From Acidimicrobiaceae bacterium (GTDB lineage: Bacteria > Actinomycetota > Acidimicrobiia > Acidimicrobiales > RAAP-2): 53,282 nucleotides of DNA. The stretch lies in assembly GCA_003164095.1 (NCBI GenBank), contig PLRX01000116.1, forward strand, positions 1 to 53,282, in the 5' to 3' direction. A model generated the notes under the pieces. It saw only the letters and a program-made list of their open reading frames with translations. It did no database searches and was not told the DNA's origin. This document shows, piece after piece, positions 1 through 53,282 of the stretch. Made by a program: the position numbers and the translations under genes. The first letter of the stretch is position 1. Each line of letters starts with the position of its first letter.

Positions 1-535
1 CCTTCTCCTCGGTGAAGAAGCCGAGTGACAGCCGCTGGAGATGGGCGAACACCTTGACCCGGAGGTCGTTCATGACCCAGGCGGCCAGGCGCCCTGTCGC
101 CTGGACCTGGAACCGCTGGGCGATCGCGGTGATGACGATGAACACGAGGTAGGCCACGGCCATGGCCACCACGACCCCGAAGTCGAGGTGGCCCGGGGGC
201 GTCATGCCGTTGTTGATGGCGTACTCGGTCAGCTTCGGGCCCACCTGGCCCGCCACGGAGATGACCACGACCAGCAGGCCGGCCAGGACGAGCATGCCGG
301 GGTACTTGACCAGGAGGCTCCACAGCGTCAGGCGCTTCAGCTCGCCTTCGTCGGCGTTTTGCTCGAAGGTGAGCGTGGACTCCTCGTACTCCGGCTCGGA
401 GGCGACCAGGCGGTCGACCCCCGCCTGCAGCTCGGACGGGATCCCGGCGAACGGAAGCCCCGGCGCCGAGGGCCGCCCGAAGCCACCTTGCGCGCCGCCC
501 AGGCCACCACCACCGAATCCTCCGCCCCACGTCAT
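1..535 (-). CDS. ABC exporter half-transporter, N-terminal part (runs off the window)
   Basis: Only the first 178 residues are inside the window; the gene continues beyond position 1. The ATG at 533-535 overlaps the stop of the preceding ABC gene (ATGA), so the two are translationally coupled. The protein starts with a Gly-rich tail of about 25 residues, then a charged segment and the first membrane helices of an ABC transporter type 1 domain, including the stretch LRVKVFAHLQRLSLGFF typical of the coupling region. With the upstream half-transporter it probably forms a heterodimeric multidrug or lipid exporter. The nucleotide-binding domain is not visible, so its catalytic competence cannot be judged. 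Confidence 0.85.
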   Translation of the reverse strand, partial: MTWGGGFGGGGLGGAQGGFGRPSAPGLPFAGIPSELQAGVDRLVASEPEYEESTLTFEQNADEGELKRLTLWSLLVKYPGMLVLAGLLVVVISVAGQVGPKLTEYAINNGMTPPGHLDFGVVVAMAVAYLVFIVITAIAQRFQVQATGRLAAWVMNDLRVKVFAHLQRLSLGFFTEEK

Positions 536-2400
536 CGGTCACCTTCCTCTTCCGCCTCGAACTCGGCGGCCTGGGCCAGGACCTCGGCATAGAGCGGTGT
601 CGAGGACAGGAGTTCGGCATGTGTCCCGTCGGCCACCACCTTGTGCTGGTCGAGCAGCACGACCCGGTCGGCCAACGAGATGGTGGAGAGACGGTGGGCG
701 ATGATCAGGGTGGTCCGGCCCTCCATGGTGCCCCGCAGGCCGGCGTGGATGGTCTGCTCGACCTGGACGTCGATGGCGCTCGTGGCGTCGTCGAGGACCA
801 GCACGGGCGGGTTGACGAGCAGGGTGCGGGCGATGGCGATGCGCTGGCGCTGACCACCGGACAGCGTGTAGCCCCGCTCGCCGACCACGGTGTCGTAGCC
901 GTCGGCGAGCTGCGTGATGAACTCGTCGGCGCCGGCCGCCACAGCGGCGGCCACGATCTCCTGGCGGGTGGCGGACGGCTTGCCGTAGGCGATGTTGTCG
1001 TGCACCGACACCGAGAAGAGGAACGGCTCGTCGAGCACCACGCCCACGTTGGCCCGCAGGCTGGCCAGGGTCAGGTCGCGCACGTCGTGGCCGTCGAGTT
1101 CCACGGACCCGTGCTTCACGTCGTAGAACCGGGTCAGCAGTCGTGCCACGGTCGACTTGCCGGAGCCGGTCCGCCCCACGATGGCCACGGTCTGCCCGGG
1201 GGGTACGTGGAGGTCGAAGTCGGCCAGCACGAGCTCCTCGGCCTCCGCGTCGTAGGCGAAGTCGACGTGGCGGAAGCGCACGTCGCCCCGGCAGTCGACG
1301 AGGTCGACCGCGTCGGCCGAGTCGGTCACGGTGGGCTGCTCGTCCAGGATCTCGTAGATGCGGTCGGCCGAGGCCGCTGCCCGCTGTCCCATCATGATGA
1401 GCATCCCGAGCATCATGAAAGGCGCCTGGAGCATCAGAAGGTAGGAGTTGAAGGCGAGGATGGCGCCGATGCCGAGCGACCCGTGGATGACCATGTAGCC
1501 ACCGAAGAGCAGGACCAGCGCCAGGCCGAGCTGTGGCAGGTTCTGGACCATCGGGGTGAACCGGGCCCGCAGGTCGGCGTCCTTGATGTAGCCCCACTGC
1601 ACCCGCTCGGCGGCCCCGGCCAACGACCGCAGCTGCTGCTCCTCGGCGGCGAAGGACTTGACCACCCGGACGCCGTTCACGTTCTCGTCGACGATGGTGG
1701 CCACGTCGGCCAGTCGGGCCTGGATGATCCAGGACACCGGGAACATCGACTTCCGCATGCGCACGCCCGTCCAGTAGACGAACGGCATCGTGGCCATGGC
1801 CACGAAGGCCAGGGGCACGTCGATCGAGAGCATGAACCCGAAGGCGACGACGGCCATGGAGCACTGGACCAGGATCAGCGGCGCGAAGGTCATGTACATC
1901 TGGACCGAGCGGATGTCGCTGTTGGCCCGTGAGATCAGCTGGCCCGACTGCACCCGGTCGTAGAACGAGAACGACATCTTCGTCAGGTGCTCGTAGATGA
2001 TGTTCCGGAGGTCGTACTCGATGTCGTAGGCCGTCTCGAAGAGGAAGAGCCTGGCGATGTACCCGAGGATGCCGCCCACCACGCCGAGTCCCACGATCCA
2101 CCACACGTAGTAGCTGAGCCCCACGGTGTGTTTCTCGATCGAGTTGGAGATCGCGTGGTTCAACAGGTTGGGGATCTGCACCTGCAGGATCAACCCGATG
2201 AACGACAGCGTGAGCGACGTGATGAAGATGCCCTTGTGGGCCCGCATGATCGGTAGGGCGCGCCGCAGCCAACTGAGCGACTTGTCCGGGTCGATCCCGG
2301 CCGGCGGGGCCTCGTTGCGGGCAACCTCGGCGATGGGCACGAACTCGGTGCCGGACTCTGCCGGGCCCGACGGCCGGGGACGGAGTGTGGGGGTCTTCAC
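532..2400 (-). CDS. ABC exporter half-transporter (TM domain plus degenerate NBD)
   Basis: A 622-residue half-transporter with an ABC type 1 membrane domain (about residues 45-340) and an ATPase domain (about 375-605). Walker A is GRTGSGKST, the signature is LSGGQ and the switch histidine is in AHRLS. Walker B reads VLVLDDATSAID, so the catalytic glutamate is replaced by Asp, and the Q-loop glutamine is missing (VVLDEPFLF). These are marks of the non-hydrolysing site in heterodimeric exporters of the BmrCD/TM287-288 type; the partner would be the next gene. I chose the GTG at 2398-2400, which overlaps the marR stop (GTGA). It lies in a marR-ABC-ABC operon and probably exports a drug-like compound, substrate unknown. 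Confidence 0.9.
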   Translation of the reverse strand: MKTPTLRPRPSGPAESGTEFVPIAEVARNEAPPAGIDPDKSLSWLRRALPIMRAHKGIFITSLTLSFIGLILQVQIPNLLNHAISNSIEKHTVGLSYYVWWIVGLGVVGGILGYIARLFLFETAYDIEYDLRNIIYEHLTKMSFSFYDRVQSGQLISRANSDIRSVQMYMTFAPLILVQCSMAVVAFGFMLSIDVPLAFVAMATMPFVYWTGVRMRKSMFPVSWIIQARLADVATIVDENVNGVRVVKSFAAEEQQLRSLAGAAERVQWGYIKDADLRARFTPMVQNLPQLGLALVLLFGGYMVIHGSLGIGAILAFNSYLLMLQAPFMMLGMLIMMGQRAAASADRIYEILDEQPTVTDSADAVDLVDCRGDVRFRHVDFAYDAEAEELVLADFDLHVPPGQTVAIVGRTGSGKSTVARLLTRFYDVKHGSVELDGHDVRDLTLASLRANVGVVLDEPFLFSVSVHDNIAYGKPSATRQEIVAAAVAAGADEFITQLADGYDTVVGERGYTLSGGQRQRIAIARTLLVNPPVLVLDDATSAIDVQVEQTIHAGLRGTMEGRTTLIIAHRLSTISLADRVVLLDQHKVVADGTHAELLSSTPLYAEVLAQAAEFEAEEEGDR

Positions 2401-2870
2401 TTGCCCCACCTCGCCAGGCTGTAGGCCACGAACGCCCGGCGCCACGAGGCCAGGCCGCGGATGGCCTCCTCGGCGGCGACAGGATCGCCCATGGCACCGG
2501 CGATGCCGTGGAGGCGCTCGTCGATTGCGGCATCGGCCGCATCGAGCAGGCGGTGGCCCTCGGCGGTGAGGACGTGGTCGACACGACGGCGGTCGCCCTC
2601 GACCGGGTGCCGCTCCACCAGTCCCTTGGCCACCAGTCCGTCGACGACCGCGGTGATGGTGGGTGGGCGGACGGCCAGCCGTTCGGCCAGGTGCGACGAA
2701 GCCGCCGAGGACTCGTCGAGGAGCCCGAGGATCCGGTACTGGGACAGCGTCAGGTCGACGGTGCCGAGGCCGAGTTCGACCTGCTTGGCGAGCCAGGCCG
2801 CGGTGCGGCCCAACTTGCGGCGGTCGGCGTCGGGCGCGGCGGCGAGGGGGTGAGTTGCTTCGGCGGTCAC
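2397..2870 (-). CDS. MarR-family transcriptional regulator
   Basis: A 157-residue winged-helix regulator. The middle shows the MarR pattern: SQYRILGLLDESSAASSHLAERLAV, then PPTITAVVDGLVAKGLVER as recognition helix and wing, then the charged wing DRRRVDHVLTAEG. The start is GTG at 2868-2870. Its stop overlaps the start of the first ABC gene, so it most likely controls the exporter operon and itself. A perfect inverted repeat lies directly against its start codon (2871-2883) and is the obvious operator. The inducing ligand cannot be told from sequence. Confidence 0.9.
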   Translation of the reverse strand: MTAEATHPLAAAPDADRRKLGRTAAWLAKQVELGLGTVDLTLSQYRILGLLDESSAASSHLAERLAVRPPTITAVVDGLVAKGLVERHPVEGDRRRVDHVLTAEGHRLLDAADAAIDERLHGIAGAMGDPVAAEEAIRGLASWRRAFVAYSLARWGK

Positions 2871-2883
2871 ATAGTTAGACTAT
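2871..2883. promoter_or_regulatory. Probable MarR operator (inverted repeat)
   Basis: The bases ATAGT-TAG-ACTAT form a perfect 5-bp inverted repeat around a 3-bp spacer, immediately upstream of the marR start. The stretch is AT-rich against a GC-rich background, and its size and position suit an autoregulatory site for a MarR dimer. It overlaps the expected ribosome-binding region, so binding there would block the operon. No binding data. Confidence 0.5.
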
Positions 2884-2904
2884 CGAATGAAACCGGTAGG
2901 TCGA

Positions 2905-4032
2905 TCACGCACCCTGTCGTCCCGGGTGAGGCGGGTGGGCGTCGAAGAACGCCAGCATCAGCTGCGTGGCGCTGATCGCCTCGGTGGTGGCGCCGAACGC
3001 GGCGGCCGACAGCACGACCGGTGACCCCGGCCAGGTGTGACCGCCGCCCACCACCGTGTAGAGCTCGACGGACGAGCCGGCCGCGCACCCCGACCACACC
3101 CGGCGCACGACGGCCCGCGCCGGCGTGCTGACTGCCGGTGTGGGGCGGCACCGGTCGAGCCGGGCCCACGCCTCCAGGTTCTGGAGCGCGCCGACCACCG
3201 GGAGGCCGGGCACCGAGCGGCCCGTCGCACCGGTGGCGTACGGGACGATGGAGTCGGCCGTGCCGTGGAAGGCCAGGACGGGCACGGGGCCGGGGCACGG
3301 TCGGAGCAGGTACTCGGCCGCGACGAGTCCGACCGCGGCGATGTGGTCGGCCGGGTCGCACGCGGCGATGGTGGCGAACTCCGACCCGAGCGAGATCCCG
3401 GCGGCGTAGATCCTCGACCGGTCCACGGAGTACCGGGACCCGAGGTCGCGCTCCAGGGCCGCCACCAGGCGTTGATCCGCGGTCGGCGTGCCGGGTGCGG
3501 CGAGGTCCCAGTCTCCGCCGAGGGCATCCGGCGTGGCCACCAGGTAGCCCGCGGCGGCACCGGCGGCGGGCAGTCCCGAGTAGGCCGACTGTTGCACGGC
3601 GTTCGACCCGCTGCCGTGGAAGAGCAGGATCAGGGGCGTGGGCCGCTCCGGCCGGTACGTGGTGGGAACGGCCAGTCGGTAGGTGCGGAGGGTCCCATCG
3701 ACCGTGATCGTCTGGGCGACGTCACCGAACTCGGCGGTGCCGGTGGGCCCGGGCACGGGTGCCCGTCCGCACCCCGCACTCGGCGTCGCGACAGGGGTCG
3801 CGTCCGTGCCGGCCCGGGTCGCGGAGGTGGTCTGCGCACAGGCACCGAGGACGGAGCCGACCAGTGCCAGCAGTGTCAGGACGGCGGCCCAGCGGCCGGG
3901 GGGTCCGGCTACGAGTAGATCCCCGAGGTGCCTATGTTCAGGCCGTCGGCCGAACGTGAACGGTGGACGGCCTGGATCTCGCTGAACTCGGAGAGGCCCC
4001 AGGGGCCGTTCTCCACGCCGATACCACTCCAC
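2905..4032 (-). CDS. Secreted PHB-depolymerase-type esterase, lipoprotein (LpqC-like)
   Basis: An alpha/beta hydrolase of the Esterase_PHB family, probably cleaving short polyester or carbohydrate-ester bonds outside the membrane. It shows an oxyanion region LLFHGSGSN, nucleophile GISLGS, acid FHGTADSIVPY and histidine GGGHTWPGS. A hydrophobic stretch ends in the lipobox VLGAC, indicating a lipoprotein. The start is awkward: no ATG or GTG lies just before the signal peptide. The nearest in-frame standard start is GTG at 4030-4032, which adds about 50 residues before the hydrophobic segment and overlaps the ALDH gene by 124 bp. An in-frame CTG at 4000-4002 is an alternative, and a sequencing frameshift is possible. 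Function is fairly sure, start is not. Confidence 0.75.
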   Translation of the reverse strand: MEWYRRGERPLGPLRVQRDPGRPPFTFGRRPEHRHLGDLLVAGPPGRWAAVLTLLALVGSVLGACAQTTSATRAGTDATPVATPSAGCGRAPVPGPTGTAEFGDVAQTITVDGTLRTYRLAVPTTYRPERPTPLILLFHGSGSNAVQQSAYSGLPAAGAAAGYLVATPDALGGDWDLAAPGTPTADQRLVAALERDLGSRYSVDRSRIYAAGISLGSEFATIAACDPADHIAAVGLVAAEYLLRPCPGPVPVLAFHGTADSIVPYATGATGRSVPGLPVVGALQNLEAWARLDRCRPTPAVSTPARAVVRRVWSGCAAGSSVELYTVVGGGHTWPGSPVVLSAAAFGATTEAISATQLMLAFFDAHPPHPGRQGA

Positions 4033-5354
4033 TTGAACCCGCCGAACGGCTGGGCCGGCCCCAACGCTAGGTGGGTGTTCACCCACGCCGTGCCGCACTC
4101 GAGCTGTCCGGCCACCTCGGCGGCCCGGTCCTCGTCCGCGCCCCACACCGAGCCCGACAGCCCGAAGTGGGTGGCGTTGGCCCGTTCCACGACCTCGTCG
4201 AGGTTCCGGTACGGGATGACCGGCAGCGCAGGTCCGAACTGCTCCTCGTCGACGATCCGGGTGCCGTCGTTGATGTCGGTCAGGATGGTCGGCTCGAAGA
4301 AGTAGCCGGCGCCGTCCCGGGCGGCCCCGCCCGTGGTGGCGGTGGCACCGTGGGACAGCGCGTCGGACACGAGCTCCTTGACCCGGGCGAACTGCGGGGC
4401 GTTGTTGATCGGGCCCAGCTTGGTGCCGGGCACGGTGCCATCACCCACCGGCACGGCCGCCGCCTCGGCGGTCAGGCCCTCGAGGACGTCGCCATAGATG
4501 GCCTCGGGCACATAGACCCGCTTGATGGCCGAGCAGACCTGGCCGTTGTTGTTGAACGCCGCGGCGAAGATCGCATGACTCACCTTGGCGGGGTCGGCGT
4601 CATCGAGGACGATGGCGGGATCGTTGCCGCCGAGCTCCAGCGTCACCCGCTTGAGGTCGGGGGCCGCGGACTGGGCCACCAGCTTGCCGGTGGCGGTGGA
4701 CCCGGTGAAGCTGATCTTGCGCGGTACCGGGTGGCTGGTCATCCAGGCGCCCAGCTCGTCACCCCCGCTCACCACGTTGATCACCCCGGGCGGCACGACG
4801 TCGCGGAGGAGCTCGACGACCTTGAGCGTCGACAACGGTGTGAAGGGCGACGGCTTGAGCACCAGCGTGTTGCCGGCCACCAACGCCGGGGCGATCTTCC
4901 AGAATCCCAGCAGTACCGGGAAGTTCCACGGGGTGATGGCGGCCACCACACCGATCGGCCGGCGGACGACCTCGACGTAGGCGTCGGCGTCGTCCTGGAT
5001 GACCTGGGGAGGGGTCTCGAGGTTGGCGAAGTACTGGCACCACATGCCGGAGGCGAAGACCTCCATGGCCGCCTGGTCGAGCGGCTTGCCCTGCTCGGCG
5101 GTCAGGATCGGTGCCACCTCCTCGGCGGAGGCGAAGAGCACGTCGGCGATCTTGAGCACCGTCTCCCGGCGTGCCGCCTCGTCGAGCTTCCAGTCCCGGT
5201 GGGCCTTGGCGGCGGAGTCGAAGGCGGCATCGAGCTGATCCCGGGTGCACTCCGGCGCGTGGGCGAAGACCTCGCCGTTGGCCGGGTTCACCACCCCGAA
5301 CGAGTCGACTGCCGGCACCGAGTCGCCGCCGATGGTCATGACGAAATCGGACAT
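3909..5354 (-). CDS. NAD(P)-dependent aldehyde dehydrogenase
   Basis: A 481-residue ALDH-superfamily protein of normal length that oxidises an aldehyde to the acid. The cofactor-site motif PWNFP lies at about residue 142, the general base Glu in LELGG at about 240, the nucleophile Cys in NNNGQVCSA at about 274, and the late motif EEQFGPALP is intact. ATG start at 5352-5354 with a G-rich stretch upstream. It reads towards the esterase gene and may share a transcript with it. The substrate is not deducible; the sequence is closest in feel to the broad betaine/phenylacetaldehyde-type clade. Confidence 0.92.
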   Translation of the reverse strand: MSDFVMTIGGDSVPAVDSFGVVNPANGEVFAHAPECTRDQLDAAFDSAAKAHRDWKLDEAARRETVLKIADVLFASAEEVAPILTAEQGKPLDQAAMEVFASGMWCQYFANLETPPQVIQDDADAYVEVVRRPIGVVAAITPWNFPVLLGFWKIAPALVAGNTLVLKPSPFTPLSTLKVVELLRDVVPPGVINVVSGGDELGAWMTSHPVPRKISFTGSTATGKLVAQSAAPDLKRVTLELGGNDPAIVLDDADPAKVSHAIFAAAFNNNGQVCSAIKRVYVPEAIYGDVLEGLTAEAAAVPVGDGTVPGTKLGPINNAPQFARVKELVSDALSHGATATTGGAARDGAGYFFEPTILTDINDGTRIVDEEQFGPALPVIPYRNLDEVVERANATHFGLSGSVWGADEDRAAEVAGQLECGTAWVNTHLALGPAQPFGGFKWSGIGVENGPWGLSEFSEIQAVHRSRSADGLNIGTSGIYS

Positions 5355-5485
5355 GGTGATCCCCCTGGGGTCCGGTGGTTCCTCCGCGCGAAGTTACACC
5401 TGTGTCCGACTCGTGTCTCGGGCGTGCCGTTCGCCGGCCGACAACAGGTGTGGCGTCACCGACCGGTCCAGGGATGCGGCCGGGC

Positions 5486-7753
5486 TCAGACCGGGACGGA
5501 CTCCTGCTCCTCCTCGGCGGGCGGCGTGGTCGCGGGCCCGCCCGTCGGCAGAGTGGGATCGACCGTCACGTGGGGCAGCCAATCGAGCCACTTCGGGAAC
5601 CACCAGTTCGACTTGCCGAGCAGGATCATGACCGAGGGCACGACGGCCATCCGGATGATGACGGCGTCGACGAGGATGCCGCCCGCCAGGCCCAGGCCGA
5701 ACTCCTTGATGACCCGGATCCCGCCCAGGATGAAGGCCCCGAACACCAGGATCATGATGAGCGCGGCGGCCGTGATCGTCTTTCCGGTGGCGGCCAGGCC
5801 GTTGCGCACGGCGGTGCGGTTGTCGCCGCACTTGAAGTACTCCTCCTGGATCCGTGTGATGAGGAAGACCTCGTAGTCCATCGACAACCCGAAGAGGATG
5901 GCGAACATCATCACGGGCAGGAAGGCCTCGATCGGCCCGGTCTGGTCCACCTGGAACACCGAGCCGGCCCAGCCCCACTGGAACACCGCCACGAGGATGC
6001 CGAAGGCGGCGCCGATGGACAGCAGGTTCATGATTGCGGCAGTGAGAGGGATCACCAGGCTGCGGAACACGATGGCCAGGAGGCAGAACGAGAGCAGGAC
6101 CACCAGGCCGATGAAGAGCGGCAGCTTCGAAGTGAGCACCTTGGCGAAGTCGGCGAAGATCGCCGTCGTCCCACCCACGTACACGGTGACCCCGGTGCCC
6201 GACGTCAACTCGGGGATGGTCGTCTGGCGGAGTCTGTTGATGAGGTCGTTCGTGTCCGACGACTGTGGCGAGGTGGACGGGTAGACGTTGATGAGCGCCA
6301 CCTGCCGCCCGTCGTGCGCCGGGAGCGTGACAGGGGGCACTACGGCGGCGACACCCGGCTGGGCGCGCACGGCCGTGGCCAGCTTGTCCAGGGTCTGGGT
6401 GTCGACCTGGCCCTTCTGTTCGGCCACCAGCTGCAGCGGACCGTTGAAGCCTGGACCGAAGCCCGCCGACAGCTGGTCGTAGGCCTGGCGGGTCGTCGTG
6501 TACGTCGGGTCGTTGCCCTGGTCGGAAGTGCCCAGTCGTAGCGAAAAGAACGGCATGGCCACGAGGACCACCACGATGAGGGCCACGATGGCCGGCACGA
6601 TCGGCTGCCGCTGGATGAAGTCCGCCCAGCGGGGCCAGAACCCCTTGGTGCCGGAACCGACGATGCGGGGGCCGTTGGCGGCCAGGTCCTTCTTCTGCTT
6701 TCGGCTGAGCACCCGGGGCCCGATGAAGCTCAGCATGGCGGGGAGCAGGGTGAGGGCGGCGATCATGGTGAACGACACACCGATGGCGGCGGCGATGGCC
6801 AGGCCGTAGAGGAACGACACGCCCAGGGCGAACATGCCGAGCAGGGCGATGCAGACGATGATCCCGGCGAACAGCACGGCGCGGCCCGAGGTGTTGACGG
6901 CGGTGACGATCGACGTCTCGACGTCATTGCCGGCAAGGAGCCCCTGTCGGTGACGGGTCACGATGAAGAGGGCGTAGTCGACGCCGACGCCGAGGCCGAT
7001 GAGCAGGACCAGCTCGGTCGAGAACACGGGCATCTTGAGCACGTGGCTGAGGAGCCCGATCACGCCGATGGCCGTGCCGAGGGAGGCCATGGCCGACAGG
7101 ATGGGCAGGAGCATGGCGAAGACGGAGCCGAAGACGAGCAGGAGCACGAGGGCCGCCAGCAGCACGCCGAGGCCGGTGCCGCCGAAGGACTGGCGGTCGG
7201 CCTGCTCGGCGATCTGTCCGGACACGGCCACCTGGAGGTGGGGGCCCTGGGCCGAGAGCGCGGCGTTGACGAACGCCTTGGACTGGGTGACGTCCACGTT
7301 CTGGCCCTGGACGTCGAAAGTGACGTTGATGAACGCTGTGTGGCCGTTGGCGCTCACCTGGGTGGGCCCGGGCAGGACGGTGACCGTCTGGCCCGACGTG
7401 GCTCCCGGTAGCTCGGTCGGCGTGGTGGCGAACGGTGACTGCAGGGTGGTGACGTGGGGGATGGCGGCCACCTTGGTGAGCATGGTGTCGACCGAGCTCT
7501 GGACCTCCGGAGAGGTCACGGAGGTCCCGTCGGTGGTGTGGAGCACGATGCGCTCCTGGTCGCCGGCCTGCTTCGGCGCCGCAGCCTGGAGTAGTTGGAC
7601 TGCCTCGGTCGACTCGGTGTGGGGCAGCGAGAAGTTGTTCGAGTACGCGGTGCCGATGCCGTTGGAGAGCACCGACATGCCGACGAGCGCGGCGATCCAC
7701 AGCAGGGCCACGACGAGACGGTGTCGGACGCACCAGGTGGCGAGGGACTTCAT
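5486..7753 (-). CDS. MMPL-family RND transporter
   Basis: A 755-residue membrane protein with the MMPL layout: an N-terminal helix (LVVALLWIAALVGMSVL), a soluble loop of about 150 residues, five clustered helices, a central cytoplasmic segment, then a second helix-loop-five-helix repeat. Both repeats carry the family signature in the helix thought to carry protons (GVGVDYALFIVTRHR and GLSMDYEVFLITRI). MMPL proteins export lipids, siderophores or drugs using proton motive force. The ATG at 7751-7753 was chosen because the signal-anchor helix begins right after it. The C-terminus is short and polar. No partner gene nearby suggests the cargo. Confidence 0.92.
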   Translation of the reverse strand: MKSLATWCVRHRLVVALLWIAALVGMSVLSNGIGTAYSNNFSLPHTESTEAVQLLQAAAPKQAGDQERIVLHTTDGTSVTSPEVQSSVDTMLTKVAAIPHVTTLQSPFATTPTELPGATSGQTVTVLPGPTQVSANGHTAFINVTFDVQGQNVDVTQSKAFVNAALSAQGPHLQVAVSGQIAEQADRQSFGGTGLGVLLAALVLLLVFGSVFAMLLPILSAMASLGTAIGVIGLLSHVLKMPVFSTELVLLIGLGVGVDYALFIVTRHRQGLLAGNDVETSIVTAVNTSGRAVLFAGIIVCIALLGMFALGVSFLYGLAIAAAIGVSFTMIAALTLLPAMLSFIGPRVLSRKQKKDLAANGPRIVGSGTKGFWPRWADFIQRQPIVPAIVALIVVVLVAMPFFSLRLGTSDQGNDPTYTTTRQAYDQLSAGFGPGFNGPLQLVAEQKGQVDTQTLDKLATAVRAQPGVAAVVPPVTLPAHDGRQVALINVYPSTSPQSSDTNDLINRLRQTTIPELTSGTGVTVYVGGTTAIFADFAKVLTSKLPLFIGLVVLLSFCLLAIVFRSLVIPLTAAIMNLLSIGAAFGILVAVFQWGWAGSVFQVDQTGPIEAFLPVMMFAILFGLSMDYEVFLITRIQEEYFKCGDNRTAVRNGLAATGKTITAAALIMILVFGAFILGGIRVIKEFGLGLAGGILVDAVIIRMAVVPSVMILLGKSNWWFPKWLDWLPHVTVDPTLPTGGPATTPPAEEEQESVPV

Positions 7754-7944
7754 GGGGGAGGGGCTCCTGTTCTGGGTGGACGGGCCAGGCAGCCGACGGC
7801 CGCCCCGGGGGGAGGCGGCGACCGCACCACGGTGGCGGGCACGGTCCGTACGGCTGGATTTCCCTCTATTGTCGCCCATCCGGCGCCCGACCTTGAACCC
7901 CCGTGGCGGGGGCACCCCCCGTGGCGACGGGCCAAGATAGGTAC

Positions 7945-8730
7945 ATGGACTCCACCGCACGTCTGGTCGCCCTCGAGGGGTCGTTCAATTTCCGGGACCT
8001 CGGGGGCTACGCCACGGGGGACGGCCGGACCGTCCGGTGGGGCCGTCTCTACCGGAGCGACGCCCTCCACGAGCTGACGCCCGCCGACGTGGCCCACCTC
8101 CGGGCGTTGGGTCTGCGGACCGTGGTGGACCTGCGGACCGAGCGCGAGCTGGACCGCTCCGGACGGGGGCCGCTCGAGCCCGAGGGGATCGCCTTCCATC
8201 ACCTGGCGGTGGTGAAGGAGGGCGTGCGGGGCGACGGGACGGCCGAAGGCGCGGCCGGCCGCGAGGCGGTGGGGGCCCCCGCCCCGGTGGGCGACGACCT
8301 GGCCGAGCGCTACCTCTGGTACCTGGACGTGGGCGGCGATGCCATCGCCGGTGCACTCACCCTGTTCGGTGGTGCAGAGCACTACCCGCTCGTCTTCCAC
8401 TGTGCGGCGGGCAAGGACCGGACCGGCGTACTCGCCGCTCTGGTGCTCGGGATCCTCGGCGTCGACCGGGACACCATCGTCGCCGACTACGTCATCACCG
8501 CCGAGCGGATCCGACTGATCCTGGATCGCTGGCGTGCCGAGCCGGGGTTCGCCGAGCGGATGGCCAAGGTCCCGCCGTCCCGGTTCAGTGTGGAGGCCGC
8601 GACCATGGTCGGTTTCCTCGACGGGCTGCAGACCAGGTACGGCGGGGCCAGGTCCTGGGCGCTGGGCGCTGGCGTGGAGGCGGCCACCCTCGACCGGATG
8701 TCGGACCTGCTCGTCGGGCCACCCTCCTGA
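7945..8730 (+). CDS. Tyrosine/phosphoinositide phosphatase, PtpB-like (Y_phosphatase3)
   Basis: A 261-residue phosphatase. The P-loop HCAAGKDRTGV places the catalytic Cys at about residue 153 and Arg at about 159, with the family's Lys after the Gly. The N-terminus NFRDLGGY followed by GRLYRSD is the typical opening of the actinobacterial PtpB group. Such enzymes dephosphorylate phosphotyrosine, phosphoserine or phosphoinositides. The ATG at 7945 begins just before the conserved domain; an earlier in-frame start at 7903 would add 14 unconserved residues. The gene stands alone, divergent from the MMPL gene. Its substrate is unknown. Confidence 0.9.
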   Translation: MDSTARLVALEGSFNFRDLGGYATGDGRTVRWGRLYRSDALHELTPADVAHLRALGLRTVVDLRTERELDRSGRGPLEPEGIAFHHLAVVKEGVRGDGTAEGAAGREAVGAPAPVGDDLAERYLWYLDVGGDAIAGALTLFGGAEHYPLVFHCAAGKDRTGVLAALVLGILGVDRDTIVADYVITAERIRLILDRWRAEPGFAERMAKVPPSRFSVEAATMVGFLDGLQTRYGGARSWALGAGVEAATLDRMSDLLVGPPS

Positions 8731-8801
8731 GCGGCTCCGGGGTCCATGCCGACGCAGGTGGGGGACGACCGCCTGGCAGCACGCGCCCCTAGGATGGGCC
8801 C

Positions 8802-9410
8802 ATGACAGGGTCGATCCTCGAATCGCTGGCGTTGGGTATGGTCCTGGTCGCCGGGCTGCTGATGCTCACCGTGGCGACGGGTGGCTTCCTGCTCTGGCGG
8901 TACGCCCGGCGCAAGCTGCGGGCCTTCCGCTCCCACGGCGCCGTGGTCGGCGCCGGCGCACTGTGGGACATGGCCGCTTCCAACCGCTGGAACCGTGCCG
9001 GTGCCGAGGTGACGGCCGCCGAATTGGCACAGTGGTCCTCGGCCCGCGTGGCCAAGGAGATGTGGCGGTCGGTCGACCGGGCCACCACCGCGGTGCGGGC
9101 GGCTGACGACCTGGGTGGGCCGACCGCCGAGCTGCCGTCGCTCTGCCGTCGGCTGCAGGCCGCAGCCGTCGACATCGACAAGGTCCTGCGCGTCGATCCG
9201 GCGGCACCCGTGCCCGGACCTGTGGGCGAGCAGGTGCTCGAGGTCATCCGTGCGGCCACCGACGTCCAGCAGGCCGCCGTCACCTCGGCGGGCGAGGCCA
9301 GCGCGCAGCGCCTGGCCGACCTGACCCAGGACGCCGGCCACGAACTCACGCTCCTCGATGCGGGCCTCGCCTCGATGCGGTCCACGGGACGCCCCGGCCT
9401 CAACCCCTGA
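8802..9410 (+). CDS. Hypothetical membrane-anchored protein
   Basis: A 202-residue protein I do not recognise. It has one N-terminal membrane helix (about residues 9-32, SLALGMVLVAGLLMLTVATGGFLLW) followed by a basic stop-transfer stretch RYARRKLRAFR. The remaining 160 residues are Ala-rich, helical and soluble, probably cytoplasmic by the positive-inside rule. No cysteines or catalytic pattern stand out. ATG start 72 bp after the phosphatase stop, so it may be cotranscribed with it. Codon use matches neighbours, which supports a real gene. Confidence 0.7.
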   Translation: MTGSILESLALGMVLVAGLLMLTVATGGFLLWRYARRKLRAFRSHGAVVGAGALWDMAASNRWNRAGAEVTAAELAQWSSARVAKEMWRSVDRATTAVRAADDLGGPTAELPSLCRRLQAAAVDIDKVLRVDPAAPVPGPVGEQVLEVIRAATDVQQAAVTSAGEASAQRLADLTQDAGHELTLLDAGLASMRSTGRPGLNP

Positions 9411-9451
9411 GCCTGCGCTCCGGGAGAGCGGGGGCGCCGGCTCCTGTCAGG

Positions 9452-10786
9452 TCAGAGCTCGGAGGCGACGGCGTCGGCCAGGACGACGAGCCCCTCGTCG
9501 AGCAGCTCCGGTGTGATCACCAAGGGCGGCAGGAGCCGGATGACGTTGCCGTAGCTGCCACACGACAGGGTCACCACGCCGGACCGGTGGCACGCGGCGA
9601 CGATGCGCTTGGCCGCATCCGGGTCCGGCTCCTTGGTGCCGGGGCGCACGAGCTCGATGGCCTGCATGGCCCCACGGCCGCGGATGTCGCCGATGCCGGG
9701 GTGGTCCACCTGCATCGTGCTGAAGCGCTCCGTCACGGTGGCAGCGATCGCCCGTGCGGCACCGGCCAGGTCGTGGTCGATCATCGTGCGGATGGAGGCG
9801 AGCGCGGCCACACACGACACCGGGTTGCCGCCGTAGGTGCCACCGAGGCCACCGACGTGCACGCCGTCCATCAGTTCGGCCCGACCGGTCACCGCGGCGA
9901 GCGGCATGCCGCCGGCCATGGCCTTGGCCGTCGTGATCAGGTCGGGCACCACTCCCTCGTCGTCACAGGCGAACCAGTCGCCCGTGCGGCAGAAGCCGGT
10001 CTGGATCTCGTCGGCGATGAACACCACGCCGTTGTCCCGGCACCACGCGGCGATGGCCGGCAGGAACCCCGGAGCGGGAACGATGAAGCCACCCTCGCCC
10101 TGGATCGGCTCGATCAGCACGCAGGCCGCATTCTCCACCCCGACCTGGCGCTCCATCTGCTCGATGGCCCGCGCCGCCGCCTCCTCGCCGGTCATGCCCT
10201 CGGGATCGCGGTAGGGATAGGACATGGCCACCCGGTAGACCTCGGGGGCGAAGGGGCCGAACCGGTTGCGGTACGGCATGTTCTTGGCTGTCAGCGCCAT
10301 GGTCAGGTTGGTGCGGCCGTGGTAGGCGTGGTCGAACGCGATGACGCCGTCGCGCCCCGTGGCGTGGCGGGCGATCTTCACGGCGTTCTCCACCGCCTCG
10401 GCGCCCGAGTTGAAGAGGGCCGACCGCTTCTCGTGTTCGCCCGGGGTGCGGGCGTTGAGCTCCTCGCAGACGGCCACGTACTGCTCGTAGGGACTGACCA
10501 TGAAGCAGGTGTGGGTGAACCTGGCGACCTGGTCCCGGACGGCATGGACGACCGCCGGGTCGGCGTGCCCGACGCTGACGACGGCGATCCCGGAGCCGAG
10601 GTCGATGAGCGAGTTGCCGTCGACGTCGACGAGGATCGCCCCCTCGGCGCGGTCGATGTAGAGCGGGAAGACCGAGCTGACACCGGGCGCGACGGCAGCC
10701 TGGCGACGGGCGTCCAGCTCCTTCGACCTCGGGCCGGGAAGTTCGGTGACGATACGACGTGATTGGTTGATCCGGGGCTGGTTCAC
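9452..10786 (-). CDS. gabT: 4-aminobutyrate aminotransferase (class III PLP enzyme)
   Basis: A 444-residue class III aminotransferase that moves the amino group of 4-aminobutyrate (or a similar omega-amino acid) to 2-oxoglutarate. Motifs are FNSGAEAVENAVKIAR, DHAYHGRTN, EPIQGEGGF, the PLP-ring Asp in FIADEIQTG (about residue 259) and the Schiff-base Lys in TTAKAMAGGMP (about 288). The GTG at 10784-10786 gives the family's normal N-terminus. It lies 61 bp after an acyl-CoA dehydrogenase on the same strand. Specificity for GABA rather than another omega-amine is by family resemblance. Confidence 0.87.
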   Translation of the reverse strand: MNQPRINQSRRIVTELPGPRSKELDARRQAAVAPGVSSVFPLYIDRAEGAILVDVDGNSLIDLGSGIAVVSVGHADPAVVHAVRDQVARFTHTCFMVSPYEQYVAVCEELNARTPGEHEKRSALFNSGAEAVENAVKIARHATGRDGVIAFDHAYHGRTNLTMALTAKNMPYRNRFGPFAPEVYRVAMSYPYRDPEGMTGEEAAARAIEQMERQVGVENAACVLIEPIQGEGGFIVPAPGFLPAIAAWCRDNGVVFIADEIQTGFCRTGDWFACDDEGVVPDLITTAKAMAGGMPLAAVTGRAELMDGVHVGGLGGTYGGNPVSCVAALASIRTMIDHDLAGAARAIAATVTERFSTMQVDHPGIGDIRGRGAMQAIELVRPGTKEPDPDAAKRIVAACHRSGVVTLSCGSYGNVIRLLPPLVITPELLDEGLVVLADAVASEL

Positions 10787-10847
10787 GACGGTAAGCGTAG
10801 TGGAGCGCCCCTGGACCGCGCAGGGCCGCGGCCGCCCTTCGGGCCGG

Positions 10848-12116
10848 TCAGGCTCCGAAGTTCCAGCCCTCGCCCGTCTCGAAGTGGTGGACGATGTTCT
10901 TGGCCATGAGGATCTTGTGGACCTCGTCCGGACCGTCGGCAATCCGCAGGACCCGCGCCGTCAGGTACATGCCGGCGAGCGGCAGGTCGTTGCTCACCCC
11001 GGCGCCGCCCCACACCTGGATGGCGCGGTCGACGACCCGGTGGAAGGCGGCCGGAACGAAGACCTTGATGGCGCTGATGGCCGTCCGCAGGTCGGGTGAG
11101 CCCGCCGCCACCTTCTGGGCGGCGTCGATCGTCATGAGGCGTGCGGACTGCACGTCCATGTACGACTCGGCGATGAATCCCTGGACGAACTGCTTGTCCT
11201 TCAGCAGGCCCCCGTGGACCTCGCGTGTGAGTGACCGCTCCACCATCAGGTCGAAGGCCCGCCACATCTGGCCGACCGAGTTCATGCAGTGGTAGACCCG
11301 GCCCGCCCCGAGCCGGTCCTGGGCCGCCTGGTGCCCCTCGCCGACCCGGCCGAGCGTGTTCTCGACGGGCACCCTGACGTCTTCGTAGCGGATCTCGCAG
11401 TGGTCTGACGTGTCGTGCCCGAAGATGCCGATGCCCCGGACGATGCGCACGCCCCGGGTCGCGGTCGGCACGATGATCTGGGTCATCTGGCCCGTTGCGC
11501 CGAGCTCGCCCGAGGGGTCGTTCGCCCGGCACATGACGATGAAGAAGTCGGCGTCGATGCCGTTCGAGGTGAACCACTTATGGCCGTTGATGACCCACTC
11601 GTCGCCCTCGCGGACCGCCTCGGTGGCGATGGAGCGCGGGTCCGACCCGGCATGGTCGCGCTCGGTCATGGAGAAGCCCGACTGCATCTCGCCCTCGATG
11701 AGCGGCAGCAGCCACTTCCGCTTCTGCTCCTCGGTCCCGTACTTCACCAGCACGCTCGCGTTGCCGGAGTTGGGCGCGGCGATGCCGAACAGGGCGCTGG
11801 CACCGACCGCGTAGGAGAGGATCTCGTACATGTAGGCGAGCTCGAGGAAGTCGAGCCCCATCCCGCCGTGCTCCTCGGGGAGATGGGGGGCCCACAGGCC
11901 GGCCTCGTTCACCTTGGCCTTGATCTCCTCGCGCAGCTCGATGCTGCGGTGGCGGGCGCGCTCGCGCTCGTCCCCGTCGAGTTCACCCGAGCGCTGGGTC
12001 CGCCACAGCGCCTCTTCGTTCGGGAGGATCTCGGCGTTGATCAGGGCGGCCGTCCGGAGCCGTACGTCATTGACGGCCGGGTCGAGGCCCGGGATCGGGG
12101 TCACGGTGATCGCCAC
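10848..12116 (-). CDS. Acyl-CoA dehydrogenase
   Basis: A 422-residue FAD enzyme that introduces a 2,3-double bond into an acyl-CoA and passes electrons to ETF. Recognisable parts are the N-terminal helix bundle with LPEEHGGMG, the middle-domain FAD motif FSMTERDHAGSDP, the substrate loop INGHKWFTSNG, and the C-terminal motif QVWGGAGVSNDLPLAGMYLTARVLRIADGPDEVHK. The catalytic Glu of short- and medium-chain enzymes is not at its usual GYG-E position in this last motif, as in the FadE-like group with atypical C-termini. GTG start at 12114-12116, with AAGGAG six bases upstream supporting it. Confidence 0.9.
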   Translation of the reverse strand: MAITVTPIPGLDPAVNDVRLRTAALINAEILPNEEALWRTQRSGELDGDERERARHRSIELREEIKAKVNEAGLWAPHLPEEHGGMGLDFLELAYMYEILSYAVGASALFGIAAPNSGNASVLVKYGTEEQKRKWLLPLIEGEMQSGFSMTERDHAGSDPRSIATEAVREGDEWVINGHKWFTSNGIDADFFIVMCRANDPSGELGATGQMTQIIVPTATRGVRIVRGIGIFGHDTSDHCEIRYEDVRVPVENTLGRVGEGHQAAQDRLGAGRVYHCMNSVGQMWRAFDLMVERSLTREVHGGLLKDKQFVQGFIAESYMDVQSARLMTIDAAQKVAAGSPDLRTAISAIKVFVPAAFHRVVDRAIQVWGGAGVSNDLPLAGMYLTARVLRIADGPDEVHKILMAKNIVHHFETGEGWNFGA

Positions 12117-12240
12117 GGGGGACTCCTTCGTGGGGCGTTGGATGGTCGGTCCTCATCATCACTGAGCCGCACGGCCGTGAAACGGGCCGAAAGTCCCGAT
12201 CCTGGCGAAGTCACCCTTCCCGGGCGCTACTGTGCGCGGC

Positions 12241-12870
12241 ATGCCACCCATCCCATTCACCTACGGTCCGCTGACCCTCGACCGCCCCACCCGCAACGAG
12301 GCTGCCGTCCTGGGCGCGCGCAGCTTCTACGACGACCCGTTCTTCATCCATCTGTCAGCCGAGCCGATGCTGCGGGCCCGGGGACTCGCCCTGTACATGC
12401 GGAGCCACCTGGCGGCTCTGCGGGACACGGCGGTGGCCACGGGCGCACGTGACCGTGCGGGCAACCTGGTCGGCATCTGTGTGTGGCAGAAGCCGGGGAC
12501 CTACCCGCTCCCCGTGACCGCCCAGGTGGGCGAGATGGTGGGGGCGCTGCGCGCGCTCATCCCCCGGCCGCCGGCACTGGTGACAGGCTTCCGGTACACG
12601 ATGGCCGTCGAGAAGGCCCGGCCCCGCGAGGACCACTGGTACCTGTGCCTGCTGGCCGCCGACCCGATGGCCTGGCGACGCGGCATCGGCACCGCCCTGC
12701 TGGAGCCGGGTCTCGCCACGGTCGACGGGGACGGGCTGCCCGCCTATCTCGAGACCCAGAAGGAGGCGAACGTCGCCTACTACCGGCGGTTCGGCTTCGA
12801 GGAGACGGCCCGGCTCACGCCCAGCCCGGGTGGCCCGGCCCTGTTCACCATGACCCGTCCGGTCCGCTAG
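12241..12870 (+). CDS. GNAT-family N-acetyltransferase
   Basis: A 209-residue GNAT acetyltransferase using acetyl-CoA. The acetyl-CoA-binding region is HWYLCLLAADPMAWRRGIGTALLEPGL, with the R-G-I-G-T-A core of motif A, followed by the late strand AYLETQKEANVAYYRRFGFEE. Target unknown. I took the ATG at 12241; a GTG at 12232 is possible. The gene is divergent from the acyl-CoA dehydrogenase and convergent with the glycosyltransferase operon, separated from the latter by a hairpin. Confidence 0.85.
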   Translation: MPPIPFTYGPLTLDRPTRNEAAVLGARSFYDDPFFIHLSAEPMLRARGLALYMRSHLAALRDTAVATGARDRAGNLVGICVWQKPGTYPLPVTAQVGEMVGALRALIPRPPALVTGFRYTMAVEKARPREDHWYLCLLAADPMAWRRGIGTALLEPGLATVDGDGLPAYLETQKEANVAYYRRFGFEETARLTPSPGGPALFTMTRPVR

Positions 12871-12907
12871 GACCTCGACCGAGAGGCGCCGGTCAGCGCG
12901 GTGCCGT

Positions 12908-12942
12908 CCGTCACGGTCCACCTCGAAGGCGGGCCGTGACGG
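12908..12942. terminator. Hairpin between convergent genes, possible bidirectional terminator
   Basis: CCGTCACGG and CCGTGACGG form a perfect 9-bp stem around a 17-base loop, placed between the ends of the GNAT gene and the GT39 gene. There is no U-tract on either side, as is common in GC-rich actinomycetes. Position and symmetry are the only evidence. Confidence 0.45.
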
Positions 12943-12951
12943 TGCAGCGGG

Positions 12952-15189
12952 TCACTTGCTCGGTGCCGTGAGGTCGTAGACGGTCACGCCGTCCACGGTC
13001 TTGGCGGTGTAGTGGGAGCTCACCCAGGTGGCGATCGCAGACGAGTGCGAGGTGGACGAGTTGCCGCCAGGAGCACCACCACCACCGCTGAAGTAGTAGT
13101 GGATCTTGCCCTCGGCGACGTACTGCTCGAACTGGGCCAGGGTGGGCGCCGGGTCAGTGCCGTTGAAGCCGCCGATCGCCATGACCGGGTCGTCGGTCGC
13201 AAGCTGGTAGCCGGCCGCCGAGTTCGCCCCGGTGGTGGCGGCGACCCAGGTGTACCCGGACGCGTCGGCCTCGAGCAAGGCGACGAGTTGCTTGCCCGGG
13301 GTCGAGGCGTTGAGGAGTCCACCGGCGCCCCCGACCCCGCCACCGCGTGCGAACGCACCGCCGAATCCGCCGGGCCGGGTGAACGTGCCGGTACCGGTGC
13401 CGCCGCCGAATCCGGTGGGTGGCGTGCCGCCACCCGGGAAGCCGCCCGTGCCGGTGCCGCCACCCGGGAAGCCGCCCGTGCCGGTGCCGCCGCCGGGGAA
13501 CCCGCCTCGTGTGCCGCCACCCGGGAAGCCACCGAATCCGCCCCGGCCGCCGCCTCCTCCGGGACCGAATCCGCCGCCCTGGACGGTGGGACCGGCCGAC
13601 GGGATCGAGCCCGCATGCGGGGTCGAGGCGGTGTCGACGGCGTAGGCGGCCGGGCCGGCGATGATCGCCGCGATGCCCAGGCCGGTGATGCCGGCGGCCA
13701 GCACGCCACGTGCCCGGGGGGACACGGCGATCCCGACGATGGCCAGTACGCCGGCGGCGAGGATCGCCCACCGGAGTGCCGGGTACCACTGCGGACTCCA
13801 GCCCAGCAGGACGAAGGCCCAGGCGGCGGTGGCACCGATGGCCAGGCAGAGGGCGATCCGCGGGAACAACTCGACCCGGCGCTTCCACAGGAACGTCGCA
13901 CCCATGCCCACCAGGGCGCCCACGGCCGGCGCCAGGACGATGGTGTAGTACGGGTGGATGATGCCCTGGGCGTAGCTCAGGATGAGACCGGTGAGCAGCA
14001 GCCAGCCACCGAACAGCAGGAAGCCGGCTCGGGTCCGGTCGGTGCGCGGCGCCTGACGGGTCATCCAGAGTGCGGCCACGAGGCCGATGAGGGCGCCGGG
14101 GACGAGCCACGAGATCTGTCCGCCGAAGGACTTGAGGAACAGCCGGTCCCAACCGGTCGGCCCCCACATCGAGCCGGCCGTCCCTCCTCCGCCGACGCTT
14201 CCCGTCTCACTACCGCTCAGGCGACCGATGCCGTTGTAGCCGAAGATGAGATTGAGGATGTTGTTGTTCGTCGAGCCTCCGACATACGGCCGGTCGGCGG
14301 CGGGGGTGAGCACGACGGCTGCCACCCACCATCCGGCGGCCACCACCAGTGCGACGCCGCACCAGATGAGTTGGACGATGCGTCGGCCGAGCTTGGGTGG
14401 TCCGGCCAGCAGGTACACGAGGGCCAGGACCGGCATGAGGATGAAGGCCTGGAGCATCTTGGTGATGAAGCCGAATCCGATGAGGGTCCCGGCGAGCACG
14501 AGCCACTTGGTCCGGCCGGCCTCGACGGCGCGGATCGTCGCATAGGCCGCACCGGTCAGGAGCAGGGTGAGCAGGGCGTCCGGATTGTTGAAGCGGAACA
14601 TCAGGGTGGCCACCGGCGTGGTGGCCATGACGGCACCGGCCAGGAGCGCCGCCCCGGGCGAGAACCAGCGGCGCACGCACAGGTAGAGGAGCCCGACGGT
14701 GGCCACGCCCTCGAGGGCCTGGGGGACCAGGACGCTCCACGAATTGAGCCCGAAGATCCGTGCCGACAGCTCCATCACCCACAACGCGGCGGGCGGCTTG
14801 TCCACCGTGATGAAGTTGGACGAGTCGAACGAGCCGAAGAAGAAGGCCTTCCAGCTCTTCGTGCCGGCCTGGACGGCGGCCGAGTAGAAGCTGTTGGCCC
14901 ACCCGGAGGCGCCGAGTCCCCACACGTAGAGGACGGCGGTGCCGAGGAGCAGGACCAGGAGCGCGGGGCGCACCCAGGCCGGGTCCTCGGGTCGGCCACG
15001 TACGAAGCGGTGCCCGACACCGGGACGGGGTGTCTGCGCCCCGGGCTCCTCGTGGGCGGGTGCGTCAGGTGCCGGCGGGAGGTCCGCCGCCGGCACCCGT
15101 GCGTAGACGTCCCAGCCCGGACCGTCCACCAGTGCGGTGGGCGCCCCGTTCGGGACGGTGTGGTCGTCGGGTGTCCGGAGGTCGGTCAT
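12952..15189 (-). CDS. GT39-family membrane mannosyltransferase-like protein with Gly-rich linker
   Basis: A 745-residue membrane glycosyltransferase of the ArnT/PMT-like GT-C fold, using a polyprenyl-phosphate sugar. After a 75-residue cytoplasmic tail come about a dozen helices. The first outer loop has FITVDKPPAALW, containing the DKPP motif expected of this family. After residue about 540 comes a 110-residue linker made of repeated GGFPGGGTGT units, then an extracytoplasmic domain of about 120 residues resembling the YkcA/B-type C-terminal domain (LNASTPGKQLVALLEAD to VYDLTAPSK). The ATG at 15187-15189 overlaps the stop of the GT2/GtrA gene, so the two are coupled: one probably makes the lipid-linked sugar and this one transfers it outside. 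Confidence 0.87.
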   Translation of the reverse strand: MTDLRTPDDHTVPNGAPTALVDGPGWDVYARVPAADLPPAPDAPAHEEPGAQTPRPGVGHRFVRGRPEDPAWVRPALLVLLLGTAVLYVWGLGASGWANSFYSAAVQAGTKSWKAFFFGSFDSSNFITVDKPPAALWVMELSARIFGLNSWSVLVPQALEGVATVGLLYLCVRRWFSPGAALLAGAVMATTPVATLMFRFNNPDALLTLLLTGAAYATIRAVEAGRTKWLVLAGTLIGFGFITKMLQAFILMPVLALVYLLAGPPKLGRRIVQLIWCGVALVVAAGWWVAAVVLTPAADRPYVGGSTNNNILNLIFGYNGIGRLSGSETGSVGGGGTAGSMWGPTGWDRLFLKSFGGQISWLVPGALIGLVAALWMTRQAPRTDRTRAGFLLFGGWLLLTGLILSYAQGIIHPYYTIVLAPAVGALVGMGATFLWKRRVELFPRIALCLAIGATAAWAFVLLGWSPQWYPALRWAILAAGVLAIVGIAVSPRARGVLAAGITGLGIAAIIAGPAAYAVDTASTPHAGSIPSAGPTVQGGGFGPGGGGGRGGFGGFPGGGTRGGFPGGGTGTGGFPGGGTGTGGFPGGGTPPTGFGGGTGTGTFTRPGGFGGAFARGGGVGGAGGLLNASTPGKQLVALLEADASGYTWVAATTGANSAAGYQLATDDPVMAIGGFNGTDPAPTLAQFEQYVAEGKIHYYFSGGGGAPGGNSSTSHSSAIATWVSSHYTAKTVDGVTVYDLTAPSK
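13426..13527 (-). repeat. 30-bp imperfect tandem repeats inside the GT39 gene
   Basis: Units beginning GCCGCCACCCGGGAA start at 13426, 13456 and 13486 (the third diverged), with a further half-unit at 13513. They encode the GGFPGGGTGT repeats of the linker. The first two copies are near-identical in DNA as well as protein, so copy number could vary by slippage or recombination without shifting the frame. Confidence 0.8.
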
Positions 15190-16568
15190 CGGGTGGTCCT
15201 CGTGGGGATGCGGTCGGAGTCGAACGGGGCGGACAGGCGGGCCGGGGTGTCGGGCAAGGAGGCCGGGCGGGCGGGGTCGTCGGCGGCGCCCAGGTGGGTG
15301 CCGAAGCGGGGGCGGAAGATCCAGGTGCGCAGGATGGCGAACCGGAAGGCGGCCGCCACCAGGTTGGCGAGCGTGACCGCCATCAGCTCGGGTGCGAGTG
15401 CATCGAGGCCCAGGGCGCGGGTCGCGGCCAGCGCCGCGGTGGTGAAGCCGAGGCTCACGCCGAGGAGGGCCGCTCCGACCCCCATCCGGCGCGCCCGGTC
15501 GAGGCCGTGGCGTGCGCTGTCGGCCATGCCGCGGTGGGCGGCGGTGTTGCCGAGTCCGCAGGCGACGATGGCGACCGCGTTGGCCGCGTAGCCGCCGATC
15601 CAGGGCTCGAGGAGGGCGAAGAGGGCGACGTAGGCGAGTGTGCTGACGATGCCGACCCCTGCGAAGCGGAGCAGCTCGTCGGCGAACACCTCGTCGACGA
15701 CCCGGTCTGACCCGTCGGTGTCCCGCGCCCGGGTCGGGACAGGCGCACCGGTGGTCGTGGGCGACGTGTGGCCGAGCGAGGCGGGAAGTGACCGGCGGGC
15801 GTCTGCGGCCCGCCGACGGGCGGTCGGGCCCGACATGCGGGCCACGCCGCACAGGTCGAGCCAGGCGGTGTGGGCGATGGCCACCCGGGAGTCGAGGTCG
15901 TCGACCCAGTCGACCGGGACCTCGTGGATGCGCAGCCCGAGGCGCTGGGCGGTGACGAGGACCTCGGTGTCGAAGAACCACCCCTGGTCCTCGACCAGGG
16001 GAAGAACGACCTCGACGGCCTCACGGCGCAGGGCCTTGAAGCCGCACTGGGCGTCGGAGCACGACACGCCGAGCGCTGTCCGCAACAACAGGTTGTAGGA
16101 GCGGGAGATGATCTCCCGGCGTGCGCCCCGCACCACGTGGGCACCGGGGGCGAGACGGGTCCCGATGGCCACGTCGCTGTGGCCGGTCAGCAGGGGTGCC
16201 ACCAGGGGGAGGAGTGCCTCGAGCCCGGTGGCGAGGTCGACGTCCATGTAGGCGACGACGGGGGACCGGCTCGCCGACCAGGCCGCCCGCAGCGCCCGCC
16301 CGCGACCCTTCTGGTCGAGGTGGAGGGCCTTGACGCCGGGCAGGCTGGCGGCGAGGCCGGTGGCGATGGTCCAGGTGTCGTCCGTGCTCGCGTTGTCGGC
16401 GATGGTCACGACGGTGGTCAGGGGGAAGGACCGGTCGAGGAAGGACCGGAGCGAGGTGATGCTGGCGGCCAGCTGCTGCGCCTCGTTGTGGACGGGCACG
16501 ACGATCTCCAGCTGGGGCACCGCATCGACGTGGTCGCCGTCGGTCGGGGGGAGGGACGGTTCGCTCAT
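15186..16568 (-). CDS. GT2 polyprenyl-phosphate sugar synthase fused to GtrA-like membrane domain
   Basis: A 460-residue two-domain protein. Residues about 20-255 form a GT-A family 2 domain like dolichyl-phosphate mannosyltransferase: EIVVPVHNEAQQLAASI, IADNASTDDTW, the metal-binding YMDVDLATG and the late CSDAQCGFKALRREAV. Residues about 320-445 hold four membrane helices of the GtrA type (FAGVGIVSTLAYVALFALLEPWIGGY onwards). It probably makes a polyprenyl-phosphate hexose and helps move it across the membrane for the GT39 partner downstream. The ATG at 16566-16568 starts the catalytic domain after a short acidic tail. Confidence 0.88.
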   Translation of the reverse strand: MSEPSLPPTDGDHVDAVPQLEIVVPVHNEAQQLAASITSLRSFLDRSFPLTTVVTIADNASTDDTWTIATGLAASLPGVKALHLDQKGRGRALRAAWSASRSPVVAYMDVDLATGLEALLPLVAPLLTGHSDVAIGTRLAPGAHVVRGARREIISRSYNLLLRTALGVSCSDAQCGFKALRREAVEVVLPLVEDQGWFFDTEVLVTAQRLGLRIHEVPVDWVDDLDSRVAIAHTAWLDLCGVARMSGPTARRRAADARRSLPASLGHTSPTTTGAPVPTRARDTDGSDRVVDEVFADELLRFAGVGIVSTLAYVALFALLEPWIGGYAANAVAIVACGLGNTAAHRGMADSARHGLDRARRMGVGAALLGVSLGFTTAALAATRALGLDALAPELMAVTLANLVAAAFRFAILRTWIFRPRFGTHLGAADDPARPASLPDTPARLSAPFDSDRIPTRTTR

Positions 16569-16641
16569 GGGGCCACTCTCCGCCCCAGTGATGCAGCCTG
16601 CGTGGGAGCTACCTGAGTGCCACCTGTGAATCAGAGAGCGT

Positions 16642-18243
16642 TCAGGCAGGGTCCGCAGCCGGTCCGCCGTCCGGGGTGGTGCCACGTTCGGCGCCCTGTC
16701 CGGCCAGCGCAGTCGCGGCCGGGGAGCCCCCGGCCGGCAGTGGGGTGGCCGGGGTGGTCGGCGGGACGGCGGGCAGGCGCACGGTGAACGTCGTGCCGCG
16801 GTCCTGCGCGCTCGCTGCCGTGACCGTGCCTCCGTGGGCGGCCACGATGGCCGACACGATGGACAGCCCGAGCCCGGCGCCACCGTGGAGGCGCGACCGG
16901 CTCGGGTCGGACCGGTAGAACCGCTCGAACGCATGGGCCACCTGGTCGGGGGTCATGCCCGGGCCGTCGTCGGCCACGACGATGACCGCGCCGTCCCCGT
17001 CGGGCTCGACCGAGACGTGGGCGGTCGTGCCTGCGGGCGTGTGGGACCGCACGTTGCCCAGGAGGTTGTCGACGACCTGCCGGAGGCTGGTGGCATCCCC
17101 GGTCACCTCGATCGGACGGGGCGCCGAGAACGTGACCGGCCAGGCCGGTCCCACGGCCGTCGACGTCTGGACGGCCTGGCCGCAGAGCGCCGTCAGGTCG
17201 ACGGGGTGGAGCTCCATGGGACGACCCTCGTCGAGTCGCGCCAGGAGCAGGAGGTCGGCGACGAGGTGCTCCATCCTCCCGGTCTCGGACTGGATCCCGA
17301 CCATCAGACGCTCGAGGTCCCCCTTGTGCTCGGAGGCGCCACGCCCGAACAGCTCGGCATAGGCGCTGATGGCGGCGATCGGGGTGCGCAGCTCGTGCGA
17401 GGCATCGCCCACGAACCGGCGCAGCCGTGCGTCGGACTCGCGCAGGCGCTCTTCGGAGGCCACACGGGCCCGGAACGCTCCTTCGATGCGGCCCAGCATG
17501 ATGTTGAGGGTGCGGGCGAGTCGCCCGACCTCGGTCCTGTCGTCCTCCCCCGGCACCCGCTCGGTCAGGTTGCCCTCGGCGATCGACTCGGCCGCCGTCT
17601 CCATGTCCCGGAGCGGCCGCAGGCCGATGCGCACCAGCCAGTACCCGGCGGCGACCGCGATGAGCACGGCACCCGCCGTCACGATGAGCTCGATCTCGCG
17701 CAACTGGTTCAGGGTGCTCTCGATGTCGTTCAGCGGTTGGGCCAGTACCAGGATGTCCCCGTTGGCCACCGTCGAGGCCCGCACCCGCAGGGTCGGTCCC
17801 CCCAGAGGCATCGAGGCTGCATCGAAGAAGGCGACCTGGGTGCCGTCGGACGCCGTCGTGAATCCCGTGATCGGGCCGGTGATGACCGGCGTGTAGGCCT
17901 TGCCGTTGACGTAGACGGGGCAGCTGCTGTCGGGCACGAGGGTGCCCGACGTCGTGCGCAGCTCGACCGCCTGGGTCTGGAACGCATTCGACGCGCCTCC
18001 GTCGTGGCCGTCCCCGGCACCCTGGGGAGGTGCGGGAAGGGCCTGGTTGGGTCCACCGAAACAGGGGTAGCCACGCCCCGAGTCGACCGCCTGCTCGTAG
18101 TCCGGGTGCACGGCGGTGAGCTGCTGGTCAATCCGCTGGTAGAGGAAGGACTGCAGGGCGGAGTAGGTGACGATGTCGGCGATCGCCAGCGCCACGAGGG
18201 CGATGACGCCGATGGCGACGAGCAGACGCGTCCGCAGCGACAT
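16642..18243 (-). CDS. Two-component sensor histidine kinase
   Basis: A 533-residue membrane kinase. The first helix is at about residues 7-27 and the second at about 186-206, enclosing a 155-residue extracytoplasmic sensor with a few cysteines. A HAMP segment follows, then HisKA with the phospho-accepting His in DASHELRTP (about residue 283), and the ATPase with N-box NLLGNVRSHTP, DDGPGMTPDQ, FERFYRSD and GGAGLGLSIV. It starts 2 bp after the response regulator and completes the pair. The topology resembles actinobacterial MprB/TcrY/PrrB-type kinases that sense envelope conditions; the signal is unknown. Confidence 0.93.
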   Translation of the reverse strand: MSLRTRLLVAIGVIALVALAIADIVTYSALQSFLYQRIDQQLTAVHPDYEQAVDSGRGYPCFGGPNQALPAPPQGAGDGHDGGASNAFQTQAVELRTTSGTLVPDSSCPVYVNGKAYTPVITGPITGFTTASDGTQVAFFDAASMPLGGPTLRVRASTVANGDILVLAQPLNDIESTLNQLREIELIVTAGAVLIAVAAGYWLVRIGLRPLRDMETAAESIAEGNLTERVPGEDDRTEVGRLARTLNIMLGRIEGAFRARVASEERLRESDARLRRFVGDASHELRTPIAAISAYAELFGRGASEHKGDLERLMVGIQSETGRMEHLVADLLLLARLDEGRPMELHPVDLTALCGQAVQTSTAVGPAWPVTFSAPRPIEVTGDATSLRQVVDNLLGNVRSHTPAGTTAHVSVEPDGDGAVIVVADDGPGMTPDQVAHAFERFYRSDPSRSRLHGGAGLGLSIVSAIVAAHGGTVTAASAQDRGTTFTVRLPAVPPTTPATPLPAGGSPAATALAGQGAERGTTPDGGPAADPA

Positions 18244-18245
18244 CC

Positions 18246-18947
18246 TCAGGCCTGCACGGACTCGCGCAGGGCGTACCCCACCAGTCGGACGGTGTGGATG
18301 ACCGGGGGACCGGCCACCTCCAGCTTCTTGCGAAGGTAGCTGACGTACGTCTCCACGACGTTGCCGTCGCCACCGAAGTCGTAGTGCCAGACGTGGTCGA
18401 GTATCTGGGACTTCGAGAGCACGTGCTTCGGGTTGAGTAGGAAGAAGCGGAGCAGATTGAACTCGGTTGCGGTCAGCGGGATGACCTGGCCGGCGCGCGT
18501 CACCTCGTGGGTGTTCTCGTCCATCTCGATGTCGGCGAACCGCAGGATCCCGGTGTCCTGGTCCTCGGCGCCGACACGGCGCAGGATGGCGTGCACGCGT
18601 GCCACGACCTCAGCGAGGGCGAACGGCTTGGTGACGTAGTCGTCACCACCGACGGTGAGCCCGGCCACCTTGTCCTCGACGGCGTCCCGCGCCGTCAGGA
18701 AGAGGATGGGCACGCGGATCCCGTCCTGGCGCAGTCTGCGCGTCACCTCGATGCCGTCGAGGTCGGGCAGCATCACATCGAGCACGATGAGGTCGGGCGG
18801 GTCCTCCTGGGCCGAGGACAGTGCCGTACGCCCGTTGACCGCCTCGGTCACCTCGAACCCCTCGTAGCGGAGGGAGGTGGCGACGGCGTCGATGATCGAC
18901 GGCTCGTCGTCCACGACCAGGATGCGTTGGTTGCGGGTTGGCTCCAC
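18246..18947 (-). CDS. OmpR/PhoB-family response regulator
   Basis: A 233-residue regulator. The receiver has the acidic pair VVDDEPS, phospho-acceptor Asp in LIVLDVMLPDLDG, the Thr of FLTARD and Lys of VTKPF. The C-terminal winged helix includes LTATEFNLLRFFLLNPKHVLSKSQILDHVW and VETYVSYLRKKLE. The GTG at 18945-18947 is preceded by GGAGGAG at ideal distance, which decides this start over a longer frame. First gene of the two-component operon; the 285-bp divergent region to 19232 must hold its promoter and that of the flavinylation operon. Confidence 0.93.
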   Translation of the reverse strand: MEPTRNQRILVVDDEPSIIDAVATSLRYEGFEVTEAVNGRTALSSAQEDPPDLIVLDVMLPDLDGIEVTRRLRQDGIRVPILFLTARDAVEDKVAGLTVGGDDYVTKPFALAEVVARVHAILRRVGAEDQDTGILRFADIEMDENTHEVTRAGQVIPLTATEFNLLRFFLLNPKHVLSKSQILDHVWHYDFGGDGNVVETYVSYLRKKLEVAGPPVIHTVRLVGYALRESVQA

Positions 18948-19232
18948 GGGATCTCCTCCGGACGCCGCAGCGCCCGTTTCCTGCCTCGTCGTACCGGGGT
19001 GATGCCGTAGAGCATCGCACCGTGGTCTGGAGCGCTGGTGTGACCCGGCTGTGGGCCAGCTGTGAGCGCCGGACCATCCGATCCGGGGCCATCGGGTCGC
19101 CGTCGGCGGAGCTCCGGCATTCACAGCAGACGCTCAGGTGGCGTCAAGGGGGCTCTGCGGGCAGCCATGTGTGATTGACCCGTAGACCGCAGCCCGGCCC
19201 ACCGGCCGGCCCCACGATTGAAAGGTGCAGCC

Positions 19233-19559
19233 ATGGCCCTCCCGCCCGATCAGCGCCACGCGAACGACGCCGTCCGCTCACGGGACGCCGCCCTCGTCCG
19301 CATTCGTCGCGCGACGGTGGCGATGGGACTGACCGCCACGGTGGCAGCGGCCGGTATCGGCGTCGCCGTGGCCGGAGCGTCCACCCACCACACATCGACG
19401 ACCACGACCACCGGAACCACCGGCTCGACCACGACGTCGACCAACTCGACCACGACGGCGTCCTCGCCGTCCGGCTCGGCCTCGACAGGGTCGACCGCGG
19501 CCGCCACTTCGACGCCGACGACCACCCCGGCCGCCTCGACCACCTCGGGGCAGTCATGA
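19233..19559 (+). CDS. Small Thr/Ser-rich membrane-anchored protein, first gene of the ApbE operon
   Basis: A 108-residue protein with a cytoplasmic head of about 30 residues, one helix (about 32-50, VAMGLTATVAAAGIGVAVAG) and an extracytoplasmic tail that is almost entirely Thr, Ser, Ala, Gly and Pro. AAAGG lies 7 bases before the ATG. Its stop overlaps the apbE start (ATGA). The tail has no recognisable FMN-binding domain, but it has many Thr/Ser residues, which is the residue type ApbE modifies. It may be a spacer, an anchor, or the unrecognised flavin carrier of the chain; composition alone cannot tell. Confidence 0.75.
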   Translation: MALPPDQRHANDAVRSRDAALVRIRRATVAMGLTATVAAAGIGVAVAGASTHHTSTTTTTGTTGSTTTSTNSTTTASSPSGSASTGSTAAATSTPTTTPAASTTSGQS

Positions 19560-20542
19560 GCGCCCCGACGAGGTTGCGGGCCCAGCCGGCCGTGCGGTCG
19601 ATGCAGGCCATCGGCACCACGGCCACGGTCGTGGTCGACGACGCTGCCGCAGCCGACGAGGCACTCGGGCTCCTGGCCGACGACCTCCGGGCCCTCGACG
19701 AGGCGTGCAGCCGGTTCCGGCCCGACTCGGAGCTCCGGCGGGTCGCGGGACGGTGCGGCCGGCCCACCCGGGTGAGCCCTCTTCTGTTCGACGCACTCGA
19801 GACGGCCTGCTCGGTGGCTGCCGCCACCGCCGGCATCGTCGACCCGACCATCGGCTCCGCACTCGTCGACCTCGGCTACGACCGGGACTTCGCCGGGCTC
19901 GCCGATCGAGTCGACCCTGACGGTGCCGGACTCCCGGCGCCCCGGCCGGCGCCCGGATGGTGGCGCATCGGTCTCGACCGGGCCGAACGGACCGTGTCGG
20001 TGCCCGACGGGGTGCACGTCGATCTCGGCTCGACCGGCAAGGCCTTCGGCGCCGACCGCTCCGCCGGCCGCATCGCCCAGACGCTCGGCTGTGGCGTGCT
20101 CGTGAACCTCGGCGGCGACGTCGCCGTGGCGGGGCCCGCACCGGCCGGCGGCTGGGGGGTCGGCATCGCCGCACGCTGCACGGCGGCACCCGCGGACGCC
20201 GACGAGGTGGTGGCCCTGTGGTCCGGTGGACTCGCCACGTCGGGTACCACGGCCCGGACCTGGTCGCGGGGTGGGCGCACCCTCCACCACATCGTCGACC
20301 CGTGGACCGGTGAGGTGGCGCCGGCCACCTGGGCGCTCGTGTCGGTCGCCGCCGCCACTTGCGTCGAGGCCAACGGATGGACCACCGCGTCGGTGGTGTG
20401 GGGCGAGGACGCCCCCGGCAACCTGGCCGGACACGGCGTGGCGGCCCGTCTGGTGCGGCCTGACGGCCGAATCCTGCTAGTCGGCGACTGGCCCGGCGTG
20501 GCGCCGGGTGTCGCCGGCACGACCGGGACGGAGGCCGCCTGA
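19556..20542 (+). CDS. apbE: FAD:protein FMN transferase (ApbE)
   Basis: A 328-residue ApbE-family enzyme, which splits FAD and attaches FMN covalently to a Ser or Thr of a partner protein, using Mg2+. Visible motifs are FRPDSELRRV, a VDPTIGSALVDLGYDRD segment, the core VDLGSTGKAFGADR, LVNLGGDVAVAG and the late TWSRGGRTLHHIVDPWTG. No signal peptide or lipobox is visible, so it may act in the cytoplasm before export of its target, or be exported in an unrecognised way. It sits in a coupled operon with a heme membrane protein, a NuoF-like protein and a ferredoxin. Confidence 0.9.
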   Translation: MSAPTRLRAQPAVRSMQAIGTTATVVVDDAAAADEALGLLADDLRALDEACSRFRPDSELRRVAGRCGRPTRVSPLLFDALETACSVAAATAGIVDPTIGSALVDLGYDRDFAGLADRVDPDGAGLPAPRPAPGWWRIGLDRAERTVSVPDGVHVDLGSTGKAFGADRSAGRIAQTLGCGVLVNLGGDVAVAGPAPAGGWGVGIAARCTAAPADADEVVALWSGGLATSGTTARTWSRGGRTLHHIVDPWTGEVAPATWALVSVAAATCVEANGWTTASVVWGEDAPGNLAGHGVAARLVRPDGRILLVGDWPGVAPGVAGTTGTEAA

Positions 20543-21279
20543 TGTCCGCCGTCGTCACCACGTCGACCTCCGAGGCCGTCTGGTACATGATCCGGGCGAC
20601 CGGGATCATGGCCCTCATCCTCCTCACGCTGACCACGGTGCTGGGCCTCCTGTCCGCCGCCCGGGTCCGTACTCGGCGGTGGCCCGCCTTCGCCCAGGTG
20701 GACCTGCACAAGCGGGCCACCCTGTTGGCTCTCGTGTTCCTCGCCCTCCACGTGGCGGGCGCCGTGCTCGACAGCTACGTCCACGTGGGCCTGCTGTCGG
20801 TCATCGTGCCCTTCACGTCCGCGTACCAGCCCTTCTGGACGGGCCTCGGCGCCGTGGCGGTCGACCTGCTGGCCGCGGTGGCGATCTCGAGCGCACTGCG
20901 CCAGCGGATCGCACCCGACCTGTGGCGGCGCCTCCACTGGCTGGCCTACGGCTGCTGGCCCTTCGCCATGGCCCACGCACTGGGCACCGGGACCGACGCC
21001 GGACAGCTGTGGATGGACGCCATCGCCGCGGTCTGCGTCGTCGCCGTGCTCTGTGCGCTGACCTGGCGCATCGGCTACCACCGGACGACTGCGGCCGAGT
21101 CCGATCGGCTGGGCGCCTCGACCCGTGCCGTCCCGGTCCGGCACCGTCCGGCCGTCGCCGGCCCGGGACGGCACGCCGGGCACCCGTCACCCCAGGCGCG
21201 GCACCATCCACCGACAGGGCGCACCGACGCCTCGACTCCCCGCACGTCCACCCAGCTCCTCGAAAGGGACCCCCGATGA
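20542..21279 (+). CDS. Ferric-reductase-like transmembrane heme protein
   Basis: A 245-residue protein with about six helices and no soluble flavin domain. Paired histidines for transmembrane hemes lie in VDLHKRA, LALHVAG, RRLHWLAY and FAMAHALG, the pattern of the FRD/MsrQ/NOX core. It should carry electrons across the membrane. The C-terminal 45 residues are polar and Pro/Arg-rich. The TGATG junction with apbE and the 4-bp overlap with the next gene show tight coupling. Confidence 0.85.
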   Translation: MSAVVTTSTSEAVWYMIRATGIMALILLTLTTVLGLLSAARVRTRRWPAFAQVDLHKRATLLALVFLALHVAGAVLDSYVHVGLLSVIVPFTSAYQPFWTGLGAVAVDLLAAVAISSALRQRIAPDLWRRLHWLAYGCWPFAMAHALGTGTDAGQLWMDAIAAVCVVAVLCALTWRIGYHRTTAAESDRLGASTRAVPVRHRPAVAGPGRHAGHPSPQARHHPPTGRTDASTPRTSTQLLERDPR

Positions 21280-22574
21280 CCACCTCCACCCTTCCTCGCG
21301 TCGAGCGTCTGCTCCACAGCGGTCCCGGCGGCCCGACCGATCCGGGCCTGGCCGGCCACGTGGCACTGCACGGCTCACTTGCGGTCCCGGCCCGTCACGA
21401 CCCGGCCTGGTCCGAGGCGCTCCTCGCCGAGGTGGCCGCCGCCGGTCTCACCGGCCGTGGTGGTGGTGGGTTCCCGGCCGCCGCCAAGTGGGAGGCGCTC
21501 CGCCGTGGCGGCCGCAGGCCTGTCGTGGTCGTCAACGCCATGGAGGGTGAGCCGGCCAGCGCCAAGGACCGCGCGCTCCTCGCCTGGTCACCCCATCTCG
21601 TGCTGGACGGGGCCGAGCTGGTCGCCGCCCTGTCCGGTGCCCGCTCCGTGGTGGTGTGCGTGGCTGACGACCGTGACGCATCGGCACGGGCCGTGCGCAT
21701 GGCGGCGGCCGAGCGGTCCGCCGCAGGCACGGTCCGCGAGGTGACGGTCCAGCAACCGCCGGCCCGCTACGTGACCGGCGAGGAATCGGCACTGGTCAAC
21801 TGGCTCTCCTCGGGTGACGCCCGTCCGGTCCTCCGTGTCGACAAGTCCGTCCCCCTCCGCCTCGGCCGGCGCCCGGTGCTGGTGCACAACGCCGAGACCT
21901 TCGCCCAGGTGGCACTCATCGCCCGTCACGGGGCGACGTGGTTCCGGGGCGCCGGGACCGGGGACGCCCCGGGGTCGACCCTGGTCACTGTGTCCGGTGC
22001 CGTGTGCACCCCCGGTGTCGTCGAGGTCGGACTCGGCACGCCCGTGGACGAGGTGGTCCGCCGCTGCGGTCCGACCGGCCCCGTCTCGGGGTATCTCGTC
22101 GGTGGCTACGGCGGCGCGTGGCTGGCACCCGAGCAGGCGTCGACCCCCCTCGCCCCGGCACCCCTTGCTCGGGCGGGGGCCACCCTCGGGGTCGGCATCA
22201 TCGTCGCGCTGCCGGCCGACTCCTGCGGGATCGCCGAGACGGCGCGCATCACCCGGTGGATGGCCGGGGAGAGTGCCGGCCAGTGCGGTCCCTGCGTGTA
22301 CGGGCTCCCGGCGATCGCCGACGACCTCGAGCTCCTGGCCGGCGGCCGCGCCGACCCCGGGGCCGTCGGCCGGATCGACGAACGGGCCCGCTCGATCGTC
22401 GCACGTGGGGCATGCCGCCACCCGGACGGCGTGGCGCGCATGGTGCGCAGCGCACTGGCGGTATTCGCATCGGACGCCGCGGCCCACGCGGCCGGTCGAC
22501 CGTGCGCCGGACGGCACGCGCCGAGCGTGCTGGCGTTCCCGACGTCACCCGCACTGGTGGGGGAGGCGTCATGA
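21276..22574 (+). CDS. NuoF-like FMN/iron-sulfur protein (NADH:quinone oxidoreductase 51-kDa family)
   Basis: A 432-residue soluble protein of the NuoF/RnfC type that could take electrons from NAD(P)H. The FMN/NADH region is LTGRGGGGFPAAAKWEAL followed by NAMEGEPASAKDRALL; an SLBB-like segment comes next (VTVSGAVCTPGVVEV). The C-terminal cluster site reads ESAGQCGPCVYG with a further Cys in GACRHPDG. The usual ESCGxCxPC has three cysteines here; the first is Ala, so only three ligands remain. It probably feeds the ferredoxin and the heme membrane protein encoded beside it. Confidence 0.85.
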   Translation: MTTSTLPRVERLLHSGPGGPTDPGLAGHVALHGSLAVPARHDPAWSEALLAEVAAAGLTGRGGGGFPAAAKWEALRRGGRRPVVVVNAMEGEPASAKDRALLAWSPHLVLDGAELVAALSGARSVVVCVADDRDASARAVRMAAAERSAAGTVREVTVQQPPARYVTGEESALVNWLSSGDARPVLRVDKSVPLRLGRRPVLVHNAETFAQVALIARHGATWFRGAGTGDAPGSTLVTVSGAVCTPGVVEVGLGTPVDEVVRRCGPTGPVSGYLVGGYGGAWLAPEQASTPLAPAPLARAGATLGVGIIVALPADSCGIAETARITRWMAGESAGQCGPCVYGLPAIADDLELLAGGRADPGAVGRIDERARSIVARGACRHPDGVARMVRSALAVFASDAAAHAAGRPCAGRHAPSVLAFPTSPALVGEAS

Positions 22575-22801
22575 GCACGCGGGTCGCCGTGGCGTTGCGG
22601 GTCCGGGTGGACCCGGTGGCGTGCGAGGCCTACGGCTACTGCGCCGAGCTGCTGCCCGAGCGGGTCACCCTCGACGAGTGGGGGTATCCCGTCGTCGACG
22701 GCACGGCGGTCGGCGCCGACCTGGTGGAGCTCGCCACCAGGTCGGCCGCCGAGTGCCCGCGACGGGCGTTCCTGGTCGAGGAGGCCGGTCGCACGCGTTG
22801 A
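22571..22801 (+). CDS. Small 3Fe-4S/4Fe-4S ferredoxin
   Basis: A 76-residue ferredoxin with VDPVACEAYGYCAEL near the start and ECPRRAF near the end, i.e. C-x5-C and a distant C-P. This is the single-cluster 3Fe-4S-like arrangement common in actinomycete ferredoxins. The ATG overlaps the stop of the NuoF-like gene, so it is the last gene of the operon and the likely electron carrier between the NuoF-like protein and the membrane heme protein or another partner. Confidence 0.85.
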   Translation: MSTRVAVALRVRVDPVACEAYGYCAELLPERVTLDEWGYPVVDGTAVGADLVELATRSAAECPRRAFLVEEAGRTR

Positions 22802-22814
22802 GCGGGTGCGGCCC

Positions 22815-24365
22815 TCAGTGGCAGACGGTCCCGGCCGGTGGGAGCCCCCCGCCGGACAGATAGCGGGTGACCGCGGTGCTGACGCACGTGTCGGAGGCGC
22901 CGCTGAGCAGCCACGTGTGTCCCCAGCCCACCCAGGTGAGCTGGCTGGCGTGCGGGAACAGCGCGGCCAGGTGGCGGCCACCGACGAGCGGCGTGTTGGG
23001 GTCGCCGGTGTTGCCGATGACCAGCACCGGCGGCGCGGCGGACGGATGGGTGTCCGACACGGGCTGACGACTGTCCGGCCACGTCACGCACCCACCGAGG
23101 TTGTACGTGACGGCGTAGCCGCCGATGAGCGGGTACCGGGCGGCCAACGACCGGGCGAGGGTGCCGGCGGCCCGGGGCCCGGTGTGGTCCACGGTGTCGT
23201 TGCAGGTGATGGCCCACTGGGCGTCGACCAACGGCGCCCCGTCGATGTCGACGACGAACTCGCGTGCCAGGGTGCGCAGCTCGGAACCGTCGCCGTCGGA
23301 TGCGGCCACCAGTGCCGCCTCGTAGGCCGGGGTGAACTGGGTGACGCTGAGGGCGAGGAGTGTGGCGGTGTCGAGGTCGCCGACCGTGACCGGCACGTCG
23401 TCGCCGTCACCCGGGGCGGGTAGCGGGTGGGACGTCATCGATGCGGACAGCTTGGTGAAGAACGCGGTGGGATCGGCGCCCAGCGGGCAGCCCGGGGTCG
23501 CCTGGCAGGTCGCCAGGAGGTGGTCGAGCGAGCGCTCGGCGGCCGGGGCCTGCTCGGTGGCCTGGGTGGCCAGGGTGGCGTCCATGTCGACGGCACCGTC
23601 GAGGACCATCGCCCGCACGTGGTGAGGGAACAGATCGGCGTAGACCGTGCCGAGCACCGTCCCGTAGGAGAGCCCATAGAAGCTGATGGTCGACACCCCT
23701 AGGGCCTGGCGGATGCGGTCCATGTCACGGGCCGTGTCGGTGGAGTCGACCGCCGCCGTCAGGGCCGGATGGGTGGCGGCACAGACGCGGGCCAGTCCGG
23801 CGAAGACCGGTGTGCCCGGGAGCGGGAGCCCGGGAGCGGCGGGCACGGGGACGACCGCTGTCACCGTCGACGGGTCGGTGCCGCACTGCAGGGCGTCGCT
23901 CGCCCCGGTGCCCCGTGGGTCGAAGGTGACCACGTCGCTGTCGGCGCGAACGGCCGCCGGCAGGAGCGGCAACTCGATCGGCAGGATCTGCAGGCCGCTC
24001 TCGCCCGGGCCGCCGGGGTTCAACACCAGGGTCCCGTCGGTAGTGCTCCCGCTCGTGGCCGGCGCTCGTGCCACGGCGATGGAGAGCGTCCCGGCGGTCG
24101 GGTGGCGGTAGTCGAGCGGTACGGTGACCGTGCCGCACTGCAGCTCCGGTTGGGTCGGGCACGTCGTCCACGCGATCGGCGCGGGTGGTGCGACGGAGGG
24201 CAGCGTCGTGGCCGCTGTCGACGTGGGCGAGGTCGAGGTGGCCGTGGTCGACGTCGATGCCGACGAGCAGGCGGTCGTCGCCACTACCAGCACCCCCACG
24301 AGGACGCCGCCGACCGCACGGGCCCTCGGGCGGCGGGGAGTCGGGATGCGACGGAAGGCGGGCAT
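22815..24365 (-). CDS. Secreted alpha/beta hydrolase, tripeptidyl-aminopeptidase type
   Basis: A 516-residue exported hydrolase of the SlpD/SlpE-Tap group, which trims peptides from the N-terminus outside the cell. A basic start and hydrophobic helix end at VATTACSS, a probable lipoprotein cleavage site, followed by a long Ser/Thr linker. The catalytic parts are the oxyanion loop LNPGGPGESG, the DPRGTGAS motif, nucleophile FYGLSYGTVLG, acid VIGNTGDPNTPL and histidine WVGWGHTWLL, with the C-terminal TAP-like domain between. The ATG at 24363-24365 begins the signal peptide. Convergent with the ferredoxin gene, 13 bp apart. Confidence 0.88.
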   Translation of the reverse strand: MPAFRRIPTPRRPRARAVGGVLVGVLVVATTACSSASTSTTATSTSPTSTAATTLPSVAPPAPIAWTTCPTQPELQCGTVTVPLDYRHPTAGTLSIAVARAPATSGSTTDGTLVLNPGGPGESGLQILPIELPLLPAAVRADSDVVTFDPRGTGASDALQCGTDPSTVTAVVPVPAAPGLPLPGTPVFAGLARVCAATHPALTAAVDSTDTARDMDRIRQALGVSTISFYGLSYGTVLGTVYADLFPHHVRAMVLDGAVDMDATLATQATEQAPAAERSLDHLLATCQATPGCPLGADPTAFFTKLSASMTSHPLPAPGDGDDVPVTVGDLDTATLLALSVTQFTPAYEAALVAASDGDGSELRTLAREFVVDIDGAPLVDAQWAITCNDTVDHTGPRAAGTLARSLAARYPLIGGYAVTYNLGGCVTWPDSRQPVSDTHPSAAPPVLVIGNTGDPNTPLVGGRHLAALFPHASQLTWVGWGHTWLLSGASDTCVSTAVTRYLSGGGLPPAGTVCH

Positions 24366-24547
24366 GGGCGCCGAACGTACCAGCGTGGCGGGACCCGGGC
24401 TCGGGCCAGCGCGGGCCCCTGGTGAGCAGGACCGCGCTACACCGCCTAGAGTAGGTGGTACATAGGCCCTATCACGCGGGTCCATGTAGGTAGGGCTTCG
24501 AAGTGGATCCCCGCGTTTTCGTGCGTGAATTTCAAGGAGACTCAGTT

Positions 24548-24751
24548 ATGGGTGTAGGTGCAGTTAAGTGGTTCAACGCCGAAAAGGGCTTCGGATTCAT
24601 TACGCCTGACGGCGGCGGGGATGACCTCTTCGTTCACCAGTCCGAGATCCAGATGGAGGGCTTCCGCGACCTCGCGGAGGGCCAGCGTGTGGAGTTCGAG
24701 ACCAAGCAGGGCCAGAAGGGCCTCCAGGCGAGCCAGGTCCGCAAGATCTGA
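24548..24751 (+). CDS. cspA: Cold-shock protein, CspA family
   Basis: A 67-residue single cold-shock domain with intact RNA-binding motifs KGFGFI (RNP1) and DLFVHQS (RNP2), starting [14 protein letters not shown]. It binds single-stranded RNA and DNA as a chaperone. AAGGAGA lies 8 bases upstream of the ATG. The 180 bp before it carry no other gene and probably hold the promoter and a leader, as is usual for cspA. A strong hairpin follows at 24832-24856. Confidence 0.95.
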
Positions 24752-24831
24752 TTCCCACTCTGTCGGGCTCCGGTCCGGCACCGTCCCGGTCCGCCGGGTC
24801 GTGCCGGGCCGTTGCCCCCAGAGGGTCTGAC

Positions 24832-24856
24832 CACCGGGGGCCTTCGGCCCCCGGTG
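24832..24856 (+). terminator. Terminator-like hairpin after cspA
   Basis: CACCGGGGGCC and GGCCCCCGGTG form a perfect 11-bp stem around a TTC loop, 80 bp after the cspA stop. There is no U-tract. The stem is long and very GC-rich, as for actinomycete terminators. Confidence 0.75.
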
Positions 24857-24876
24857 TGGCAATTCGGGGGGGCGGG

Positions 24877-24993
24877 TGCCGCCTCGACGAGTTGGTAGAG
24901 CTCGACCGTGTTACCGGCCGGGTCGGCCAGGAACGTCTGACGTCCCGGGCCCACGGGCGAGAGGTCGGCGAATCTGCAGATGGCGGTCGACGC
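24877..24993 (-). pseudogene. Relic of a VOC/glyoxalase-fold protein
   Basis: The minus strand encodes FADLSPVGPGRQTFLADPAG followed by NTVELYQLVEAA, the closing strand of a vicinal-oxygen-chelate domain with its metal-ligand Glu (DPAGNTVEL). No start codon, N-terminal half or conserved upstream part remains in frame, and the neighbouring sequence has shifted frames. It lies between the terminators of cspA and the Rpf-like gene. The rest of 24752-25193 shows nothing else. The homology is short, so confidence is limited. Confidence 0.45.
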
Positions 24994-25113
24994 AGGCTTC
25001 GGTCGGAACCCCGGGGCGATGGACTCTGCCGCCGTGGCATGGGGCCGGATGCCGCTCCAGCTGCCGCCGTTGTGGGCGGCCCGCCAGGCCAGGCCGACCG
25101 CCCGGTGACGGGA

Positions 25114-25143
25114 CCGGGCCCCGGCCGTGTGACCGGGGCCCGG
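25114..25143 (-). terminator. Terminator-like hairpin after the Rpf-like gene
   Basis: CCGGGCCCCGG and CCGGGGCCCGG form a perfect 11-bp stem around an 8-base loop, about 50 bp after the stop of the Rpf-like gene. No U-tract. Confidence 0.7.
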
Positions 25144-25193
25144 AACGGTGCGTGCGTCCTACTGCTGTGAGGGGCAGGGGAAGCGGTGCGTGA

Positions 25194-25763
25194 CTACCAG
25201 CTCGAGCAGCCGCCCTGGTCGGGCGGGCTCGCCTGGATGCGTTCGGCGACCATGATCTGCTCGTCGGGTGTCGCCTCGGCGGCCTCCGGCGCGTACTGCT
25301 CGCCGCCGTAGATCGCCCAGTTGGACCGGGTGATGCCGAGGCCGCCGCTGAAGCGCGACCCGTCGGACTGCCAGTTGCCACCTTCCTCGCACATGGCGAC
25401 CCGGTCCCAGGCGGCGCGCTGGTACGGCGTCACCGTGTCGACCGGGCCCGGCGCCGGCGCGGGCGGAGGCGGAGGCGGGATCACCGGGGCGACCTCCTTG
25501 TGCCCGGCCGGACGGCCCGACAGGAGGGTGTCGGCCAGGCGCAGTTCTGGCACGGTCGTGGAGGTGGTGGACGTGGTGGGGCTGGCGTCCGGCTTCACGA
25601 ACGACGTGAGACGGTCGGCCTTGTGGGCCGGGGTACGGGTCACCGACAGATGAGGTGACCGGATGGCTGCCCGAGCAGGCTGCGCAGTGGCGGCCTGGGA
25701 CAGGAATGTGACGATGATGACGGCGACCGAAACGGCCGCCACGAGTGCAATGCGGGTCCGCAT
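25194..25763 (-). CDS. Secreted resuscitation-promoting-factor-like transglycosylase
   Basis: A 189-residue exported protein. A signal peptide (RTRIALVAAVSVAVIIVTFLSQAATA, cleavage likely after ATA) is followed by a Thr/Pro-rich spacer with a proline run, then an Rpf domain of about 75 residues from residue 115: WDRVAMCEEGGNWQSDGSRF, GGLGITRSNW and a terminal CSSW. The catalytic Glu is expected in CEEGGNW, and the two cysteines that bridge the fold are present. These proteins cleave peptidoglycan and help dormant cells resume growth. GGGAGG lies before the ATG at 25761-25763. A long, less GC-rich upstream region may hold a structured leader. Confidence 0.9.
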   Translation of the reverse strand: MRTRIALVAAVSVAVIIVTFLSQAATAQPARAAIRSPHLSVTRTPAHKADRLTSFVKPDASPTTSTTSTTVPELRLADTLLSGRPAGHKEVAPVIPPPPPPAPAPGPVDTVTPYQRAAWDRVAMCEEGGNWQSDGSRFSGGLGITRSNWAIYGGEQYAPEAAEATPDEQIMVAERIQASPPDQGGCSSW

Positions 25764-26439
25764 GGCACCTCCCTTCGTAGGGCGCACGGGGCGCCTTCCT
25801 CTGATTGGTGTTGGCGGGCAACGGCCATCGCATGCGGTCCCCGGACGACGAGCGGGCAGGCTCAGTTCGTCCTGGCGTGATGCCTCAGGGTGTGCGGCCG
25901 GTGTTGTTATGCCCAGGATTGCGTCGTGGGGACATCACTCGTTTCTCTAAGGATCGCCAGGACCTTTGTCTTCATGCGCCACCCTGCCTGAGGGGTGTGA
26001 CGAAGAAGGATCGAATGCTGTGTCGATCCCTCCGATGGTGCCGGTCCCAGATGTGATCCGTCGTGTGGACCGGGTGGTCATCAGATACTGCTACCACTTC
26101 GGCAGGGGTGCGTTGTGACGAGTATAGCGAGCCGGCGGGGGGCTGTGGTCAGATCGGCTGCCAGACCTCTGAACTGGACCGATGCGATGGCGAGTCGGTC
26201 GATTCCGTTCGGGGGTACCGCAAAATGCCCCCACCTGGGACCGTGTCATTTGTGTGGAATTCGCCCAACTCGATCCCGGAGAATCCGCCCGGATGATTAG
26301 ACCCTTATCCACAGGAAGTGGAAACTGCAATTGGCGAGCCCTGGAAGGTGATGCAAGATATCAGAAGAACCGATACCTGCAGGTGGACAAGGGCGTTTGC
26401 AGTGCCCTGAACCTCATCAGGTTTGGGGAGATCGGAGTA
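25764..26439. other. 676-bp region without a gene, less GC-rich
   Basis: The stretch separates the Rpf-like gene from mftF. From about 25900 its base composition falls visibly below the surroundings, and the short open frames on both strands lack the GC-rich third positions of the neighbours. I see an inverted repeat GGATCGA/TCGATCC at 26008-26029, a GGCGC/GCGCC hairpin near the Rpf start (25781-25795), a perfect DnaA-box sequence TTATCCACA at 26305-26313, and a weak hairpin AACCT/AGGTT at 26410-26423 just past the mftF stop. It probably holds the rpf promoter and leader and the end of the mft transcript. Confidence 0.55.
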
Positions 26440-27870
26440 TCATGATTGGCCGTCACCACGGAGGGTGGGCACGAGAGGGCCGAGCGTGCGCACGCGCAGG
26501 CACCCGGTCCACACCCCGGCGCCGTAGGCGACGTCATCCGCCACCGACGCGGCGATCCAGCGGGGAAGGTCCAGGTCCGGGCGTTGCCTCACCCAGTCGA
26601 CCACCGGGGGCGCCAGTACGAGGAGCGCGGCCGCTCGCCGTCCGCGTCGCCCACCGGCGGCGAGGGCGAGCAGACCCGGCCACGCCACCATCGTCGACGC
26701 CCGGCCGAGGCCCATGACCGTCCATCCGGCGCCCGCGGCGGACCACCGCCACGCCCGACCGGCCGGGATCCCGAGCGGCCGGACCGTCCGGGCGAGCGGG
26801 ACGGCGGAGGCGGCGACGACCCCGGCAGCCAGGACGGGCCGGCCGGCCAGCAGGGCGAGCGCGGCGATGAGGGGCCGGGGGCGGAGCTCGACGGGAGCCA
26901 GACGGCCCGGGTGGCGCCTGGCCAGGGGGGCGGCCGACGTGCCGTAGGCGAAACGGCGGGCGAGCAGGTCCCGCCAGCGGTCCGGTTCCTGATGGGACAC
27001 GGTCACCGAGGGGACGTAGCGGACGCGCCAACCGGCGTCGACCAGTCGCCAGACCAGGTCGACGTCCTCGCCCATGCGCATTCCGGGAGCGAACCCGTCG
27101 ACCTGGTCGAGGGCGGACCGGCGCACGACCAGGGCGGCGGTGGGGACGTAGCGGACGGCCCGGTCCGGCCCGACATACCCCTCGTCGGGTCCGAGGTCCA
27201 GGGGGGAGTGCGCGTCACGGAACCGGTCGAGCGCACGGCTGCCGGACGAGGGGACCGGGAGCGGACGTACCCGGGGTGCGACCGCACCGTAGTCGGGGTC
27301 GGCGAACAGCCAGGTGAGGCCGTCGAGCCATCCGTCGGGCACGGTGCAGTCGCTGTCGACGAAGGCGACCAGCTCGGTGCGCACCAGTGGGCGCGCCGTG
27401 GATCGGGCATCGCCAGGGCCGCCGTTCACCTCGCGGCGGACCAGGTGGGCACCGTGCGCCCGGCAGACGTCGGCCACGGCGCCCGGGTCGGCCGAGGCGT
27501 CGTCCACCACGACGACCGGTTGATCATGGCCGAGGGAGGCGAGGCAGCGGGCGAGCGCTCCGGCCCGGTCCCGAACGGGCACCACCACGGTCACCGACGG
27601 GCGTGGGGGGGAGCGGGTGGCACCCGACGGGCTGTCAGCGCGGGGCGGCCGAGGGTGGGCCATGCCTGCCGCCACCAGCCGACCGGCCAGCTCACGTGTG
27701 GCACTGTCAGGTCCGCTCCCTGCCACGAGGTCGTCCAGCGCCGCGGCGCCGACGGCGGTCAGCGTGATGATCCGACCGGGTCGACCTCCGGCCAGCACGG
27801 TTCCCTCCCGGAACCGGAGGAGCGACCGGTCGAGTGCCAGACCGAACCCCTCGGGCAGCGGTGCGTTCAC
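26440..27870 (-). CDS. mftF: Mycofactocin glycosyltransferase MftF
   Basis: A 476-residue protein. MftF enzymes add glucose units to premycofactocin. The first 75 residues (LPEGFGLALDRSLLRFREGT onwards) look like a small winged-helix module, perhaps for binding the peptide. A GT2 domain follows: VTVVVPVRDRAGALARCLASL, VVVDDASADP, the DxD motif in AFVDSDCTVPDGWL, and GMRMGEDVDLVWRL. The C-terminal 170 residues hold hydrophobic helices, suggesting membrane association. GTG start at 27868-27870, 7 bp after the SDR stop. It is the last gene of the mycofactocin operon. Confidence 0.88.
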   Translation of the reverse strand: MNAPLPEGFGLALDRSLLRFREGTVLAGGRPGRIITLTAVGAAALDDLVAGSGPDSATRELAGRLVAAGMAHPRPPRADSPSGATRSPPRPSVTVVVPVRDRAGALARCLASLGHDQPVVVVDDASADPGAVADVCRAHGAHLVRREVNGGPGDARSTARPLVRTELVAFVDSDCTVPDGWLDGLTWLFADPDYGAVAPRVRPLPVPSSGSRALDRFRDAHSPLDLGPDEGYVGPDRAVRYVPTAALVVRRSALDQVDGFAPGMRMGEDVDLVWRLVDAGWRVRYVPSVTVSHQEPDRWRDLLARRFAYGTSAAPLARRHPGRLAPVELRPRPLIAALALLAGRPVLAAGVVAASAVPLARTVRPLGIPAGRAWRWSAAGAGWTVMGLGRASTMVAWPGLLALAAGGRRGRRAAALLVLAPPVVDWVRQRPDLDLPRWIAASVADDVAYGAGVWTGCLRVRTLGPLVPTLRGDGQS

Positions 27871-27877
27871 CCCGGGG

Positions 27878-28714
27878 TCACAGGGCCAGCCCACCGTCCA
27901 CCGGCAAAACAGCGCCCGTGACGGCGCCGCGATCGGCATCGGCGAGCCACACGAGCGCGTCGGCCACCTCGACAGGGGCGAGGAGCCGTCCGACGGGCTG
28001 CTGGTCGGCGAACGCGGCGGTACCTGCGAGGTCGTAGAGGCGGGCACTCTCGGCCAGCATCGCCGTGTCGGTCGACCCGGGGCAGACGGCGTTGGCCGTG
28101 ACGCCGGTTCCGGCGAGCTCGACCGCCAGGCCCCGCACGAGTCCGGCCACTCCGGCCTTGGCCGCACCGTAGGCAGCGAGCTTGGGGAGGCCGGTGATGG
28201 CGGCAGCAGAGGCCACGGCCAGGTAGCGCCCCTGGCGTGGCGCCGGACGACGGAGGAGGGCCGGAACCCCGACCCGGGCGGCGACGATCGGACCGAGCAG
28301 GTCGACGTCGAGCACGGCCGCAAGCTGATCGGCCGGCATCTCCCACAGGGGGACGCCCCCGGCGATGACTCCGGCCACGGCCACGATGGCGTCGAGGCCG
28401 CCGAAGCGGGCCTCGGCGTCGGCCACGGCGGCACCGAGGCCGGACTCGTCGGTGGTGTCGGCCACGTGGGCCACCACGCCGCCCGGCGCGTCGCCGCGCA
28501 GGCGCCCGGCGTGGTGGACGACCTCGTCGAGCTCGGCCCGGGTGCCGAGCGGGTAGGGGATCCGGCGGTCGTCGGCGCACCTGTCGACCGCCACCACCGA
28601 CCAGCCGGCACCGGCCAGGCCCAGCACGGTCGCGGCGCCGATGCCCCGCGCCGCCCCTGTCACCAGGGCGACCCGTCCGGTCCCCCGGGGTGCGTCGGTC
28701 GGCTGCGTCGTCAT
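27878..28714 (-). CDS. Mycofactocin-coupled short-chain dehydrogenase (second type)
   Basis: A 278-residue SDR with TGAARGIGAAT for dinucleotide binding and YGAAKAG as the Tyr-x3-Lys pair; the catalytic Ser lies in VASAAAITG. Between strand 2 and helix 3 it has an insertion (DRCADDRRIPYPLGTRAELDEV as one block, about 45 residues). In mycofactocin-coupled SDRs such an insertion closes over the bound NAD and prevents exchange. Such enzymes pass hydride from tightly held NADH to mycofactocin. It overlaps mftE by 4 bp. The alcohol substrate is unknown. Confidence 0.85.
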   Translation of the reverse strand: MTTQPTDAPRGTGRVALVTGAARGIGAATVLGLAGAGWSVVAVDRCADDRRIPYPLGTRAELDEVVHHAGRLRGDAPGGVVAHVADTTDESGLGAAVADAEARFGGLDAIVAVAGVIAGGVPLWEMPADQLAAVLDVDLLGPIVAARVGVPALLRRPAPRQGRYLAVASAAAITGLPKLAAYGAAKAGVAGLVRGLAVELAGTGVTANAVCPGSTDTAMLAESARLYDLAGTAAFADQQPVGRLLAPVEVADALVWLADADRGAVTGAVLPVDGGLAL

Positions 28715-29418
28715 GGTGTGACCTCCTGTGCGGCAGGTCGCCGACGCAGGTCGGCGACCACGGTGGCCAGGTCGGCAGCCGCCGCCCGGATCAGTCGGTG
28801 TCCCTCGTCGGCCGTGGCGCCGGTCGGATCGCCCAGTACCCCGCTGGCGCTCACGGACCGCACCCCGCCGGTACGCAGCAGGGGGAGCAGCTCGTCGGCG
28901 GGACGCAGGTCTCCCGCCACCATGCGGTCGGTCCGGACCGTGTCCGGGGCGATGGCGAGCATGAGGGAGGTCTCGGTGCGACCGGCGTGCAGGTCGCCCT
29001 CCCAACGCGGCCACCAGCCGGTGACCGGGTGACCCTCGTCGGCCAGGCGCGCCAGTGCCCGGGCGAGGGGGACGGCGTTGCCGCCGTGGGTGCAGGCCAG
29101 TACGACGTGGGCGAAGGTGACCGACGCGGAGCGGCCCAGTTCGACGAGGAGCGACTCGGTCGCTTCCCGGCCGAGGGAGAGTGTGCCGGCAAAGCCGTCG
29201 TGCTCGCCACTGGACCCGTAGGCCACCGGCGGGGCGACCACGACGGACGGGTCGAGTGCGGCCGCGGCCTCCGCCACTGCGACCGCGATGTCGGTGTCGG
29301 TCGTGACCGGCAGGTGGGGCCCGTGCTGCTCGGTCGCCCCCACGGGCACGACGAGGACGGCGCCCGCGTCGGCCAGGTCGGCGAGTGACGGCCAACAGCT
29401 CCCGTCCAGCCGGGTCAT
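28711..29418 (-). CDS. mftE: Mycofactocin precursor peptidase MftE (creatininase family)
   Basis: A 235-residue creatininase-family metalloprotease. MftE cuts the modified C-terminal Val-Tyr unit from MftA to release AHDP. The metal ligands are in the usual places: VGATEQHGPHLP with Glu and His, TDTDIA, and LACTHGGNA; a further Glu is in YGSSGEHDGF. Length fits the family. The ATG at 29416-29418 overlaps the ETF beta stop, and the end overlaps the SDR, so it is firmly part of the operon. Confidence 0.92.
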   Translation of the reverse strand: MTRLDGSCWPSLADLADAGAVLVVPVGATEQHGPHLPVTTDTDIAVAVAEAAAALDPSVVVAPPVAYGSSGEHDGFAGTLSLGREATESLLVELGRSASVTFAHVVLACTHGGNAVPLARALARLADEGHPVTGWWPRWEGDLHAGRTETSLMLAIAPDTVRTDRMVAGDLRPADELLPLLRTGGVRSVSASGVLGDPTGATADEGHRLIRAAAADLATVVADLRRRPAAQEVTP

Positions 29419-30410
29419 GCGGTCGGATCCCCGGTGGACGGTGCGACGCCCCCGCCGGGCACGGCGTCGAGGTAGCCGTGGCGCACGAGGAAGTCGAGGA
29501 GCACGTCGGCGGCCTCGGCGGCACTCTCCGGCTGGACGACCGTCGGTGGGTCGTGGGCCACGAGCGCGCCGGTCAGCGCCAGGAGGCGGAGCCGCGGGTC
29601 GTCCCCTTCCGGCGGCGGGAGCACACGGGTGCGGGGGGAGTAGGGCCGGGTGGGCCCGAGGTGGACGGATCCCGGGTCACCGGTCGGGCTACCTGCCGCC
29701 TCCACCTCGAGCGAGCGGTCCACCGGGGTCGGGACGCCGTCGACGGCCAGCGCACCGGCCAAGGACGCCCGACGCAGGCGCACCCCGGCGCCTTCCACGG
29801 AGCACACGGCGGGGAGGGGAACGCGCAGCTGCTCGCGCCAGCCGGCGTCGAGGCGCCGTTCCACCAGCAGTGCACCGGGACCGTTCGGCTGGAGGGCCAC
29901 GAGGCCCAGCGCCTGTGCGGCACCGAGCTCGTGGGCGAGGTAGGCCGGCAGCGCGCCGGTGCCGCGGTCCACCGAGCGGTCGCCGCAGAGCACGAGGTCG
30001 GGTGGGCCGAAGGGACGCACGGCGGCCAGGAGGGTGCGGGCCAGGGCGCGCTCGTCGTCCGCCAGCTCGGTGACGTAGCGGTGGGCGTCGGCCTCGTCCG
30101 CCGCCGGGACCCGGACGACCGCCACGCCGAGGGCCGCCACCTCGCGCAGGACCGGCTCGACCGACCTGGGTCCCACGCACACCCCCACCACCCGACCGCC
30201 CCAGGCGGCGGACACCCGGAGGGCGTGCTCGAGGGCCGCGGCATCGGCGGGAGGGAGCCCGACGCCCCACCGGTCCCGCGTGACGCTCCCGTCGAGGGGG
30301 TCGACGGCAGGGCGGAGGTCGCCGATGCGGAGGCACGCCACCACCAGCGGTCCGTCGCCGGCCTGCGGGGCGGGGACGTGGCTGCCCGGGAGCACGTCGG
30401 GGCCGGTCAT
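29415..30410 (-). CDS. Mycofactocin-associated electron transfer flavoprotein, beta subunit
   Basis: A 331-residue ETF-beta-like protein (ordinary ones are about 250). The fold is read from LVVACLRIGDLRPAVDPLDG at the start, the alternating ALEHALRVSAAWGGRVVGVCVG unit, LVLCGDRSVDRGTGALPAYLAHELG with the conserved D-x-G-T-G-x-x-P/A core, and VPLPAVCSVEG. The last 75 residues are an extra part: VLPPPEGDDPRLRLLALTGAL to the end, partly helical. ETF beta binds AMP and part of the FAD with ETF alpha, which is encoded three genes upstream rather than next to it. Confidence 0.85.
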   Translation of the reverse strand: MTGPDVLPGSHVPAPQAGDGPLVVACLRIGDLRPAVDPLDGSVTRDRWGVGLPPADAAALEHALRVSAAWGGRVVGVCVGPRSVEPVLREVAALGVAVVRVPAADEADAHRYVTELADDERALARTLLAAVRPFGPPDLVLCGDRSVDRGTGALPAYLAHELGAAQALGLVALQPNGPGALLVERRLDAGWREQLRVPLPAVCSVEGAGVRLRRASLAGALAVDGVPTPVDRSLEVEAAGSPTGDPGSVHLGPTRPYSPRTRVLPPPEGDDPRLRLLALTGALVAHDPPTVVQPESAAEAADVLLDFLVRHGYLDAVPGGGVAPSTGDPTA

Positions 30411-30721
30411 CCGTGGTGGAAGACGACGCCGTGGCCGCCGTCGGGATAGGTCCAGGTGAGGGCACCTTCGGAGTTGCAGACCATGTAGCAGGTACCGCAC
30501 TCGAAGCACTCCTCGTAGTTGAAGAGGATGCCGCCGTCGGCGGTGGGCGCGAAGAGGTTGGCCGGGCACGCGGTGACGCAGGCCTTCGTGGTGCACGACC
30601 GGCACACGTCGGCGTCCACCGCGATGTGGGCCCGGGCGCCGACCCGGAAGTCGACGGTGGCCATCCGCTCCTCGAAGGAGATGCCGTCCCAACGGCGCCT
30701 GGCGGGCGGGGGAGCGCTCAT
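30407..30721 (-). CDS. FixX-like ferredoxin
   Basis: A 104-residue ferredoxin. Cysteines lie in VCRSCTTKACVTACPANLF and EECFECGTCYMVC, the FixX arrangement with one 4Fe-4S site certain and a second motif possible. FixX proteins form a complex with FixC and relay electrons from ETF to quinone. Both ends overlap the neighbours by 4 bp (FixC-like before, ETF beta after), which supports a joint complex. Confidence 0.9.
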   Translation of the reverse strand: MSAPPPARRRWDGISFEERMATVDFRVGARAHIAVDADVCRSCTTKACVTACPANLFAPTADGGILFNYEECFECGTCYMVCNSEGALTWTYPDGGHGVVFHHG

Positions 30722-32028
30722 CCGAAGATCCTCAGGCCGCGCACGGTGTCCGTCGCCAGCTGGCGGAGGCTGACCCCGTACCGTGCCGCGGCCGCCCGGG
30801 TCAGCTTGAGTCCGCCCGCCTTGGGGGTCGGGTTGGTCACGGTGAACATCCCCTCCGCAAGGTCGCACAACAGGCCGGGATAGCGCTGCTGGACCCGGTC
30901 GGACAGCACGAGCGACGGCGCCTTGCGGAGCCGCTTGTGGTCGGCCAGCACGAATTGGGACTCGAGGTCGGTGCGGTAGGAGGCAAGCCCCCGGGCCGAG
31001 CAGTCGCCGGCGGCCAGCGCCCGGTCGGCGGCCCGACCCGCGGCGTAGCCGGAGCCGATGGCGAAGTTCACGCCTTCGAGCCACAGACCTGCGGCCAGGG
31101 TCATGGCCCCGGCATCGCCGGCGACGAGCATGCCGTCGGAGGCGAGTGCCGGCATGGTGTCGTACCCGCCCTCCGGGATGAGGTGCGCCGCGTACTCGCG
31201 CAGGCTGGACCCCCGCAGGAGCGGGGCGATGGTCGGGTGGGCCTTGAGGTCGGCCACGAGTTCCTCGGGTCGCACCCCCGACGCCGCCAGCTGGGGGAGG
31301 GACACCACGACCCCGATACTCACGGTGTCGGCGTTCGTGTAGAGGAAGCCGCCCCCCGGGATCTCGCGGGTGCAGCCCAGGATCTCCATGTCGACACCCT
31401 CGTGGTCCTGGACGCCGAACCGCTCGTTGATGGCGCCGTGCGGGAGGTCGAGTACCTCCTTGACCCCGAGGGTGTGATGGGACGCCTCCGCCCGCGGCAG
31501 GAGGCCGGCCTCCTTGGCCAGGAACGAATTGACGCCGTCGCAGGCGATGACCACCGGTGCGTGCAGCTCGGCCCCGTCGCGGTCGGTGCGGACGCCCACC
31601 ACGCGGCCGGCCCCGTCGCGCACGAGGCCGGTGGCCACCGTCGACGCCACCAGACGCGCCCCGGCCCCGGTGGCCTTGCCGGCCAGCCATGCGTCGAAGT
31701 GGCTCCGCAGCGTGGTCATGCCGTTGTAGGGAGCCGACCCCCAGGCATCGGTGCGGAAGTCCACCGACAGGGACTGGGTGCCGGTCATCATCATCGTGGA
31801 GCGCCGTACCACCCAGCGCTCGACGGGCACCTCCTCCCACCAGTTCGGCACGATGTCGTCGAGCACCCGGCCGTAGACGACACCGCCGTAGACGTTCTTG
31901 GCACCCGGGAAGGGCCCACGTTCCACCAGCACCACCGAGCGACCGGCCCGGGCCAGGGCGAGCGCGGCCGCGGCACCTGCGGGTCCCGCCCCGACCACCA
32001 CGGCGTCGAACGTCAGCACCTCAGGCAC
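30718..32028 (-). CDS. FixC-like electron-transfer-flavoprotein:quinone oxidoreductase
   Basis: A 436-residue FAD protein that should oxidise ETF and reduce menaquinone at the membrane surface. It begins with the dinucleotide fold FDAVVVGAGPAGAAAALALARAG and an acidic strand end ERG, continues with the quinone oxidoreductase segment NVYGGVVYGR, and has the second FAD motif DGMLVAGDAGAM followed by EGVNFAIGSG. It lacks its own cluster domain, which the FixX-like gene supplies. The GTG at 32026-32028 starts just before the fold and overlaps the end of ETF alpha by 8 bp. Confidence 0.9.
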   Translation of the reverse strand: MPEVLTFDAVVVGAGPAGAAAALALARAGRSVVLVERGPFPGAKNVYGGVVYGRVLDDIVPNWWEEVPVERWVVRRSTMMMTGTQSLSVDFRTDAWGSAPYNGMTTLRSHFDAWLAGKATGAGARLVASTVATGLVRDGAGRVVGVRTDRDGAELHAPVVIACDGVNSFLAKEAGLLPRAEASHHTLGVKEVLDLPHGAINERFGVQDHEGVDMEILGCTREIPGGGFLYTNADTVSIGVVVSLPQLAASGVRPEELVADLKAHPTIAPLLRGSSLREYAAHLIPEGGYDTMPALASDGMLVAGDAGAMTLAAGLWLEGVNFAIGSGYAAGRAADRALAAGDCSARGLASYRTDLESQFVLADHKRLRKAPSLVLSDRVQQRYPGLLCDLAEGMFTVTNPTPKAGGLKLTRAAAARYGVSLRQLATDTVRGLRIFG

Positions 32029-33052
32029 GGGCCACCTCCGGGCCGCCGGTGTCGTCGACGCCCAGCCGTCGGGCCAGCTCGACCAGCAGCGCATGGGCGT
32101 CGGTCACCAGCCCCAGGTCGGCCATGGCCGTCATGGGGCACGACGGATCGGTGTTGACACTCACCACGTGCCGGGGGGCACCGAGCCCGCCGGTGTGCTG
32201 TGCGGCGCCCGACACGCCGAGCGCCACGTAGAGGTCCGGATCGACGGTCACCCCGGTGGTGCCGATCTGGCGCTCGTAGCCCGTCCAGCCGGCGTCGGTG
32301 GCCACCCGGGTGGCCCCGGCCGATCCGCCGAGCGCGGCGGCGACTCCGACGAGCAGGTCGAACACCCCCGTCGCCCGGTGGTCGTCCAGCCCCGCGACCA
32401 GGCCGGCCCCTCCGGCGACCACCCGGCTGGCGTCCGCCAGGTCCATCGTCTGGAGGTCCGGCTCGAGCAGGGCGACCAGTTCGGGCTCGGCCGGGTCGTC
32501 GAGTGGTCCTCCGAGGTCGAGTGCCTCGTAGGAGGCGTCGGGCGAGCCAAGGGCGTCGGCCGATGCTCCGGTGTGGCCGGCGGGCCGGCCGCCGACGGCC
32601 AGGGTGACCACGGCCGGGCCCCGCACGTCCACGGGCACCAGCATGCGGTCGTCCACCCGGCTGACCTGGGCGCAGACACCCGGCGGGTCACCGTGCACGA
32701 CCCGGGCCGCGATGGCACGGGCCAGGAGGGGCCGACCGGTGGCCGCGGCCAGTCGGGGCGCGAGGTCCCGGCCGTCGGGCGAGGCCGGCAGGACGACCAG
32801 GGTGTCGCGGGCGACGACCACCGCAAGTGCGGCGGCCAGTGCGGCAGGACGGAAGCCGGTGTCGGCCCAGCGGGCGTGGGTCACCCCGGTCAGGGCCAGG
32901 GCCGCGTCCTCGGCGCCGCTGCCGACCACGACCACCCGGCCCCCGGCCTCGGCGACCGCTTCGACGGCGCCGACGGGCAGCCTGCCGTCGCGGGCCACGA
33001 CCACGGCCACGGCCATCGGATCGGTCGCGTCGGGGACCCGTGCGGAGCTCAC
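32021..33052 (-). CDS. Mycofactocin-associated electron transfer flavoprotein, alpha subunit
   Basis: A 343-residue ETF-alpha-like protein. The C-terminal FAD-binding domain is clear: GAGLVAGLDDHRATGVFDLL, then YERQIGTTGVTVDPDLYVAL, then GVSGAAQHTGGL and NTDPSCPM. The N-terminal domain is more diverged. The GTG at 33050-33052 overlaps the stop of FadH/OYE protein 2; the ATG 13 codons on is an alternative start. With ETF beta it forms the single-FAD shuttle between the flavoprotein dehydrogenases upstream and FixCX downstream. Confidence 0.9.
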   Translation of the reverse strand: MSSARVPDATDPMAVAVVVARDGRLPVGAVEAVAEAGGRVVVVGSGAEDAALALTGVTHARWADTGFRPAALAAALAVVVARDTLVVLPASPDGRDLAPRLAAATGRPLLARAIAARVVHGDPPGVCAQVSRVDDRMLVPVDVRGPAVVTLAVGGRPAGHTGASADALGSPDASYEALDLGGPLDDPAEPELVALLEPDLQTMDLADASRVVAGGAGLVAGLDDHRATGVFDLLVGVAAALGGSAGATRVATDAGWTGYERQIGTTGVTVDPDLYVALGVSGAAQHTGGLGAPRHVVSVNTDPSCPMTAMADLGLVTDAHALLVELARRLGVDDTGGPEVARA

Positions 33053-35016
33053 AGCGCCACCGCCACACGGTTGCCCTCGATGACTGCGGCGTGGGCCCGC
33101 CGGGGGGCCAGGCAGTCGCCGATGCGGTGGACCTCGAACGGGGCGCCGTCGAGGGCCCGCCAGAGGTCGTCCTCCGGCTGCTGGTGCACGGCGCACACCA
33201 CCCAGTCGCACCGGCGCACCTGGTCGGTGCCTGTCGGGTGGTGCTGCAGCTGCAGGGCCACGGGCGGTCCGGCGTCCCCGGGTCGGGACACCCCCATGGG
33301 GACGAGGTCGACACCCTGGGCGATGCCGAGGGCGTGCGCCTTCACGTTCCATGTCTCCAGGTCGAGGGTGATGCCCAGATCCTGCCCGACGACCATCCCG
33401 TTGGTCACGATCTCCACCCGGCAGCCCCGGTCCGCCAGCAGCTCGGCCGTCGAGGTGGCCTGGTGGAAGCCGAGCTCGTCGACGACCACGACACGGCCCT
33501 CGGGGTGGACCCGACCCTCCAGCACGTCGCGCACGTCGACCACCCGTTCGTCGTCGCCCGCCCACCACGGGCGCGCCGGACGGGCACCCGTGGCCAGGAT
33601 CACGGCATCGGGTGCCTCGGCCCGGACGGTGTCGGCGGTGGCGTCGACGCCGATGCGGATGTCGACCCCCTCGCGCCGGGCGGCCACGATCAGGTTGCGG
33701 GCGATGTCGAAGAACTCGGCCCGGCTGGGCACGGTGGCAGCTACGTGGGCCTGGCCACCGAGCCGTTCGTGCCGCTCGAAGAGGACCACCCGGTGACCCC
33801 GCTCGGCTGCGGTCACCGCGGCCTGGAGCCCCCCGGGGCCACCGCCCACCACGACCACCTTCCGCCGCCGTCGGGGGTGGGCGACGATGGCGGACTCGCG
33901 TCCGGTGCGCGGGTTCTCGATGCAGCCCAGCCAGCGGTTGAGCCCCATGCGGCCGACGCACTCCTGGTTGCACGACAGGCAGGTGCGGATGTCGGTGGCG
34001 TGGCCGGAGCGGGCCTTGCCGGCGAAGTCGGCATCGGCGATCTGCCCCCGGACGACGCCCACCAGATCGCACACGCCGTCGGCCAGGGCGCGATCGGCCT
34101 GCAGCGGGTCCTTGAACCGGCCGACACCCACCACCGGCAGGTCGACCGCGGCCCGGATGGCGCTCGGGATGAACAGGGCGTAGCCGGGCGGGACCTGCAT
34201 GCTGGCCTCGATCATGTAGAGGGTGGCCGTCGCCACGCCGATCGACGTGTTGATGTAGTCGACCTGGCCGGTGGCCTCCACCATGCGGGCCACGGCCACC
34301 GCGTCGTCGATGCCCGTGCCTCCCTCGATCAGCTCGTCGCCGCAGATGCGCACGCCCAGGGCCCGGTCGGTTCCGATGGTGGAACGGACGGCGTCGACGA
34401 TCTCGAGGAGCAGGCGGGCCCGGTTGGCCAGCGACCCGCCGTAGCCGTCGGTGCGGCGGTTCGTCGCCGGGGACAGGAACCCCCGCACGATGGACGAGTG
34501 GGAGCACTGGAGTTCGATGCCGTCGAACCCGCCAGCGGTGCAGTGGGCGGCAACGGTGGCGTAGCCGTCGACGATCTCGGCGATCTCGTGGACCTCCACC
34601 GCCTTGGGGACCTCGCGGAAGAGCGGGTCGGGCACCGGGCTCGGCGCCCACACCGGCAGGCGCGAGTACATCGACGAGGCCTGGCCGCCGTTGTGGTTGA
34701 TCTGGGCCAGGATCGGGGTGCCGTGGGCGTGGACGGCATCGGTGATCCGGCGGTAGCCGTCGACCACTTCGGGGTGGAACCCGTGGATGAGCTTCTCGTA
34801 GGGCCAGTCCGTGGGGTGGGTGGAGTGCTCCTCGGTGATGATGAGGCCCGCGCCGCCGGCCGCCCGCGCCGCGTAGTAGGCGGCGTGCTGCTCGGTCGGC
34901 AGCCCGTCCGTGGCGTAGTTGGTGAGGTGCGCCGAGAAGACGATGCGATTTGCCACCGTCACCGGGCCGAGGCGCAGCGGGGTGAACAGGTGCCGGTAGC
35001 GGCCGCCGGAGCTCAT
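33049..35016 (-). CDS. FadH/TMADH-like flavoprotein 2 of the mycofactocin system
   Basis: A 655-residue protein in three parts: an OYE-type FMN barrel (1-350), a 4Fe-4S loop with CLSCNQECVGR and later LGCIENP, and an FAD domain beginning VVVVGGGPGGLQAAVTAAERG. The barrel motif that normally reads H-G-A-H-G-Y in FadH is Q-C-S-H-S-S here, so the first His and the Tyr are gone. The second Rossmann fold lacks its GxGxxG (VVVVDELGFHQATSTAELLA), as in trimethylamine dehydrogenase, which binds ADP there and gives electrons to ETF. It matches the known 'mycofactocin system FadH/OYE oxidoreductase 2' type. ATG at 35014-35016. Confidence 0.88.
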   Translation of the reverse strand: MSSGGRYRHLFTPLRLGPVTVANRIVFSAHLTNYATDGLPTEQHAAYYAARAAGGAGLIITEEHSTHPTDWPYEKLIHGFHPEVVDGYRRITDAVHAHGTPILAQINHNGGQASSMYSRLPVWAPSPVPDPLFREVPKAVEVHEIAEIVDGYATVAAHCTAGGFDGIELQCSHSSIVRGFLSPATNRRTDGYGGSLANRARLLLEIVDAVRSTIGTDRALGVRICGDELIEGGTGIDDAVAVARMVEATGQVDYINTSIGVATATLYMIEASMQVPPGYALFIPSAIRAAVDLPVVGVGRFKDPLQADRALADGVCDLVGVVRGQIADADFAGKARSGHATDIRTCLSCNQECVGRMGLNRWLGCIENPRTGRESAIVAHPRRRRKVVVVGGGPGGLQAAVTAAERGHRVVLFERHERLGGQAHVAATVPSRAEFFDIARNLIVAARREGVDIRIGVDATADTVRAEAPDAVILATGARPARPWWAGDDERVVDVRDVLEGRVHPEGRVVVVDELGFHQATSTAELLADRGCRVEIVTNGMVVGQDLGITLDLETWNVKAHALGIAQGVDLVPMGVSRPGDAGPPVALQLQHHPTGTDQVRRCDWVVCAVHQQPEDDLWRALDGAPFEVHRIGDCLAPRRAHAAVIEGNRVAVAL

Positions 35017-35041
35017 GGCGCGCCCACCGGGCGTCCGGGGC

Positions 35042-35869
35042 TCATCGGGCCGACGCCCCGGCGTCGACGGTCATGGTGAGGCCGGTCACGTAGCGGGACT
35101 CGTCCGATGCCAGGAACAGCACGGCGTTCGAGATGTCGTCGGATCGGACGAGGTCGACGGGAAGCGAGTTGCGGAACAGGGCGCCCACGTCGGGATCGCC
35201 CTCGATGCGCTCGGTCAGGCCCACCATCCCGTTGAGCATCGGCGTGTCGACGCCGGTCGGGTGGAGGGAGTTGACCCGGATGTGCTTGGAGGCCAGCTCG
35301 TTGGCCAGGCTGCGCATGATCCCGACCACGCCGTGCTTGGAGGCCACGTAGGCCGTGAGGAACGGTTGCCCTTTCAGGCCCGCGGTCGAGCTGATGAGGA
35401 TCATCGACCCGGCCCCGGCGTCCAGGAGGTGGGGGATGGATGCCGTGCACGTGTTCCAGACGCCGGTCAGGTTGATGCCGACGACGGTGTCCCACAGCGC
35501 CGGGGTCACCTCGTCCCACCGCCGGATGGCGCACACCCCGGCATTGGCGACCACCACGTCGAGGCGTCCGAGCTCGTCGACGCCGCCGGCCACCGCGGAA
35601 GCCATGCCTGCTGCGTCCCGCACGTCGACGTCGGCCGTGACCACCCGTCCACCGGCCTCCTCCACCAGGCGCGCCGTCGTGGCGAGGTCGTCGGCGGAGG
35701 CGGTCACGTAGTCCACCTCCTCGACGGGAGCACACACGTCGAGGGCGATGACGTCCGCCCCCTCGGCGGCGAACCGGACCGCGTGGCTGCGACCCTGGCC
35801 ACGGGCCGCGCCGGTCACCAGGGCCACCTTCCCGGCCAGCCGGCCGGTCGTGCGGTCGTTCGTCGTCAT
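35042..35869 (-). CDS. Mycofactocin-coupled short-chain dehydrogenase (TIGR03971 type)
   Basis: A 275-residue SDR with TGAARGQGRSH for NAD binding, NAG, the catalytic Ser of ISSTAGL and the YVASKHG pair. The GARGQGRSHA variant and the insertion DVCAPVEEVDYVTASADDL after strand 2 are the signature of SDRs that hold NAD permanently and use mycofactocin as the external acceptor. ATG at 35867-35869, overlapping the stop of FadH/OYE protein 1. A gap of 25 bp to the next gene is one of the few unlinked junctions in the operon. Confidence 0.92.
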   Translation of the reverse strand: MTTNDRTTGRLAGKVALVTGAARGQGRSHAVRFAAEGADVIALDVCAPVEEVDYVTASADDLATTARLVEEAGGRVVTADVDVRDAAGMASAVAGGVDELGRLDVVVANAGVCAIRRWDEVTPALWDTVVGINLTGVWNTCTASIPHLLDAGAGSMILISSTAGLKGQPFLTAYVASKHGVVGIMRSLANELASKHIRVNSLHPTGVDTPMLNGMVGLTERIEGDPDVGALFRNSLPVDLVRSDDISNAVLFLASDESRYVTGLTMTVDAGASAR

Positions 35870-37869
35870 GTGGTCGCTCCTGTCGTGGCGTGGATCCGGG
35901 GAGCGGGCACCAGCCCGCACAGCTCGAGCGCCAGGCGGCGCCCTTCGAGGACCGCCTCCAGCACCGTGCGGGGGGCGACGCAGTCCCCGGCCCGCAGGGT
36001 CCCGGGGCGGTCGAGGTAGAGGGACTCGTCGGGGAGCCGGTGGCCGCACTCGACGACCACGGCCACCGGCACCTGTCGGGTCGCTCCCGTCCAGGGGTCC
36101 TGGAGCTCGGCACGGCCGTCGGACAAGCGGCGCAGCAGTGACCGCAGCTCGCGTCGGACACCCGCCTGTTGGAGGCGGGTGTTGGCGTCGGCCAGGTCGC
36201 CGGTCAGTGACAGCAGGGTGCCCGCGATCTGGTCGGCGGTCACCAGCGCCACGTCCCGGCCGGCGGCGGCCAGCCACTCGGCCACTCCGACGCCGATCGG
36301 ACCGCCCACCGTGTCGTGGACCAGCACGGGGCCGTCGGGAAGGGAGCCCGGGTCGCCGGTGAGGGCGGAGGCGGCGTCGACGACGACCACGCTGCCGTCG
36401 TCCGGCACGGCGGAAGGTGTGGGGCGCCCGCCGGTGGCGAGGACGACGGTCGTGCCGGCCCCGACGGCGGCGTCGAGGTCGGCTGCGCTCGCCTCGACCC
36501 CGGTGGTAACGGACACGCCGAGCCGGTCGCACTCGGACGCGAGCCAGGCGGGAAGGTCGGCCAGACGCTGCCGACCGGGCCCGACGGCGGCGGCCCTCAG
36601 GGCGCCGCCGGTGCGGTCGGTGCGCTCGACCACGCGGACCCGGTGCCCCCGGAGCGCCAGGACCCGGGCGCACTCCAGACCGGCCGGGCCGGCACCCACC
36701 ACGAGGGCGTCGACAGCCTGGTCCGCGCCACCGCCACCGCCACCGCCACCGCCGACGGCCTCGGGGTCGATGTCGACCGTCTCGTGGCCCGAGCGGGGCT
36801 CGCCCACACAGCTGACCAGCGGGTTGCGGTTGTCGCGCACCCGACAGGCCTGGTTGCACAGGACGCACGGCCGGACCGTCGACGGCGCACCGGCGCGGAC
36901 CTTGTCCACCAGCCGAGGGTCGGCGATCTGGGCCCGGGTCATCTCCACCAGATCGGCCGTGCCGTCGGCCAGCGCAGTGCCGGCCATGGCGGGGTCGACC
37001 ACGCTGCCCTGCAGCACGACGGGCACGCGACCGGCGGCGGCCTGTCGCATTGCGGCACAGAGCTCCAGGTTGAACCCGTCCGGGGTGTGGGCGTCCGGTC
37101 GGTAGGCGGTGGCCGAGTAGGGCCCGCCGCGCACGACGGTGAGCAGGTCCACTGCGTCGGCCAGCGCGTCCACGTGCGCGGCTGCGTGCTCCGGCGTCAC
37201 ACCCGCCCACGGGGCCAGCTCGTCGCACGACAGGCGGAGGGCGACGACGCGGTCGGGACCGACGGCCCGGCGCACGGCGTCGAGTACCTCACTTGTGAGG
37301 AGCAGCCGGTCCTGCCCGTACTCGTCCTCGCGTTGGTTGGTCAGGCCCGAGTGGAACTGGCGGAGCACCGACAGGGGCCCGGCATCGAGCTCCACGCCGT
37401 CCAGGCCGGCGTCGACGGCGGCACGGGCGGAGGCGGCGAACCCCTCCACCAGAGCCCCGAGCTCGGGTCGCCCCATGGCCATCGGCAGCTCGCGGCTGGC
37501 CACGTCGGCCACCGGTGACGGGGCCCACAGCACGGACTGCGAGTACGCGCTCGACCCCTGGCCGCCGGCGTGTCCCAGCCCGGCGAGCACCACGGTCCCG
37601 TGGGGCCGACAGGCCTCGGCGACCGCCCGCCACCCCGGCCCGCACGCCGAGGCGAGGGGGGCGCGCTCGTACGGCCAGTCCGAGGGGTGCACGGAGGCCG
37701 TCTCGGTGATGATCACGCCGGCCCCGCCCGCCGCCCGTGCCTCGTAGTAGGCGACGTGGCGCGGGCCGATGGACCGGCCGTCGCCCAGGTTGGTCTCGTG
37801 GGGGCCGAACACCACCCGGGACGGTGCGAGGCGCGGCCCGACGTCGACCGGGCCGGTGGGCCCCGTCAC
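35866..37869 (-). CDS. FadH/TMADH-like flavoprotein 1 of the mycofactocin system
   Basis: A 667-residue three-part protein like its paralogue: FMN barrel, 4Fe-4S loop with CVLCNQACRVR and VSCVGEPR, then a nucleotide-binding part starting VDALVVGAGPAGLECARVLALRG. Active-site loss goes further: the barrel motif is DAGPLSVL, with neither His nor Tyr, and the second Rossmann glycines are absent (VLVHDTVGGPIG). A run of ten glycines, encoded partly by four GCCACC units at 36727-36750, forms a linker before the FAD domain. GTG start at 37867-37869, overlapping the mftC stop. It matches 'mycofactocin system FadH/OYE oxidoreductase 1'. Its substrate is unproven. Confidence 0.86.
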   Translation of the reverse strand: MTGPTGPVDVGPRLAPSRVVFGPHETNLGDGRSIGPRHVAYYEARAAGGAGVIITETASVHPSDWPYERAPLASACGPGWRAVAEACRPHGTVVLAGLGHAGGQGSSAYSQSVLWAPSPVADVASRELPMAMGRPELGALVEGFAASARAAVDAGLDGVELDAGPLSVLRQFHSGLTNQREDEYGQDRLLLTSEVLDAVRRAVGPDRVVALRLSCDELAPWAGVTPEHAAAHVDALADAVDLLTVVRGGPYSATAYRPDAHTPDGFNLELCAAMRQAAAGRVPVVLQGSVVDPAMAGTALADGTADLVEMTRAQIADPRLVDKVRAGAPSTVRPCVLCNQACRVRDNRNPLVSCVGEPRSGHETVDIDPEAVGGGGGGGGGADQAVDALVVGAGPAGLECARVLALRGHRVRVVERTDRTGGALRAAAVGPGRQRLADLPAWLASECDRLGVSVTTGVEASAADLDAAVGAGTTVVLATGGRPTPSAVPDDGSVVVVDAASALTGDPGSLPDGPVLVHDTVGGPIGVGVAEWLAAAGRDVALVTADQIAGTLLSLTGDLADANTRLQQAGVRRELRSLLRRLSDGRAELQDPWTGATRQVPVAVVVECGHRLPDESLYLDRPGTLRAGDCVAPRTVLEAVLEGRRLALELCGLVPAPRIHATTGATT

Positions 37870-39098
37870 CTGGCGGTGGGAGCGGAGCCGGGCGCGAACC
37901 CGGCGAGCGGGTGCTCGTCGCAGCTGCGGTCCGGCCGCCGGTCGGGCGTCCCGCCGCGGGTGGTCAGGGCTACGGCCACCGTGCGGGGACGCGAGGAATG
38001 GTCGGGTGACGGGCGGGGCGTCTCGACGTCGCCGCGGGCGCCGAGCGCGTGCTCGCCGTGCCCCAGGACGCATTCGGGGTCGGGGCCGTCCAGCGGGAGC
38101 CCGGTGAAGAACTTGGCCGCCATGCACCCGCCCCGGCAGGCGTCGAAGTGGCCGCACGAACTGCACGCCCCGGCGCTCTGGGGCTCCCGGAGTTCGAGGA
38201 ACAGGTCGGACGCACGCCACACCGAGGTGAACCCACCGGCGCCGCGCACATTGCCGGCCAGGAACTCGTCGTGGATGGCGAACGGACAGGCGTACACGTC
38301 GCCGACGGGGTCGACCAGGCACACCACGCGTCCGGCGCCGCACAGGTTGAGGCCCGGCAGGGCGTCGCCGTAGGCGGCGAGGTGGAAGAACGAGTCCCCC
38401 GTGAGTACCTCCTCGCCCCGCAGGACGAGCCAGTCGTAGAGCTGGCGCTGCTGGTCGGCGGTGGGGTGCAGCTCGTCCCAGACATCGGCCCCGCGGCCGG
38501 ACGGGCGCAGGCGGGTCAGGCGGAGCTGGGCCCCGTACCGGTCGGCGATGGACTTGAACGCGTCGAGCTGGCCGACGTTGTGGCGGGTCACGACCACCGA
38601 CAGCTTGAACCCGGCGAAGCCGGCAGCGGCCAGGCGCTCCATGGCCGTGACGGCGGTGGCGAACGAACCCTCGCCGCGCACGGCGTCGTTGACCTCGGCG
38701 GTCGCCCCGTCGAGGGAGATCTGGACGTCGACGTAGTCGCTGGCGGCCAGTCGGGCGGCTATGGCCTCGCTGATGCGCGACCCGTTGGTGGAGAACTTGA
38801 CCCCCACGTGGTGCTCGGTGGCGTAGTCGACCAGGTCCCAGAAGTCGGACCGGATGGTCGGCTCGCCCCCGCCGATGTTGACGTAGAAGATCTGCATCCG
38901 CTCGAACTCGTCGATGAGCGCACGGCACTCCGCCGTCGTGAGCTCGCGCGGGTCACGGCGTCCCGAGCTCGACAGGCAGTGCACGCATGCCAGGTTGCAG
39001 GCGTAGGTGAGCTCCCAGGTCAGGCAGATGGGGGCGTCGAGCCCCCGCTCGAACCGGTCGACCAGTCGGGTCCCCTCCGCCGGGGCGACGGTCGTCAC
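37866..39098 (-). CDS. mftC: Mycofactocin radical SAM maturase MftC
   Basis: A 410-residue radical SAM/SPASM enzyme. MftC decarboxylates the C-terminal Tyr of MftA and then links Val to Tyr. The SAM cluster motif CNLACVHC is at residues 34-41, followed by IGGGEPT. The SPASM region carries cysteines in LNLCGAGRVVC, VYACPF, GACSSCGHFDACRGGC and PECVLG. About 45 residues after the last cysteine form a polar tail, slightly longer than usual. GTG start at 39096-39098 overlaps the mftB stop. Confidence 0.95.
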   Translation of the reverse strand: MTTVAPAEGTRLVDRFERGLDAPICLTWELTYACNLACVHCLSSSGRRDPRELTTAECRALIDEFERMQIFYVNIGGGEPTIRSDFWDLVDYATEHHVGVKFSTNGSRISEAIAARLAASDYVDVQISLDGATAEVNDAVRGEGSFATAVTAMERLAAAGFAGFKLSVVVTRHNVGQLDAFKSIADRYGAQLRLTRLRPSGRGADVWDELHPTADQQRQLYDWLVLRGEEVLTGDSFFHLAAYGDALPGLNLCGAGRVVCLVDPVGDVYACPFAIHDEFLAGNVRGAGGFTSVWRASDLFLELREPQSAGACSSCGHFDACRGGCMAAKFFTGLPLDGPDPECVLGHGEHALGARGDVETPRPSPDHSSRPRTVAVALTTRGGTPDRRPDRSCDEHPLAGFAPGSAPTAR

Positions 39099-39394
39099 GC
39101 CACCCGCTCGCAGATCATCCCGGAGCCGACCAGGGTGGCGAGGGCCTGCTCGTAGGCGCCCTGCTCCTCGGAGGTCACGCCGGCGGCGCGGCAGGCGGCC
39201 AGCCCGGACGGCTGGTCGGCCAGGGACTCGACCACGGCCAGCAGGGTCCGGCTCTTCAGGAACGAGAGGCGCCGGGTGCCGAAGTGGTAGGCGAGGGCAC
39301 CGAACGATTCCGGGCGCAGCGCCACCTGGGGATGGAGGGCATAGGGCCGCGCGGGGTCGAACGCTGCGTCGGCCGGTGGCGGGGTGGGGGGCAT
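39095..39394 (-). CDS. mftB: Mycofactocin peptide chaperone MftB
   Basis: A 99-residue RiPP-recognition-element protein that binds the leader of MftA and presents it to MftC. It shows YALHPQVALRPESFGALAYH then FGTRRLSFLKSRTLLAVVE and a Thr/Leu-rich end, the PqqD-like winged-helix pattern of MftB. ATG at 39392-39394, 37 bp after the mftA stop; the 4-bp overlap with mftC fits a fixed stoichiometry. Confidence 0.92.
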   Translation of the reverse strand: MPPTPPPADAAFDPARPYALHPQVALRPESFGALAYHFGTRRLSFLKSRTLLAVVESLADQPSGLAACRAAGVTSEEQGAYEQALATLVGSGMICERVA

Positions 39395-39431
39395 GGCGGG
39401 ACGGGTCCGGTCGGAGGGTGCCGTCGGCGGT

Positions 39432-39578
39432 CTAGTAGACGCCGCACATCCCGTCGATGGACACGTCCTCGACGAGTAGATCGCTCTCCACCAGCTCCAC
39501 CGTGGCGGGCTCGGTGGCGACGGCGGCCTCGTCGGCGACGATGACGGCGGTGGGCTCCTTGGTCGTGGTGATGGTCAT
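39432..39578 (-). CDS. mftA: Mycofactocin precursor peptide MftA
   Basis: A 48-residue peptide. Its C-terminus IDGMCGVY is the invariant mycofactocin core, with the final Val-Tyr converted to the redox cofactor. The leader starts MTITTTKEPTAVIVADEAA and is acidic (ELVESDLLVEDVS), suited to binding MftB. GGAGGA lies 5 bases before the ATG at 39576-39578. It is the first gene of the minus-strand operon and its promoter must overlap the palindrome at 39625-39642. Confidence 0.95.
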   Translation of the reverse strand: MTITTTKEPTAVIVADEAAVATEPATVELVESDLLVEDVSIDGMCGVY

Positions 39579-39624
39579 GGGTCCTCCGGTGGGTCAGCCG
39601 GCGCGGGGCCGGGCACGTTCAGTG

Positions 39625-39642
39625 GGTGCAATTTAGTGCACC
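39625..39642. promoter_or_regulatory. Probable MftR operator between mftA and mftR
   Basis: GGTGCA-ATTTAG-TGCACC is a perfect 6-bp inverted repeat with a 6-bp AT-rich spacer, in the divergent gap between mftA and mftR. TetR regulators bind such sites, and this one could control both directions. It sits 46 bp upstream of the mftA start and 38 bp before the chosen mftR start. Confidence 0.6.
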
Positions 39643-39680
39643 GGATGCCAAAATGGAAGCGTGACGACCGGGCGGGCCTG

Positions 39681-40322
39681 ATGACGACTGCAGACGGGGG
39701 TTCCACCACACCCGCCGGCAGGGACGGTGCGGCGCGTGGTCGTCCGGCCGCGACGTCGCGTCAGGACGTCGCCCGTGCCGCCCTCGACCTCTTCGCCCGC
39801 CAGGGCTACGACGAGACCACGGTCGACGAGATCGCGGCGGCGGTCGGGATCTCGCGGCGGACCTTCTTCCGCTACTACGAGTCCAAGCCCGACGTCGTGT
39901 GGGGGGAGTTCGACGCCGAGTTGGGACGCCTGCGTGACCGCCTGGCCGAGGCACCGGATTCGGAGCCCCTGATGGATGTGCTCCGGCGGTCGGTCATCGC
40001 CACCAACCGCTTCGGTGCGGGCGAGCTCGACGAGCTGCGCATCCGGATCGTGCTGATCAGCACCGTGCCCACCCTGGTGGCCCACTCGGCGGTCCGTTAC
40101 GAGGAGTGGTGCGAGGTCGTCGCCGGGTTCGCCGCCGGCCGGCTCGGGGGGTCGCCCGGCGACCTCGCCCCCCAGACGGTGGCACGGGCGGCGCTCGGCG
40201 CCGCCATGGCCGCGTTCGCCTGCTGGGCCCGCAGCGAGGGGGGCGACCTGGTGGCCGAGGTGGACCGGGCCTTCCGGCTGCTGGCCACCGGGTTCGCCGA
40301 CGACGGACGCGACGCGGCCTGA
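39681..40322 (+). CDS. mftR: TetR-family regulator MftR
   Basis: A 213-residue TetR regulator. The DNA-binding domain reads RQDVARAALDLFARQGYDET, TVDEIAAAVGISRRTFFRYY and ESKPDVVW. In mycobacteria MftR represses the mft operon and is released by long-chain acyl-CoA; the divergent place next to mftA supports the same role here. The start is uncertain: ATG at 39681 is used, but ATG at 39645, just past the palindrome, is also in frame and would suit a leaderless message. Confidence 0.9.
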   Translation: MTTADGGSTTPAGRDGAARGRPAATSRQDVARAALDLFARQGYDETTVDEIAAAVGISRRTFFRYYESKPDVVWGEFDAELGRLRDRLAEAPDSEPLMDVLRRSVIATNRFGAGELDELRIRIVLISTVPTLVAHSAVRYEEWCEVVAGFAAGRLGGSPGDLAPQTVARAALGAAMAAFACWARSEGGDLVAEVDRAFRLLATGFADDGRDAA

Positions 40323-40451
40323 GTGCGGCCCCGAACCGGGCGGTCACCTGCCCGCCACACGGCGGTGTGTCGACGGGACCGCCGGGACGGTGCGATGCTG
40401 GTCCCCTGAATGCGAGGCGCCAGGGGGGCGCCGACCCTAGGGGAGGACCAC

Positions 40452-41603
40452 ATGAAGATCCGTGCCGCCGTCTGTTCCGGTCTCGAGGAGCCGTGGAAGA
40501 CCGAGGAGGTCGAGATCGACGCTCCCCACGCCCATGAGGTGGTCGTCCAGTTGGCCTACGCCGGGATGTGCCACTCCGACGAGCACCTCCGCCATGGCGA
40601 CATCAGCGTCGAGCCCGAGGTGCTCTCGGTGTTCGGCGTCGACTCGCTCTTCCCCTGCATCGGTGGCCACGAGGGCGCCGGTGTCGTGGTGGAGGTCGGC
40701 GAGGGGGTCGAGACGGTGGCCGTCGGCGACCACGTGGCGGCAGCGTTCATGCCGGCGTGCGGCACGTGCTTCTGGTGCGCCTCGGGGCGCCAACACCTGT
40801 GCGACCTCGGCATGTTCACCCTGGCCGGCCCGATGATGAGCGACATGACCTGGCGGCACCACCTCGACGGCGCCAACGTCAACCGGATGACCCAGCTCGG
40901 CACCTTCGCCGAGCAGATGGTCGTCAACGAGGCGTCGCTGGTGAAGATCGATCCGGATGCCTCGCTCAAGGCCGCCGCACTGATCAGCTGCGGGATCTCG
41001 ACCGGCTTCGGCTCGGCCGTGGACCGGGCGAAGGTGAGGCCGGGGGAGACCGTGGTGGTCGTCGGGTGCGGTGGTGTCGGCTCCGGTGCCCTGCAGGGTG
41101 CCCGCCTGGCCGGCGCCCGCCAGATCATCGCGGTGGACCCGTTGCCCTTCAAGCTCGAGAAGGCGATGAAGGTGGGCGCCACCCACGCCGCCGCGTCGAT
41201 GCTCGAGGCCAACCTCCTGCTGCCCGAGCTGACCGAGGGCCGGATGGCCGACGTGGTCATCCTCACGCCGGGCGTCCTGACCGGCGACCTGATCGCCCCC
41301 GCCATGGCGCTGGCGTCCAAGGACGGACGGGTCGTCGCCACGGCCATCGCTCCGTTCAACCAGAACCAGGTCGACCTCAACCTGTTCAACTTCTCGATGT
41401 TCAACCAGGCACTGCTGGGTACGGTGTTCGGCTCGGTCAGCCCACGGGTGCAGATCCCCAACCTGCTCCGTCTCTACGAGGCGGGCATGTTGGAGATCGA
41501 CGACCTGATCACCCGGGAGTACTCGCTCGACCAGGTGCAGGACGGCTACGACGACCTGGCCGCCGGCACCAACATCCGCGGCATCGTCGCCTTCGACGTC
41601 TGA
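40452..41603 (+). CDS. NDMA-type, mycofactocin-dependent alcohol dehydrogenase
   Basis: A 383-residue zinc alcohol dehydrogenase. Catalytic zinc ligands are in AGMCHSDEH (Cys about 40) and GGHEGAG (His 73), and the structural zinc cysteines in ACGTCFWCASGRQHLC (103, 106, 109, 117). The Rossmann motif is VVGCGGVGSG. The segment MMSDMTWRHHLDGANVNRMT is typical of the NDMA-dependent group, which keeps NAD bound and gives electrons to mycofactocin in vivo. GGGAGGA lies about 6 bases before the ATG. It follows mftR by 129 bp and is the probable alcohol-oxidising client of the cofactor made next door. Confidence 0.93.
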   Translation: MKIRAAVCSGLEEPWKTEEVEIDAPHAHEVVVQLAYAGMCHSDEHLRHGDISVEPEVLSVFGVDSLFPCIGGHEGAGVVVEVGEGVETVAVGDHVAAAFMPACGTCFWCASGRQHLCDLGMFTLAGPMMSDMTWRHHLDGANVNRMTQLGTFAEQMVVNEASLVKIDPDASLKAAALISCGISTGFGSAVDRAKVRPGETVVVVGCGGVGSGALQGARLAGARQIIAVDPLPFKLEKAMKVGATHAAASMLEANLLLPELTEGRMADVVILTPGVLTGDLIAPAMALASKDGRVVATAIAPFNQNQVDLNLFNFSMFNQALLGTVFGSVSPRVQIPNLLRLYEAGMLEIDDLITREYSLDQVQDGYDDLAAGTNIRGIVAFDV

Positions 41604-41635
41604 GGCATCACCCCTACGTCGGCACCGCCGACAGC

Positions 41636-41667
41636 ACGATGCCCCGGTCCCGGTCCCGGGGCATCGT
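41636..41667. terminator. Bidirectional terminator-like hairpin
   Basis: ACGATGCCCCGG and CCGGGGCATCGT form a perfect 12-bp stem around an 8-base loop, between the convergent alcohol dehydrogenase and SHOCT genes. No U-tract on either strand. Confidence 0.8.
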
Positions 41668-41703
41668 CGCGTGTGGTCAGCCCGTGTGGGGCAGTGAGGA
41701 CTG

Positions 41704-41997
41704 TCAGGCGTTCAGGAGCTTGGCCTTGGCCGCGGCGAACTCCTCGTCGGTCAGCAGCCCGTTGTTCTTCATCTCGGCGAGCTTCGTCAGCTCGCCGGTG
41801 ATGTCCACGTCACCGGCCGGTGCGGCGGCGGGCGGTGACGGCGGGGGGGCCTGCGGGGCCTGGGCCTGCTGGGCCGCCGTGGCCTTCTGCTCCTGACGGT
41901 TGTGGACGCCACCGACGACGGCGGTGGCCGTCCCGGCGATCACTGCGGTGCGGGCCATCGTGCCGACCAGCCCGGGTCGTCCCATGCGGCGCATCAT
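41704..41997 (-). CDS. Small SHOCT-domain protein
   Basis: A 97-residue protein with a hydrophobic N-terminal segment (about 10-30), an Ala/Gln/Pro-rich middle, and a C-terminal SHOCT helix pair LTKLAEMKNNGLLTDEEFAAAKAKLL. SHOCT domains are short oligomerisation modules at the ends of membrane or stress proteins. ATG ATG start, the second codon also possible. It follows the DUF6325-like gene by 52 bp and is probably cotranscribed with it. Confidence 0.8.
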   Translation of the reverse strand: MMRRMGRPGLVGTMARTAVIAGTATAVVGGVHNRQEQKATAAQQAQAPQAPPPSPPAAAPAGDVDITGELTKLAEMKNNGLLTDEEFAAAKAKLLNA

Positions 41998-42049
41998 CGT
42001 TGGTGCCTCCTGTGGTTGCTAGTTGTTCGTGGTCGTCGTCGGAAGTGGG

Positions 42050-42481
42050 TCAGTCGAGCGCGGCGAGTTCGTCGAGCAGCTCGTCGACGGCCAGGCCGGG
42101 CAGGCGGAGCTCGCCGGTCAGGATGCCGCCCGACTCGACGATGGCGTCGCGGAACGGCTTGGCCCAGGTGTGCTCGAACACCAGGATGGCCTCGGAGTCG
42201 CCGGGAGAGAGTCCGTCGGCCAGCTCCAGGACGTCCTCGTCGGAGATGAGCGACTCGACCTGGTCCAGGACGGCGGCGAGACGGGCCGCGTCGTGGTTCT
42301 CGCCCAGCTCCTCGAACTCCACGAACGTGACGTCGCCGGCCTCGTCGCGGGTGACGAAGACCCCGTCGATGACCGAGATGATCCCGTTCGACGTCAGGCG
42401 CTCCAGCTCCGGGATGACCGCCCCGTTGAACTGGCTGCCGGGAAAGCTCAACACCAGGACTTCGACCGGTCCGAGCGCCAT
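42050..42481 (-). CDS. DUF6325/DUF1269-like protein
   Basis: A 143-residue soluble acidic protein with MALGPVEVLVLSFPGSQFNG at the start, GIISVIDGVFVTRDEAGDV in the middle and EAILVFEHTWAKPFRDAIVESGG near the end. This matches the small actinomycete family found next to SHOCT proteins (DUF6325, related to DUF1269). Its job is unknown; the pairing with SHOCT suggests a stress or envelope role. ATG at 42479-42481. Confidence 0.75.
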   Translation of the reverse strand: MALGPVEVLVLSFPGSQFNGAVIPELERLTSNGIISVIDGVFVTRDEAGDVTFVEFEELGENHDAARLAAVLDQVESLISDEDVLELADGLSPGDSEAILVFEHTWAKPFRDAIVESGGILTGELRLPGLAVDELLDELAALD

Positions 42482-42711
42482 GTCCCACCTCCGAATCGCA
42501 TCGTGCGGCGGCTCCGTGGAGGTCTCCACAGGCACGCGCCGGCCCGTGGGATGGACGATAACAGGGCCGCGCGGCGCCAGGGGCGCCGGTGGGCACCACC
42601 CGGACCGGCGTGGAGAGGCCGTGATGAACCGTCGCCCGGTAACGTGGGGATGTCGAGGCGGTCCGGCCGCCCGGCCGAGTTCGGAACCACCTGACCTGAC
42701 CGGAGCGTGAC

Positions 42712-44130
42712 TTGTCCTTCGACCTTGGCGCACTACTCCACGCCCATCGGGGCGAGGCCTACCCGCTGCACGAGCGCTATCTCAACCCGCAGCTGGCGAA
42801 GGTCCTCACCACCCTCGGGTTCGACCGCACCTACGTGCGGGGTGAGGGGGCCTACCTGATCGACGACCGGGGGGGTCGGACCCTGGACATGCTGTCCGGC
42901 TTCGGCGTCTTCGCACTCGGGCGCAGCCATCCGGTCGTCAAGGACGCGCTCCACCAGGCCCTCGACGCGGACCTGCCAAACCTGGCCCAGCTCGACTGCG
43001 CCCTCCTGCCCGGGCTGCTCGGCCAGGCGTTGGTCGAGCGGTCCCACCCCGGCATCCAGCGGGCCGTGTTCACCAACTCGGGAGCCGAGTCGATCGAGGC
43101 GGCGATCAAGTTCGCCCGGTGCGCCACGGGGCGAACCCGCGTCCTCTACGCCGACCATGCCTTTCACGGTCTGACCAACGGCGCGCTCTCCCTCAACGGG
43201 GGTAAGGAGTTCCGCGTGGGCTTCGGCCCCCTCCTGCCGGGCTGCGACCCGGTCCCGTTCGGCGACGCCCACGCCCTCGAGCGCGAGCTCCAGCGGGGCG
43301 ACGTGGCCGCAGTGGTGCTCGAGCCCATCCAGGGCAAAGGTGTCTACCTCGCTCCCGGGACCTACTGGCGCAAGGCTCAGGCACTGTGCCGCCGGTTCGG
43401 CACCCTGCTGGTGCTGGACGAGGTCCAGACCGGCATGGGCAGGACCGGCCGCTTGTTCTGCCACCAGCACTGGGGCCTCGAGCCGGACATCATCACGCTG
43501 TCGAAGGCGCTGTCCGGCGGCTACGTGCCGGTCGGAGCGGTGCTCACCACCGAGGCGGTGTTCGACGCCGTCTACAGCTCGATGGACCGGGCCGTGGTCC
43601 ACTCGTCGACCTTCTCGCGCAACCAGCTGGCCATGGTGGCGGGCCTGGCCACGCTCCAGGTGCTCGACGACGAGGACCTCGTGGCCGGAAGCGCCGACCG
43701 GGGCGCCAAGCTCATGGCCACCCTGGCACCGCTCGTCGAGAAGTACGAGCTGCTCCACGAGGTCCGTGGGATGGGGCTCATGGTCGGCCTGGTGTTCGGA
43801 CCGCCGTCGTCACGGCCGGGTCGGGCCCGCTTCCGCATGCTCGAGCTCGCCCGCAAGGGGTTCTTCTCGCAGCTGATCGTGGTGCCCCTGTTCCACCGGC
43901 ACCGGATCCTCACCCAGGTGGCCGCCGACAACGTGAACATCATCAAGCTGCTGCCGCCCCTGATCATCGGCGACGAGGAGATCGACGCCTTCGTGTCGGC
44001 CCTGGACGATGTCCTGGCCGACGCCACGAAGAGCGCCGGCCTGCTGGTCGAGGTGGGCACCACCATGGCCCGCAACACGCTGCGGCGCGACCGGCATCGA
44101 CCGGGCGGCCGGGCACGCAGCCGCACGTGA
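42712..44130 (+). CDS. Class III aminotransferase, HpnO-like
   Basis: A 472-residue PLP aminotransferase. Motifs are FTNSGAESIEAAIKFAR, ADHAFHGLTNG, LEPIQGKGVY, the Asp of LVLDEVQTGMGRTG (about 236) and the Schiff-base Lys in ITLSKALSGGYVP (about 265). It is coupled (GTGA overlap) to an HpnA-type epimerase, the pairing expected for hopanoid side-chain enzymes: HpnO makes aminobacteriohopanetriol. Ornithine/acetylornithine-type activity is the main alternative. The start is TTG at 42712 with GGAG before it; no ATG or GTG fits better. The C-terminal 20 residues are an Arg-rich tail. Confidence 0.8.
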   Translation: MSFDLGALLHAHRGEAYPLHERYLNPQLAKVLTTLGFDRTYVRGEGAYLIDDRGGRTLDMLSGFGVFALGRSHPVVKDALHQALDADLPNLAQLDCALLPGLLGQALVERSHPGIQRAVFTNSGAESIEAAIKFARCATGRTRVLYADHAFHGLTNGALSLNGGKEFRVGFGPLLPGCDPVPFGDAHALERELQRGDVAAVVLEPIQGKGVYLAPGTYWRKAQALCRRFGTLLVLDEVQTGMGRTGRLFCHQHWGLEPDIITLSKALSGGYVPVGAVLTTEAVFDAVYSSMDRAVVHSSTFSRNQLAMVAGLATLQVLDDEDLVAGSADRGAKLMATLAPLVEKYELLHEVRGMGLMVGLVFGPPSSRPGRARFRMLELARKGFFSQLIVVPLFHRHRILTQVAADNVNIIKLLPPLIIGDEEIDAFVSALDDVLADATKSAGLLVEVGTTMARNTLRRDRHRPGGRARSRT

Positions 44131-45191
44131 GCGGCGACGCGGGAGGGCTCGGTCCGGGCGACCGGGTGCTGGTCACCGGGGGGGCCGGTTTCGTGGGTTC
44201 GTCGGTGGTGCGCGCTGTGCTCGACCGTGGCGCCGAGGTGGTGGCACTGGTCGAGCCCGGGGGGTCGACGGCCAACCTGGACGGCCTCGAGCTGACAGTG
44301 GCTACCGGCGACCTCCGTGACGCCGACGCGGTGGACCGGGCCGTCGCCGGGTGCGACGTCGTCTTCCACGTGGCCGCCCTCTACCGGTTCTGGGCACCAG
44401 ACCCGTCCGCCTTCTACGACATCAACGTCATCGGCACGGGCCACGTGCTCGAGGCGGCCCGGTCCCGCGGTTGCCGCCGCGTGGTCTACACCTCCACGGT
44501 CGGCACCCTGGGCCTCCACGGTGCGACCACCGACGCCCCGGTGGACGAGCGGTCGTTCGCCCACGTCGACCACCTCTTCGGGCTCTACAAGCAGTCCAAG
44601 TACGTGGCGGAGCACGAGGTCCTGCGGGCGGGAGCGGAAGGTCTGCCGGTCGTGCTCGTGCAGCCGACCACGCCGGTCGGCCCGCGCGACATCGGCCCGA
44701 CACCCACGGGCCGTACCGTCCTCGAGTTCCTCGACGGGCGCATCCCGGGGTACGTGGACACCACCCTCAACATCGTGGACGTGGAGGACGTGGCCGCCGG
44801 CCACCTCCTGGCCGCCGACCACGGCCGGGTCGGACGGAGCTACATCCTGGGGGGCGAGAACCTCTTGTTGCGGGACGTATTGGGCACGCTGGCCGCCGTC
44901 ACCGGCCTGCCCGCCCCCACACGTCGGTTCCCGGGCGCCCTGGCCCTTGCCGCCGGCCACGTCTCGGACCTGGTGGAGGGGCGCCTGCTCCGTCGCGAGC
45001 CCTCCGTCCCCCTCGAAGGGGCGCGGATGTCCACGACGCACATGTCCTTCGACGACAGCCGGGCCCGGGCCGAACTCGGCTACACGTCGCGCCCGGCCGC
45101 CGGGGCCCTCGAGCGGGCGGCCCGCTGGTTCGTCGGGTCCGGAGCCGTGCGCCCTGAGCGGGTCGCCCGCTGCACCTGGCCGGGGGCCTGA
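44127..45191 (+). CDS. hpnA: NAD-dependent epimerase/dehydratase, HpnA-like
   Basis: A 354-residue extended SDR. The N-terminal GDRVLVTGGAGFVGSSVVRA binds NAD; ALYRFWAPDPSAFYDINVIG, the Ser/Thr of VYTSTVGTLG and YKQSKYVAEHEV with the Tyr-x3-Lys follow. The later blocks PTTPVGPRDIGPTPTGR, PGYVDTTLNIVDVEDVAAGH and YILGGENLLLRD match the hopanoid-associated sugar epimerase HpnA as I remember it. HpnA lies in many hopanoid clusters, but no squalene-hopene cyclase is in this window. GTG at 44127 overlaps the aminotransferase stop. Confidence 0.82.
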   Translation: MSGDAGGLGPGDRVLVTGGAGFVGSSVVRAVLDRGAEVVALVEPGGSTANLDGLELTVATGDLRDADAVDRAVAGCDVVFHVAALYRFWAPDPSAFYDINVIGTGHVLEAARSRGCRRVVYTSTVGTLGLHGATTDAPVDERSFAHVDHLFGLYKQSKYVAEHEVLRAGAEGLPVVLVQPTTPVGPRDIGPTPTGRTVLEFLDGRIPGYVDTTLNIVDVEDVAAGHLLAADHGRVGRSYILGGENLLLRDVLGTLAAVTGLPAPTRRFPGALALAAGHVSDLVEGRLLRREPSVPLEGARMSTTHMSFDDSRARAELGYTSRPAAGALERAARWFVGSGAVRPERVARCTWPGA

Positions 45192-45216
45192 GGCCCGGAT
45201 CGACCGGCCGGTGGCG

Positions 45217-45411
45217 TCACTGACTCACGATGGTCAACACATCGGCGCTGCTGGTCGGGCTCGTGCCACCGGGCGTCGTGACCGTCACATCGACCTGTCC
45301 CACGGGCTGCGCCGGGCTGTAGGCGGTGATCTCGCTACCGGTCGTGTTGACGATGAAGCTCGTGGCCTCCACCGAGCCGAAGTGCACGGCGGTCGTGACC
45401 GGGTGGCGCCC
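45217..45411 (-). pseudogene. Relic IPT/TIG domain downstream of the IPT protein
   Basis: After the TAG stop of the gene at 45439 the same frame continues to a TGA at 45217-45219 and encodes TTAVHFGSVEATSFIVN, then ITAYSPAQPVGQVDVTVTT and PGGTSPTSSADVLTIVSQ. This is the back part of an IPT/TIG repeat, the same repeat type as in the neighbouring gene. The front of the repeat is missing or scrambled and no start codon exists, so it is a leftover of a longer or duplicated gene. Confidence 0.7.
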
Positions 45412-45438
45412 GATACTCCTGGGGTGGTGCCCCGTGGA

Positions 45439-46434
45439 CTACTTCTTCCTGTGTCGGGTGCGGGCCGACTTCACGTGCACCTCATAGGTGAAGCCGCTGC
45501 GCCCAGCTGTCGATGCAACGCCCTCGGGAGTGACGACGTCGATCTGGACGGTGCCGGCCGTGCCGGCAGGAGCGACCGCCGTCAGTAGGTTCCCGGTGAG
45601 TCGGACCACGAAGTCCTTGCTCTCGACGCCCCCGAAGCGCACCGCTGTCGCGCCGGCCAGTCCCACGCCAACGATCCGTACCCGGGTCCCCCCGGTGGTC
45701 GATCCGAAGCGATTCGACACCGAGGTGATGCTCGGGGCCAGGTAGGTGAACCTGTCGGCCGTGACCGGTGAGCTGGTGCCACCTGCGGAGGTGACCGTCA
45801 CGTCGACGACGCCGGCCATCTGCGTCGGGGCATGCGTGATGATTGTGGTCCCGCTCTTCTCGACGGTGACGTCGGTGGCGGCCACTGTCCCGAAGTGGAC
45901 CGAGGTGGTGTGCAGGAGGTTCTTGCCGGCGATGAGGACCCGGGTGCCCCCTGCGCCGTCACTCGGAACGACCTGGACGACCTGCGGGGCCGTGTCGCGG
46001 ACATACCAGTCGAGCGATTGCGACGCGGAGGTGGGCGGCTGTGTGTCGATCGTGGCGGAGACGGTCACGTAGTACGTGCCCGTGCCCGTGGGCGTGCCTC
46101 CGATGAGACCTGAGACGCTCGAGATCGCGAGCCCGGGAGGCAGCCCGTCGGCCGTCCAGGTGACCACCAGGGCTTGTGCTGCCTGCCTGAAGGTGGCGGT
46201 CGGCGAGACCGGGAGCACCGGAACCCCGGTGCTCGAGGACTGGTCGGCGATCGGAGCGATGATGAGCGGGTCGAACGTCGTGAGACTCGCCTTCGTCAGT
46301 CCGTTGTCGGCGCTCGGCGATGGCCCCGCGAGTCCGATGACCGCGACGGCACCGAGGACGAGGACGACGAGTGCATAGAGGGCCAGCCGCAGGCGATGAC
46401 CTCCTCCGGACGTGCGGGTCTTCGAGGTGGACAT
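45439..46434 (-). CDS. Exported surface protein with Ig-like and two IPT/TIG domains
   Basis: A 331-residue protein. One N-terminal helix (LALYALVVLVLGAVAVIGLAG, about residues 17-37) anchors or exports it. Residues about 70-140 form a putative Ig domain with the He_PIG pattern GLPPGLAISSVSGLIGGTPT; two IPT/TIG repeats follow (VVQVVPSDGAGGTRVLIAG and ITSVSNRFGSTTGGTRVRIV). The end is basic, SARTRHRKK. Such domains mediate adhesion or carbohydrate contact. ATG at 46432-46434 directly follows the stop of a possible small gene; the ribosome site is weak, which would fit coupled translation. Confidence 0.82.
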   Translation of the reverse strand: MSTSKTRTSGGGHRLRLALYALVVLVLGAVAVIGLAGPSPSADNGLTKASLTTFDPLIIAPIADQSSSTGVPVLPVSPTATFRQAAQALVVTWTADGLPPGLAISSVSGLIGGTPTGTGTYYVTVSATIDTQPPTSASQSLDWYVRDTAPQVVQVVPSDGAGGTRVLIAGKNLLHTTSVHFGTVAATDVTVEKSGTTIITHAPTQMAGVVDVTVTSAGGTSSPVTADRFTYLAPSITSVSNRFGSTTGGTRVRIVGVGLAGATAVRFGGVESKDFVVRLTGNLLTAVAPAGTAGTVQIDVVTPEGVASTAGRSGFTYEVHVKSARTRHRKK

Positions 46435-46435
46435 C

Positions 46436-46579
46436 TCAGTGGGCTCCGGCTGAAGCGGACGGGTCGATCTCGGTGGCGCCCTGTGCGTCCGCACGGGCGG
46501 TGTCAGTGCCATGGATCGCATCGGTTGGGACGAACGACCCGGAGAGGTCGTCGGTCCGTGACTGCCGGCATCTCGTCAT
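46436..46579 (-). CDS. Possible small protein upstream of the IPT gene
   Basis: A 47-residue frame, MTRCRQSRTDDLSGSFVPTD to the end SASAGAH, with AGGGGGA seven bases before its ATG (46577-46579). Its TGA ends one base before the ATG of the IPT gene, so translation could pass from one to the other. No domain, helix or homology is apparent. It may be a leader peptide. The remaining 46580-46823 holds only the divergent promoter region of the amidohydrolase; I see no other gene there. Confidence 0.35.
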   Translation of the reverse strand: MTRCRQSRTDDLSGSFVPTDAIHGTDTARADAQGATEIDPSASAGAH

Positions 46580-46823
46580 GGCTCGTCCCCCTCTGCTGCC
46601 CTGTCCGGTGGATGTCGCATGACACACTGCCTGAAGATCGACCGAACAACCGTGACCCTTGCCCACCCCCGTGGGTCGTGCACGTGGTGCAACCCCTGCA
46701 GCATCAGACATTCACGAGTTGATGACAACCTGGACGACGCTCCGTGGTCATGTCACCACTGACGTCGGTCACCTGGCAGTTCACGCCCCGACCGCCGGTG
46801 ACCGGCAGCCCTAGGGTGGTTGC

Positions 46824-48194
46824 GTGGAGGAGCCACCGAGCAGCGGTCCGACACGGATCCGCCACGAGCCGATCGCGACGGTCCGGTACGTGGCGGATGC
46901 CGTGGTCCCCTGTGACGGCACGGTGGCCGTGCTCCGTCCCGGCGCCGTCGAGGTGACGGGCGACTCGGTCGTGCGGGTGGGTCGTCCGGGTGAGCTGCGG
47001 TCGGACGGTCCGGCCGTGCGCGAGATCAGGGTCGAGGGTGCCCTCCTCCCGGGCTTCGTGAACACGCACTGCCACTCGCCCATGACGCTGTTCCGGGGGA
47101 CGGGGGAGAACCTGCCTCTCCTGCGCTGGCTCGAGGAGGTCCTCTGGCCCCGCGAAGCCCACCTGGTCGCCGATGACGTCTACTGGGGGATGACGCTCGC
47201 GGCCGCTGAGCTGCTGGCCTACGGCGTCACCACCACGTGTGAGATGTACTTCCACGAGGATGCCATGGCGGACGCGATCCTCGAGGCCGGGTCGCGCGCC
47301 CTCATCACCCCCGGGGTGCTCCAGCTGCCGGGTGACGACGGGGGCGCCCGCTGGTGGGAGCCGTGCCTGGAGCGCTTCGCCGACTTCCACGAACGCCGGG
47401 ACGGCCAGGCCGGCCGGATCGAGGTCGGGTTCGCATCCCACGCCGCCTACACGGTGCCGCTGCCCGGGCTCGTGGCCACTGCTGAGGCGGCCCGGGCGCG
47501 CGGCGCGCTGTTCCACGTGCACCTCGCCGAGACCGAGGACGAGGGGAATGCGTTCAGCGCGGAGCACGGCGGATCGGTACCGAAGGTCCTGGCCGACGCC
47601 GGGGTCCTCGACGGCCGGGTCCTGGCGGCACACAGCATCTGGCTGTCGCCGGCGGATCTCGATGTCTACGTGGATCGCGACGTGGCGGTGGCCCACTGCC
47701 CGCAGTCGAACGCCAAACTCGCCTCCGGCATCGCACCACTGACCGAGTTCCTGGCCCGCGGGGTGAGGGTGGGGCTCGGCACCGATGGGCCTGCCTCCAA
47801 CAACGACCTCGACCTGTGGGAGGAGATGCGGCTGGCCGCCATGCTGGCCCGCCTGCGCACGGGCGATGCCGGCGCACTTCCCGCCGCCACCGCCCTCGAC
47901 CTCGCCACGCGTGGGGCCGGTCGCGCCCTCGGTCGACCGGACCTCGGTGTGCTGGCCCCTGGGGCCAAGGCCGACATGGTGGCCGTGTCCCTCGACGACC
48001 CGGCGTTCGTACCCCTGCTGGACGACGACATGCTCCTCGATCACCTGGTGTGGTCGGCATCGAGCCGACTGGTCACCGACGTGTGGGTCGGCGGCGTGCC
48101 CGTGGTGGTCGACCGGCAACACCGGACCGTCGACGTCGAGCGGGCACGTGACGAGGTCGGCCGCCGGGCGGCGCGCCTGGCAGCAGCCGACTAG
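46824..48194 (+). CDS. Amidohydrolase of the MtaD/TrzN deaminase type
   Basis: A 456-residue metal-dependent hydrolase that probably deaminates an aminopurine such as 5-methylthioadenosine or S-adenosylhomocysteine, or a related heterocycle. Metal ligands are in VNTHCHSPMTLFRG, the barrel His of FHVHLAETEDE, the His of AAHSIW and the Asp of GTDGPASNNDLD. The MTLFRG and GTDGxxSNNxLD motifs are those of this group. GTG start at 46824; no ATG is available nearby. Its stop directly abuts the stop of the convergent START-fold gene, with no base between. Confidence 0.88.
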   Translation: MEEPPSSGPTRIRHEPIATVRYVADAVVPCDGTVAVLRPGAVEVTGDSVVRVGRPGELRSDGPAVREIRVEGALLPGFVNTHCHSPMTLFRGTGENLPLLRWLEEVLWPREAHLVADDVYWGMTLAAAELLAYGVTTTCEMYFHEDAMADAILEAGSRALITPGVLQLPGDDGGARWWEPCLERFADFHERRDGQAGRIEVGFASHAAYTVPLPGLVATAEAARARGALFHVHLAETEDEGNAFSAEHGGSVPKVLADAGVLDGRVLAAHSIWLSPADLDVYVDRDVAVAHCPQSNAKLASGIAPLTEFLARGVRVGLGTDGPASNNDLDLWEEMRLAAMLARLRTGDAGALPAATALDLATRGAGRALGRPDLGVLAPGAKADMVAVSLDDPAFVPLLDDDMLLDHLVWSASSRLVTDVWVGGVPVVVDRQHRTVDVERARDEVGRRAARLAAAD

Positions 48195-48677
48195 CTAGCT
48201 CGTGGGCCCCAGACCGTCGGCGTAGCGCGCCAGGCCGTCGGCGAAGCGCTGCATCATGGCCGGCAGGACGGCGTCGAGCACGCGCCCGGACCCCGGCCAC
48301 TTCGGGTCGAAAGTGCCCGTCCAGTCGATGCGGGTGCCGGTGCCCTCGGACGTGAGGGTCACCTCCGCGAGGTAGTTGCGTACCGGGAAGCCGCTCAGGA
48401 CCCGGTAGCCGAGACGGTGCGGCGGGTCCCAGGTCACGACCTCCTCGCGCGAGCCGACCCCGTAGCGGGTGAAGTGCCGCACGGCGCCGACTCCGTCGGG
48501 ATCGGACGCCCCCTGGCGCTCGAGTACCGATCGGGTGAGGAAGGACCAGTCGCTCCACCGGCGGGCCCGGCCGATGAGCGGCCACACCACGTGGACGGGG
48601 GCCGATGTGGTGGCCCCGACCCGGTACCGGTGACCGCCGACCGGGTCCGACCCGGTCGGCGGTGTGGCTCCCGTCAT
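48195..48677 (-). CDS. SRPBCC (START-fold) protein 1
   Basis: A 160-residue protein of the polyketide-cyclase/dehydrase-like SRPBCC fold: YRVGATTSAPVHVVWPLIGR, WSDWSF, REEVVTWDPPHRLGYRVLSG, RNYLAEVTLTSEGTGTRIDW, and a long C-terminal helix ALPAMMQRFADGLARY-like. The fold encloses a hydrophobic ligand. It overlaps the next START protein by 4 bp, so the two are made together. Ligand unknown. Confidence 0.82.
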   Translation of the reverse strand: MTGATPPTGSDPVGGHRYRVGATTSAPVHVVWPLIGRARRWSDWSFLTRSVLERQGASDPDGVGAVRHFTRYGVGSREEVVTWDPPHRLGYRVLSGFPVRNYLAEVTLTSEGTGTRIDWTGTFDPKWPGSGRVLDAVLPAMMQRFADGLARYADGLGPTS

Positions 48678-49057
48678 CCCTCGACGTGTGCCTTGAGCGC
48701 TTCGAGGGACTGCTGGTAGACGGACTGCATCAGGTCGGCCATCTCGTCGGGTGCGGCGTCGACGACCCACGTGACGTGACTCCCCGAGCCCGATGGCGTC
48801 ACGGTGACGGTGGCCTCGTGGGACTCGACCGGTACGCCGTCCACGATGCCGTACGTGATGGCACGCGTCGCGTCGTCGCGGCTCACCAACTTCTCGGTGA
48901 TCGTCATGCCCATCGTCTCGAGGATCCGGTTGTCGCCCTCCACGCGGCAGGACTCCATGCCCGGCATCCATCCGGCGATGCCGCCGAAGTCGCCGACCAG
49001 TGCCCACACGGCCTCCGGGGTCCCTTCGACGTCGATCTCTGCGGTGCGCTCTGCCAT
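48674..49057 (-). CDS. SRPBCC (START-fold) protein 2
   Basis: A 127-residue SRPBCC protein: ERTAEIDVEGTPEAVWALVG, DFGGIAGWMPGMESCRVEGD, ITEKLVSRDDATRAITYGIV, VTVTPSGSGSHVTWVVDAAP and a closing helix YQQSLEALKAHVE. First gene of the two-gene START operon, divergent from the thioesterase/CoA-ligase operon, so a shared lipid or aromatic ligand is possible. ATG at 49055-49057. Confidence 0.87.
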   Translation of the reverse strand: MAERTAEIDVEGTPEAVWALVGDFGGIAGWMPGMESCRVEGDNRILETMGMTITEKLVSRDDATRAITYGIVDGVPVESHEATVTVTPSGSGSHVTWVVDAAPDEMADLMQSVYQQSLEALKAHVEG

Positions 49058-49176
49058 CGTGCTCCTTGGTTCTGGTCCGGTGCCGGACGGTCGCGATGCG
49101 TGCCGGGCCCCTCGGACCGGCAGCGGACCGATGGTAGGCGCGGTCGTGCCGTCGCTCCACCGCTAGCGTCGCAGCC

Positions 49177-49995
49177 ATGACCGGCCCGACCCCGGGTGCC
49201 GACGGCGCCGTCGCTCTGTTCGTCCCCGACGGCGACGCGCTGGTCCCCACCGACCTGGCGCGTGGTCCGTGGGCGCCGGAATCGCTCCACGGCGGCCCGG
49301 TGGCGGCTGCGGTCACGCGGGCCACCGAACGGGCGGTGCCGGCCGATGACGGCCTGCGCATCGTGCGGCTCACCCTCGAGCTGGTCCGCCCCGTCGGCAC
49401 GGCGCCGCTGACGGTGGCGGCCCGCCTGTCCCGTCCCGGTCGGAAGGTCCAGGTGGTCGACACCGTCGTCACGCAGGCAGGGACGGACGTGGCCTGGGGC
49501 CGTGCCGTACGGATCCGGGTCGACCCGTCCGGGGTCGGACCGGAGCCGACGGTGCCCGAGGACGACGCACCGGCCCCGCCCTCGGCGGGGACGGAGGTGC
49601 CATCGCGGATCAGCGAGTACGCCGGGTTCCACAACGCCGGGGTGGACATCCGCTACGTACGGGGCAGGATCGACCGGCCCGGCCCGGCGACGGCGTGGTT
49701 CCGGCTGCGCGTCCCCGTCGTCGCCGGCGAGGAGCCAACGCCCGCACAGCGGGCGATGGCGGTGTCCGACTTCGGCAACGGGATCGGCTCGGAGCTCGAG
49801 TTCGGGTCCCACCTCTTCATCAACCCGGACCTCACCGTCTACCTCCACCGGCCCCTGGAGGGGGAGTGGGTCTGCCTCGACGCCCGCACCCGGTTCGGTC
49901 CACCGGGCACGGGAATGGCCGAGTCGGCCCTGTGGGACGTCCGCGGGCGGATCGGTCGTGCCCTCCAGAGTCTCTACATCGAGATCGGGCGATGA
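49177..49995 (+). CDS. Acyl-CoA thioesterase family protein (hotdog fold)
   Basis: A 272-residue double-hotdog protein like actinomycete 4HBT_3/TesB-type thioesterases. The first domain has LARGPWAPESLHGGPVAAAV and LRIVRLTLELVRPVG; the second has AMAVSDFGNGIGSELEF with the catalytic-type Asp, and INPDLTVYLHRPLEGEWVCL. It would hydrolyse an acyl-CoA. Four bases overlap with the acyl-CoA synthetase gene, an odd pair of opposing reactions that may control a CoA-thioester pool. Confidence 0.85.
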   Translation: MTGPTPGADGAVALFVPDGDALVPTDLARGPWAPESLHGGPVAAAVTRATERAVPADDGLRIVRLTLELVRPVGTAPLTVAARLSRPGRKVQVVDTVVTQAGTDVAWGRAVRIRVDPSGVGPEPTVPEDDAPAPPSAGTEVPSRISEYAGFHNAGVDIRYVRGRIDRPGPATAWFRLRVPVVAGEEPTPAQRAMAVSDFGNGIGSELEFGSHLFINPDLTVYLHRPLEGEWVCLDARTRFGPPGTGMAESALWDVRGRIGRALQSLYIEIGR

Positions 49996-51692
49996 CGTTC
50001 GACGGGTACCCGGAGGGGACGCCGAGCGTCGCCGACCTGCTGGTGGCCCGCGCCGTCGACGACCACACCGCGATCGTGGTCGACGACCGGGCGTGGACCT
50101 GGGCCGAGACGGTGGCGGCCGCTGCCGCACGGGCCGACCTGCTGCGGTCGTTGGAGGGACTCGAGCCGCCCCACATCGGCGTCCTGCTCGGCAACGAGCC
50201 CGAGTACCTGTTCTGGCTGGGGGCGGCGGCGCTGGCCGGCGCGGTCGTGGTGGGCATCAACCCGACCCGACGGGGGGAGGCGCTGGCGGGCGACGTCCGG
50301 CGCACCGACTGCCGGGTCCTGGTGACGGACGCCGCCGGTGCCGAGCTGCTCGAGGGCCTCGACACCGGGGTGCCGCCCGACCGCGTCATCCGGGTGGACG
50401 ATCCGGCGTACGGCAGCCGTGTGGCGGCCCACGCCGGAGTCGACGCCGCCTCGGTGGTGGCCCGCTGGGGACCGCGGCCCGCCGACCTCTACCTGCTGCT
50501 CTTCACCTCGGGCACGACCGGCGCGCCGAAGGCCGTCCGCTGCACCCAGGGTCGCCTGGCCTCCATCGCCCTGCGGTCGGCCGAGGCCTACGACTACGAC
50601 CGTGACGACGTGGCCTACTGCGCCATGCCGCTCTTCCACGGCAACGCCCTGATGGTCCTGTGGGGACCGAGCCTGGTCGTCGGTGCGACCGTGGCCCTGG
50701 CCCGGCGGTTCAGCGCGTCGGGATTCCTCCCCGACGTCCGCCGCTACGGGGTCACGACGTTCACGTACGTGGGTAAGGCCCTGGCGTACGTGCTGGCCAC
50801 CGAGCCGGCGCCCGACGACGCCGACTGCAGCCTGCGACGCGGCTTCGGCACGGAGGCGTCGGTGGCCGACCACGCCGCCTTCCAGGCGCGCTTCGGCTGC
50901 GTCCTGACCGAGGGCTACGGGTCGAGCGAGGGCGGTGTGGCCATCAACCGCGTGCCGGGCACGCCCACCGGTTCGCTCGGGCTGCCCTCGGACGACGTCG
51001 TGGTGGTCGGCCCGGCGACGGGGCGCGAGTGCCCACCCGCCGAGTTCGACGCCTCGGGGGCGCTGCGCAACGGCCACGACGCGGTCGGCGAGATCGTGAA
51101 CCGCTCGGGGTCGGGACGCTTCGAGGGCTACTACAACGACCCTGCCGCGACGGCCGAACGCCTGCGCGACGGCTGGTACTGGACCGGCGACCTCGCCTAC
51201 CGCGATGCCGACGGGTGGTTCTGGTTCGCCGGACGCGGGGGCGACTGGCTGCGGGTCGACTCCGAGAACCTGACGGCAGGCCCCATCGAGCGGGTGCTGG
51301 TCCGCTTTCCCGACGTGGCGGCCGTCGCCGTCTACGGGGTGCCCGACCCGCGTTCGGGCGACCAGGTGATGGCGGCCCTGGAACTGCTGCCCGGGTCGGG
51401 ATTCGACCCGGAGGCGTTCAGTACCTTTCTGGCGGCACAGGGGGACCTCGGCACGAAGTGGGTCCCGGCCTTCCTGCGAGTGACCCGGGCGCTGCCCCAG
51501 ACGGCCAACGGCAAGGTCACCAAGTCGTCGCTCCGCACAGACGGCTGGTGGACGGGCGACGACGTCCTCTACCGGCTCCGCCCGGGCGGCTCCGCCACCC
51601 GGCCTGCCTACGAGCTGCTCGGCCCGGACGCCGTCGGCGCGTTGCGGGACGAACTGGCCGCCCACGGCCGTCTCGGGCTCGTCGGCGGATGA
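49992..51692 (+). CDS. Acyl-CoA synthetase (FadD17-like)
   Basis: A 566-residue ANL-superfamily ligase activating a carboxylic acid with ATP and CoA. The P-loop is LLFTSGTTGAPKAVR, the acyl pocket region FHGNALMVLWGP, the A5 motif EGYGSSEGG, and the late motifs WYWTGDLAYRD and FAGRGGDWLRVDSENL; the C-terminal catalytic Lys is in TANGKVTKSSL. The GDWLR and SENL forms are those of FadD17-type enzymes linked with steroid side-chain breakdown in mycobacteria, from memory only. ATG overlaps the thioesterase stop. Confidence 0.9.
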   Translation: MTFDGYPEGTPSVADLLVARAVDDHTAIVVDDRAWTWAETVAAAAARADLLRSLEGLEPPHIGVLLGNEPEYLFWLGAAALAGAVVVGINPTRRGEALAGDVRRTDCRVLVTDAAGAELLEGLDTGVPPDRVIRVDDPAYGSRVAAHAGVDAASVVARWGPRPADLYLLLFTSGTTGAPKAVRCTQGRLASIALRSAEAYDYDRDDVAYCAMPLFHGNALMVLWGPSLVVGATVALARRFSASGFLPDVRRYGVTTFTYVGKALAYVLATEPAPDDADCSLRRGFGTEASVADHAAFQARFGCVLTEGYGSSEGGVAINRVPGTPTGSLGLPSDDVVVVGPATGRECPPAEFDASGALRNGHDAVGEIVNRSGSGRFEGYYNDPAATAERLRDGWYWTGDLAYRDADGWFWFAGRGGDWLRVDSENLTAGPIERVLVRFPDVAAVAVYGVPDPRSGDQVMAALELLPGSGFDPEAFSTFLAAQGDLGTKWVPAFLRVTRALPQTANGKVTKSSLRTDGWWTGDDVLYRLRPGGSATRPAYELLGPDAVGALRDELAAHGRLGLVGG

Positions 51693-52681
51693 GCACTCCG
51701 GCCGCCCCGACCGCACCGGGCACGACGGCCGGGACGCCGGCCGCAGCCGACCCGGTCCCACCGGGGTGGTTGGACCGATTCGACGACCGGCTGCAGCGCC
51801 ACCGTCCCACGGCCGTGCTGTCCGCGGTGCTCGCCAAGTGGTACGACGACGGTGCCGGCCGACTGGCCAACCTGATGGCGTACTCGGCCTTCCTGGCGGT
51901 GTTCCCGTTGCTGTTGATCCTGCTCACCCTCGTGGAGATCCTCCTGGTGGGGCACAAGGGTGCCCAGCAGGACGTGATCGACGCCGCCCTCCGCCAGTTC
52001 CCCGAGATCGGCTCCGAGCTGCGTGCCAACATCAACGGGCTGGGTGACCGCAGCGCCGTCTTCCTCGTCGTGGTGCTCCTGTGGCTCGTCTACGGCTGCC
52101 TGCGGCTCAGCCGCAGCGCCCAGATCCTGATGGCCACGGTGTGGTCGGTACCCCGTGAGGCCCTGCCCACGTTCCGGCGGTGGCTGCCGAGGGCCGTCGG
52201 ATTCCTCGTCGTACTCGGTGTCGGCTTCATCGGCGGTGGTGTGCTCTCCGGGGTCGGGACCTTCGGTGGACTGGGGCCGGCCTCCGCACTGGTGGGCTTC
52301 GCCGCTTCGCTCGGCGTGAACGTCGCCATGTTCTGGGCGGGCTTCACCGTCGTGCTGTCCGTGCCCGAGCAAGGCCGAACGCTGTGGCGGGGCGCGCTCG
52401 TCGCCGGTGCGGGCTGGACCGTGCTCCAGTTCGTGGACACCCTTCTGGTGAACCACGAACTACGGCACTACCGGACGTTGTACGGCGCGTTCGCCACGTT
52501 CATCGTGCTGGTGTGGTGGATCGGGCTCGGGACCCTCGTGACGGCCTTCGCCGCCGAGCTCGACGTCGTCGTCCAGCGCAGGCTGTGGCCGAGGTCGCTC
52601 CGCCGGGGTGCCGGGCGCCAGGGCGCGTCGTCCGACGCGCCGGGCCGTCAGCCCTCGACGGCCAGCGGCTCGGGCGCATGA
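51689..52681 (+). CDS. YihY/BrkB-family membrane protein
   Basis: A 330-residue inner-membrane protein with about six helices. The family pattern is MAYSAFLAVFPLLLILLTLV, then PEIGSELRANI, RSAQILMATVW, and the late YRTLYGAFATFIVLVWW. Function of the family is unclear; it was once misnamed ribonuclease BN. The Pro/Ala-rich 25-residue start and polar tail are unconserved. ATG overlaps the CoA-ligase stop; its end overlaps the convergent MFS gene by 34 bp. Confidence 0.9.
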   Translation: MSTPAAPTAPGTTAGTPAAADPVPPGWLDRFDDRLQRHRPTAVLSAVLAKWYDDGAGRLANLMAYSAFLAVFPLLLILLTLVEILLVGHKGAQQDVIDAALRQFPEIGSELRANINGLGDRSAVFLVVVLLWLVYGCLRLSRSAQILMATVWSVPREALPTFRRWLPRAVGFLVVLGVGFIGGGVLSGVGTFGGLGPASALVGFAASLGVNVAMFWAGFTVVLSVPEQGRTLWRGALVAGAGWTVLQFVDTLLVNHELRHYRTLYGAFATFIVLVWWIGLGTLVTAFAAELDVVVQRRLWPRSLRRGAGRQGASSDAPGRQPSTASGSGA

Positions 52682-53282
52682 GCGCGGCCCGCTTCGCCGG
52701 GGGCGCGAGGTGGCGGGATTACGAGTCCGAGCAGGCCGCCGGCCAGCACGACCACGGAGGCGATGAGGAAGGCGTGGGCGTAGCCGGACGTCATGGCCAC
52801 TGCCACCGCGTCACCACCCTGGTGATGGAGCGCGACCGGGTGGTCCAGCAGCGATGCCGTGCGTGACGCCGCCAGTGTCGTCAGTGCGGCCAGCCCGACC
52901 GACGCCCCGATCTGTCGACTGCAGTTGACCAGGCCCGAGGCGAGGCCTGCCTCCTGGTGGGGGAGGCCGCCGGTGGCCAGCAGGGCGATGGGGGTGAAGG
53001 CCAGGCCCATCCCGAAGGTGGCGAGGATCCCGCCGCCGCAGACACCGGTCCAGTAGGAGTCGCCGGCCTGGATGAACGAGAGCCAGAAGAGCCCTCCGGC
53101 TGCGAGCACGGCGCCCAGCATGAGGACGTTGCGCGGGCCGAGCCGGGGGGCCAGCCTGCCGCTGAGGGTGGCGCCGATGGCGATGGCCGCGGTCTGGGGC
53201 AGGAACGTGAGACCGGTCACGACCGGGCTGTAGCCGAGCACCTGCTGGAGGTAGAGCGAGAGGAAGAACCACATGGCGAACA
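52648..53282 (-). CDS. MFS transporter, C-terminal part (runs off the window)
   Basis: The last 210 residues of a major-facilitator protein of the DHA2 (EmrB/QacA, 14-helix) drug-proton antiporter type. Visible are FLSLYLQQVLGYSPVVTGL, PQTAAIAIGATLSGRLAPRL, GMGLAFTPIALLAT and GLASGLVNCSRQIGASVGLA, the last resembling the motif in helix 11 of this group. The start lies beyond 53282. Substrate unknown. Confidence 0.88.
   Translation of the reverse strand, partial: FAMWFFLSLYLQQVLGYSPVVTGLTFLPQTAAIAIGATLSGRLAPRLGPRNVLMLGAVLAAGGLFWLSFIQAGDSYWTGVCGGGILATFGMGLAFTPIALLATGGLPHQEAGLASGLVNCSRQIGASVGLAALTTLAASRTASLLDHPVALHHQGGDAVAVAMTSGYAHAFLIASVVVLAGGLLGLVIPPPRAPGEAGRAHAPEPLAVEG

Follow-up and report, generated by a model that had tools for sequence, protein, structure and literature searches.

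A flavoenzyme-ETF-FixCX module at the place of mftD in mycofactocin loci

Gene content of the locus

The window analyzed here is a 53,282-nt stretch of DNA from an Acidimicrobiaceae bacterium (contig PLRX01000116.1, assembly GCA_003164095.1), in which positions 26440 to 41603 hold the genes listed below. Genes were named by NCBIfam models at their curated cut-offs; FixC and FixX carry the closest available names, their matches falling below the cut-offs.

26440..27870, minus strand: mftF, oligoglycosyltransferase (TIGR03965, 374 bits; GTG start near 27870 set by eye)
27878..28726, minus strand: second mycofactocin-coupled SDR (TIGR04504, 323 bits; cut-off 250)
28711..29418, minus strand: mftE, AHDP-releasing peptidase (TIGR03964, 270 bits)
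29415..30410, minus strand: etfB, mycofactocin-associated ETF beta, mft_etfB (TIGR04503, 328 bits; cut-off 200)
30407..30721, minus strand: fixX/etfX-like ferredoxin, eight Cys forming two 4Fe-4S motifs (NF011993, 47 bits, below cut-off; 7koe chain D, E = 5.5e-14)
30718..32028, minus strand: fixC/etfC-like quinone reductase flavoprotein (NF007542, 314 bits, below cut-off; 7koe chain C, E = 1.2e-71)
32021..33052, minus strand: etfA, mycofactocin-associated ETF alpha, mft_etfA (NF038209, 382 bits; cut-off 240)
33049..35016, minus strand: OYE2, FadH/OYE flavoenzyme with FMN, 4Fe-4S, and dinucleotide domains, proposed substitute for MftD (TIGR03997, 1005 bits; cut-off 793; conserved sites; model)
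35042..35869, minus strand: mycofactocin-coupled SDR, SDR_subfam_1 (TIGR03971, 354 bits; cut-off 300)
35866..37869, minus strand: OYE1, FadH/OYE paralogue with a degenerate FMN site (TIGR03996, 906 bits; cut-off 628; FMN residues lost)
37866..39098, minus strand: mftC, radical SAM maturase (TIGR03962, 664 bits)
39095..39394, minus strand: mftB, peptide chaperone (TIGR03967, 114 bits)
39432..39578, minus strand: mftA, precursor peptide (TIGR03969, 47 bits; cut-off 25)
39636..40322, plus strand: mftR, TetR-type regulator, divergent from mftA (TIGR03968, 236 bits; cut-off 225)
40410..41603, plus strand: NDMA-dependent (mycofactocin-type) alcohol dehydrogenase (TIGR03989, 486 bits; cut-off 440)

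MftA, MftB, MftC, and MftF each exceeded the curated cut-offs, identifying the stretch as a mycofactocin biosynthesis locus, and profile matches confirmed all six mft genes (mftA, B, C, E, F, and R) recognized in an earlier sequence-only reading. Seven genes (OYE1, SDR, OYE2, etfA, fixC, fixX, and etfB), not the six counted in that reading, lie between mftC and mftE, in the position that mftD takes in many mycofactocin loci. The description of nearly all of these genes as joined by 4-bp overlaps is accurate for seven of nine junctions (mftB through mftE), the exceptions being an 8-bp overlap of etfA and fixC and a 25-bp gap between OYE2 and the SDR. The SDR gene at 27878 to 28726, between mftE and mftF, was missing from the earlier gene list. 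The nearest solved relatives of FixC and FixX are EtfC and EtfX of the Thermotoga maritima EtfABCX complex (7koe).

MftD and MftG in the source genome

In the source genome (95.5% complete, 163 contigs), no MftD (TIGR03966) over the cut-off was found; the top match, on a different contig, reached 273 of the required 471 bits. It was rejected as a hidden MftD, being an L-lactate dehydrogenase (NF008398, 513 bits; cut-off 376). TIGR03970, the one used here of three MftG models (the others being TIGR04542 and NF038210), gave zero matches genome-wide. By these two models, the lack of mftD and mftG first described for the window holds for the whole genome. A second EtfB-EtfA pair, with best matches under the models' cut-offs, is encoded elsewhere in the genome (L053), and the module therefore need not serve beta-oxidation. 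An acyl-CoA dehydrogenase gene is present at 10848 to 12116, and the suggestion that the ETF/FixCX genes serve only this neighbor was rejected, as some 14 kb separate it from the operon and another EtfB-EtfA pair is available.

Distribution of the module, MftD, and MftG

In a census that sampled 396 genomes of the phylum, 73 had MftC over the cut-off. MftD was over its cut-off in 57 of these, none of which had OYE2, whereas OYE2 was present in all 16 genomes lacking MftD, twice just under its cut-off. OYE_2 exceeded 793 bits in 14 of the 73 genomes, every one without MftD. The remaining two MftD-lacking genomes scored 764 bits and, with the match split over contig ends, 787 bits; among the 57 MftD genomes the score did not exceed 562 bits. 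Similarly, mft_etfB was over the cut-off in 11 of the 73 genomes, none with MftD, and none of the 57 had an OYE match within approximately 5 kb of mftC. MftG (TIGR03970) was confined to MftD genomes (18/18) and was over the cut-off in none of the 16 module genomes. The sequence-only reading had called for a count of mutual exclusion across mft loci, and the count sets the module apart from MftD and places MftG with MftD.

Neither the module nor MftG over the cut-off, as judged by TIGR03970 alone, was found in 39 of the 57 MftD genomes; at least four of these (G341, with 377 bits, G255, G249, and G351) carry a lower-scoring GMC gene near mftC, which may be another type of MftG. An MftD relative even at the level of a lactate dehydrogenase was not found in nine of the 16 module genomes. 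MftC was over the cut-off in 31 of 34 module genomes checked. As a gauge of a possible preference of anaerobes for the module, 55 of the 73 genomes were searched for COX1 (PF00115), which was missing in the three f48 module genomes, in module genome G366, and in five f34 MftD genomes, with a Corynebacterium glutamicum control also giving no match.

The order mftA-B-C-(OYE1-OYE2-etfA-fixC-fixX-etfB) was repeated, up to contig limits, across 80 named loci, 50 of which were examined for MftD. The exclusion is not absolute, because nine of these 50 genomes also carry MftD over the cut-off; a tenth has MftD in two pieces at contig ends. In these genomes mftD is distant from mftA, B, C, E, and F, except for two copies adjoining a second mftC, and may have a separate job of its own. 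MftG was over the cut-off in three of the 50, of which two lack MftD at its own cut-off; if these GMC proteins are true MftG, this is a poor fit to a plain MftG substitute.

In a comparison confined to plasmids, both arrangements were also found. Among 12 plasmids with MftC, four are of the mftD type and eight of the module type, including two haloarchaeal plasmids on which OYE-etfA-fixC-fixX-etfB adjoins mftC. Identities were 65 to 74% for MftD (four plasmids) and 73 to 79% for OYE2 (six Streptomyces plasmids). In a 72-row MftC tree, changes between the MftD and module types numbered about 11 (bootstrap range, 10 to 12), with four forced by supported branches. MftD was opposite to the module in all four supported independent pairs (p = 0.125, not significant, as four pairs cannot reach 0.05).

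Sequence and predicted fold of OYE2 and OYE1

Of 93 OYE2 sequences, all retain the FMN residues and 91 retain the four cysteines of the 4Fe-4S site. At the proton-donor column, where FadH has Tyr, all 93 have Ser; where FadH and NCR have Gly, all 93 have Asp, and the second dinucleotide domain lacks the glycine motif for NADPH. OYE2 lacks both hallmarks of FadH/NCR-type NADPH-dependent reductases and follows the pattern of ETF-linked amine dehydrogenases in its FMN barrel residues, in its 4Fe-4S ligands, and in the missing glycine motif of the second dinucleotide domain. Part of the residue pattern is also common to other OYE proteins, and shared His173 and Glu62 were dropped as a telltale of amine dehydrogenases for this reason. 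The Cys that binds FMN covalently in trimethylamine dehydrogenase (TMADH) and histamine dehydrogenase, absent in Pno, is Leu in all 93 sequences.

In a tree, the 15 OYE2 rows formed one group (94/93) outside the branch of the amine dehydrogenases, which formed a separate group (100/100). The fold of the OYE2 model did not separate the classes, with Z scores of 47.2 for NCR, 44.8 for FadH, 44.8 for TMADH, and 43.9 for histamine dehydrogenase. In all 79 OYE1 sequences the FMN site has lost Gln105 and Arg300, and OYE1 is probably a partner subunit rather than a second catalyst.

Proposed role of the module

The published mycofactocin pathway assigns formation of the redox-active group to a single enzyme, MftD. 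The gene replaced by the module is more likely mftD than mftG, because in the census MftG occurs only beside MftD, most MftD genomes (39/57) have neither the module nor MftG over the TIGR03970 cut-off, and the module avoids MftD. We put at roughly 55% the probability that OYE2, related to ETF-linked amine dehydrogenases, performs the oxidative deamination of MftD, with electrons passing via ETF and FixCX to quinone. The OYE2-etfA-fixC-fixX-etfB block, with OYE1 as a usual extra, would then stand in for MftD. The FMN of OYE2 would oxidize the primary amine of AHDP, or of glycosylated AHDP, to an imine, on which water would act to give the keto-amide pre-mycofactocin and ammonia. Electrons would pass from the 4Fe-4S cluster of OYE2 to the dedicated ETF, the two FixX clusters, FixC, and the quinone pool, and the same chain may reoxidize the reduced cofactor that the SDRs and the alcohol dehydrogenase produce in use. 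Such a route would be an electron-chain-linked dehydrogenase version of the mycobacterial MftD step, and an iron-sulfur flavoenzyme with an electron chain instead of MftD suggests a second, respiration-linked way of completing mycofactocin.

In Mycolicibacterium smegmatis without mftD, AHDP forms build up (PMC7491314). Pno, with noncovalent FMN, 4Fe-4S, and ADP, uses EtfAB as acceptor and then a quinone oxidoreductase (PMC7688666), and the ETF-TMADH complex is a further published precedent (PMC8097209). The mftD-less clusters of Saccharopolyspora, a genus in which S. erythraea reportedly produces methylated mycofactocin (PMC11162802), also speak for this role, though less so given the MftD genes of other Saccharopolyspora noted below. 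Counting against replacement of MftD are the cost of a full ETF/quinone chain for a step run once per cofactor molecule, the MftD found in nine of 50 module genomes, the place of OYE2 outside the amine dehydrogenase branch, and a modeled fold that resembles NCR and FadH no less than TMADH and histamine dehydrogenase.

The sequence-only reading had electrons run from mycofactocin through this chain in place of MftG. A dedicated flavoprotein-ETF-FixCX path tied to mycofactocin is upheld by the distribution of OYE2 and by MftC in module genomes; the replacement of MftG is not, as MftG is found only with MftD in the census. It is unlikely that the module reoxidizes mycofactocinol, with electrons to quinone, while another enzyme does the MftD step. 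A respiratory chain would be better matched to a step with high flux than to a single biosynthetic event, the source genome has no TIGR03970 match, MftG is rare in module genomes (0/16 in the census, 3/50 among named genomes), some module genomes hold an orphan mftD, and the substitute in the approximately 25% of mftC genomes without MftG is stated to be an open question (PMC11778925). However, MftG never without MftD in the census and a module that avoids MftD (0/16) imply different slots, and 39 of 57 MftD genomes have neither (by TIGR03970 alone, at least four having a possible other MftG type). This reading would also leave the MftD-less genomes, nine of which lack even a lactate-dehydrogenase-level relative, with no enzyme for the deamination, and two named module genomes carry MftG but not MftD over the cut-offs.

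Somewhat less probable again is a dual function, in which OYE2 acts on AHDP in synthesis and on mycofactocinol in use through the same ETF-FixCX chain, replacing both MftD and MftG. This would account for both census absences and for the cost of the full chain, but a single FMN site would have to accept an amine and an alcohol, and OYE1, the possible second catalyst, lacks Gln105 and Arg300 throughout. An amine-retaining (AHDP-type) cofactor, with the module as redox partner of an amine/imine couple, would explain the loss of MftD directly; we consider it improbable, as the locus holds SDR and alcohol dehydrogenase families tied to ordinary mycofactocin. Saccharopolyspora erythraea is also reported as a producer of methylated mycofactocin, in a genus with clusters lacking mftD (PMC11162802). 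This last argument is weakened by the presence of MftD in seven of 12 Saccharopolyspora module genomes tested, a set without the S. erythraea genome. Very improbable is an electron-bifurcating complex like EtfABCX that reduces ferredoxin too, for although FixC and FixX are nearest EtfC and EtfX and bifurcating ETFs top the solved relatives of etfB, just 15 of 87 module etfB sequences have Arg at the position aligned with Arg38, the one site compared of four probed by mutation (PMC10734219).

Extending the replacement of MftD by OYE2, we tentatively propose, at slightly below even odds, a second, unrelated route to the mycofactocin redox core in Actinomycetota and haloarchaea, in which an OYE-type amine dehydrogenase with its own ETF/FixCX path to quinone has been exchanged with MftD about 10 times and perhaps also recycles the cofactor. 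If the module does perform the MftD step, a sizeable part of mycofactocin producers (16/73 in the census) would use a different, respiration-linked enzyme, and a flavoenzyme family so far without an assigned function would gain a concrete candidate substrate. Gene-cluster finders requiring mftD would misfile such producers, as is reported for antiSMASH 6.1.1 (PMC11162802). The question posed in the MftG paper about the 25% of producers that lack MftG (PMC11778925) would split into 39 census genomes with MftD but no TIGR03970 MftG and 16 with the module.

Comparison with known systems

Saccharopolyspora mycofactocin-like clusters without mftD and with TIGR03997 (OYE2) were already published in 2024 in the BGCFlow paper (PMC11162802), whose passages on these clusters, unlike the present survey, concern one genus and give OYE2 neither a role nor a link to ETF/FixCX. 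The phylum-wide complementarity of MftD and OYE2 and the ETF/FixCX link were not found in the literature searched. EtfABCX and FixABCX share with the module etfA, etfB, fixC, and fixX in a single operon, here joined to OYE2 and mftC and with one of the bifurcation residues mostly replaced. Two further systems, the 6-hydroxypseudooxynicotine dehydrogenase Pno of Agrobacterium tumefaciens S33 with EtfAB and Euo, and TMADH with ETF, share an FMN-4Fe-4S OYE/FadH-type enzyme without the NADPH glycine motif and a quinone-reducing ETF dehydrogenase, and for Pno the ETF genes adjoin the flavoenzyme gene, as here. OYE2 differs in lying on a separate branch, in having a putative rather than an established substrate, and in FixC and FixX being two proteins rather than one ETF-QO. 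With mycobacterial mftABCDEFG the locus has in common mftA, B, C, E, F, and R and the mycofactocin-coupled dehydrogenases; in place of mftD, and without mftG, it carries OYE1-SDR-OYE2-etfA-fixC-fixX-etfB between mftC and mftE.

Mycofactocin operon and source genome

The sequence-only reading described a mycofactocin operon with inserted FadH-like, SDR, ETF, and FixCX genes joined almost throughout by 4-bp overlaps, and this arrangement was borne out. In a profile search the genes of the operon and the two on the opposite strand exceeded curated NCBIfam cut-offs, except for FixC and FixX, which are named by homology. Nine gene junctions lie between mftB and mftE, and seven of them are 4-bp overlaps.

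Within the mycofactocin locus (26440-41603), minus strand: single, compact operon, mftA-mftB-mftC-OYE1-SDR-OYE2-etfA-fixC-fixX-etfB-mftE-SDR2-mftF
Plus strand, opposite to the operon: mftR and an NDMA-dependent alcohol dehydrogenase
10848-12116, minus strand: acyl-CoA dehydrogenase, ~14 kb away from the operon
20508-22574, plus strand: NuoF-like ORF with Complex1_51K and NADH_4Fe-4S domains

No complex I subunit besides the NuoF-like ORF was found among the window ORFs scanned. OYE1 and OYE2 are FadH/OYE-like flavoproteins (TIGR03996 and TIGR03997), and the OYE2-etfA-fixC-fixX-etfB block, usually with OYE1, is referred to here as the module. NCBI already names the families OYE_1, OYE_2, mft_etfA, and mft_etfB. 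In the library searched, no literature was found pairing mycofactocin with "electron transfer flavoprotein" or with FixC, and TIGR03997 was the only module family name found alongside mycofactocin, solely in the BGCFlow paper (PMC11162802).

The absence of mftD and mftG extended to the rest of the source genome (95.5% complete), with no match to the MftG model TIGR03970 and nothing above the cut-off for MftD (TIGR03966). The closest MftD relative was a lactate dehydrogenase on a separate contig. An additional EtfB-EtfA pair is located elsewhere in the genome (L053), approximately 7.5 kb from an F420-hydrogenase beta-subunit-like protein (FrhB family, below cut-off; 15175-16506).

Distribution of MftD, MftG, and the module

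A census of 396 genomes was drawn from the phylum with at least 90% completeness requested, and only the 73 with MftC (TIGR03962) above cut-off were analyzed further; these include three genomes of family f48 with a divergent MftC and one, G208, in which MftC is split in two. MftD was above cut-off in 57 of the 73 and mft_etfB (TIGR04503) in 11. Haft 2011 places TIGR03966 in most, not all, mycofactocin species (PMC3023750). OYE_2 exceeded its cut-off in 14 genomes, every one among the 16 without MftD. Because G378 and G326, also without MftD, scored close to the OYE_2 cut-off of 793 bits (787 and 764, respectively) and have the same neighboring genes, they were included, giving OYE2 in 16/16 genomes without MftD and 0/57 with it. 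The G378 locus carries OYE1, OYE2, etfA, and fixC across two contig ends, while that of G326 has OYE1, OYE2, a partial etfA, fixC, fixX, and mftE, with etfB unrecognized. Several module genomes have these genes scattered on two or three contigs, and MftD is absent from them all the same. mftD lies within about 5 kb of mftC in 38 of the 57 MftD genomes, and no OYE gene was found within that distance in any of the 57.

In the f48 loci (L175, L176, and L177, from G325, G176, and G309), the MftC gene (~330 bits) immediately precedes OYE2, etfA, fixC, and fixX, after which comes mftF. OYE1 is absent, and etfB is present in two of the three, in L177 recognized by profile only.

MftG, counted with TIGR03970 alone of three MftG models, was above cut-off in 18 of the 73 genomes, all 18 with MftD. 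Graca 2025 (PMC11778925) leaves the replacement of MftG in a quarter of mftC genomes open. The sequence-only reading had the module replacing MftG. However, a substitute would be expected alongside MftD, as MftG is, whereas the module avoids MftD in the census; this speaks against the proposal, and a role confined to the MftG step is unlikely.

Four MftD genomes have GMC genes within ~13 kb of mftC that fall below the TIGR03970 cut-off (377 against 387 bits in G341, weaker in G255, G249, and G351); these may belong to other MftG subfamilies or models.

Named genomes carrying the module

An OYE2 profile scan of an 84,980-species collection returned 425 relatives. The best 80 loci were retained, containing OYE2 (n = 80), etfA (77), OYE1 (76), fixC (75), fixX (71), etfB (70), and mftC (59), with much the same gene order where contigs were long enough. 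They derive from Acidimicrobiia, Frankia, Saccharopolyspora, Amycolatopsis, Prauserella, Kutzneria, Solirubrobacter, and Streptomyces. Among 34 module genomes checked, including all 21 without mftC at the locus, MftC was above cut-off in 31; the three misses are MAGs.

The mutual exclusion of ETF/FixCX and mftD/mftG genes raised by the sequence-only reading held for OYE2 and MftD in the census, but is not absolute: MftD was above cut-off in 9 of 50 named module genomes tested out of the 80 (seven Saccharopolyspora, Pseudonocardia bannensis, and one MAG). Outside these nine, Amycolatopsis rhizosphaerae has MftD in two pieces at contig ends. In two Saccharopolyspora genomes one mftD copy adjoins a second mftC; near the remaining copies, no mftA, B, C, E, or F was found within 10 kb, or less at contig ends. 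Such orphan copies, mostly from Saccharopolyspora, lie on L165, L167 to L171, L173, and L174. MftG was above cut-off in 3 of the 50: together with MftD in P. bannensis, and without it in Amycolatopsis pithecellobii and Streptomyces viridiviolaceus. The BGCFlow paper describes 17 Saccharopolyspora clusters without mftD in which TIGR03997 is present, and cites methylated mycofactocin production by S. erythraea (PMC11162802).

MftC phylogeny

The larger MftC tree (95 rows: 57 MftD, 16 module, and 22 named loci) required 13 changes between the MftD and module types. In this tree module genome G247 clusters with mftD genomes G338 and G099 (support of 100). A careful tree of 72 rows, from which 24 of 96 input rows were removed (long branches, near copies, and two short), required 11 (bootstrap range, 10 to 12), four of them forced by supported branches. 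In the supported independent pairs MftD went in the opposite direction in 4/4 (P = 0.125, too few for significance).

Plasmid-borne loci

Within plasmid sequences only, MftC is encoded on 12 plasmids (E values up to 1e-60); annotated regions were inspected for eight, the others being tblastn matches. Four of the 12 carry mftD at 65 to 74% identity (Mycolicibacterium chubuense, Tsukamurella, Thermomicrobium roseum, and one Streptomyces), and OYE2 was found at 73 to 79% on six Streptomyces plasmids. Four other records of the mftD search, from plasmids without MftC, were two Pseudomonas aeruginosa lactate dehydrogenases and two partial, unannotated MftD-like stretches on Sphingopyxis macrogoltabida plasmids (H39 and H40; 70% length, 52% identity).

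On haloarchaeal plasmids of Haloterrigena turkmenica and Halolamina, mftA, mftB2, mftC, and a glycosyltransferase gene adjoin one OYE, etfA, fixC, fixX, and etfB. The best model for the Haloterrigena OYE is OYE_2 (625 bits, below cut-off). Both plasmids (L237, NC_013744; L242, NZ_CP054588) use MftB2 in the mycofactocin locus and have genes for a VWA protein and an AAA ATPase immediately past the OYE gene. None of the f48 or haloarchaeal loci yielded OYE1, which leaves OYE2-ETF-FixCX as the smallest unit observed.

Proposed role and comparison with known systems

Mycobacterial MftD performs oxidative deamination of AHDP, and AHDP forms accumulate in an mftD-less mutant (PMC7491314). OYE2-ETF-FixCX would take over this step of mycofactocin synthesis, a reading to which we assign a probability of about 0.55 from occurrence and precedent. 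That the module serves both the MftD and MftG steps is less probable still than a role in the latter only.

OYE2 forms a separate branch in a tree, and its closest solved relatives are 2-naphthoyl-CoA reductase, FadH, the nicotine enzyme 6l6j, histamine dehydrogenase, and trimethylamine dehydrogenase. We take the functions of the residues compared here (FMN contacts, Tyr column, and NADPH glycine motif) from OYE biochemistry. Across 93 OYE2 sequences the FMN residues are conserved, and the four 4Fe-4S cysteines are kept in 91, with Asp at one of them in two (L177 among them). In OYE1, the FMN contacts Gln105 and Arg300 are lost in 79/79 sequences. One residue associated with bifurcation is missing from most of the module ETFs, which would make a plain electron chain likelier than bifurcation. 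Unlike FadH, OYE2 has Ser in the column of the FadH Tyr (93 sequences), and the NADPH glycine motif of the second dinucleotide domain is lost, likewise in ETF-linked amine dehydrogenases. Since part of this pattern is common to other OYE paralogues, it argues more against an NADPH reductase than in favor of an amine dehydrogenase. Oxidation of an amine by an OYE-type flavoenzyme, with electrons passing to ETF and then quinone, is described for nicotine breakdown (PMC7688666) and trimethylamine breakdown (PMC8097209).
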